Source: Bacteroidales bacterium (lineage in GTDB: Bacteria; Bacteroidota; Bacteroidia; Bacteroidales; Muribaculaceae). Taken from it: DNA of 33,434 bases. Every line of letters starts with the position of its first letter. The first letter of the stretch is position 1. A program made the position numbers and the translations under genes. Below are positions 1 through 33,434 of this stretch, piece after piece. The stretch is from positions 1-33,434 of the forward strand of contig JAUNFY010000027.1 in assembly GCA_030524805.1 (NCBI GenBank), given 5' to 3'. A model generated the notes under the pieces. It made no database searches. It was not told the origin of the DNA and worked only from the letters and a program-made list of their open reading frames with translations.

Positions 1-69
1 TATCGTAACTGTTTTTATGCCGTAACTGATTATATGTCGCCGCTGTTTTTACTAAGATAAATTCTTATA

Positions 70-2505
70 TCAACGTATATTGGCGATGCTGATGATGTCG
101 GCAAAAACACCGGCAGCCGTAACCTCAGCACCGGCACCATATCCCTTGATTTCCATTGGGTATTCCTTATACCTCTCGGTAGTGAGCAATATCACGTTGT
201 TGCTTCCCTCCAGATTATAGAAGGGATGCGAACTGTCGATGCTGCGAAGCGCCACGCTTACCTTGCCATTGTCGAGACATGCCACAAAACGGAATTTCTC
301 TCCTTTGCGCGCAGCTTCTTCACGCCGCTGTTCGAACCCGGCATCCATCTTCCGGAGGTTGCCGATGAAATCGCCGGCGTCGCCGGCAAACAGTTCTTCC
401 GGCACAAACAACTGCTTTTCCACATCTCCCTGTTCCACCACATAACCGGCCTCACGGGCAAGGATCACAATCTTCCTCACCACATCTTTGCCGCTGAGAT
501 CAATGCGAGGGTCGGGCTCGGCATATCCTGCATCGCGGGCCATCTCCACAGCGCGGCTCAAAGGCACATCGGCCGACAGCACATCGAAAATGTAGTTGAG
601 CGTTCCCGACACCACTGCCTCTATCTTGAGAATCTTATCGCCGGAATTGATGAGCGAGTTGATGGTGTTGATGATCGGCAGGCCGGCCCCCACGTTGGTC
701 TCGAACAGGTATTTGACGTCACGTTCCCGCGCCGTATTCTTTAGTCCGATATATTGAGGATAGGGAGATGACGCCGCAATTTTGTTAGCCGTCACCACAT
801 TCACGTTATTGCGGAGCAACTCCCCGTAGAGCGATGCAATCTCCGCCGAGGCGGTGCAGTCGACAAACACGGAGTTGTAGACATTCATCTTCAGCACCTC
901 CTCCATGATTGTGGCCGGCGAGGCGTCGAGACTGCTTTCATGCAACAACTCCTTGAATCGCGCCGTGTCAAGTCCATCCCTGTTGAATACAGCCTTCCGG
1001 CTTGATGCGATGCCCACGACGTTGATGCGAAGATTTTTCTCACGCTCCAGCTTCTCCTGCTGCTTGGCTATCTGCCGCAGCAGACTTCCGCCCACATTAC
1101 CGACACCTGCCACAAACACGTTGAGCACCTGCGACTCGGAGAGGAAGAATGAGTCGTGAATCACGTTGAGCGTCTTTGTAAGGCTCTTGCGGTCAACGAC
1201 AAACGAAATGTTTGTCTGCGCCGCACCTTGCGCGCATGCTATCACGTTGATACCGTTGCGACCGACAGTGTTGAAAAGTTTGCCGACGATGCCGGTGCTT
1301 TGCTTCATGTTCTCCCCTACCACCGCAACCGTGGCAAGATTGCGCTCCACCGAAACGTCGTTGAACATACCATCGGCCAACTCCACCGCAAATTCCCGCC
1401 GCAGTGTCTCCACGGCAAGGTCAGCGTCATCGTTGCGAACGGCAATGGTGGTGTTGTTCTCGCTGGCAGCCTGCGACACGAGGAACACGCTCACACCTCG
1501 TCCTGTCAGGGCATTGAAGATGCGCGAGTTCACACCGATCACTCCCACCATGCAGAGGCTGCTGATGGTGACAAGTGCTGTGTCGTTGATCGAAGAAATA
1601 CCCTTTATGAGTTTGGCGCTCTCCACATTCTCATTGCTGATGAGAGTGCCGGGGGCTTCCGGATTGAAGGTATTCTTTACCTTGATAGGTATGTTCTTGT
1701 GATATACGGGATAAATCGTAGGAGGATATATCACCTTTGCGCCGAAGTTGCAGAGCTCCATGGCTTCAGTGAAAGTCAGCCGTGGAATCACGTAGGCATG
1801 GTCTATCACCCGCGGGTCGGCAGTCATGAAGCCATCCACATCCGTCCATATCTCAAGAATCTCGGCTTCGAGCGCGGCAGCCATGATCGCCGCGGTGTAG
1901 TCGCTTCCCCCGCGGCCGAGGTTGGAAATGTCGCCTTCCGAGTCGGTTGCGAGAAAACCACCGCACACGGCAATCGTCCATGGTTCCGACGAGAGTGTCT
2001 CTTCTATGAGCCTGTTGGTCAGTTCCGTGTCGAGAATCTCCTCTGAATGCGGACCCTTCTTGGTGCGGATGAATCGCAAAGAATCGAAATGTACCGCACC
2101 TTCAATTACGGCAGCTACAATCTCGCTCGACATCCTCTCCCCGTAGCTGACTATTATCTTCTGGGCCCTCGGCGAGAGGTCGCGCAACAGAGTGACACCT
2201 TTATATATGTTGGCGAGCTGCTCGAGCATCATCCTTATCTTCGACTCGGTGGCCGGACGGCGTTCGGGGGGCACGATGGTCTCCACCACCTCAATGTGCC
2301 GCTCCACTATGCGGGCATATTGCTCCAGATAACCCACATTGTCTTCCTTGGCAAGCTGGGCAGTGGAGAGAAGCATGTCGGTGATGCCTCCGAGAGCCGA
2401 CACCACCACTATGGTCCTACCATCTTCTTTCTCGACTATTTTCTTCACATTGGCGAGACTCTCAGCCGTCGCTACCGACGAGCCGCCGAACTTCATAACT
2501 TTCAT
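70..2505 (-). CDS. thrA: Bifunctional aspartate kinase / homoserine dehydrogenase
   Basis: Catalyses the first and third steps from aspartate toward threonine and methionine: phosphorylation of aspartate, and NAD(P)H reduction of aspartate semialdehyde to homoserine, in the cytoplasm. The N-terminal kinase half opens with KFGGSS and carries GRGGSDYTA; ACT-type regulatory repeats follow in the middle. The C-terminal half begins around residue 465 with a Rossmann motif (VFVAGVGNVGG) and contains the homoserine dehydrogenase motif GTLNYIFD. The ATG at 2505 gives 811 aa starting MKVMKFGG, the family norm. An in-frame ATG at 2517 is also possible, but the TTG at 2529 falls inside the promoter -7 box and cannot be used. 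The first 69 bases of the window, downstream of the stop, hold no visible start codon on this strand; other threonine-pathway genes may follow outside the window. Unrelated to the cobalamin genes beyond adjacency. Confidence 0.96.
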   Translation of the reverse strand: MKVMKFGGSSVATAESLANVKKIVEKEDGRTIVVVSALGGITDMLLSTAQLAKEDNVGYLEQYARIVERHIEVVETIVPPERRPATESKIRMMLEQLANIYKGVTLLRDLSPRAQKIIVSYGERMSSEIVAAVIEGAVHFDSLRFIRTKKGPHSEEILDTELTNRLIEETLSSEPWTIAVCGGFLATDSEGDISNLGRGGSDYTAAIMAAALEAEILEIWTDVDGFMTADPRVIDHAYVIPRLTFTEAMELCNFGAKVIYPPTIYPVYHKNIPIKVKNTFNPEAPGTLISNENVESAKLIKGISSINDTALVTISSLCMVGVIGVNSRIFNALTGRGVSVFLVSQAASENNTTIAVRNDDADLAVETLRREFAVELADGMFNDVSVERNLATVAVVGENMKQSTGIVGKLFNTVGRNGINVIACAQGAAQTNISFVVDRKSLTKTLNVIHDSFFLSESQVLNVFVAGVGNVGGSLLRQIAKQQEKLEREKNLRINVVGIASSRKAVFNRDGLDTARFKELLHESSLDASPATIMEEVLKMNVYNSVFVDCTASAEIASLYGELLRNNVNVVTANKIAASSPYPQYIGLKNTARERDVKYLFETNVGAGLPIINTINSLINSGDKILKIEAVVSGTLNYIFDVLSADVPLSRAVEMARDAGYAEPDPRIDLSGKDVVRKIVILAREAGYVVEQGDVEKQLFVPEELFAGDAGDFIGNLRKMDAGFEQRREEAARKGEKFRFVACLDNGKVSVALRSIDSSHPFYNLEGSNNVILLTTERYKEYPMEIKGYGAGAEVTAAGVFADIISIANIR

Positions 2506-2526
2506 ACGGGATGACATAAATTCCCG

Positions 2527-2558
2527 CAAAATTACAAAAAATACCCGAATCTCCGAAA
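2527..2558 (-). promoter_or_regulatory. Bacteroidota-type promoter for thrA
   Basis: The minus strand has TAATTTTG at 2534-2527, a perfect TAnnTTTG -7 element, with TTTC at 2558-2555 as a one-mismatch -33 element 20 bases upstream. The predicted transcript starts near 2520, so thrA would have a very short leader or be leaderless from the ATG at 2517. Confidence 0.6.
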
Positions 2559-2712
2559 CCTTTATTGATAAATTAAAAATTCTTAAAAAATATTCCGTTT
2601 TTCAAAAACGTTTCCGTTTGATATTTGTATTACTGATATAAGGGCATCGGTTTCAGGTTCCGCTGTCTTTTTTATAGGTCCACGTTTAATAATTTAACTT
2701 CCACGCCACATT

Positions 2713-4047
2713 ATGGTTGCAACCCTTCTTGTCATCTTCATCCTCGGCTACCTCTTGATAGCATGCGAACACGTGCTGCATGTCAACAAAGCCACCTTCG
2801 CCCTCATCATGTGCTCGCTGCTCTGGGCCGTCTACGCTCTCTTAGGCCATGACGCAGCTCTCAGTTCCGACCTCATCGAAGCGCTCGGCGACACCTGTGA
2901 GATTGTAGTCTTCCTTATCGGAGCAATGACGATTGTAGAACTCATCGACCGCTACGGAGGTTTCCGCGTCATCACCGACCGCATCCATGCCAAAGACAAG
3001 CGGAAACTGATGTGGATTCTCTCCCTCTTCGCATTCTTCCTCTCGAGCGTGCTCGACAACATGACCACCACCATCATCATGGTCATGATGCTGCGCCGGA
3101 TGATCAAAGACATGAACGAGCGCTGGACCTTCGCCTGCGTGATAGTGCTCGCGGCCAACGCCGGCGGCGCATGGTCGCCCATCGGCGATATCACCACCAT
3201 CATGCTCTGGATGAAGAACTACGTATCTTCGGTCGACCTCATCGTCAACCTCATCCTCCCCTCCCTCGTGTCGGTGTGCATACCCGTGCTCATTGCCTCC
3301 CACCTCATCCCGGCTTCGAAGATGGAACCGCTCAACACCCAGGACAACCGCGTGGGCTACGACCTCTACGCCGAACGTCCGCGCCTCTCGATGCTCATCC
3401 TCATCTGCGGCGTGGCAGGTCTGATCTTCGTGCCAATCTTCAAAACGATGACCCACCTTCCCCCCTACATGGGCATACTCTTCTCGCTCGGCGTGCTCTG
3501 GCTCCTCACCGAACTTCTCGTGCGCCACTACAACCTCGACGGCAAGATTGAAGGCCGGGTGTCGCAGGTGATCCGCAGCATCGACATGTCTACCATCCTC
3601 TTCTTCCTCGGCATCCTCATGGCAGTGGCGGCACTCAGCCAGGCAGGCATCCTTACCAGCCTTGCGGAATGGCTCAATGAGAAATACCACGACGTATATA
3701 TCATCAACGGCATCATCGGCGTTCTCTCCTCCATAGTAGACAACGTTCCCCTTGTGGCAGCCTGCATGGAGATGTATCCCGTAGCCAACGATGCTATGGT
3801 GGCAGCGGCAGCCGATCCGGCCTACACCGCACTCTTCGTTGAAGACGGACTTTTCTGGCATCTGCTCACGTTCTGCGCCGGTGTCGGTGGCAGCCTTCTC
3901 ATCATCGGTTCGGCAGCCGGAGTGGTAGCCATGGGCATCGAGAAGATTCCTTTCACATGGTATCTGAAACGTATCACTTGGTTGGCTTTCATCGGTTACT
4001 TAGCCGGCATAGGCGTAATATGGCTTGAAACCCTCCTGCTCTTCTGA
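2713..4047 (+). CDS. nhaD: NhaD-family Na+/H+ antiporter
   Basis: A 444-aa integral inner-membrane protein with about eleven hydrophobic segments, expected to exchange cytoplasmic sodium for protons. The NhaD signatures are visible: DNMTTTIIMVMML (around residues 116-128), NAGGAWSPIGDITTIMLW (around 149-166) and a second half-site, SSIVDNVPLVAACMEMY, in the C-terminal half. The conserved aspartates and the SPIGD loop are as expected for the ion-transport (IT) superfamily. The start at 2713 (MVATLLVIF) begins directly before the first membrane segment. It is divergent from thrA, separated by about 200 bases, and is followed 30 bases after the stop by a strong hairpin. No clear -7 element was found upstream; the best candidate, GATATTTG at 2620-2627, lacks one consensus base. 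It is probably monocistronic and not functionally tied to the cobalamin genes. Confidence 0.92.
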   Translation: MVATLLVIFILGYLLIACEHVLHVNKATFALIMCSLLWAVYALLGHDAALSSDLIEALGDTCEIVVFLIGAMTIVELIDRYGGFRVITDRIHAKDKRKLMWILSLFAFFLSSVLDNMTTTIIMVMMLRRMIKDMNERWTFACVIVLAANAGGAWSPIGDITTIMLWMKNYVSSVDLIVNLILPSLVSVCIPVLIASHLIPASKMEPLNTQDNRVGYDLYAERPRLSMLILICGVAGLIFVPIFKTMTHLPPYMGILFSLGVLWLLTELLVRHYNLDGKIEGRVSQVIRSIDMSTILFFLGILMAVAALSQAGILTSLAEWLNEKYHDVYIINGIIGVLSSIVDNVPLVAACMEMYPVANDAMVAAAADPAYTALFVEDGLFWHLLTFCAGVGGSLLIIGSAAGVVAMGIEKIPFTWYLKRITWLAFIGYLAGIGVIWLETLLLF

Positions 4048-4077
4048 CGATACATTCCACATAAAGAACAACAATAT

Positions 4078-4120
4078 AAGCCTCAGACTCCTTCCTGTTT
4101 TGAAAGTGAGTCTGAGGCTT
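4078..4120 (+). terminator. Hairpin terminator after nhaD
   Basis: A 13-bp perfect inverted repeat, aagcctcagactc (4078-4090) and gagtctgaggctt (4108-4120), with a 17-base loop, lies 30 bases beyond the nhaD stop. The right arm runs into a short T-rich stretch (CTTTCAG) rather than a long T run, so termination may be imperfect. From 4121 to 4238 I see no gene or recognisable RNA element. Confidence 0.65.
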
Positions 4121-4238
4121 TCAGTTCGGCTTATGTCCTCACGCGGTGCTTTCACTCCGGCATTCCACCGCTGCAAATTCACCCGTAAGCACTGGCTAAG
4201 ATTTCAGGGCGTTTCTATGATTTTCCAAAAACTTTTAT

Positions 4239-4246
4239 TATCTTTG
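4239..4246 (+). promoter_or_regulatory. Promoter -7 element of the nucleotide-loop operon
   Basis: TATCTTTG is a perfect match to the Bacteroidota TAnnTTTG element, 63 bases before the HAD gene start. No good TTTG -33 element is present at 19-21 bases spacing. Transcription would start near 4253, placing the palindrome at 4274-4289 inside the leader. No cobalamin riboswitch motif is seen in this leader. Confidence 0.55.
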
Positions 4247-4273
4247 CATCATTCCGTCTGAATAAGATATGGA

Positions 4274-4289
4274 AGTTGTTTAAACAACT
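4274..4289. promoter_or_regulatory. 16-bp perfect palindrome in operon leader, possible operator
   Basis: agttgtttaaacaact is a perfect 16-bp inverted repeat with no spacer, about 20-36 bases after the predicted transcription start and 20 bases before the HAD gene ATG. With no loop it is a poor RNA hairpin but a good shape for a dimeric DNA-binding protein. Its role as an operator is inference. Confidence 0.4.
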
Positions 4290-4308
4290 CCATGGCGTGT
4301 ATCAGCAA

Positions 4309-4953
4309 ATGGCTACAAACCCTCAACTGAAAATACTCTTTGACTTCGATGGCACTGTCTGCAGCGTGGAGACGATTCCTTACGTTGCAGCCGCGCTTGA
4401 TTTGCCGTCGGCCGCGGAGATAGCATCGCTGACCGATTGCTCAGGCACACTAACCGACGACTACGACAGCAATCTACGCCTCCGCATCAAACTGATGAGA
4501 AATGTAGCAGTAGAAGATTTCGCACGGCTTCTTCCTCTGCATCTGCTGCGCCCCGCAATCGCGGGATTCATCCGCAGTCACCGGGAAGTCTGCGCAATCG
4601 CAAGCTGCAACCTCGACTGCTGGATCTCACACCTCACCCGGCATCTCGGCATCCCGTGCCATCTTTCAAAAGCCATCGTAAACGACGGGTGTGCAGCAGA
4701 CATAGAATACATCACCGACAAAGCGGCCGTGGTGAGAGACTACCGCCGGAAAGGCTACCGGGTGGTATTCATCGGCGACAGCGCTTCCGACCTGCAGGCG
4801 ATGGGCGAAGCCGATGCCGGCATCCTGCTCGCTTTTTCAGCAAAGACACCGGGCAATATCGACGGCCGTATTAACGTTGTAAGTTCAGAAAAAGATTTAC
4901 TCACGCACCTTGAAACCTTCATCGCAGGGCAAGGTGCTGAAACCTACCATTGA
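4309..4953 (+). CDS. HAD-superfamily (IB-like) phosphatase heading the cob nucleotide-loop operon
   Basis: A 214-aa soluble phosphatase of the haloacid dehalogenase superfamily. Motif I is FDFDGT with nucleophile Asp12 and general acid/base Asp14; motif II is the serine in AIASCNLD; motif IV is GDSASD, preceded by conserved FI. The layout resembles the phosphoserine phosphatase-like subfamily IB. The ATG at 4309 is chosen because motif I then starts at residue 11; an upstream in-frame TTG at 4276 lies in the palindrome and is unlikely. It ends five bases before cobU, so the two are co-transcribed. The substrate is not known. Given its partners, a phosphorylated cobalamin intermediate is plausible, for example alpha-ribazole phosphate, cobalamin 5'-phosphate or an aminopropanol precursor, but a dedicated CobC phosphatase is also present. 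Confidence 0.85.
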   Translation: MATNPQLKILFDFDGTVCSVETIPYVAAALDLPSAAEIASLTDCSGTLTDDYDSNLRLRIKLMRNVAVEDFARLLPLHLLRPAIAGFIRSHREVCAIASCNLDCWISHLTRHLGIPCHLSKAIVNDGCAADIEYITDKAAVVRDYRRKGYRVVFIGDSASDLQAMGEADAGILLAFSAKTPGNIDGRINVVSSEKDLLTHLETFIAGQGAETYH

Positions 4954-4959
4954 TTGCAC

Positions 4960-5466
4960 ATGATTACTTTAGTGACAGGGGGACAAAGATCGGGCAAAAG
5001 CAAGTTTGCCGAGCAACTCGCCCTCCGGAATTGCGCAAATCCGTTCTATATCGCGACCGCACATATATGGGACGATGAATTCCGCCGGCGCGTTGACATC
5101 CATAAGCAACGGCGAGGCCCTGAATGGACCACTATAGAAGAAACGCTCCATGTAGGCGATCTCACCATCCCGGCCGGTGCTACCGTCTTACTCGACTGCC
5201 TTACACTTCTCTCCACCAACTGGTTGATGGAATGCGACAATGACTCAGACGTCGCTTTCCAGCGCATTTCGGAAGAGTTGCGCAAATTGCTCGGAAATAA
5301 CGCCGATTTCATTCTGGTCACCAACGAAATAGGCCTCGGAGGTATTTCCGAAAACGCCCTGCAACGTAAATTCACCGACCTTCAGGGCAACGTCAACGCC
5401 CTTGCAGCGTCGCTGGCAGACAATGTGTATTTTTCAGTGAGCGGAATACCGGTCAAAATCAAATGA
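4960..5466 (+). CDS. cobU: Adenosylcobinamide kinase / adenosylcobinamide-phosphate guanylyltransferase
   Basis: Phosphorylates adenosylcobinamide and then transfers GMP to give adenosylcobinamide-GDP, the activated form used by CobS. The 168-aa protein has the P-loop GGQRSGKS at residues 7-14, a Walker B-like VLLDCLTL, and the family motif VTNEIGLGG. His48 in the segment VDIHKQRR is in the position of the histidine guanylylated in characterised CobU. The ATG at 4960 was preferred to the TTG at 4954, because MITLVTGGQRSGKS matches the family N-terminus. It follows the HAD gene closely and is separated from cobT by 99 bases. The length is slightly under the usual 175-180 aa, with no motif missing. 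Confidence 0.95.
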   Translation: MITLVTGGQRSGKSKFAEQLALRNCANPFYIATAHIWDDEFRRRVDIHKQRRGPEWTTIEETLHVGDLTIPAGATVLLDCLTLLSTNWLMECDNDSDVAFQRISEELRKLLGNNADFILVTNEIGLGGISENALQRKFTDLQGNVNALAASLADNVYFSVSGIPVKIK

Positions 5467-5565
5467 ATTCCCTCATCCATCAGTCTACATTTTATTCATT
5501 ATAATACCTTATCTATCTGAATAAAAGCATTCTCTCCGCTAACAATCCAAACCTACCACCGCTAT

Positions 5566-6603
5566 ATGAATTTCGACATCAAACCTCTCGATCAATCTCT
5601 CCGCAACGATATAATCGCTAAAATCGACAATCTCACCAAACCCAAAGGCTCGCTCGGCATGCTCGAGGAAATTGCCTTGCAGCTCTGCCTTATCCAGAAG
5701 ACACTCACCCCGGAACTCCGCCAACCCCACAACGTGCTTTTCGCTGCCGACCACGGCATTATCGAAGAAGGGGTGACGGTATCGCCCAAAGAAGTGACAT
5801 GGCAACAGCTCAGCCATTTCTCGAAAGGGGGCGCGGGCATCAATTTTCTTTGCGAGCAGCATGGCTTCAAGCTCGTTCTCGTTGATTCGGGAGTGGACTA
5901 CGACATTCCGTCTGGTCACGGCATCATCGACATGAAAATAGACCGCGGCACCCGCAATTTCCTTCACGGACCGGCCATGACCGCCGAACAACTTGACGAA
6001 TGCCTTGCGAACGGTGCGAAAGTAGTGGAAGAGATTTCGAAGTCTACCGGCTGCAATATCATAAGTTTCGGAGAAATGGGAAGCGGCAACACCTCGGCCT
6101 CCTCGATGTGGATGCACCTTTTCACCGGCATTGACCTCGACCTCTGCATCGGCGCAGGTGCCGGCCTCGACAATCCCGGCATCCGCCATAAGAAGGACGT
6201 GCTCCGACGCGCACTCGACAACTACAGCGGCGGCGATGACACGCTGAGCAAAATGGCATGGTTTGGCGGTTTTGAGATGGTGATGGCTGTGGGCGGTATG
6301 CTGAAAGCGGCAGAACTCGGCATGACTATAATTGTGGATGGTTTCATAATGACATCCTGCATTCTTGCGGCATCCCGACTCTATCCGAACGTCATTGACT
6401 ATGCCATTTTCGGACATCAGGGAGATGAAAGCGGTCACAAACTGATGATCGGTGCCCTCGGTGCCCGACCGCTGCTCCACCTTGGTCTGAGGCTCGGCGA
6501 GGGCAGCGGCGCCGTATGCGCATATCCCATTATAGAATCAGCCGTAAGAATGATCAACCGCATGGACCAGTTCGGTGATGCCAACGTAACACGTTATTTC
6601 TGA
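5566..6603 (+). CDS. cobT: Nicotinate-nucleotide:dimethylbenzimidazole phosphoribosyltransferase
   Basis: Activates the lower-ligand base by moving phosphoribose from nicotinate mononucleotide onto it, giving an alpha-ribotide for CobS. The 345-aa protein contains [10 protein letters not shown] near residue 57, [13 protein letters not shown] in the middle and LRLGEGSGA near the C-terminus. The glutamate of GEGSGA corresponds to the catalytic Glu317 of Salmonella CobT. There is no dimethylbenzimidazole biosynthesis gene (bza or bluB) in the window, so the base attached in this organism cannot be told. The stop codon overlaps the cobS ATG by one base (TGATG), indicating translational coupling. 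The 99-base gap before it has no convincing promoter. Confidence 0.96.
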
Positions 6604-7358
6604 TGGACAGAATCTTAGCCTCATTGATATTCTTCACGCGGCTGCCTTTGTGGAAGGTTGTCAACCCTCCCCAAAAGGCATATTCCGATGTGGTGGTGTT
6701 CTGGCCTCTCACAGGTTGGCTCACGGGCGGACTGACAGCCCTCACGCTGTGGGGAGCGTCGTATATAATGCCATGGCCCGTAGCCATCATCCTCGCCATT
6801 TCCTTGCGGCTGCTCCTTACGGGTGCCCTGCATGAAGACGGTCTGGCTGATTTCTGCGACGGTTTCGGCGCGGGCGGTGACAAAACCCGGATTCTCGCCA
6901 TCATGAAAGATTCCCACATCGGCACATACGGAGTGATCGGACTGATAATTTATTTCCTGCTCTATTTCGTCATCCTCGTGTCGCTGCCCCTTGAAATAGC
7001 CGCCCTCGGCGTCTTTTCGGCCGATGCCTTCGGCAAATGCGCGGCAGCACAGATCACCAATATCCTCCCATACGCCCGACCGGAGGGTGCCAAAAACAAA
7101 ATCTCATACACGAGAATGTCGGCAGTCAAAATCCTTCTCTGCCTGATAGCAGGCGTCGCGCCATTGTGTTTCGCCACCTTCCTTGCAGGCTGGCGAATAC
7201 TCCCGGCTGCCGTGCTCCCCATCATCATGATATGTTGGCTCACCGGCCTCATGCGCAAGAAATTAGGGGGATATACAGGGGACTGCTGCGGCGCATCTTT
7301 CCTACTTATTGAAATATCATTCCTGTTGGGCCTCGCCATCTCATTCACCGCTCTATGA
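6603..7358 (+). CDS. cobS: Adenosylcobinamide-GDP ribazoletransferase (cobalamin synthase)
   Basis: Joins adenosylcobinamide-GDP to alpha-ribazole or its phosphate at the inner membrane, the last assembly step. The 251-aa protein has several hydrophobic segments and the CobS signature DGLADFCDGFGAGGDK followed by RILAIMKDSHIGTYG around residues 78-110; the acidic residues coordinate magnesium in the family. A second family motif, GGYTGDCCGA, is near the C-terminus. It overlaps cobT by one base and cobC by four (ATGA), so the three are translated together. This is the cobalamin CobS, not the AAA subunit of cobaltochelatase that shares the name. Confidence 0.95.
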   Translation: MDRILASLIFFTRLPLWKVVNPPQKAYSDVVVFWPLTGWLTGGLTALTLWGASYIMPWPVAIILAISLRLLLTGALHEDGLADFCDGFGAGGDKTRILAIMKDSHIGTYGVIGLIIYFLLYFVILVSLPLEIAALGVFSADAFGKCAAAQITNILPYARPEGAKNKISYTRMSAVKILLCLIAGVAPLCFATFLAGWRILPAAVLPIIMICWLTGLMRKKLGGYTGDCCGASFLLIEISFLLGLAISFTAL

Positions 7359-7888
7359 ACCTCATCTTCATCCGACACACCGCAGTGGCGGTAGAGAAAG
7401 GAATCTGCTACGGACAGACAGATGTTGCCCTTGCCGACACTTTTCCGCATGAAGCTGAGGCCGTAGCGCGGCAACTCTCCGGTTGCAAGATAGACAGGGC
7501 CTACACCAGCCCATTGTCGCGCTGCCGGAAATTGGCTGAATTCTGCGGATTTAAAGATGCAACCACCGACGACCGACTGATGGAGATGAACTTCGGCGAA
7601 TGGGAGATGAAACGATATGACGACATCCGCGACCCGCGTCTGCAGCAATGGTATGAAGATTACCTGAACGTAGCCGCCACCGGTGGAGAGTCGGCCATGA
7701 TGCAACGCGACAGATTGCGCGATTTCCTTGATTCACTGGAGTTTTCCGACAATAAGACAATAGCGATATTCACTCATGGCGGAATACTTATCCATGCCTT
7801 GGTGATGCTGGGAGGCCTCTCCTACTCGGAGGCTTACGCTTCCGGTATCAAATACGGCTCCATTCTCCATCTTTCGATGAAGAAATAA
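7355..7888 (+). CDS. cobC: Alpha-ribazole (cobalamin-5'-phosphate) phosphatase, histidine phosphatase family
   Basis: Removes the 5' phosphate from alpha-ribazole phosphate or adenosylcobalamin phosphate. The 177-aa protein belongs to the phosphoglycerate mutase-like superfamily: the catalytic RHT triad is at residues 7-9 (His8 is the phosphorylated histidine), with MNFGEWE, SPLSRC and a second histidine in FTHGGIL. It overlaps cobS by four bases and ends the plus-strand operon. It converges with cbiB; only 94 bases separate the two stop codons. With the HAD phosphatase at the head of the same operon, the unit carries two unrelated phosphatases. Confidence 0.92.
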   Translation: MNLIFIRHTAVAVEKGICYGQTDVALADTFPHEAEAVARQLSGCKIDRAYTSPLSRCRKLAEFCGFKDATTDDRLMEMNFGEWEMKRYDDIRDPRLQQWYEDYLNVAATGGESAMMQRDRLRDFLDSLEFSDNKTIAIFTHGGILIHALVMLGGLSYSEAYASGIKYGSILHLSMKK

Positions 7889-7898
7889 AGCTAACATC

Positions 7899-7942
7899 TT
7901 AACCAACGCCAACAGTAGCATTAGCCAACACCAACAGAAGCA
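7899..7942. repeat. Two-copy 22-bp imperfect tandem repeat
   Basis: Units at 7899-7920 and 7921-7942 share the core CCAAC(g/a)CCAACAG(t/a)AGCA and match at 19 of 22 positions. It sits in the intergenic space between the convergent cobC and cbiB genes and may simply reflect local duplication. Confidence 0.5.
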
Positions 7943-7964
7943 ATATTTACCGACCGGCTGAAAT

Positions 7965-7988
7965 ATATAGACGCAACTGCCTCTATAT
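7965..7988. terminator. Possible weak hairpin between convergent cobC and cbiB
   Basis: atataga (7965-7971) and tctatat (7982-7988) form a 7-bp AT-rich stem with a 10-base loop that overlaps the cbiB stop codon. There is no clean T run on either strand, so it is a weak candidate for a shared terminator; nothing better is present in this gap. Confidence 0.25.
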
Positions 7989-8900
7989 GGCCAACGCGAG
8001 GAAAACAGCTATGAATTCGGCAATACGGCTTACCCTGACAGCTTTCAGCATATCGGCGTAGGTCAGTTGCCGGCTGGTGGTGCCGATGTACGGTTTATAT
8101 ACTGTCTCGCCAAAATAATCATGCGTGCCCCCGAAACGGCAATCGAGGATACCGGCGAGAGCCGCCTCCGGCCATCCGCTGTTGGGACTCGCATGCTCCG
8201 GACCATATTTCATCACAAACTTCCATAAACCGGGTCGGCCGGCCGCGATGATGAGCAGCAATGCCGTGAGCCGTGCCGGAATAAGGTTGGCGATGTCGTC
8301 GATTCTTGCCGCCACGCATCCGAAGTCTTTATACCGTTCGTTCCTATACCCAATCATGGAGTCGAGCGTGTTGACCATCTTATAGGCCATCATGCCCGGC
8401 AAACCGAGAAGCACATACCAGAACAGGGGCGCCAGCACGCCGTCGCTCAGATTTTCGGCAAGTGTCTCAAGCGCTGCGGTACGGACCTCATTGTCGGTGA
8501 GCGACGCCGTATCCCTGCCTACAATCCGCCCAACCTGACGACGCCCCTCTTCGAGCGAACGGTCGGCAGCCGCAAACACCTCACGCACCTCGCGAATCAA
8601 TGTGGTGCCGGCAAGACAATAAAATATACCGACAGCCTCCACTGAGATCTTGACCCAAGGGAAAGGGGAAAGCATCAACATGAGCAGATAAACCACTATG
8701 AATGTGCCTAAAATCAACAGTCCGGCTGCAATTCCACCCTTCAGCATCCGGTCGCGGCCTTTGTTGAGAGTCTTTTCAAGACCGGAAATCATCTTGCCGA
8801 ACCCTACCACCGGATGTGGCAACCGGACAGGATCGCCAAATACAAGATCGAGCAGCCATCCTGCCAACAACGGTATTCTTGAAATTGCGTATTGTATCAT
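7983..8900 (-). CDS. cbiB: Adenosylcobinamide-phosphate synthase (cobalamin biosynthesis protein CbiB)
   Basis: Attaches aminopropanol (phosphate) to adenosylcobyric acid, giving cobinamide (phosphate), at the inner membrane. The 305-aa protein has four to five hydrophobic segments and the N-terminal signature DLVFGDP followed by PHPVVGFGKMI, typical of CbiB/CobD(Pseudomonas). A region NLSDGVLAPLFW and a terminal GTHDYFGE block also match the family. Its ATG overlaps the cobD stop by four bases (ATGA), so it is the last gene of the PAS-to-cbiB unit. Its product is the substrate of CobU, encoded convergently just to the left. Confidence 0.94.
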   Translation of the reverse strand: MIQYAISRIPLLAGWLLDLVFGDPVRLPHPVVGFGKMISGLEKTLNKGRDRMLKGGIAAGLLILGTFIVVYLLMLMLSPFPWVKISVEAVGIFYCLAGTTLIREVREVFAAADRSLEEGRRQVGRIVGRDTASLTDNEVRTAALETLAENLSDGVLAPLFWYVLLGLPGMMAYKMVNTLDSMIGYRNERYKDFGCVAARIDDIANLIPARLTALLLIIAAGRPGLWKFVMKYGPEHASPNSGWPEAALAGILDCRFGGTHDYFGETVYKPYIGTTSRQLTYADMLKAVRVSRIAEFIAVFLALAI

Positions 8901-9916
8901 GTTCGTTCCTTGTCAATCCATCGCTTTATGTTTTCAATCAACATATCATTCTCCTCGGGAGTCTGTGCCGCCACCCTGAAATGTCTTTCATCCAGACCCT
9001 CGAAATTTGATGCGTCGCGTATAAGGATGCCGGCTTCCTGAATGAGATACTCCTTGAGCTGCCACGCACTTCCCTGCGGAAGCTCGCAAAGTATGAAATT
9101 GCAGTCGGTAGGCCGGACCTTTATTCCACACTCCGACAACGCAGCCGACAACCTCAATGCCTCAGAGTGAAGAAGAGCCGAATCTATCTTATAGTCGGAA
9201 ATGTTGCCGAGCAGGTAGAGTGCGGCAGCCATCGACAGTCCGTTGACCGACCATGGCATGCGCCTCCGTTTTATGCGGTCCATCAATTCCCGGCAACCCA
9301 CCGCATACCCGATCCTCAGACCGGGCACAGCAAAGCGCTTGGTGAGCGAACCCAAAAGAATAACATTGCCGGCTTCCAGCGCATCGGCAGTGGTCAGCAC
9401 CGGCAAGAGGGTATAATCAGAGTATGCCTGATCCACGATTAATATCTTATCCCGGTTTTCAGCAATAACCCTAAGAAGGACGCTTTTTTCCACTACCTCT
9501 CCCGTGGGATTATTGGGATTGCAGAGCCAGACCAGATCAGCATCAGCCGGAATATCATCAAGCGAACCGACATAGCACACCTCATGGCCATGTAGAATAG
9601 CAGCGTCCTGATATTCACGGAATGTAGGGACAACAATGGCCGACTTGCATGAGGGAAATTCCGCGGCGATAAGGTAGATAGCCTCGGTGGCACCGTTTGC
9701 TACCATCACGTGCTCCGGAAGTGCATCATGCAATTCCGCCACCGCTCTCTCTACTGCCAACGGCTCCGGCTCCGGATAAGCTGTAACGGCATCGACCGAC
9801 GCCGCTATCGCCTTCATCAAATCCCTGTGATCGAAAGCTGAATGAATGTTGGTGCTGAAATTATGCTTCACCTTTCCGGCATATCGCCAGAGGTCATCTC
9901 CATGTCCGTAGATCAT
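8897..9916 (-). CDS. cobD: L-threonine-O-3-phosphate decarboxylase (PLP, class I/II aminotransferase fold)
   Basis: Makes (R)-1-amino-2-propanol phosphate for CbiB by decarboxylating threonine phosphate. The 339-aa protein has the aminotransferase fold: NGATEAI near residue 74, CNPNNPTGE at 132-140, VDQAYSDY at 161-168, and GSLTKRFAVPGLRIGY, with Lys193 as the expected PLP-binding lysine. The fold is shared with histidinol-phosphate aminotransferase (HisC), so the assignment rests on its position directly between cobQ (one base apart) and cbiB (four-base overlap). A separate L-threonine kinase such as PduX is not in the window. Confidence 0.9.
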   Translation of the reverse strand: MIYGHGDDLWRYAGKVKHNFSTNIHSAFDHRDLMKAIAASVDAVTAYPEPEPLAVERAVAELHDALPEHVMVANGATEAIYLIAAEFPSCKSAIVVPTFREYQDAAILHGHEVCYVGSLDDIPADADLVWLCNPNNPTGEVVEKSVLLRVIAENRDKILIVDQAYSDYTLLPVLTTADALEAGNVILLGSLTKRFAVPGLRIGYAVGCRELMDRIKRRRMPWSVNGLSMAAALYLLGNISDYKIDSALLHSEALRLSAALSECGIKVRPTDCNFILCELPQGSAWQLKEYLIQEAGILIRDASNFEGLDERHFRVAAQTPEENDMLIENIKRWIDKERT

Positions 9917-9917
9917 A

Positions 9918-11393
9918 TCAACTTAATATTTCATAAAGAAGGTCGATGTCGATGTGCCGCCTGAGATGGTTCGCCAACCTATCGTATTGCAACTGTCTGA
10001 ATGTGTCGTTATCCATCACCTCCGCCGCACCGTTTCCGGCACCTGCAGCGGACAGGAGATGACGTATCACCACGTCATTGTCGAGAATGCCATGAATATA
10101 AGTTCCGATCACCTTGCCATCGCCGCTCATGCAGCCATCGGAGCCGCCGGATTCAAACTCACACGGACTATCGCAACCGCCGGAAAGCGACGTGCGTCCA
10201 TTGTGAATCTCATAGCCATCGCACAGCGCTGATTGCTCCATGAAGCGGAACCTGACCTGACGTGTCACCTTATTGCCATCCATCACCGTAGCCACAGGCA
10301 ACAGACCGAGTCCTTCTATCTCGCAAGGCTCTCCCTCCACCCCCTCGGGATCGGAAATGAGATTGCCAAGCATCTGATAACCTCCGCATATTCCCATCAC
10401 CGGTTTGCCTTCACGGCTTGCCGCAATGATAGCCTCAGCCATACCGGTCTCCTTCAACTTCTTCAGATCGGCAATCGTAGATTTGCTTCCGGGCAGTATC
10501 ACTATATCTGCTTTCTGCAGTTCCTCCGGAGTGCTGACATAATATAAATTTATTTCCGGATACCTTTCAAGCACGTCGAAATCGGTATAATTGGAAATGT
10601 GACTGAGAAGCACCACGCCTACATTGACCTTACCTTCGGCTGAGGAATGATTCTTCACCGAAAGCGCTACGGAATCCTCTTCATCGATATGAATATCGTC
10701 GGCAAAGGGTACCACACCCAGCACCGGGACTCCGCAGATTTCCTCCATCATTTTCTTCCCCTTCTCAAACAGCCTGAGATCACCCCTGAATTTATTGACG
10801 ATGATTCCCTTTATGCGCTCCCTGTCTTCCGGAGCCTGCAACATGATGGAACCGTAGGCACTTGCAAACACACCTCCCCTGTCGATATCCGCCACCAGCA
10901 GCACTTTGGCATCGGCATACCGCGCCATCGACATGTTCACGAGATCTGTATCCCGAAGATTGATCTCGGCTATACTTCCGGCTCCCTCCATCACTATAGG
11001 ATTGTAGCGCTGCGCCAGTCTGTCGAAGGCATCATGCACCTCCTTGCGCAGCACATCGCGTCCCTCATTACGATAATAAGTGTAGGCATCGCGGTTGCCT
11101 ATCGGAATTCCATTGAGCACCACCTGCGATGTGTGATGCCCCGACGGCTTCAGGAGCAAGGGATTCATGTCGGTGGAGCAGGCTATTCCGGCCGCCTCGG
11201 CCTGCACGGCCTGCGCCCTGCCGATTTCCTTTCCATCAGGAGTGGCGTATGAGTTGAGTGCCATATTCTGCGCCTTGAAGGGAGCGGGGCGATAGCCATC
11301 CTGCAGAAAGATGCGGCAAAGCCCTGTGGCAATGACGCTCTTTCCGACATCGCTTCCTGTACCGGCAAGCATTACGGGCGACAGTCGTTTCAT
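9918..11393 (-). CDS. cobQ: Cobyric acid synthase (glutamine-dependent)
   Basis: Amidates the b, d, e and g carboxylates of adenosylcobyrinate a,c-diamide to give adenosylcobyric acid, using ATP and glutamine. The 491-aa protein starts with a P-loop-like GTGSDVGKS at residues 11-19, followed by KAQNMALNSY and EIGRAQAVQAEAA, the family hallmarks. The C-terminal glutaminase half has the nucleophilic cysteine in GICGGYQMLG and a histidine in GTYIHGILDN. The ATG at 11393 is chosen because it overlaps the pduO stop (ATGA) and gives the usual N-terminus; a TTG 33 bases upstream is unlikely. Also called CbiP. Confidence 0.96.
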   Translation of the reverse strand: MKRLSPVMLAGTGSDVGKSVIATGLCRIFLQDGYRPAPFKAQNMALNSYATPDGKEIGRAQAVQAEAAGIACSTDMNPLLLKPSGHHTSQVVLNGIPIGNRDAYTYYRNEGRDVLRKEVHDAFDRLAQRYNPIVMEGAGSIAEINLRDTDLVNMSMARYADAKVLLVADIDRGGVFASAYGSIMLQAPEDRERIKGIIVNKFRGDLRLFEKGKKMMEEICGVPVLGVVPFADDIHIDEEDSVALSVKNHSSAEGKVNVGVVLLSHISNYTDFDVLERYPEINLYYVSTPEELQKADIVILPGSKSTIADLKKLKETGMAEAIIAASREGKPVMGICGGYQMLGNLISDPEGVEGEPCEIEGLGLLPVATVMDGNKVTRQVRFRFMEQSALCDGYEIHNGRTSLSGGCDSPCEFESGGSDGCMSGDGKVIGTYIHGILDNDVVIRHLLSAAGAGNGAAEVMDNDTFRQLQYDRLANHLRRHIDIDLLYEILS

Positions 11394-11962
11394 TTCAATT
11401 TTCTTTTGTAGGCAAACTGTTTCCAACGTTCCTCGCCAATGGCACCCATCTGAGCCTGAGCCCTCGCCATGACAAAAAACAAATCGGAAAGCCTGTTGAT
11501 ATATTGCAATATTATCTCCGGGACCGCATCCTTCTCATGCAGCTGCCACAGACGCCTCTCCGCCCTGCGCGCCACCGCACGGCACTGATGCAGAAACGAG
11601 GCCACCGGAGAGCCGCCGGGTAAAACAAAATATTCGGAGTCGCCGCTTGCGGCACTTATATTGTCGATGATGTTTTCGACGTCGGTCACGCAGTCGTCAG
11701 GGATTGAGTTTGGATTCCCGCTACGTTTATCTCCGGGTGTGGCCACTATGCTCATCAGCGCCATCATCCGCATCTGGATATCCTTCAAAGCCGCCTGCCA
11801 TTCATGATCGGCCGGCAGAAACGAACGCACAGTGCCGATGGCTACGTTCAACTCATCAAGCGTTCCATTCGCTTCAATCCTGATGTCTGTCTTCGGCACC
11901 CTTCCGCCACCATGAATGGCTGTCGTGCCCCGGTCGCCCGAGCGTGTGTATATTCTTTTCAT
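11390..11962 (-). CDS. pduO: ATP:cob(I)alamin adenosyltransferase, PduO family
   Basis: Transfers the adenosyl group of ATP to the reduced corrinoid, here probably cobyrinate a,c-diamide, forming the Co-C bond. The 190-aa protein has the PduO motifs in order: IYTRSGDRGTT at the N-terminus, NGTLDELNVAIG near residue 30, VLPGGSP and CRAVARRAERR in the middle, and INRLSDLFFVMAR near the C-terminus. It is not of the CobO/BtuR (P-loop) or EutT families. The start at 11962 makes an ATGA overlap with cbiA; an earlier in-frame codon at 11998 would add an unconserved 12-residue stretch. No corrinoid reductase gene is nearby. Confidence 0.94.
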   Translation of the reverse strand: MKRIYTRSGDRGTTAIHGGGRVPKTDIRIEANGTLDELNVAIGTVRSFLPADHEWQAALKDIQMRMMALMSIVATPGDKRSGNPNSIPDDCVTDVENIIDNISAASGDSEYFVLPGGSPVASFLHQCRAVARRAERRLWQLHEKDAVPEIILQYINRLSDLFFVMARAQAQMGAIGEERWKQFAYKRKLK

Positions 11963-13245
11963 AGCTGCCAGAGTTTCATCAAATCGTTGTCGCCCCAATA
12001 TAAATGAGTATATGATGCAAATGCGTTCTTGTGGCGATATACCGGTGTGGATACAGCCTTTCCCCTTGCGTTGGTTTGAACAGCTACAGACTTCAAACCG
12101 CCGTCGTCAACAACCTTTGAGTAATGAAATTCATGACCCATGAAGGCAACGTCGCCAAAATCCACTTTCCGGTAGCCCAGCGACAACTTTGCATCAGCCA
12201 TGGTGCACCGCAAAGGCAAGACACCACACATCGGGCTACCATCAATCTCTCGTGCAAGATATATCATACCTCCGCATTCCGCCCACAATTTACCGCCATT
12301 CCCGACATAATTTCTCACCGATTCCTTCATGGAATCATTGGCCGCCAGACTCTCCTTGAAAAGTTCGGGATATCCTCCCGGCAGATACACCAGATCGGCA
12401 TTAGGCAGACGGCTGTCGCGCAGCGGTGAGAAAAAAGCAATCTCGTAGCCCATCTTCCTGAATCTGTCGAGATTTGCCTGATAAATGAAATTGAACGCTT
12501 CATCACTTGCCACTGCCACCACCTTACCGGATGCCGCATATCCGCAGTCGCCGATCCTTGCGGAATCCGGCAGCCCGGCGATATCTGACAACCGGTCGAT
12601 ATCGACATCCGCTTCCACGGCATCAGCCGCTGCATTGATGAAACCCTCCATTTCCCCGCGCGCCCTCAAAGTGAGGCCGAGGTGTCTTGACGGAGTTGAC
12701 AACGCGTCGTTTTTCCTGATAAAGCCCAGACATTCCACGCCTGCATCTTCACATGCTTCCTTCAGACAGGCGAAATGAGATTCCGACGACACCCGGTTGA
12801 AGACGACACCCGCTATCTTTATTCCCGGCTTGAAATGTTTGAAGCCATATATGACAGGAGCCACGCTGTAGGCCGTCGATGCCGCGTTGACAAGCAATAT
12901 CACAGGCAATCCCAGAAGCCGGGAAAGCCCCGCACTGCTCCCCTCCATCTTTGAATATCCGTCGAACATGCCCATGACACCCTCTATGACCGACACATTC
13001 TTTCCATCCGAATATGCAGCGTACAATTCCCTCACATGCTCTTCCGACGACATGAAGACATCAAGATTGATCGAATTGCGTCCGGCTGCACAGCCATGAA
13101 ACTGAGTGTCGATATAATCAGGCCCGCACTTGAACGGCTGTACGGACACACCTCTTCTCGTAAGGGCCCTCATGAGTCCCAACGAAAATGTAGTCTTACC
13201 GCAACCCGACGAAGTGGCCGCCACAATTAATCCCTTTCCTGCCAT
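11959..13245 (-). CDS. cbiA: Cobyrinate a,c-diamide synthase
   Basis: Amidates the a and c carboxylates of (cobalt-)cobyrinate with glutamine and ATP, the first step after the ring is finished. The 428-aa protein starts with an ATP-binding ATSSGCGKTT (residues 9-18), then KCGPDYIDT and EGVMGMFDG, both CbiA-type blocks. The glutaminase domain has its cysteine in AECGGMIYL and a histidine in GHEFHYS. It follows the PAS gene after a 70-base gap in which I found no promoter, so it probably shares the PAS promoter. Its 3' end overlaps pduO by four bases. Confidence 0.96.
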   Translation of the reverse strand: MAGKGLIVAATSSGCGKTTFSLGLMRALTRRGVSVQPFKCGPDYIDTQFHGCAAGRNSINLDVFMSSEEHVRELYAAYSDGKNVSVIEGVMGMFDGYSKMEGSSAGLSRLLGLPVILLVNAASTAYSVAPVIYGFKHFKPGIKIAGVVFNRVSSESHFACLKEACEDAGVECLGFIRKNDALSTPSRHLGLTLRARGEMEGFINAAADAVEADVDIDRLSDIAGLPDSARIGDCGYAASGKVVAVASDEAFNFIYQANLDRFRKMGYEIAFFSPLRDSRLPNADLVYLPGGYPELFKESLAANDSMKESVRNYVGNGGKLWAECGGMIYLAREIDGSPMCGVLPLRCTMADAKLSLGYRKVDFGDVAFMGHEFHYSKVVDDGGLKSVAVQTNARGKAVSTPVYRHKNAFASYTHLYWGDNDLMKLWQL

Positions 13246-13315
13246 ATAAGTGTCTTCAATAAATGAGTTGATTTATCCAGGGGCTTTCGAAGTCAATGTA
13301 TATCAGAGCATCCTG

Positions 13316-13654
13316 TCACGACCTTACATAATGGGGAAGCCGGTCGGGGATGACCATTGATATCTCCACCATTCCCGCAATTTCTCCATTACGGCGCCAC
13401 GGAGTCTGATATATCATCTTTTTCACGTCGCCCTTGGCAATGGTGTAGCTGTTGCTTTCACCTGTGGCGAGCATGTGAAGTATCTTCTCTTTCGATGCCG
13501 GGCTATGACACTCAAAAAGATTCTTGCCGATGAGGTCGCCATGGCCGGCGAATGTGGCACGCGCCTTATCATTCATATAGAGAATTATTCCTTCAGCATC
13601 GCACACTGTCACCGCACAGTTCATCTGCTCAGCCCATTCTATGTTTTCTATCAT
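13316..13654 (-). CDS. Small stand-alone PAS-domain protein inside the cobalamin locus
   Basis: A 112-aa soluble protein consisting of a single PAS domain: an N-terminal helix, AVTVCDAEGIILYMNDKA (residues 14-31), a linker GKNLFECH (43-50) and a C-terminal beta pair ending MVEISMVIPD. There is no kinase, GGDEF or DNA-binding domain, so any signal must be passed by protein contact. Cys13, Cys18, Cys49 and His50 are possible cofactor or redox ligands, but no family-specific heme or flavin motif is proven. The gene has its own consensus promoter 60-90 bases upstream and precedes cbiA on the same strand. Its function is not known; sensing of redox state, heme or corrinoid are options. The ATG at 13654 is the only good start. 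Confidence 0.8.
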   Translation of the reverse strand: MIENIEWAEQMNCAVTVCDAEGIILYMNDKARATFAGHGDLIGKNLFECHSPASKEKILHMLATGESNSYTIAKGDVKKMIYQTPWRRNGEIAGMVEISMVIPDRLPHYVRS

Positions 13655-13715
13655 TGAAGTTGTTTATCCTTATTTACGAATTATAAAAATCAACATGAAA
13701 CTTGAATTGTTTATG

Positions 13716-13747
13716 CAAATTTAATATTATTCCTGAAAATACACAAA
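13716..13747 (-). promoter_or_regulatory. Consensus Bacteroidota promoter for the PAS-cbiA-pduO-cobQ-cobD-cbiB unit
   Basis: On the minus strand TTTG (13747-13744) is followed after 20 bases by TAAATTTG (13723-13716), matching both elements of the TTTG / TAnnTTTG consensus. The predicted start near 13709 leaves a leader of about 55 bases, too short for a cobalamin riboswitch. This suggests the late genes can be expressed without the riboswitch-controlled upstream unit. Confidence 0.75.
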
Positions 13748-13751
13748 TAAA

Positions 13752-15548
13752 TCAGATGGTGAGGAAAATCTGCCCTGCATCCGTGATCAGCATCAATGTG
13801 AGGTCACCATCGGGATAACATTTCCTACACACCGAATAGCATAGCCTGAGGATATGAGGGAAGAACTTGCCGGCATCTTCCTCCTGCAGAAGGGTCCACA
13901 GCTCCCTCGCCATATTGATATTCCGTATCGCCTGCAGGGCAATGGCTCCACACCCGGCCTTCTCCGCTTCATTGGCGAGGAAGTCGCGGTTGACCGTCAC
14001 TTTATGGCTGTGGGTATCGGTATTGCCCTCAGCCAACTTCACCGCCTTGCCGAGCATGACGCCCAACGTAAGCCGCTTGATGCCAATATCCGAAGCCATT
14101 TTCAATGATTCGCCGATGGCATTGCCATAATGGATAAATGCCATCGAAGGAAGTTCTGGATAGCGCTCCCTGACCACTTTCTCACTCCTCGCTCCGGAAT
14201 TGAGAACTATCCTTTCACATCCGCACGACATCGCGACTTCCATCTCCCGCCCTATCGCTTCCATAAAAGCCTCATTGGAAAACGGCATGACGATTCCCGA
14301 CGTTCCTATGATTGAGATTCCACCGACTATGCCAATCCTTGCATTGAAAGTTTTCAAGGCAAGGGCCTCACCACCCGGCACGGAGAGAGTGACATCGCAA
14401 CCTGACGGATAAATGGCCAGCAGTTCTTCCCTCATCATCTGCCTCGGCACCGGATTTATAGCCGGCTCCCCTATCTCCAGGCCGGTGCCGGGAAGAGTGA
14501 CAGTGCCGATGCCCTCGCCGCCATAGAAATGCACATCATGATGATCGGCAAGCCTGACGTCAGCCTTCACCATACATCCGTCGGTGACATCCGGATCATC
14601 GCCCGCATCCTTGATCACGCTTGCCTCAGCCCGATCGGCGGAAATGACTCTGACCGAATGAATCTTCATACTCATTTCCTCTCCATCAGGAATAGCAAAC
14701 GATATATATCCGGAGTCTTCACCCTCGGTCAAGGCAAGCAACGCCGCTTTAGCCGCCGCCGTGGCACATGCTCCGGTGGTGTAGCCGCTTCTGAGCCGGA
14801 AGAATCCCGGCGCTGTCTTTTCGATCGCCTTTCTTAGTCCGTACTCTCCTGTGATCACAATAAAACCGGCCGGGAGTTTCGGACGACGCACCACGAATAC
14901 CTTCACACCTTTACCAAGGGCCGCCTCTACCTTTTCCTTAAAACCTCCTGATTCCCCGCTTTCTTTCGTTATTATAGCATCGGGCCGGATCTCATCCAGA
15001 AGCGTGCCGATATCGCCGTCTTTATCATAAAAGACCAGCCTGTCTTCGCGAAACCCGCTTTCAGCAGCCTTGGCGAGCGATTCATCCCTTTTCAAAATCC
15101 TGAAAAAGCACAAGTGTTCTTTCCAAAAACCTTTCAGTTCCGGAATTGTCTGCACTCCCGTCAATGCAAGCAGCCGACCGATTCCATGACTCCTGAGCCT
15201 TCCGACGGCGTCTTGATAATCATCACACCATATCAGCCGCCCGTCATGGACGGCATAGCGCCGCTCGTAACGTATCACAGGAATCCCCACTTCACGCGAC
15301 GCTTCCGCTATGGCAGAATGAAGACGCGATGCAAACGGATGAGCGGCATCCACGATCACCTTGACCGAATTCCGGCGGCAGAATCCGGAAATCTGCTCAC
15401 AATCCATCGCTCCCGACAATCTTACCGCATTGGGCGACTCTATCTGCTGAAGGTCGCCCTTTGTAGAATAGAAATATGGCTCGCCGGCCTTGTCGAGCGT
15501 TGCTACAGCCTTGCGTCCTTCAGTGGTGCCTCCAAACACTAATATCAT
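13752..15548 (-). CDS. cbiJD: CbiJ-CbiD fusion: cobalt-precorrin-6A reductase / cobalt-precorrin-5B C1-methyltransferase
   Basis: One 598-aa cytoplasmic protein carrying two steps of the anaerobic corrin pathway. Residues 1 to about 240 are the CbiJ/CobK reductase: ILVFGGTTEGRK at the start, DAAHPFA at 67-73 and ITKESGESGG near 193-202. From about 250 the CbiD methyltransferase begins with its hallmark RSGYTTGACA (253-262), followed by GGEGIGTVTLPGTGL and a glycine-rich GIVGGISIIGTSGIV. The C1-methyltransferase CbiD is specific to the cobalt-first route. The ATG overlaps the cbiGF stop (ATGA). It is the last gene before the PAS promoter; no terminator was found in the 97-base gap, so read-through into the PAS-cbiB genes is likely. 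Confidence 0.94.
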   Translation of the reverse strand: MILVFGGTTEGRKAVATLDKAGEPYFYSTKGDLQQIESPNAVRLSGAMDCEQISGFCRRNSVKVIVDAAHPFASRLHSAIAEASREVGIPVIRYERRYAVHDGRLIWCDDYQDAVGRLRSHGIGRLLALTGVQTIPELKGFWKEHLCFFRILKRDESLAKAAESGFREDRLVFYDKDGDIGTLLDEIRPDAIITKESGESGGFKEKVEAALGKGVKVFVVRRPKLPAGFIVITGEYGLRKAIEKTAPGFFRLRSGYTTGACATAAAKAALLALTEGEDSGYISFAIPDGEEMSMKIHSVRVISADRAEASVIKDAGDDPDVTDGCMVKADVRLADHHDVHFYGGEGIGTVTLPGTGLEIGEPAINPVPRQMMREELLAIYPSGCDVTLSVPGGEALALKTFNARIGIVGGISIIGTSGIVMPFSNEAFMEAIGREMEVAMSCGCERIVLNSGARSEKVVRERYPELPSMAFIHYGNAIGESLKMASDIGIKRLTLGVMLGKAVKLAEGNTDTHSHKVTVNRDFLANEAEKAGCGAIALQAIRNINMARELWTLLQEEDAGKFFPHILRLCYSVCRKCYPDGDLTLMLITDAGQIFLTI

Positions 15549-17323
15549 TTGCGGAAAAGGTGTTTGAAGTTGTCGTCATAAAGTTTCGACAAACCTTCCC
15601 GATTGTCGATGGCGTCACCTACCACGAGAAGGGTGGTGAGTGTAAGATTATTGTCGTGCACGATTCGGGCAAGGTCCTTCAGCTGCCCCCTGTATATCTT
15701 CTGCTCTTTCCATGTGAGTTTATAGCATGCCGCTACCGGAGTGTCGGGCGAATACTCCATGAGGAGCTCCTTCTGCACTTCATCGACTATAGCTGCACTG
15801 AGATATATGCACATGGTGCTTTGCGACCTGGCCAACAGGTGAAGCCGCTCTTTTTCAGGCATGGGAGTACGGCCCTCGCCCCTCGTAAGGATGATAGACT
15901 GCACTTTCTCAGGGATAGTGAACTGGGAGCGGAGTTCGGCAGCCGCGGCTTGGAAAGATGAAATTCCGGGGGTGATATGATACGACATTCCATAACGATC
16001 GAAAAACGCCATCTGCTCCTGTATGGCGCCATATATGCAGGGGTCGCCGGTGTGAAGGCGCACCACGAGCAAACCTTTATCGTAAAACTGCTTCATCAGT
16101 GCGAATTGCTCTTCAAGATTCATGCTTGCGCTGCTCCTTACCACGCATCCTTGTTTTGCATAATGCGTGAGTTCTTCCGGCACAAGACTGCCCGCGTAAA
16201 GGATGAGATCGGCTTCCTCCAGAAACCTTTTACCCCTGACAGAAACAAGTTCGGGATCTCCCGGCCCGGCTCCCACTATCTCAATATGCCCCTCGCGCAT
16301 GGCGCCGCGGTCTATGGCCACCGCAAAAGTGAAATCATTTTCTTCCGACAGTTTTCCTTTCTGCTTTTCCATGATGAGTCTTCCGCCATCGGCAGCCTCT
16401 ATGGCACAACTTTCAGACACTCCCCACACGCCGGTGACCTCTTTCACCTTTGCCGAGGCATTTGGAACCACCACATCTTTCAACTGATCGACGGAAAAGA
16501 TACAAGTTTCAGAAAGAGAGAATTGAGCAGCAAGATCCTTTACAAGCCGCTCATCTTTCTTCAATTCTATTGTTGCCACGGCTTTCAACGACAACGGACT
16601 GAGGTTGCATTCCATCATCTTGCGCCTTATGTAGTCGGCCACTCCATCAGGATTACAATCCTTTCTGCATCCGACTCCAAGATTCAAAACCTTAGGATGA
16701 TAACAAAGCAACTGTATGCCCGATGGCACATCATAAATATATGGAGTGACGGCAATTATCAATTTCAGGCCGGCATTGTCGTCCATGTCTTTCATAATCC
16801 TCACGTTGGAGGGTAGAGTGCGTTCCAGCTCCGCAGTACCACTGTCGCGTACATCGAGCAAAAGTCCGGTGCTTTCCCCGTTTACAAAACTGAATATCGC
16901 CCTGTTCATCTGCTGTTTCCCGGCATCGACCTCCCAGCCAAATCTTTGCCCGAGCGTGTCGAGCGCCCACATGCCGGAATTGTCGCTCTGAGTCGTGACA
17001 ACAGCCTCGGCGCCCAATATGCGTGCAATTCGCCTGCAAAGGTCATTGCCGCCTCCCACATGGCCGGAAAGTACCGATATGGCATACTTTCCCATCGAGT
17101 CGACACATATCACCGCGGGATCCTGATATTTGTCATGAATCAAAGGCATGACCGTGCGCACGCATATACCGAGCGCACCGACGAATATTATATTGCCTGC
17201 ACTCTTCAAGGCGCCGGGCGTCAGCTGCCTGCGGCCCATCACCTCGCAATCGTCCAACTCCGCTGCAATGACATTGGCCGTATTTTCTCCCTCGGGAGAT
17301 ACATATACTATCAGATTCATCAT
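15545..17323 (-). CDS. cbiGF: CbiG-CbiF fusion: cobalt-precorrin-5A hydrolase / cobalt-precorrin-4 C11-methyltransferase
   Basis: A 592-aa cytoplasmic protein. Residues 1 to about 335 are CbiG, which opens the ring-A lactone and releases acetaldehyde: VGALGICVR at 48-56, SGHVGGGND at 86-94, and the C-terminal CbiG domain around LNLGVGCRKDC (213-223). From about 346 the SAM-dependent C11-methyltransferase CbiF/CobM starts with IVGAGPGDPELV, followed by LYAGSLVP and VRLHTGDPCIYG. CbiG marks the anaerobic pathway. Two adjacent ATGs (17323 and 17320) are possible starts; 17323 gives a four-base overlap with cbiET. The gene order places C11 methylation and ring opening in one polypeptide, consecutive steps of the route. 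Confidence 0.95.
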   Translation of the reverse strand: MMNLIVYVSPEGENTANVIAAELDDCEVMGRRQLTPGALKSAGNIIFVGALGICVRTVMPLIHDKYQDPAVICVDSMGKYAISVLSGHVGGGNDLCRRIARILGAEAVVTTQSDNSGMWALDTLGQRFGWEVDAGKQQMNRAIFSFVNGESTGLLLDVRDSGTAELERTLPSNVRIMKDMDDNAGLKLIIAVTPYIYDVPSGIQLLCYHPKVLNLGVGCRKDCNPDGVADYIRRKMMECNLSPLSLKAVATIELKKDERLVKDLAAQFSLSETCIFSVDQLKDVVVPNASAKVKEVTGVWGVSESCAIEAADGGRLIMEKQKGKLSEENDFTFAVAIDRGAMREGHIEIVGAGPGDPELVSVRGKRFLEEADLILYAGSLVPEELTHYAKQGCVVRSSASMNLEEQFALMKQFYDKGLLVVRLHTGDPCIYGAIQEQMAFFDRYGMSYHITPGISSFQAAAAELRSQFTIPEKVQSIILTRGEGRTPMPEKERLHLLARSQSTMCIYLSAAIVDEVQKELLMEYSPDTPVAACYKLTWKEQKIYRGQLKDLARIVHDNNLTLTTLLVVGDAIDNREGLSKLYDDNFKHLFRK

Positions 17324-18504
17324 AGGGCTTTCAGTATGGTTATAGGATTATGCGCATCAAGCGCGATATGGTGCTCTTCCATTATTTTTTTCCCGATAGA
17401 CAGGACAGACTCCTTGAATATCGCGCAACTCTCGCTGCTGACAGAGTTGAAAACCATCACACACCCCGGCAACATCACCTCGTTCAAGCGTTGCACCATT
17501 TCTGTCAGTTTTCCTCCGTGGCCGCCTATAAACACAGCATCGGGACGCTGATAGCCGGTCAAATCCAAATCCATAAAATCGCTGATGGCATATTCAATGT
17601 CGGGCGCGCCGAATTTCCTCGAATTCAATTCCATCAGTTTTCTCGATTCATTCCTCTTCTCAAAGGCGATGATGTCGAGATGAGGAAATTGAAGCCGCGC
17701 CTCGATTGAAATGGACCCGGTGCAGAAGCCGATGTCCCACAGAGTCTTGCGTTGCGGCAGATCAAGCATTGCAAGCGACAGAAGCCTCACCGGCATCTTG
17801 GTGATCATGTTTCTTCGTCCACTCAAATGGACGAATTCCGATTCGGGAATACCAAAATAACGTTTCCTGTCCTCAAACCTCCGGAGAATCACGCAATTCG
17901 GATTTCGGAAAGAAAGGGCACACGCCTCTTCCGGCAGGTATACCGACACTTCCTCAGCCTCTTCATTTCCCAGACATTCCCCGATGGCCAGTTCATAATT
18001 ATCATATCCATAGGCCATCATTCTCTCGGCTATCTCATCCGGGCTCTTCGACTTATCGGTGAGAACACCAATCAGAGGATATCCTTTTATGAGCGCGTCA
18101 TCAAGATTTTTCCATGGCCTCCCCGTCAGCGACACACAAATCATGTCCTGATATGGCAGATTCATTCTATGAGCAAGCATCTGGAGGGAATTGAACGAGG
18201 GATACACTTCAATGTCGGCATCAGGAAAGACACGTTGCAAAGTGGTGGCAAAACCATAAAACAACGGATCTCCCGAAGCGAAAACCGTTATCTCGTCGTG
18301 CTTCTTGTATTGCTCGAAGACATCATCCAATGGCACAGTGATATCTATCCATCCGGCTCCATCAGGCAGACTATCCGACATGATCTCGCGATGCCTCTTT
18401 CCCCCCGAGAACTGTCTTGACTGCCTGATGATCTCCACCACATCTGGATGAAGATACTGCACCCTGCTGTCGGAAATACCTATGACCTTAAACTTCTTAC
18501 ACAT
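17320..18504 (-). CDS. cbiET: CbiE-CbiT (CobL) fusion: C5 and C15 methyltransferase / C12 decarboxylase
   Basis: A 394-aa protein acting on cobalt-precorrin-6B/7: methylation at C15 with decarboxylation of the C12 side chain, and methylation at C5. The N-terminal CbiE part (to about residue 195) has the tetrapyrrole methylase motif FASGDPLFYG (75-84). The C-terminal CbiT part has the SAM-binding motif DIGFCTGSISIEA starting at 257, and later FIGGHGG. The segment GFCTGS replaces the more common GxGTGS. The ATG at 18504 overlaps the end of cbiHC by eight bases. Equivalent to CobL of the aerobic pathway, but the neighbours indicate use in the anaerobic one. Confidence 0.94.
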   Translation of the reverse strand: MCKKFKVIGISDSRVQYLHPDVVEIIRQSRQFSGGKRHREIMSDSLPDGAGWIDITVPLDDVFEQYKKHDEITVFASGDPLFYGFATTLQRVFPDADIEVYPSFNSLQMLAHRMNLPYQDMICVSLTGRPWKNLDDALIKGYPLIGVLTDKSKSPDEIAERMMAYGYDNYELAIGECLGNEEAEEVSVYLPEEACALSFRNPNCVILRRFEDRKRYFGIPESEFVHLSGRRNMITKMPVRLLSLAMLDLPQRKTLWDIGFCTGSISIEARLQFPHLDIIAFEKRNESRKLMELNSRKFGAPDIEYAISDFMDLDLTGYQRPDAVFIGGHGGKLTEMVQRLNEVMLPGCVMVFNSVSSESCAIFKESVLSIGKKIMEEHHIALDAHNPITILKAL

Positions 18505-19897
18505 CTCTACCCGGTTTTAGATCCACTGCATCAGGCCAACAGAGAATGGAATTTACCAATGTCGCCGCAAGATTGCTTCCACCCTTGCGTCCCTCAACTA
18601 TAATCTTCGGGATATCTGTGAATGGCTTCACCATGTGCTTGCTCTCGCATACATGCACGAAGCCCACGGGAGCCGCCACAATTCCACAGGGATGAGCCTT
18701 TCCACGACGTATCAATTCGCTGAGCTCCATGAGGGCTGTCGGAGCGTTGCCAAAAACGAAAAAAGCATCGGGGTGTTGCTCCACGGCCTTCCGTATACCG
18801 GCCTGCGTGCGCGTTATTCCCTTTTCCTTAGCCATCAGCGCCACATCCGGATCGTTGAGATAGCACTTCACTTCAACCCCCAGTCTGTCAAGCGCCCCTT
18901 TCCTGATGCCGGAAGCCGCCATCGTCACATCAGTCACGATAGTGGATACGTTGCCTGAGGAAAGTTGAGTGTAGATCTTCTCCACAGCATCATCATCTAC
19001 ATTGACCACATCCTCCATTTCGAAATCGGCAGTGGTGTGAATGGCATGAAGCAAAGGCCACTTGCGCCCTATGGGCATATCGGGATTCCTCAGTTCCTTT
19101 TCTATGGTGAGGAAACTTTCTATCATTATCGACTGGCCGATTCCGGCCGATTCGTCAGCTTTGCCCCCATAGTAGCCACGGGGCGTTATGAATCTGCCTC
19201 CATATTCATAGCTCGCGCTGTTGCCGATAATGACGACTGTAAACATATCCACATCTTCCGGATCGAAGTTCTCAAGCGTGGTCACCACCATTTTCTCTCC
19301 ATCCCTTCCGGCCTGACGCACATAACCCACTACAGTCTGCGGGCTGCGCTCAGCGAGAAATATTTCTTTCAACCTGTAAAGCTGCCAGTATCTCGAATTG
19401 CTTTTGGGATTATAGACCGCGGTGACGAAGTCGGCGGCAGCGGCAGCCTTTATGCGGCGTTCGATCACGGCCCAGGGCGTCATCAGGTCGCTCAACGACA
19501 CAACGCAAAAATCATGTCCCACAGGAGCTCCGAGCAACGAAGCCGCTTTCTGAAACGCACTTATTCCGGGTATCACCTCGACGTCGGCATCGAGGCCACG
19601 CTCCCTCATCATCTCGTAGACAAGGGGTGCCATGCCATATATTCCGGAATCGCCGGAACTGATCACACATACATCTTCATCAGCCGACATCCTGTCGAGT
19701 GCCATCTCTATCCTGGAGCGTTCCTGCTTCATCCCATTCTGAATGATCTCAACATCCTCTCTCAGAAAACCTCTGACAAAGGGGATATAAACCTTATACC
19801 CCACCAGCACCTTGCATTTCTTCAATGCATCCACAGCACTCATGGTGAAGTCGCCCTCACCGCCCGGTCCGATTCCGACCACCGTTATCTTTCCCAT
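18497..19897 (-). CDS. cbiHC: CbiH-CbiC fusion: cobalt-factor III/precorrin-3B C17-methyltransferase / cobalt-precorrin-8 methylmutase
   Basis: A 466-aa protein. Residues 1 to about 245 are the tetrapyrrole methylase CbiH/CobJ, which methylates C17 and contracts the ring: VVGIGPGGEGDFT (6-18), ISSGDSGIYGMA (79-90), TAVYNPKSNSRYWQL near 159-173. From about 256 the CbiC/CobH methylmutase follows, moving the methyl from C11 to C12; its expected catalytic histidine is in LLHAIHTTAD (282-291), and later come TDVTMAASGI and VGFVHVCESK. The enzyme pair thus spans an early and a late step of ring synthesis. It starts three bases after the btuD stop. No C20 methyltransferase (CbiL/CobI), which should act just before CbiH, is present in the window. 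Confidence 0.94.
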   Translation of the reverse strand: MGKITVVGIGPGGEGDFTMSAVDALKKCKVLVGYKVYIPFVRGFLREDVEIIQNGMKQERSRIEMALDRMSADEDVCVISSGDSGIYGMAPLVYEMMRERGLDADVEVIPGISAFQKAASLLGAPVGHDFCVVSLSDLMTPWAVIERRIKAAAAADFVTAVYNPKSNSRYWQLYRLKEIFLAERSPQTVVGYVRQAGRDGEKMVVTTLENFDPEDVDMFTVVIIGNSASYEYGGRFITPRGYYGGKADESAGIGQSIMIESFLTIEKELRNPDMPIGRKWPLLHAIHTTADFEMEDVVNVDDDAVEKIYTQLSSGNVSTIVTDVTMAASGIRKGALDRLGVEVKCYLNDPDVALMAKEKGITRTQAGIRKAVEQHPDAFFVFGNAPTALMELSELIRRGKAHPCGIVAAPVGFVHVCESKHMVKPFTDIPKIIVEGRKGGSNLAATLVNSILCWPDAVDLKPGRDV

Positions 19898-19900
19898 AAC

Positions 19901-20884
19901 TTAAAGTATCGTTTTAAGAAGAGCCTCTATCGACCCATATTTCCGACCATTGAAGAAATAGCCGTTTTCATCCGACTGAATCATATCTTCGCATTCGATA
20001 TCCGTATCTGCCAATATGCCGTTGCGTGCAAAGGCTTTCTGCAGAAGCCTGTTCCTGACCGGATCTCCTTCAAGCCGAATCTTCCTTTCAAGCTTATTGT
20101 CGATGCGGAAAAGCCCTGATGCCAGATCAAACCTCACTCCTTCCTTTTCAAAATATTCGCTCATATAGCCCGCGAGTGCAAGGTCTTCAGGTGTACCGGT
20201 CTTCACTCCATGAGTCTTATCTATAAGCCACACCTTGTCGGCTATCTGCAACGCGAGTTCGAGGTCATGGGTCGAGAGAAAGACTGTCTTACGCTTTATT
20301 CTTGACAGATTCTGGAGCAGACGCAATATCTCCACCTTGCTCGGATAGTCGAGGAAGGCGGTGGGTTCATCAAGAAATATTATGGGCGTCTCCTGGGCGA
20401 GTGCCTTTGCAATCATCACCTTCTGACGCTCGCCGTCGCTGAGCGTCTCCACCATTCGGTCGCGAAGGTCTTCTATCCTTACAAGGGCTATCGCCTCCTC
20501 CACTATTTCCTTATCGCCCTGATTGAGATGCCCCCAGAATCCCGTGTAGGGGCTGCGCCCCATCGATATGAGCTCATAGACTGACATGTTGGTGACTGCA
20601 ATCCGCTCAGTGAGAACCACACCGATCATTTTTGCCAATTCCGAATCATTATAATCCTGAAGGTCCTTCCCCTCTATCATTATCTTTCCCGACAATGGCG
20701 GGAGGAAACCGGAAAGAGTCTTGAGCAAAGTTGACTTGCCCGCGCCATTCGGTCCGAGCAGACAGGTCAGTTCGCCGGAATATAACGAAGTGGTGACGCC
20801 CTCGGTCACGGCAGTCACCTTATGCTTGCCCGAATAACCGGTGGTGAGATTCTCCACCCTTATTGTTTCAGTCTTTTCTATCAT
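19901..20884 (-). CDS. btuD: ABC transporter ATPase, corrinoid/iron-siderophore type (BtuD-like)
   Basis: A 327-aa ATPase that would power import through the permease encoded upstream. Walker A GPNGAGKST at residues 44-52, signature LSDGERQ, Walker B IIFLDEP and the switch histidine in STHDLE are all intact. About 70 residues follow the nucleotide-binding domain (from roughly 255), longer than the roughly 250-aa Escherichia coli BtuD; such extensions are common in Bacteroidota FepC/HmuV/BtuD-type proteins. The ATG overlaps the permease stop (ATGA). The family cannot separate cobalamin, cobinamide, heme and ferric-siderophore transporters by sequence alone; the riboswitch and cobalamin neighbours favour a corrinoid or a tetrapyrrole precursor. 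Confidence 0.88.
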   Translation of the reverse strand: MIEKTETIRVENLTTGYSGKHKVTAVTEGVTTSLYSGELTCLLGPNGAGKSTLLKTLSGFLPPLSGKIMIEGKDLQDYNDSELAKMIGVVLTERIAVTNMSVYELISMGRSPYTGFWGHLNQGDKEIVEEAIALVRIEDLRDRMVETLSDGERQKVMIAKALAQETPIIFLDEPTAFLDYPSKVEILRLLQNLSRIKRKTVFLSTHDLELALQIADKVWLIDKTHGVKTGTPEDLALAGYMSEYFEKEGVRFDLASGLFRIDNKLERKIRLEGDPVRNRLLQKAFARNGILADTDIECEDMIQSDENGYFFNGRKYGSIEALLKTIL

Positions 20885-21915
20885 GAATCACTTTTTCTTT
20901 TGTTGAATAAAACCCAAAGCACCACAGGAGCACCGACAAGAGCAGTCACTGAATTGACCGGAAGAGCACCTTCAAAACCCGGCATACGTGCTATGAGGTT
21001 GCAAAGAAGCGCCAACGATGCTCCTGCCAGCAACGAAGCCGGCAGAATCGTGAAGTGATTGGAAGTATGGAAAATGCCTCTGCACAAATGAGGCACAGCG
21101 AGGCCAAGGAATACAATCGGTCCGCAGTATGCTGTCACTATCGCCACCAGCACACCGGAACAAGCAATCACAAGAAGCCTCGCGCGCTTGATATCCAATC
21201 CGAGATTTCTCGCGTAGGAATCGCCGAGTAGCAATAAATTGAGAGTCTTGATGAGTAAAAACGACATTGGCAGAAGTATCAGCATGAGAACGATGAAAAC
21301 CATTGTCTGATTTCCCGAAACCCTGGCAAAGCTGCCGAGTCCCCATATCACGTATGCCCTTATGTCTTCTTCCGCACTGAAGAATTTCAACACGCCTATC
21401 ACTGCATTGGCTATATAACCGATCATCACTCCCATTATGAGCAGAGTGACATTACCTCTTACTTTCCGGGCCACGAAAGCTATCAATGCCATGATGAGCA
21501 ATGATCCGATGATGGCCGACATGGTGATTGTGACCTCACCTATCACTCCGAGTTTACTCAGCGCCACGCCACCGATGCTTCCCGACAGCAGCACTACAAA
21601 TGCCACGCCAAGGCTTGCGCCGGAGCTTATGCCCAACACCGACGGACCTGCAAGCGGATTGCGAAATACCGTCTGCATCATCAGGCCACTGACGGCAAGA
21701 CCTGCTCCGGCCATAACCGCAGTCAATGCCTGCGGCACGCGCGATTTCAATATTATATTGTTCCAGATATCCGAATCGGAGGGCGTGCCCGTCAGTATTC
21801 CCAATATCTCATCGGCGGGAATATGCACCGAGCCCAGAAGTATGTTCAAGAAAAAAAACAATACTATCGAACATAGGAGCAGAAGCATCAGTATGATTGT
21901 GGTCCTCTTTCTCAT
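20881..21915 (-). CDS. btuC: FecCD-family ABC permease (BtuC-like)
   Basis: A 344-aa inner-membrane permease with nine to ten hydrophobic segments, the BtuC/FecCD fold. Recognisable blocks are LAGPSVLGISSGASLG (around residues 92-107), GAGLAVSGLMMQTVFRNPL just before it, and GPIVFLGLAVPHLCR near 264-278, the loop that contacts the ATPase. It overlaps both neighbours by four bases, so binding protein, permease and ATPase are made together. The substrate is inferred from context (a corrinoid or metal-tetrapyrrole) and not from the sequence. Confidence 0.9.
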   Translation of the reverse strand: MRKRTTIILMLLLLCSIVLFFFLNILLGSVHIPADEILGILTGTPSDSDIWNNIILKSRVPQALTAVMAGAGLAVSGLMMQTVFRNPLAGPSVLGISSGASLGVAFVVLLSGSIGGVALSKLGVIGEVTITMSAIIGSLLIMALIAFVARKVRGNVTLLIMGVMIGYIANAVIGVLKFFSAEEDIRAYVIWGLGSFARVSGNQTMVFIVLMLILLPMSFLLIKTLNLLLLGDSYARNLGLDIKRARLLVIACSGVLVAIVTAYCGPIVFLGLAVPHLCRGIFHTSNHFTILPASLLAGASLALLCNLIARMPGFEGALPVNSVTALVGAPVVLWVLFNKRKSDS

Positions 21916-23069
21916 TTCAACAGATGATAATACACCGGCTTGTGGTCTGGCAGTGCGTCGGGATGGAAAACGTATATGAAATCAGCAAGGACTTTCTCCG
22001 GCTCCACGGGCATGCTCTCGTAGAAAGGGACCTCCCTCATGTTGCAATATATCACGCCGTGATCTTTCCAGGCCTTGAAGTCAGTATATCGTTTGTCGAG
22101 CGATTCAAGCGAGGAGTAGTCAAACACTCCTTCATTGCTGTTGACGATGCGCCAATAATCGGCGTCGGCGGCATTGGTATAGACAGTCTCGTAGTCGAGA
22201 GTGACACCTCCCGATTCTTCGTTGTCTTTCAGGAAATAGTCCGCGCCGGCATCGCGAAACAACTGGGCGAGAAAACTCCTGCCGCCGACGGCATACCAGT
22301 TTCCGCCGCGCATCTCTCCGCTGAATACTTCCGGACGCGAAGCCACCGTATCCACCATGGCTTTCAATTCATTGTAGCGGGCCTCAATACCGGCAAACAA
22401 TTCATTCGCTTCGGTTGCCTTTCCGGTGAGAAGACCCACGACCTTGATCCATTCGGCCTGCCCGAGCGGTGTCAATTCCTTATAACCAAGATGCGGAATC
22501 AACGGAATGTCGACGTTTCTGATAGCATCGTAGCCACCCCGTTTGAAAGGAGATATGAAAATGATATCCGGATCGATAGCCATTATCACCTCATTGTCGA
22601 AATTTCCTTCTATCCCAATCTTGTGAGTGCGGCCATCTTTCAACTGCGCGTTCATCTTTTCGTTGTGAAGATGGCGTGTGCTCGTTATCCCTACCACCTT
22701 ATCAGTGATGCCAAGTTTGATGAAATTAGACAGCTGCAGAGACGTCATGCAGATCGCACTTCCTATCGGCGTCTGAATCTTGATGTAGCCTTCAGGCACC
22801 TCGGCGTCGCTATCCTTCGACACCAGAGCAAAGTGGAATTGCTCGGCTTCCTTGTTTTCGGGATCATTGATGTCAAGAAGGGCAATTCCATCTTTATATC
22901 TCACATTGAAACCCTTTGCATAGCGTGGCGTCACCACCGACGCGGAATCACCCTGCACTCCATCAGCTTCCCGGCCGCCTGTCCCTGAAGACCCGCTGCC
23001 GCCGCATGATGCGACCCAAAGCATTGAAATGATTGCAAGACAACAAAATAATTTCTTCATAATCATCAT
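21912..23069 (-). CDS. btuF: Substrate-binding lipoprotein of the ABC importer (BtuF-like, periplasmic)
   Basis: A 385-aa class III (TroA-like) periplasmic-binding protein. A signal peptide ends at a lipobox with Cys22 (WVASC). The following residues are glycine and serine rich (GGSGSSGTGG) without the acidic tag that sends Bacteroidota lipoproteins to the surface, so it should stay in the periplasm. The first lobe has the block VVGITSTRHLHN and EVIMAIDPDIIFISPF, and the second lobe has WYAVGGRSFLAQLFRDAGADY, matching the family. The start at 23069 makes an ATGA overlap with the chelatase gene; in-frame ATGs at 23066 and 23060 are alternatives. The ligand could be cobalamin, cobinamide, a cobalt-tetrapyrrole or heme. 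Confidence 0.87.
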   Translation of the reverse strand: MMIMKKLFCCLAIISMLWVASCGGSGSSGTGGREADGVQGDSASVVTPRYAKGFNVRYKDGIALLDINDPENKEAEQFHFALVSKDSDAEVPEGYIKIQTPIGSAICMTSLQLSNFIKLGITDKVVGITSTRHLHNEKMNAQLKDGRTHKIGIEGNFDNEVIMAIDPDIIFISPFKRGGYDAIRNVDIPLIPHLGYKELTPLGQAEWIKVVGLLTGKATEANELFAGIEARYNELKAMVDTVASRPEVFSGEMRGGNWYAVGGRSFLAQLFRDAGADYFLKDNEESGGVTLDYETVYTNAADADYWRIVNSNEGVFDYSSLESLDKRYTDFKAWKDHGVIYCNMREVPFYESMPVEPEKVLADFIYVFHPDALPDHKPVYYHLLK

Positions 23070-26000
23070 TCCCTGTTTCTACGTTTCTTAATTAGAGTTA
23101 AAACAAACAGAATTATTGCGGCTAACGTCAATATAACAACGAGTGAACGCACAAAATTCTTATCTATAAGTTTCTCTTTTGGCGACGAGTTACTTCGCTT
23201 CATGACAGTTCCATCTTTCGCTGAGCCCGTAGCCTTCGAAATATCGGCAAGATAACCGGCTTTTGACTGCTGATCGAGATTTGATGCTATGAAGCTCTGC
23301 AACTTATCATTTGCACATACAAATTCCGTGCATGGAGCGCCGTTCTTGCGCGTAATCTCAGCATGAAGCCGCGCGGTCATTTCCAATTTCTCCCTATCCG
23401 CGTTCCAGTAGCCTTTCCTGGCAGCCTCGAGCATTGTCGCGGTCATCTCCTGAAATGCAGCGGGATTGACCGAATCGAAATAGTCTTTTATGCCAAGTCC
23501 ATGAGTATCGGCTATATATGTGTCATACAGCTCATCATACGTATTTTCATTCAAAGCAGACGGACGCATAACGCTCCAACCGAATATATTACGGAACATC
23601 TCGCCAAACATCTGCGCCGTGCCTGCATCGCCTTCCATCCTTTCCCTTATGAAATTCGGATTGAGCAGAGAACTACGCATCTCGATGGCGACAGCCTGCT
23701 TTGCATCCTGCATTTTGGGAAGATACGGATTGCGATAATCAGCCATCACAGCGTCCGGTTCCTTTCCGTTGATCATTGTCGACACAAGCGACAGGCCACC
23801 GGTGTACTCATAAACGTGGTCGAGGCTGACCGGCCCCCATGTGTTGCTCTGGCGCGGCTGCACGATGACATCGGTGTTTTCAATTGCAGCCTTGAAAGCA
23901 TCAGGGTTGGCTTTGCCCCAATTAATAGTATCGCCGTAGATGGCACACATGTTGTTGACAAAGCCATCGGCAAGTTCCCGCCGGTCGTCCCATTTTCCGG
24001 AATTTTCCGTATAACTGAGCATTCCTGAACCATATCCATTGTTGACCGGTCCGAACACCCTTGCTGTCGACAACGACCTCGCATCTTTCGGCGGGATTCC
24101 CATGTCGACAAGTGATTTCTCCTGCCGAAGCGTACCTTCCGCCACATAATTCGGATAAACGTCGTCGACGGCTTCAGAAGCAAGTTTCACTGCATCGGTC
24201 AGCATCTTGAGCCTTGAGCCCGCAATGTCGCGAAGTTGCCCCGACACCTGAATCATCACGTTGACACGCGGACGTCCAAGCTCTTCGGAAGGTGTCAGCT
24301 TCAGGTCCATCACACGTCCCTGCTCGTCCCTGACCGGTTCGACACCAAGCATGCGGAAAGCCTGCGCAAGGGTGGCACCCTGCGAGGATATGAATTCGCC
24401 TGCCCAGAATGTGTAGGTCACTTTACGAGGATATTCACCATGCTGCTTCCTGTAGGTGTCCAACGTCCGGTCTGCAAGGGCTACCCCATCGTTCCATGCC
24501 TTGACTGAAGGGGTGGCCTCCGCATTGATGCTGAACATATTGCGCCCCATAGGCAGGACATTGGGGTTAAGCACCGGATCTCCACCGGGAGCCGGACGAA
24601 CAGGTCGACCTGAAAGAGCGCCGGCCATAGCATCGATCTCACTCCCCGCCGATATCTGCAGCAACTTTTTGTATTCTGCTATCTGTGCCATTGCATCGCC
24701 GTTCACCGTTCCGCCTCTCGCCGCTGCCCTGACCATTGATTCGGCATCATCATGATAGTGATGACGGATGAATGTATGGTCGTGAAGTTGCTTTTCTGAA
24801 ATCTTTCTGTTTTCGAAATCTTCTTTAGCGGCGGAATAGGCAAATTTATCGGCTGCTATCGCCACGAGGGTATTCTCCATCTCCTTGTCGGAATATGGCT
24901 CTCCCATGACATAATAGGCTCCCGTGATTTTTTCATTTGCCAGTTCTTCGAGAAATTCATCTACCATCTCAAGGTCTTCTGCCGAGTATGGTATGTCGGC
25001 GACCGAATCAAGTTTTAAATCAGAATGAATCCCGCAGGCAATGATTTCCTTTTTCAGGTTAATATCGTTTTTCGTAGCATCGGCTATGGCGCCATGAATG
25101 TCGTTGAGCAGGGAAGAATACCTGGCTCTCATGCCGGTTTCGATATAGGGGGGCGTGAGATGCGTCACAAGCACTGCATGGCTTCTGCGTTTTGCAATCA
25201 CGGCCTCGCCGACATTGCTTGTGGTGTAGAAATAGAAATGCGGCCGGTTGCCGATCAACACCTCTGCCCAATCAGCCTGCGACAAACCGGCGTTCTTACC
25301 GGGTGTGAACTCCAGATTGCCGTGAGTGCCGAAATGGATTAGGGCATCTGCGTCAAACTTTTTCTGAATATAGAGATAAGGAGCCAGATAGCTGTGGGGA
25401 GGCGCCACATCCACCCCATGCACGAGTTTGAAGTCATCATCCTCCAATGCGGGACGTGGCTGGGGAAACAACAGCACATTGCCATATTGCAGACATGCCA
25501 CTGCCAGGCTGTCGCCTCTTGCAAGCAAATTGCCCGGCGCCTTTCCATAGCGGTCCTCCACTTCCTTGTATTTTTCGGGAAGCAGAACCTCTTCCGCCCA
25601 TTTTTCATAATCATCCTTATGAATCCACACCGGACTGCATTCATCCATGAAACGACTCTGGGCAGCGGGTGCATAGTCGCCCATCACCGAGCCGCGAGTC
25701 ATGATATCTTTCTTAAAAGCGGCCAAGGTGTTGGGAAGCCCGTCGAGATTGTAGCCGTCGTGCTTCAATCTTGTCAGGAAATTATACAAAGATGGCACCA
25801 CTTCCATTCCCGATGCAAGAAGGGCATCTTTGCCCGGCGATTTAAAATATCCTATCGCAATTTTCTTTTGGCCATTATCTTTTGTCTTCAATGCCATGAA
25901 TCGCGTGAACTGCTCCATGAAGGCATTGATGCGCTCGGCCACAGGATTATAGACAAGGAATCCGTTTTTATCAGGATCCTGCGTCGATATGCATAGAGGA

Positions 26001-26950
26001 GTCATCGCACCGTCAATTTCAGGAACTACAATCCTTGCATTGAGTGTGCCGGCGCTCATAGGACGCGCCACATCCAGCCAGTCTTCCCTGTTCTGTATCA
26101 GCGGGAATGGCATGAAGAGCGGTATTTCCTTCTCGTAGCACCAGTTGATCAGGCTGTCGTTGCCCAGCCTTCCCATCGGAAGGTACACTACCGCCACCGG
26201 ATTAATGTCTTTGATGAGTTGCGCCCTTCTGTCGCCTCGTGCGCTCATGGGATAGACATTATATCCCGCCCCTGTCATTCTCGCAATGAGGGTGTCGATA
26301 TGGGCTCTGTTGCCCTCCACCGGGAATGTCAGGCCGGAGATGAACGCAACGTTTCCGCCCCCTTCCTGATATATGTCTTTTTCCATGAGATAATCAGTGA
26401 GTTGGGCTGCCGAGTCAAAATATACTCCGTCCTCAAGATGAAAAAGCATGTCGGATGGGAGCTCGACCGGTTCGCAGTAGTCTTTCGATCCTACGAGACG
26501 GGGTGTGGATATGGCCCTGACATATTTCAGAAGATTGACATAGTTGGCCTTGCAAGGGTTTCTGAAATACTTGCCCAGTGTCTCAATCTGTATGGAATCC
26601 AGATTATGGTTTATCACGAAGCTGAAATTTCGCAAGGCATTGGTGTAGATCTTCACTCCTTCCGAAGCGGCCTTATCGATCTCTTTCATCTGTATTGAAT
26701 CAAGAAACAGACCTCGCCCATACATCAAGACGGCATCATACTCTGAAAAATCATGAGCATCTTCCATTCCCGTGCATCTGACTTTTATGTTGCGGCTCCC
26801 GTTGTTGAGAGTAATCTCTGCAACTTGTGCAGGCAAGGGATTGACGATTAATATTCTTGTCGGTCGAAACCAATGGCAGAAAACAAGATAAGCAACGACA
26901 GCCGTCAGGATGCATGAGGCGATAATAAAGATGGTCCGTTTCCTATTCAT
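23066..26950 (-). CDS. cobN: Membrane-anchored CobN/HmuS-like chelatase, catalytic body in the periplasm
   Basis: A 1294-aa protein of the CobN / magnesium-chelatase H superfamily. CobN blocks are visible: LIHFGTHGNLEFTPGK with His539 and His543, then FWAGEFISSQGATLAQAF and a LGRPRVNVMIQVSG segment around residues 855-930. Unlike cytoplasmic CobN it has a membrane helix at residues 6-25 preceded by NRKR and another near 1268-1288 followed by KKRRNRE. By the positive-inside rule both ends are cytoplasmic and the body is periplasmic. This topology recalls Bacteroidota HmuS, linked to heme metal removal. The AAA partners CobS/CobT (BchI/BchD type) are absent from the window. It starts 24 bases after cbiK and overlaps btuF by four. 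Cobalt insertion, metal removal from a porphyrinoid, or both are possible. Confidence 0.88.
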   Translation of the reverse strand: MNRKRTIFIIASCILTAVVAYLVFCHWFRPTRILIVNPLPAQVAEITLNNGSRNIKVRCTGMEDAHDFSEYDAVLMYGRGLFLDSIQMKEIDKAASEGVKIYTNALRNFSFVINHNLDSIQIETLGKYFRNPCKANYVNLLKYVRAISTPRLVGSKDYCEPVELPSDMLFHLEDGVYFDSAAQLTDYLMEKDIYQEGGGNVAFISGLTFPVEGNRAHIDTLIARMTGAGYNVYPMSARGDRRAQLIKDINPVAVVYLPMGRLGNDSLINWCYEKEIPLFMPFPLIQNREDWLDVARPMSAGTLNARIVVPEIDGAMTPLCISTQDPDKNGFLVYNPVAERINAFMEQFTRFMALKTKDNGQKKIAIGYFKSPGKDALLASGMEVVPSLYNFLTRLKHDGYNLDGLPNTLAAFKKDIMTRGSVMGDYAPAAQSRFMDECSPVWIHKDDYEKWAEEVLLPEKYKEVEDRYGKAPGNLLARGDSLAVACLQYGNVLLFPQPRPALEDDDFKLVHGVDVAPPHSYLAPYLYIQKKFDADALIHFGTHGNLEFTPGKNAGLSQADWAEVLIGNRPHFYFYTTSNVGEAVIAKRRSHAVLVTHLTPPYIETGMRARYSSLLNDIHGAIADATKNDINLKKEIIACGIHSDLKLDSVADIPYSAEDLEMVDEFLEELANEKITGAYYVMGEPYSDKEMENTLVAIAADKFAYSAAKEDFENRKISEKQLHDHTFIRHHYHDDAESMVRAAARGGTVNGDAMAQIAEYKKLLQISAGSEIDAMAGALSGRPVRPAPGGDPVLNPNVLPMGRNMFSINAEATPSVKAWNDGVALADRTLDTYRKQHGEYPRKVTYTFWAGEFISSQGATLAQAFRMLGVEPVRDEQGRVMDLKLTPSEELGRPRVNVMIQVSGQLRDIAGSRLKMLTDAVKLASEAVDDVYPNYVAEGTLRQEKSLVDMGIPPKDARSLSTARVFGPVNNGYGSGMLSYTENSGKWDDRRELADGFVNNMCAIYGDTINWGKANPDAFKAAIENTDVIVQPRQSNTWGPVSLDHVYEYTGGLSLVSTMINGKEPDAVMADYRNPYLPKMQDAKQAVAIEMRSSLLNPNFIRERMEGDAGTAQMFGEMFRNIFGWSVMRPSALNENTYDELYDTYIADTHGLGIKDYFDSVNPAAFQEMTATMLEAARKGYWNADREKLEMTARLHAEITRKNGAPCTEFVCANDKLQSFIASNLDQQSKAGYLADISKATGSAKDGTVMKRSNSSPKEKLIDKNFVRSLVVILTLAAIILFVLTLIKKRRNRE

Positions 26951-26974
26951 CAGAAAAATCGTGAAAATCAGCTT

Positions 26975-27874
26975 TTATTCATTAAAGTTTTTGAGAAAGG
27001 CAGCTTTCCTTTCTACAGATGAAAGCGGCTTTTCCTTCAAGCCCTGACGGATATGGTCGATGAATATGTCCTGTATCTCAGGAATCTGTCCGAGGCCTTC
27101 GATGACGGCGGACGTCTTGAAGCCTTCGTTTTCAAGCTGTTCGCGCCATTCGCCATCGATATCGTTGCGGGCATGGTCGCCGGCCACAAACATGAAGGGC
27201 ACCAGCGTCACCGTCTTTACTTTGGTTGCCTTCAGGGCAGCGAGCGTAGTGTTGAAGTCGGGATAACCTTCCACCGTGGAGACATGGAATGCCGGATTGC
27301 CCTGTGCCTTGAACATATAATCCATCTGCGAGTAGATTGCGTTTGCCGGAGTGGATGTGCCGTGCCCTACAAGCACAACGGCGGAGTACTTACCGGCTTT
27401 TCCGGCGTATCTTGCCGATAAGATTTTCTCTACCTCAAGGCAGTCTTCGATGGAATAAAGCAGAGGATTTCCTATTCTGATTTCCTTGAAGAAGGGGGCC
27501 ATGTATTCAGCTTCAGCCCGTAGCGCCCGGGCCTCGATACCATCAATGATATTTGTGCTCTGGATAAACACATGGGTGTAACCGTCGGCCGCAAGTTTGA
27601 GAAGAGCCTGACGGGGAGTCGGTTTTTCAACTCCGCGTTTGGCAAGACGTGAAATGATGATTCTTGAGGTGTAAGCCTCCACCATTGTCATCTCCGGAAA
27701 TTGCGATGCCGCTTTCAGGTTGATTGCATCGATAGTGGCTGCACGCGTGTCGTCGAAAGTAGTGCCGAAATGCACCATGAGCAGAGCTGCCTTGTCGCCC
27801 TCTTTCAGTGTGAAGGCCTGCGAGTTGATGATAATTCCCACAAGCATGATTACTAAAAATGATATTCTCTTCAT
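26975..27874 (-). CDS. cbiK: Secreted (periplasmic) sirohydrochlorin cobaltochelatase, CbiK type
   Basis: A 299-aa class II chelatase that inserts Co2+ into sirohydrochlorin without ATP. The metal-binding residues of the family are present: His171 in LVGHGTST, Glu202 in TVEGYPD and His234 in VAGDHARND. The first 20 residues (MKRIS, then a hydrophobic run ending NSQA) form a signal peptide, and the mature protein begins near FTLKEGDKAALLMVHFGT. Export makes it like the periplasmic CbiKp of Desulfovibrio rather than the cytoplasmic Salmonella enzyme. The ATG overlaps the PepSY gene stop (ATGA). If the substrate is made in the cytoplasm, a periplasmic chelatase would need its export; an imported tetrapyrrole is an alternative. 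Confidence 0.93.
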   Translation of the reverse strand: MKRISFLVIMLVGIIINSQAFTLKEGDKAALLMVHFGTTFDDTRAATIDAINLKAASQFPEMTMVEAYTSRIIISRLAKRGVEKPTPRQALLKLAADGYTHVFIQSTNIIDGIEARALRAEAEYMAPFFKEIRIGNPLLYSIEDCLEVEKILSARYAGKAGKYSAVVLVGHGTSTPANAIYSQMDYMFKAQGNPAFHVSTVEGYPDFNTTLAALKATKVKTVTLVPFMFVAGDHARNDIDGEWREQLENEGFKTSAVIEGLGQIPEIQDIFIDHIRQGLKEKPLSSVERKAAFLKNFNE

Positions 27875-29382
27875 ATTTTCTTATGTTTGGATTTTTCTTT
27901 GGAGAATGTGATTGCAAGCCCGGTCATGATCACGAGCACACATCCGGCTGCCAGAATCCAGAGGCTCATGTGCCTGAGCGTCGGGTGCATCACAAAGTAT
28001 TTGATATCAAGATAATGAGCGGCTGAAAACAGCCATTTCTTCGCCATGCGGTTTTCATTGAGATACTTCACATATCCGTCGGTCGGACAGATATATAGTC
28101 TCGAGCCGTCTTCGTTGTCGATCTTGATTTTCCATACGGGAAGTGGCTGCTGCCCTTTTGCCGAAAGATAATACTCGTCATAGTCTTCCATATAGGTCAT
28201 GTCGAAGCTTACCTCATCGCCGAAATATCTTCTTACAGCTTTTTCAATCTCCTCTTTTGATATTTCGAGAGGTTGCACCCGGTCTTGTCGCGAGGCGTCT
28301 ATCAGTATTTCCCTGTCGCCATCAACAACGATGTAGACAGGTTGCTTTCCGAAATGTTGCCATCTGATTGACTTCACGTCATGATACTCATCGAAGATTT
28401 TTCTATAGTCAAGTTTGTAGTCGCCAAGTTGAAGCGGTTTCTTTCCCCAGAGTCGGGAGGCACTTACTGTGTAGTCGCCGTCGTAAGGTATCAACCATTT
28501 GGGGATACGTTGGGTGGATAGAGCGCCGCTGATGCCCCATGCCACAAGGAAGACGCCGAAGATGAGTCCGGCTACATGGTGAAGGCGCCACATACGTTTT
28601 TTGAAAGGTGAGGAGAATTTATGATGTTTTCTTTTGTTTTTTAACAGGTAGTAAATGCCCATATACATTCCGGATAAGGCAGCTGCAAGACAAAGCAGGC
28701 CGCCGGCGAGCATCACGTTTTTCCATCGCCCGGTGTTGGTGCGGATACCGGGGAAATAAAACTTATGAGGGATAGCTCCCAACCATGCCCATATCCGGGC
28801 GGAGCGGGTGGTTTTCTGCACCACCTCGCCGTTTTTTTGAGAGATGAAGACTTCCGTCGCTTCAGGATCATCAAACCTATATCTCAATATAGGCAATGAT
28901 TTTTCATACCGGTCATACAGGATCCATTGCTGACGCCGGCAAAGAGTGTCGACACTTGCGATCGCGGCCGATCCGGCCCAAAGGCAAGCTATGCTGTCGA
29001 TTTGAGGGGATGTAATTTTATGCTGCACAGTGAGCGAATCGCCGGTCAGGACAAACAACTGCGAATCGCGCGACTTTTTGTCCATGGCATTCTCTTTTCT
29101 TCCCGACGACGTGCCGATGGTCCAGACAGTGGCACCGAGATTGCGGCTCACCGAGAGGTTTCTTATTTCGGTGGAGTCGGACAGTCCGGGCAGTTGAGCC
29201 ACGGCCGGAAGAGTTTCAGCAGGAATGCGTTGCATATAGCCATAATTATCTTCCTCGGTAACTTTTGGATATTTATGATAAAGGAGAACAATTCCGGTGA
29301 TGAACCACATCACGAAGAATAGAGCTATCACAAGAGCTGAAACCTTATGTATCTTTTGGATGGTTTTGTTGAAGATATTCAT
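27871..29382 (-). CDS. PepSY-domain inner-membrane protein (XusC-like, possible reductase)
   Basis: A 503-aa protein of the PepSY-associated transmembrane family. Membrane helices lie near residues 14-36, 223-247, 268-290 and 472-494, with two large periplasmic portions (about 40-215 and 292-470). Histidines at helix edges, His12 in IHKVSA, His206 in IPHKF and His268/His269 in RLHHVAG, could bind heme b. Such proteins accompany TonB receptors and surface lipoproteins in Bacteroidota; XusC of Bacteroides thetaiotaomicron is the named example. They are thought to reduce the metal of an imported complex, but this is not proven by the sequence. Its gene lies 95 bases after the lipoprotein gene, across a strong hairpin, and overlaps cbiK by four bases. 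In a cobalamin context, reduction of Co3+ or Fe3+ before metal exchange is an attractive guess. Confidence 0.85.
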   Translation of the reverse strand: MNIFNKTIQKIHKVSALVIALFFVMWFITGIVLLYHKYPKVTEEDNYGYMQRIPAETLPAVAQLPGLSDSTEIRNLSVSRNLGATVWTIGTSSGRKENAMDKKSRDSQLFVLTGDSLTVQHKITSPQIDSIACLWAGSAAIASVDTLCRRQQWILYDRYEKSLPILRYRFDDPEATEVFISQKNGEVVQKTTRSARIWAWLGAIPHKFYFPGIRTNTGRWKNVMLAGGLLCLAAALSGMYMGIYYLLKNKRKHHKFSSPFKKRMWRLHHVAGLIFGVFLVAWGISGALSTQRIPKWLIPYDGDYTVSASRLWGKKPLQLGDYKLDYRKIFDEYHDVKSIRWQHFGKQPVYIVVDGDREILIDASRQDRVQPLEISKEEIEKAVRRYFGDEVSFDMTYMEDYDEYYLSAKGQQPLPVWKIKIDNEDGSRLYICPTDGYVKYLNENRMAKKWLFSAAHYLDIKYFVMHPTLRHMSLWILAAGCVLVIMTGLAITFSKEKSKHKKI

Positions 29383-29402
29383 GGCAAGAGATTTGGAATG
29401 AT

Positions 29403-29426
29403 CCGGAGTGGCTCACGCCACTCCGG
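29403..29426. other. Strong intercistronic hairpin between lipoprotein and PepSY genes
   Basis: ccggagtggc (29403-29412) and gccactccgg (29417-29426) form a perfect 10-bp stem with a 4-base loop, extended by three more pairs across a bulge. No T run follows on the minus strand, so it is more likely a processing or stabilising element that separates expression of the surface components from the downstream genes than a full terminator. Confidence 0.6.
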
Positions 29427-29477
29427 TATCCATCAGAAAAATACTTGCTGCTCAGGCAGCTGTTGAATATGTCGCTT

Positions 29478-30752
29478 TCATTTCTTCTCGTTTTCCACTA
29501 CACGTATCTGCTCGAAATAGACGCCGGCCTTGAGTTCGACGCCTTTCGAAGTCTCGCGTGACTTTGCATCGTAGATATAGATGACGGGGTTGACATCTTT
29601 GGCATCCACACCGATGTAAGCCTTGTGGTTGACGAAACACATGCGGGAAGAAAAACGTCCGCTGCTGAATGCAAGGGGTTCGCCATTATATTTCACGGGA
29701 GTAGATGTCTTTGTGTCAAGATTGATGACGGCATAGTAATGGCTGAAGTCGTCGATACCTGTTCCTTTCGAGTCGTCGCGTGCGTATGCCATAACCTCAT
29801 TACCTCCGATATAGAGGATTGAGATAAGTTTGCCGCCTGCGGTGAATCCGTCGTAGCTTTCATCAAATTTGGTGGAGTTTGCGGGTATTTTGAGCAGGTG
29901 GCTGTGCTCGTTGCCGCCGGCATCTTTAGAGAAGCATGCTATGTAGAGATTATTGCTGCTGTCAATCACCGTTGTGGTCTGCAGGAGTTCTCCGTATGCC
30001 GTGCCTACCATCTCGCAGTCGATGAAACAGGGGGTATCGCTCTCCACTGCCATTGTAGCCGGATCTATGACAGCTGTCATCATCGGGGTCATGCGTGAGC
30101 CGCGCTTGCCGCCCGATTTGCTGTAGTAGAAATAGAATAGCTTGTTGTCCGATTTGCGGTAAGTCAGAATGCCGGAAGTGGTGAAAAGTTCGGCACCTTC
30201 CGCAAGTTTCACATCAAGTGTGCCCTCCGATATTATTGTCATGTTGTCGGCGTTGAGCTTGGTCCATACCACCTGATTTCCGTCACCGTTGGATGCCACA
30301 ATCACCAATGTGTGGTCGTCGATCCAGGCATGGGTGTATTTTCGCGCGGCATAAGTATTTGTTTCGAAACGACGTTCCGCCACTACCTTTATCTTATTGT
30401 TCTCGATAGTGTATTTGGAGAAGCGGTCGCCCGCAACCGGCACCTGATAATAGTAGGCACCCTTGAGGATGGTTTCAAGAGTCATTATCGAGTTTACTTC
30501 TGTACCCTTACCCTCGAAAGAGATCTCTGGCTGGTCGGCTTCGAGCGAGCCGACACTTCTCACGAGAGTCTGCACGTCGCGTCCCATGCCACCATGACGG
30601 TCGAGAGCCACCCAGAGGTCGAAGTGATAGTCGGAGAGCAGGGTCGGGTCATCGTCGTTGCCGTTGGGATCATCTTCATCCGAGCAACCGGTCATGGACA
30701 TTGACACGAACAATGCCATGAATGCCAAAAGCAGAAATTTAATCTTCTTCAT
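29478..30752 (-). CDS. Surface lipoprotein, DUF4374/XusB-like, probable beta-propeller
   Basis: A 424-aa lipoprotein. The signal peptide ends at SMTGC, with Cys23 lipidated, followed at once by SDEDDPNGNDDDP, a strong Bacteroidota lipoprotein-export signal that places it on the cell surface. The mature part is made of repeating beta-strand units (for example YTHAWIDDHTLVIVASNGDG and ILTYRKSDNKLFYFYY), consistent with a propeller. Length, lipobox and position between a TonB receptor and a PepSY protein match the DUF4374 family, of which XusB binds ferric siderophores in Bacteroides; the family call is from memory and context. BtuG, a surface propeller that binds cobalamin in Bacteroides, is a functional alternative. 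It lies 44 bases after the receptor gene with no promoter seen. Its likely role is to hand a ligand to the receptor. Confidence 0.75.
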   Translation of the reverse strand: MKKIKFLLLAFMALFVSMSMTGCSDEDDPNGNDDDPTLLSDYHFDLWVALDRHGGMGRDVQTLVRSVGSLEADQPEISFEGKGTEVNSIMTLETILKGAYYYQVPVAGDRFSKYTIENNKIKVVAERRFETNTYAARKYTHAWIDDHTLVIVASNGDGNQVVWTKLNADNMTIISEGTLDVKLAEGAELFTTSGILTYRKSDNKLFYFYYSKSGGKRGSRMTPMMTAVIDPATMAVESDTPCFIDCEMVGTAYGELLQTTTVIDSSNNLYIACFSKDAGGNEHSHLLKIPANSTKFDESYDGFTAGGKLISILYIGGNEVMAYARDDSKGTGIDDFSHYYAVINLDTKTSTPVKYNGEPLAFSSGRFSSRMCFVNHKAYIGVDAKDVNPVIYIYDAKSRETSKGVELKAGVYFEQIRVVENEKK

Positions 30753-30796
30753 TTGCTTGTTTTAATTTATATGATTAAGTTAAAGTTGAATTCATG

Positions 30797-32962
30797 TCAA
30801 TGCAGATAAATGCGGAATTTGGCGTAGAACGCACGTCCGGGTTTCTGGAGCATATAGTTGTCGTAGGCGAGACAATCGAATATGTTATCGCATTGCAACG
30901 AAATATTATACCGGTCGCTCAGCCATGAATAAGAGATGGAAAGGGATGTGATGTTCTGCGTAGGTATCTTAGCTTTTGAAGAAGCACTTCCGTAGGCTTC
31001 CCAATTAAGATAATACCAGTTGATCCATTCATGGTCGGCTTCTATCCTTAGTTTGTCGCTATATCTTGTGATATTGCTGAAAGTGTATGAAACCTCGGCA
31101 TTGGCAAACAACCAGGGTTTGTTTGGCACCCGGTTTTTATATGTGGCGGAAGGATTGCCATCGGTCTTGTATTTCCTCATGTTGCGGGCATCATTCCAAC
31201 TGCCGTTGACCTTCACGCTAAGTTTACGGTCCCAGACATAGCCCAAATCGAAATCCATTCCTTTTATCTTGATTGCCGGCTCGTTGAGGTATTGCATATA
31301 CCCTTCCCTCTCCGACACATTGGCCCTTATATAATTTTGGACATGACGTATGAATCCGTTCACTTCGTAAGTGAACACGTTGACATCCCCGGCATAAAGC
31401 GTGCCGATGATTCCGAGGTTATAGTTATTGCTTTCCTCAGGTTTAAGTGCGAGATTTGCCAGCACTGTCGTCCCGTTGCCAAGCAACTCACGCGATAGCG
31501 GAAGCCGCACGCTGTGTTCGTAGGATGCTTTGAATGATATTTCCTGAAGCAGCGTGAATCGCGAGCCGACGCCGGCCCCACAGTAGCTTTTAGTCGCGTC
31601 AGGATCTATTTTGTCGGTACCAACTATCGTGGCATGCTCGTTTTGCCGGATGGAAGTGGAATTGATGTAGTCTTTTACAAAAAACATATTTTGCCACCTC
31701 TGCTCAAACAACGCATGGCTATAGGCCAGCGATAGAATATGCTTTGTGATTATATCATTAGTAGGCTCAAACTGCCTGTCGGCCTTGTCCGTTTGTCGGT
31801 TGCCACGCCTGTTGAGCATATACGCGAAAGCGATGTTGTGGTTTTCGAGAAATTCATAGTCAAGTCCAGCATTGAACACCGTAAGAGGACGATTATATAC
31901 CCTCCATGTCCTCGCACCGTTTCTCATCTCATTGCCGGAAGCGGGCATCCACGATCCATCCCATGAGTATTTCCGATATGCCGTATCTACTGTCTCACTG
32001 TGATCCCACGTATGGCTGAAATTGAATCGCGCACCGATTTTGCCGAAGGTCTTTGCATAACGGGTGCCGACATACCAGGCATGGGCACGACGCTGCGCCA
32101 TTCCATACACCTTGTTCTGCATGGCGCCCGTCTGTATTTCCTTGTCGATTTTTGTATATCCGGCATTGACATAGAAAGCATCAGCCCATGCCACTCCGGA
32201 GACTCCGGCCTCTATTCCGGTATTGATCGAGAGATAATCGTCATGAAATCTTTTCAAGTCGGTGAAAATGAATTTATCCTGCTCTTCACTCCAGATTTCA
32301 ACGCCTTTCATCTTATAGTCGTTTCTCGACGATGATATTTCAAAAGAGGGACGGATAGCTACGGCTGTCTTGGGAATAAACCATTGAGCGGCTACGTCGG
32401 CAGAATGGGTGTGAAACGATCCGAAGCCGTAAGAAGCATCAAGATAATTCTCCCGCTTCTTTTTCGTGACGATGTTTACCACGCCGCCCAATGCATCTGA
32501 ACTCAAATGAATCGGCACAACACCTTTGTAAAGTTCCACCCTATCCACCAAGTTGAGAGGGATATTGTCGAGATTCACCTGGCTTCCCCTTGAGTCGAGC
32601 GGAACGCCATCGATGAAGTATCTTATGGAATTGCCTGACAGCCCGTTGATGGATAGATCAAGATCCGAACCGGCGCCTCCTTCGCGACGCACTTTCACAC
32701 CGGCACTTCTATTCACCAGCGAATTGAGATTGGTCATTCGATTGACATCGGTCTTGATTTCGACCGCATTCACGTTCAGGGCACCCTCCCTCAGTTTCCT
32801 TCCATCGCTTTTGCCCACTACCGTGACTGCATCAAGATTAAAGTATATGGAGTCATGTCCGTCACTGCTGACAGAAGACACGACGGGATTATCAGAAAAA
32901 GCCTCTACCGAGGACAAAGTCATTAATATGACAATGATTGTGGAAATTAACCTCGTTTCCAT
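30797..32962 (-). CDS. btuB: TonB-dependent outer-membrane receptor (BtuB/XusA-like)
   Basis: A 721-aa outer-membrane transporter. A signal peptide (METRLISTIIVILMTLSSVE) is followed by a TonB box-like DAVTVVGK, a plug domain (about residues 45-165, with NRSAGVKVRREGGAGSDL, RYFIDGVPLDSRG and LGGVVNIVTKK) and a beta-barrel to the end. There is no N-terminal carboxypeptidase-like extension, so it is not a SusC-type glycan porin. The chain ends in FRIYLH rather than the usual terminal aromatic residue. The ATG at 32962 is chosen for the signal peptide; the upstream in-frame TTG at 33007 lies inside the leader stem. It is the first gene after the cobalamin riboswitch, which favours a corrinoid or related tetrapyrrole as substrate. 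A metallophore is the main alternative. Confidence 0.9.
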   Translation of the reverse strand: METRLISTIIVILMTLSSVEAFSDNPVVSSVSSDGHDSIYFNLDAVTVVGKSDGRKLREGALNVNAVEIKTDVNRMTNLNSLVNRSAGVKVRREGGAGSDLDLSINGLSGNSIRYFIDGVPLDSRGSQVNLDNIPLNLVDRVELYKGVVPIHLSSDALGGVVNIVTKKKRENYLDASYGFGSFHTHSADVAAQWFIPKTAVAIRPSFEISSSRNDYKMKGVEIWSEEQDKFIFTDLKRFHDDYLSINTGIEAGVSGVAWADAFYVNAGYTKIDKEIQTGAMQNKVYGMAQRRAHAWYVGTRYAKTFGKIGARFNFSHTWDHSETVDTAYRKYSWDGSWMPASGNEMRNGARTWRVYNRPLTVFNAGLDYEFLENHNIAFAYMLNRRGNRQTDKADRQFEPTNDIITKHILSLAYSHALFEQRWQNMFFVKDYINSTSIRQNEHATIVGTDKIDPDATKSYCGAGVGSRFTLLQEISFKASYEHSVRLPLSRELLGNGTTVLANLALKPEESNNYNLGIIGTLYAGDVNVFTYEVNGFIRHVQNYIRANVSEREGYMQYLNEPAIKIKGMDFDLGYVWDRKLSVKVNGSWNDARNMRKYKTDGNPSATYKNRVPNKPWLFANAEVSYTFSNITRYSDKLRIEADHEWINWYYLNWEAYGSASSKAKIPTQNITSLSISYSWLSDRYNISLQCDNIFDCLAYDNYMLQKPGRAFYAKFRIYLH

Positions 32963-32970
32963 TTCATCAA

Positions 32971-33011
32971 TTGATTGCGGGCACAATAAGACACAACAAA
33001 TACGCAATCAA
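32971..33011 (-). promoter_or_regulatory. Leader stem-loop next to the btuB start, candidate expression platform
   Basis: The arms 33011-33003 and 32979-32971 pair perfectly over 9 bp (TTGATTGCG with CGCAATCAA), enclosing 23 bases. The 3' arm ends eight bases before the ATG at 32962, where a ribosome would bind. A smaller stem (CCACAA/TTGTGG, 33047-33027) lies just upstream. Translational control by this stem is inference. Confidence 0.45.
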
Positions 33012-33106
33012 CCGGAACCATGGACACCACAAGACAGAAAATTGTGGCTGCGAGGCTGGTCGATGTATATTTTGCTGTTTTTATTCCCGAAAACTACAAA
33101 ATTTAT

Positions 33107-33270
33107 GTTGCTCTGGCAGGTCTTCTGACTTATCCTCTTGCCGGATTGCCTTCCCATGGATATTCCACCACAGTGGCACGATTAATCCGGCAAGTTTTGT
33201 GTAGGACTCACAGCAGCGGGTCTGTCCGGGATTTTCACCCGATTCCCTTTTCATCGCATGAGCGAAACCA
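33107..33270 (-). promoter_or_regulatory. Cobalamin riboswitch
   Basis: The minus strand carries the conserved class in order: AAAAGGGAATCGGGTGAAAA, then GACAGACCCGCTGCTGTGA with GTCC, the B12-box core GCCACTG at 33177-33171, CCATGGGAAGGC, and the 3' block AAGTCAGAAGACCTGCC at 33131-33115. Flanking GTT-TC-GCTC and GAGCAAC can close the P1 stem. Cobalamin binding normally represses downstream genes; here it precedes the TonB receptor and, by gene overlaps and short gaps, eleven more genes down to cbiJD. The leader from the predicted start to the btuB ATG is about 310 bases. Confidence 0.96.
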
Positions 33271-33280
33271 AAACGTGATG

Positions 33281-33311
33281 CAAAGTTAATAAAAAAAATG
33301 ATACCTGCAAA
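33281..33311 (-). promoter_or_regulatory. Consensus promoter of the riboswitch-controlled unit
   Basis: TTTG (33311-33308), 19 bases, then TAACTTTG (33288-33281) on the minus strand match both elements of the Bacteroidota consensus exactly. The transcript would start near 33275, immediately before the riboswitch. Confidence 0.85.
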
Positions 33312-33348
33312 AAAGAATGCAGAATTTAACAATATATTGATACAAAAC

Positions 33349-33378
33349 AAAATAGGCTGTCGTTTGACAGCCTATTTT
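33349..33378 (-). terminator. Hairpin terminator downstream of tRNA-Arg
   Basis: aaaataggctgtc (33349-33361) and gacagcctatttt (33366-33378) form a perfect 13-bp stem with a 4-base loop. On the minus strand it begins three bases after the tRNA 3' end and runs into TTTTGTTTTG, as for an intrinsic terminator. It insulates the tRNA from the btuB promoter. Confidence 0.85.
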
Positions 33379-33380
33379 CG

Positions 33381-33434
33381 TGATTCGCACAGGATTCAAA
33401 CCTGTAACCTTCTGATCCGTAGTCAGATGCTCTA
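33381..33434 (-). tRNA. tRNA-Arg (anticodon ACG), 5' part outside the window
   Basis: The visible 54 bases contain the 3' half of the D stem (GAGC), an anticodon arm TCTGA-CTACGGA-TCAGA with anticodon ACG, a 5-base variable loop, and a T arm ACAGG-TTTGAAT-CCTGT. The 3' acceptor strand is GCGAATC plus discriminator A. The CCA end is not encoded. The first 20 or so bases lie beyond the right edge. Confidence 0.92.

Follow-up and report, generated by a model that had tools for sequence, protein, structure and literature searches.

The B12 metabolism of Porphyromonas gingivalis is said to have been called an "enigma" by Roper in 2000, salvage of a precursor reportedly being already predicted at that time. 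A CbiK located outside the cytoplasm is known from Desulfovibrio vulgaris (CbiKP). In Desulfovibrio, a B12 element governs cbiK-cbiL and btuCDF (PMC545781). Precursor salvage was predicted by Shelton in 2018 (PMC6461909), and salvagers of ALA, porphobilinogen, hydroxymethylbilane, UroIII and precorrin-2 have been named (PMC8123684). Capture at the cell surface is represented by XusABC, where a TonB receptor, a XusB-like lipoprotein and a PepSY protein are adjacent (PMC13142918). Two further systems contain chelatase-like proteins: HmuYRSTUV, with the anchored CobN-like protein HmuS (PMC12583661, PMC10434189), and IhtABCDE of P. gingivalis, assigned to heme/iron, whose IhtB production is reported as not PgFur-regulated (PMC10913741). 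Most bacterial and archaeal members of the HmuS/CobN superfamily have no reliable annotation yet (PMC12583661).

The locus described here belongs to a Muribaculaceae-like metagenome-assembled genome and lies on a stretch of 33,434 nucleotides, analysed as a whole and called the window below. A promoter and a cobalamin riboswitch precede twelve same-strand open reading frames, whose order and families are those given by a first-pass annotation of this DNA. We read the unit as a line, repressed by B12, that scavenges an early corrin precursor and finishes it, and give this reading a probability of roughly 0.55; by it, this Muribaculum-group block probably takes up a half-made ring that neighbours supply, with cobalt added outside the inner membrane before import. 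The features of the window are:

33281..33311, minus strand, Bacteroides-type promoter TTTG-N19-TAACTTTG, one of two minus-strand pattern matches in the window
33098..33287, minus strand, cobalamin riboswitch aptamer RF00174 (104.8 bits, E 1.9e-25)
30797..33007, minus strand, TonB-dependent receptor with Plug domain
29478..30752, minus strand, XusB-like lipoprotein with acidic residues after Cys23
27871..29382, minus strand, PepSY-TM inner-membrane protein in XusC-like position (PF03929, 38 bits)
26975..27874, minus strand, CbiK-type cobaltochelatase, predicted secreted (PF06180, 246 bits; signal-peptide-like start)
23066..26950, minus strand, CobN/HmuS-like protein, either chelatase or dechelatase, with hydrophobic segments seen by eye at its two ends
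21912..23069, minus strand, BtuF-like substrate-binding lipoprotein (family match)
20881..21915, minus strand, BtuC-like permease (family match)
19901..20884, minus strand, BtuD-like ATPase (family match)
18497..19897, minus strand, CbiH-CbiC fusion (TIGR01466 over cut-off; PF02570)
17320..18504, minus strand, CbiE-CbiT fusion (TIGR02467 and TIGR02469 over cut-off)
15545..17323, minus strand, CbiG-CbiF fusion (TIGR01465 over cut-off)
13752..15548, minus strand, CbiJ-CbiD fusion (TIGR00312 over cut-off; CbiJ PF02571)
13716..13747, minus strand, second Bacteroides-type promoter match, just past the twelfth gene and before PAS-CbiA-PduO-CbiP-CobC-CbiB genes
11959..13245, minus strand, CbiA (NF002204 over cut-off)
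11390..11998, minus strand, PduO-type adenosyltransferase (TIGR00636 over cut-off)
9918..11426, minus strand, CbiP (NF001989 over cut-off)
8897..9916, minus strand, threonine-phosphate decarboxylase-like aminotransferase (TIGR01140 261.1 bits, below the cut-off of 290.55)
7983..8900, minus strand, CbiB (TIGR00380 over cut-off)
4954..7888, plus strand, nucleotide-loop genes CobU, CobT, CobS and a histidine phosphatase

A scan of the window with TTTG-N18..22-TANNTTTG, which we take to be the Bacteroides type of promoter, gave two matches on the minus strand and none on the plus strand, against 0.12 expected per strand under a Markov model. Since the second match comes directly after the twelfth gene, the unit boundaries given earlier are promoter-match boundaries too. 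The RF00174 aptamer lies directly upstream of the unit on the same strand, as expected for cobalamin riboswitch control. The description of the genes as mostly overlapping by ATGA applies to six of the eleven junctions, which show 4-base overlaps of this type, and fails for the others, spaced by 44, 95, 24, 3 and -8 bases. A weak terminator-like stem is present at 29460-29447, between the lipoprotein and PepSY genes; the scan for such stems found 20 sites, compared with 16.8 (sd 4.6) in shuffles.

The three genes at the head of the unit repeat the XusABC adjacency. The receptor, which in NCBIfam comes closest to the siderophore receptor MxcH (under cut-off), has its listed start at TTG 33007, an ATG at 32965 being likelier from its signal-peptide-like start, judged by eye. 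A profile built from 17 relatives of the lipoprotein had XusB (9hqe) as its sole match in the PDB (E 1.7e-9), NCBIfam, and a phmmer search of the single sequence against the PDB, being uninformative. The lipoprotein had been presented as a DUF4374 protein in a XusABC layout; the relationship to XusB holds by profile, but Pfam gave no DUF4374 match, either for the protein itself or among the families matched by the 17 members. Receptor, XusB-related lipoprotein and PepSY protein stand together, and a Xus-like mode of capture is supported by the profile match of the lipoprotein to XusB. In contrast to XusABC, the unit opens with a B12 riboswitch, continues into chelatase and ring genes, and has a far-diverged lipoprotein that falls outside Pfam DUF4374.

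In CbiK, which scores above the PF06180 cut-off, His171 and His234 align with His145 and His207 of the Salmonella enzyme, residues named in PMC7689651; the NCBIfam equivalog NF047852 stays under its cut-off (199.7 of 400 bits). An alignment of the window copy with those of 78 of 80 loci showed His171, His234 and Glu114 to be invariant in 79/79 rows and a signal-like start to be present in 77/79. No other CbiX or CbiK was found in the same genome. Insertion of cobalt into sirohydrochlorin is the predicted activity of this protein. Its structural matches included P. gingivalis FetB (9b86) and PDB entry 2xvx.

The closest structure to the CobN-like protein is HmuS, and on this structural match a true CobN was rejected. 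HmuS is characterized by the heme-docking residues Met-79 and His-254, a Met-rich insertion and the catalytic residues His-538, His-1209 and Glu-1212 (PMC12583661). Equivalents of the three catalytic residues are common to HmuS and the window protein, which has Arg79, Met259 and a 37-residue linker in place of the docking residues and insertion. The comparison with Hmu made in the first-pass annotation therefore stands for the relationship to HmuS and not for its heme-docking features. The same substitutions (Arg for Met-79, Met for His-254) and lack of the Met-rich insertion were observed in all 17 CbiK-linked copies sampled, seven from the genus and ten from named loci, and all 17 retain the equivalents of His-1209 and Glu-1212. 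The His-538 equivalent is retained too, the ten named-locus copies having been chosen by that motif, so that only the seven others test it. Relatives of the window carry MotA/ExbB and DUF2149 partners, like the Hmu system, whereas the unit has no HmuY.

Acquisition of heme or iron as in the Porphyromonas Iht and Hmu systems, with CbiK and the CobN-like protein stripping iron from heme, would account for the likeness of CbiK to FetB and of the CobN-like protein to HmuS. It would also fit the Iht architecture, which consists of a receptor, a CbiK-like exported lipoprotein and an ABC importer (binding protein, permease and ATPase; PMC10913741), components common to the unit. We nevertheless judge this explanation quite unlikely: in the unit, unlike Iht, a B12 riboswitch stands in front of the set and corrin-ring genes follow it, the docking residues are lost in every sampled copy, and a paralogue in the same genome (C83) retains every HmuS feature and is available for such a role.

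Ring and loop genes are present in this genome, and searches for HemC, CobA and CbiL found none, a combination that differs from that of a de novo cobamide producer and may be that of a salvager, HemA, HemL, HemB and HemD being outside the search. The only TP-methylases detected were CbiH, CbiF, CbiE and RsmI. CbiD was present in 20 of 111 genus genomes searched, and among these 20 HemC, CobA and CbiL were each found in none; an assembly gap as the cause was rejected on this uniform outcome (20/20). In the control genome G051 all three were detected, CobA over and CbiL just under cut-off; its class II chelatase looks unsecreted and has a CfbA/CbiX-type match under cut-off. Among 38 of the 40 named-locus Bacteroidales genomes (L107 and L123 left out; G172 apparently duplicates G118, with identical coordinates), HemC was found in 1, CbiF, judged by size and range of match, in 36, and CbiL in 21. 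CbiL went undetected in 15 of the 36 CbiF-bearing genomes, meaning no match above about 38 bits, with CbiL elsewhere exceeding 100 bits except for one fragment at 68. Neither CbiL nor CobA was accepted for the odd TP-methylase matches in G075 and G125, which among the references come nearest to RsmI (~30%).

Because HemC, CobA and CbiL went undetected, the chelatases are left with no endogenous substrate that the searches could detect; chelatases at work on such a substrate were the case that the first-pass annotation had set against its proposal. A novel route to precorrin-2 was reportedly left open by Roper in 2000, and an in-house route to sirohydrochlorin or factor III lacking HemC, CobA and CbiL, with the secreted chelatases working on an exported substrate, could use non-homologous enzymes invisible to the TP-methylase and HemC searches. 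Such a route is highly unlikely in our judgement: three unrelated steps would all need replacing, the receptor would remain unexplained, and inspection of the operons brought no candidate enzyme to light.

The same genome has a separate riboswitch locus with a receptor, a DUF5074 lipoprotein, BtuF and BtuC, which we read as serving finished B12. Its BtuC and BtuF share 50% and 33% identity with the window copies, whereas the BtuC copies that accompany CbiK or ring genes in loci of other Bacteroidales are 66-91% identical to that of the window. Ring genes are under purifying selection in relatives: four pairs in which CbiL is missing gave dN/dS values of 0.07-0.15; between the window and its nearest relative most genes were saturated, the window's own ring genes being outside the measurement. 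BtuFCD resemble cobalamin importers, a point that counts against a precursor route. In keeping with these families and with common B12 control, the receptor, lipoprotein and BtuFCD might bring in finished or late corrinoids, the ring genes merely sharing the riboswitch; other Bacteroides B12 loci are reported to pair BtuB-type receptors with surface lipoproteins (PMC10404256, PMC6143338). This ordinary uptake is nonetheless unlikely given the separate, diverged B12 locus, and it would leave a conserved secreted CbiK, a CobN-like protein and selected ring genes with no substrate.

Of the 20 genus genomes, 14 have a CbiM-type cobalt importer; insertion of cobalt outside is thus not a necessity, and the absence of CbiM was set aside as weak support for it. 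CbiM was found neither in the window's genome nor in 10/10 Bacteroides, Mediterranea and Parabacteroides genomes tested, as might be expected if the module took up cobalt chelates or Co-tetrapyrroles for the metal alone; binding of metal-siderophores by Xus proteins (PMC13142918) would agree with this. Cobalt harvesting is most unlikely, however, as it would not supply the missing ring and as CbiM is present in those 14 genomes.

The precursor-scavenging line is supported by its parts, by the riboswitch, by the failure to detect the earlier pathway, by the purifying selection seen in relatives and by the retention of catalytic residues. In outline, the XusB-like lipoprotein and TonB receptor would capture an isobacteriochlorin rich in carboxylates that neighbours release. 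The ligand might be factor III, already C20-methylated, where CbiL is missing, as here, and sirohydrochlorin in CbiL-bearing lineages; factor III is a tentative choice and the weakest part of the explanation. Once it is in the periplasm, PepSY protein and HmuS-like CobN may together reduce and strip a wrong metal if present, cobalt would be put in by secreted CbiK, and the complex would be imported by BtuFCD. Ring contraction would then proceed from CbiH onward, the cobamide being finished by CbiA-P-B and CobU-S-T-C. The transport and chemical steps, their order and the identity of the substrate are all inferred.

The coupling of import to biosynthesis proposed earlier thus draws support from the undetected HemC, CobA and CbiL and from the separate B12 locus, transport and metallation being the conjectural part, and the substrate, formerly any tetrapyrrole or metal complex, is narrowed by the missing CbiL. 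Precursor salvage having been predicted before (PMC6461909), the mode of acquisition is not wholly new; what does seem new is the candidate machinery for uptake, together with an entry point that bypasses CbiL. Precursor salvagers and the P. gingivalis enigma resemble the unit in that corrin-ring genes are retained and early tetrapyrrole genes are missing. In the accessible part of PMC6461909 the term TonB has 0 occurrences and uptake systems go unmentioned, whereas the unit has a candidate uptake set and, with no CbiL detected, would define an entry point past the five named types. The Desulfovibrio regulon differs in that CbiL stays with CbiK, and CobN-like proteins have 0 occurrences in PMC545781. 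A dedicated surface-to-ring pathway of gut Bacteroidales, in which factor III or another C20-methylated isobacteriochlorin is captured, demetallated and cobaltated in the periplasm, imported and passed to CbiH, could conceivably make its owners a sixth kind of B12-precursor auxotroph, as yet without a name, while Bacteroides, Parabacteroides and possibly P. gingivalis would use sirohydrochlorin in its place, at somewhat less than even odds.

Corrin-ring genes occur in many gut Bacteroidales, which are easily counted as B12 makers, and the precursor steps were almost always undetected in the genomes tested. If the proposed scavenging is correct, carriers would need other microbes to supply the half-made ring, and B12 exchange in the gut would cover intermediates besides finished cobamides. 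A cofactor metal would be inserted outside the inner membrane, giving a new role to the HmuS/CobN superfamily. The enigma posed by P. gingivalis in 2000 could be put to the test with a named gene set, helping to answer a 25-year-old question on B12 synthesis in such bacteria.

A survey of gene order in relatives had been recommended earlier. Of 71 loci with 3 kb or more upstream, 63 have a TonB receptor that shares the strand of CbiK and is no more than 3.5 kb away (8 have none adjacent); of 60 loci with 9 kb or more downstream, 42 include ring genes (18 do not). Among 80 loci, 21 were tested for a cobalamin riboswitch, and 20 of these have one ahead of the module on its strand. Cultivated carriers of the operon include Muribaculaceae Isolate-037 (L071) and Parabacteroides gordonii (L120). 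CobN is lacking in L037, L046 and L047, as is CbiK in the stretch of L037 examined. Two of the 38 genomes, with no CbiF detected, carry a riboswitch-bearing CbiK module (L128 in G166 and L059 in G171). These exceptions, like the loci that have no receptor or no ring genes, count against the scavenging reading. The CbiHC tree comprised 45 rows, L058 giving no match and L066 a fragment only. Among individual calls, L141 encodes a CbiL over cut-off and L003 an RsmI (TIGR00096 over cut-off), a CobA-like protein of B. ihuae reaches 160.7 of 185 bits, under cut-off, and a protein of B. neonati fuses HemC, CobA and HemD.

The window is one entire contig (C124, 33,434 bases) of an assembly of 2.91 Mb in 128 contigs, estimated to be 95.5% complete. 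Pattern, RF00174 and Pfam/NCBIfam matches confirmed the observation of the first-pass annotation that a promoter and a cobalamin riboswitch precede twelve genes on the same strand. The features are arranged as follows:

33311-33281, minus strand: Bacteroides-type promoter (pattern match)
33287-33098, minus strand: RF00174 riboswitch, upstream of the twelve genes
to 13752 (end of last gene), minus strand: twelve-gene run, downstream of promoter and riboswitch
13747-13716, minus strand: second promoter match, upstream of six further genes
minus strand: those six genes, PAS, CbiA, PduO, CbiP, CobC/CobD-like aminotransferase and CbiB
plus strand: CobU, CobT, CobS and a phosphatase

These are the only two promoter-pattern matches in the window, for an expectation of 0.12 per strand, and four-base overlaps occur at six of the eleven junctions within the twelve-gene run, which is likely a single predicted transcript. 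The second run opens with the PAS-domain gene (13316-13654, 112 residues). A partial tRNA lies at the contig end (33345-33434), and a hairpin with a T-run, recognised by eye, separates it from the operon promoter.

Pfam and NCBIfam assign the receptor, the PepSY protein, CbiK, the CobN-like protein, BtuF, BtuC, BtuD and the four fused ring enzymes. The lipoprotein matched no Pfam family above cut-off; a profile built from 17 of its relatives matched XusB (9hqe) as the sole PDB sequence (E 1.7e-9), and a narrower profile found it at E 2.6e-4. CbiK has a signal-peptide-like start and can be aligned with Salmonella CbiK, the D. vulgaris chelatase and P. gingivalis FetB, its His171 and His234 corresponding to His145 and His207, the catalytic pair of the Salmonella enzyme (PMC7689651). 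Both histidines and Glu114 are invariant across 79 rows (the window and 78 of 80 loci), 77 of which have a signal-like start; the two exceptions are a motif miss with a hydrophobic start present (L058) and a mis-set start (L109).

The best solved relative of the CobN-like protein is the heme dechelatase HmuS (1092 bits). In HmuS numbering (PMC12583661), all 17 sampled CbiK-linked copies have Arg for Met-79 and Met for His-254, the heme-docking pair, lack the Met-rich insertion (26-41 residues versus 145-178) and retain the catalytic His-1209 and Glu-1212; His-538 is also retained, but 10 of the 17 copies were selected by a motif containing it. The natural reading of these residues is that the protein would be an HmuS relative acting on another tetrapyrrole, and Arg in place of Met-79 would suit an eight-carboxylate isobacteriochlorin. 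Two paralogues occur in the same genome: that on contig C83 retains all HmuS features, and that on C69 (L014:4094-11664) has the Met-rich insertion and lacks both heme-docking residues. The C69 order of cobalamin riboswitch, TonB receptor, HmuY and CobN-like protein forms a B12-controlled Hmu-like set. In an HmuTUV-like arrangement, CobN is followed in several relatives by MotA/ExbB, DUF2149 and a membrane protein of 166 residues, none of which the window operon contains; Hmu gene content is described in PMC10434189. Such CobN-like proteins are already known, since PMC6460266 cites the BtuS family from Rodionov 2003 and tests B. fragilis BtuS1 and BtuS2 in heme-iron use.

The genome has four TP-methylases (CbiH, CbiF, CbiE and RsmI), and the secreted CbiK is its only CbiK/CbiX. 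CbiD was found in 20 of the 111 genomes of the genus, and HemC in none of these 20, which are 59 to 99% complete. Apart from the ring enzymes, their TP-methylase matches are RsmI or a paralogue resembling it, and the 18 single extra matches retrieved are all nearest RsmI (67-87%); G108 shows RsmI alone because its contig starts near CbiJD. G034 carries a second ring-gene set (L041 and L040), and in L040 the CbiP match is split into two overlapping pieces. A dedicated CbiL model run against 61 genomes gave nothing above cut-off, and in the window genome it cross-matched CbiH and CbiF alone, at 40 bits. The control genome G051, from another family, contains HemC, CobA, a precorrin-2 dehydrogenase-type protein, CbiL (157 bits with the same model, slightly under the cut-off of 163), a signal-less class II chelatase and CbiM, and the searches were thus able to detect such genes.

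A CbiK-based scan of genome contigs yielded 80 loci, in relatives labelled Muribaculum, Muribaculaceae and Porphyromonadaceae and some Bacteroides or Alistipes; by these labels the host of the window is Muribaculaceae-like. Of 40 genomes selected, 38 were examined further. HemC was found in one of these, B. neonati (locus L108), where HemC, CobA and HemD-type regions are joined in one protein (G155, L145:296-2305). CobA-like proteins occur in three (B. neonati, B. ihuae and UBA1317); in B. ihuae and UBA1317 (L142, L143) the methyltransferase is present though no HemC was found, L142 falling under the CobA cut-off. CbiF was detected in 36 and CbiL in 21, 15 of the CbiF-positive genomes having no CbiL among the matches listed, down to about 38 bits. 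As G172 apparently repeats G118, the distinct ring-gene genomes in which CbiL was not found number 34 (20 + 15 - 1). In a tree built from 45 CbiHC rows, those without CbiL form a well-supported group of 20, mostly Muribaculaceae-type, and five others, Prevotellaceae-type where named, for a total of two changes. A Parabacteroides MAG contains a CbiH-type match with three in-frame stops (G164:C475:23524-24144).

Among four pairs of CbiL-less relatives, dN/dS of the ring genes was 0.07-0.15. Values for CbiK, CobN, BtuF and the lipoprotein were 0.01-0.11, part of dS being close to saturation. Two values were higher: 0.25 for a BtuC pair that differed by very few changes (dS 0.015), and 0.29 for a PepSY comparison that was saturated. 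Between the window and its nearest relative most genes were saturated; the ring-gene values come from the pairs of relatives alone.

A TonB receptor lies within 3.5 kb of CbiK on the same strand in 63 of 71 loci with room, and ring genes are in the locus in 42 of 60, sharing the strand of CbiK in 38. CobN comes after CbiK in 49 of 80; the genus members L037, L046 and L047 have no CobN in the unit. All 21 loci tested have a cobalamin riboswitch, which in 20 stands ahead of the module in the same orientation; in L090 the riboswitches are all on the minus strand. Between BtuD and CbiHC, several relatives (as at L034:8110-9171) have a cofactor-independent phosphoglycerate-mutase-like gene, absent from the window; at a guess, its product may phosphorylate the aminopropanol linker. 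In G102 a large restriction-modification-like gene (by eye) and a 265-residue gene stand at BtuD's place between BtuC and CbiHC (L035:7945-11516). A second receptor and PepSY pair lies between BtuD and CbiHC in L047 (8746-11043) and L048, so some species have several uptake modules per unit.

A single riboswitch-led unit joins the ring enzymes to a receptor in the outer membrane, a binding lipoprotein, an ABC importer and two chelatase-type proteins that are extracytoplasmic. As HemC, CobA and CbiL were not found, no source of cobalt-factor III is known for CbiH, and CbiK is left without endogenous sirohydrochlorin. Scavenging of a precursor, with cobalt inserted in the periplasm, would explain this most simply. 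That an imported precursor feeds the ring enzymes is somewhat better than an even bet (about 0.55); factor III as that precursor is less probable. Cobalt-starved bacteria excrete factor III. The earlier proposal of tetrapyrrole capture, periplasmic metal adjustment, import and corrin synthesis in one unit is partly supported, in a sharpened form. L128 and L059, riboswitch-bearing loci in genomes with no detected CbiF, speak against strict coupling of uptake to synthesis unless the assemblies are incomplete. Cobalt could alternatively be inserted in the cytoplasm: CbiM occurs in 14 of the 20 genus genomes, and searches for it found none in the window genome or in ten of ten Bacteroides, Mediterranea and Parabacteroides genomes.

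PMC6461909 predicts precursor salvagers, verifies ALA dependence and lists Roper 2000 among its references; the word TonB is absent from it. PMC8123684 names precursor types, its pathway-variant table including B. fragilis, P. gingivalis and Parabacteroides species. Iht is described in PMC10913741 and Xus in PMC13142918, and a Desulfovibrio B12 element governs cbiK-cbiL and btuCDF (PMC545781). The accessible parts of PMC12654859 and PMC6974653 hold nothing bearing on precursor uptake. Among the literature titles searched, a set with subscription papers largely outside its scope, none concerned how sirohydrochlorin, precorrin-2 or factor III is taken up, which is weak evidence of novelty.

Other riboswitch loci occur in the same genome. 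On C105 (L017), a riboswitch is followed by a receptor, a DUF5074 lipoprotein, BtuF and BtuC; this looks like an ordinary locus for B12 uptake, distinct from the window's unit. On C59 (L016:8862-12211), the genes downstream of a cobalamin riboswitch encode a citrate/sulfate-symporter-type transporter and a protein with weak similarity to cobalamin-independent methionine synthase. As a guess, this set possibly serves to export organic acids and to make methionine without B12 under B12 scarcity.
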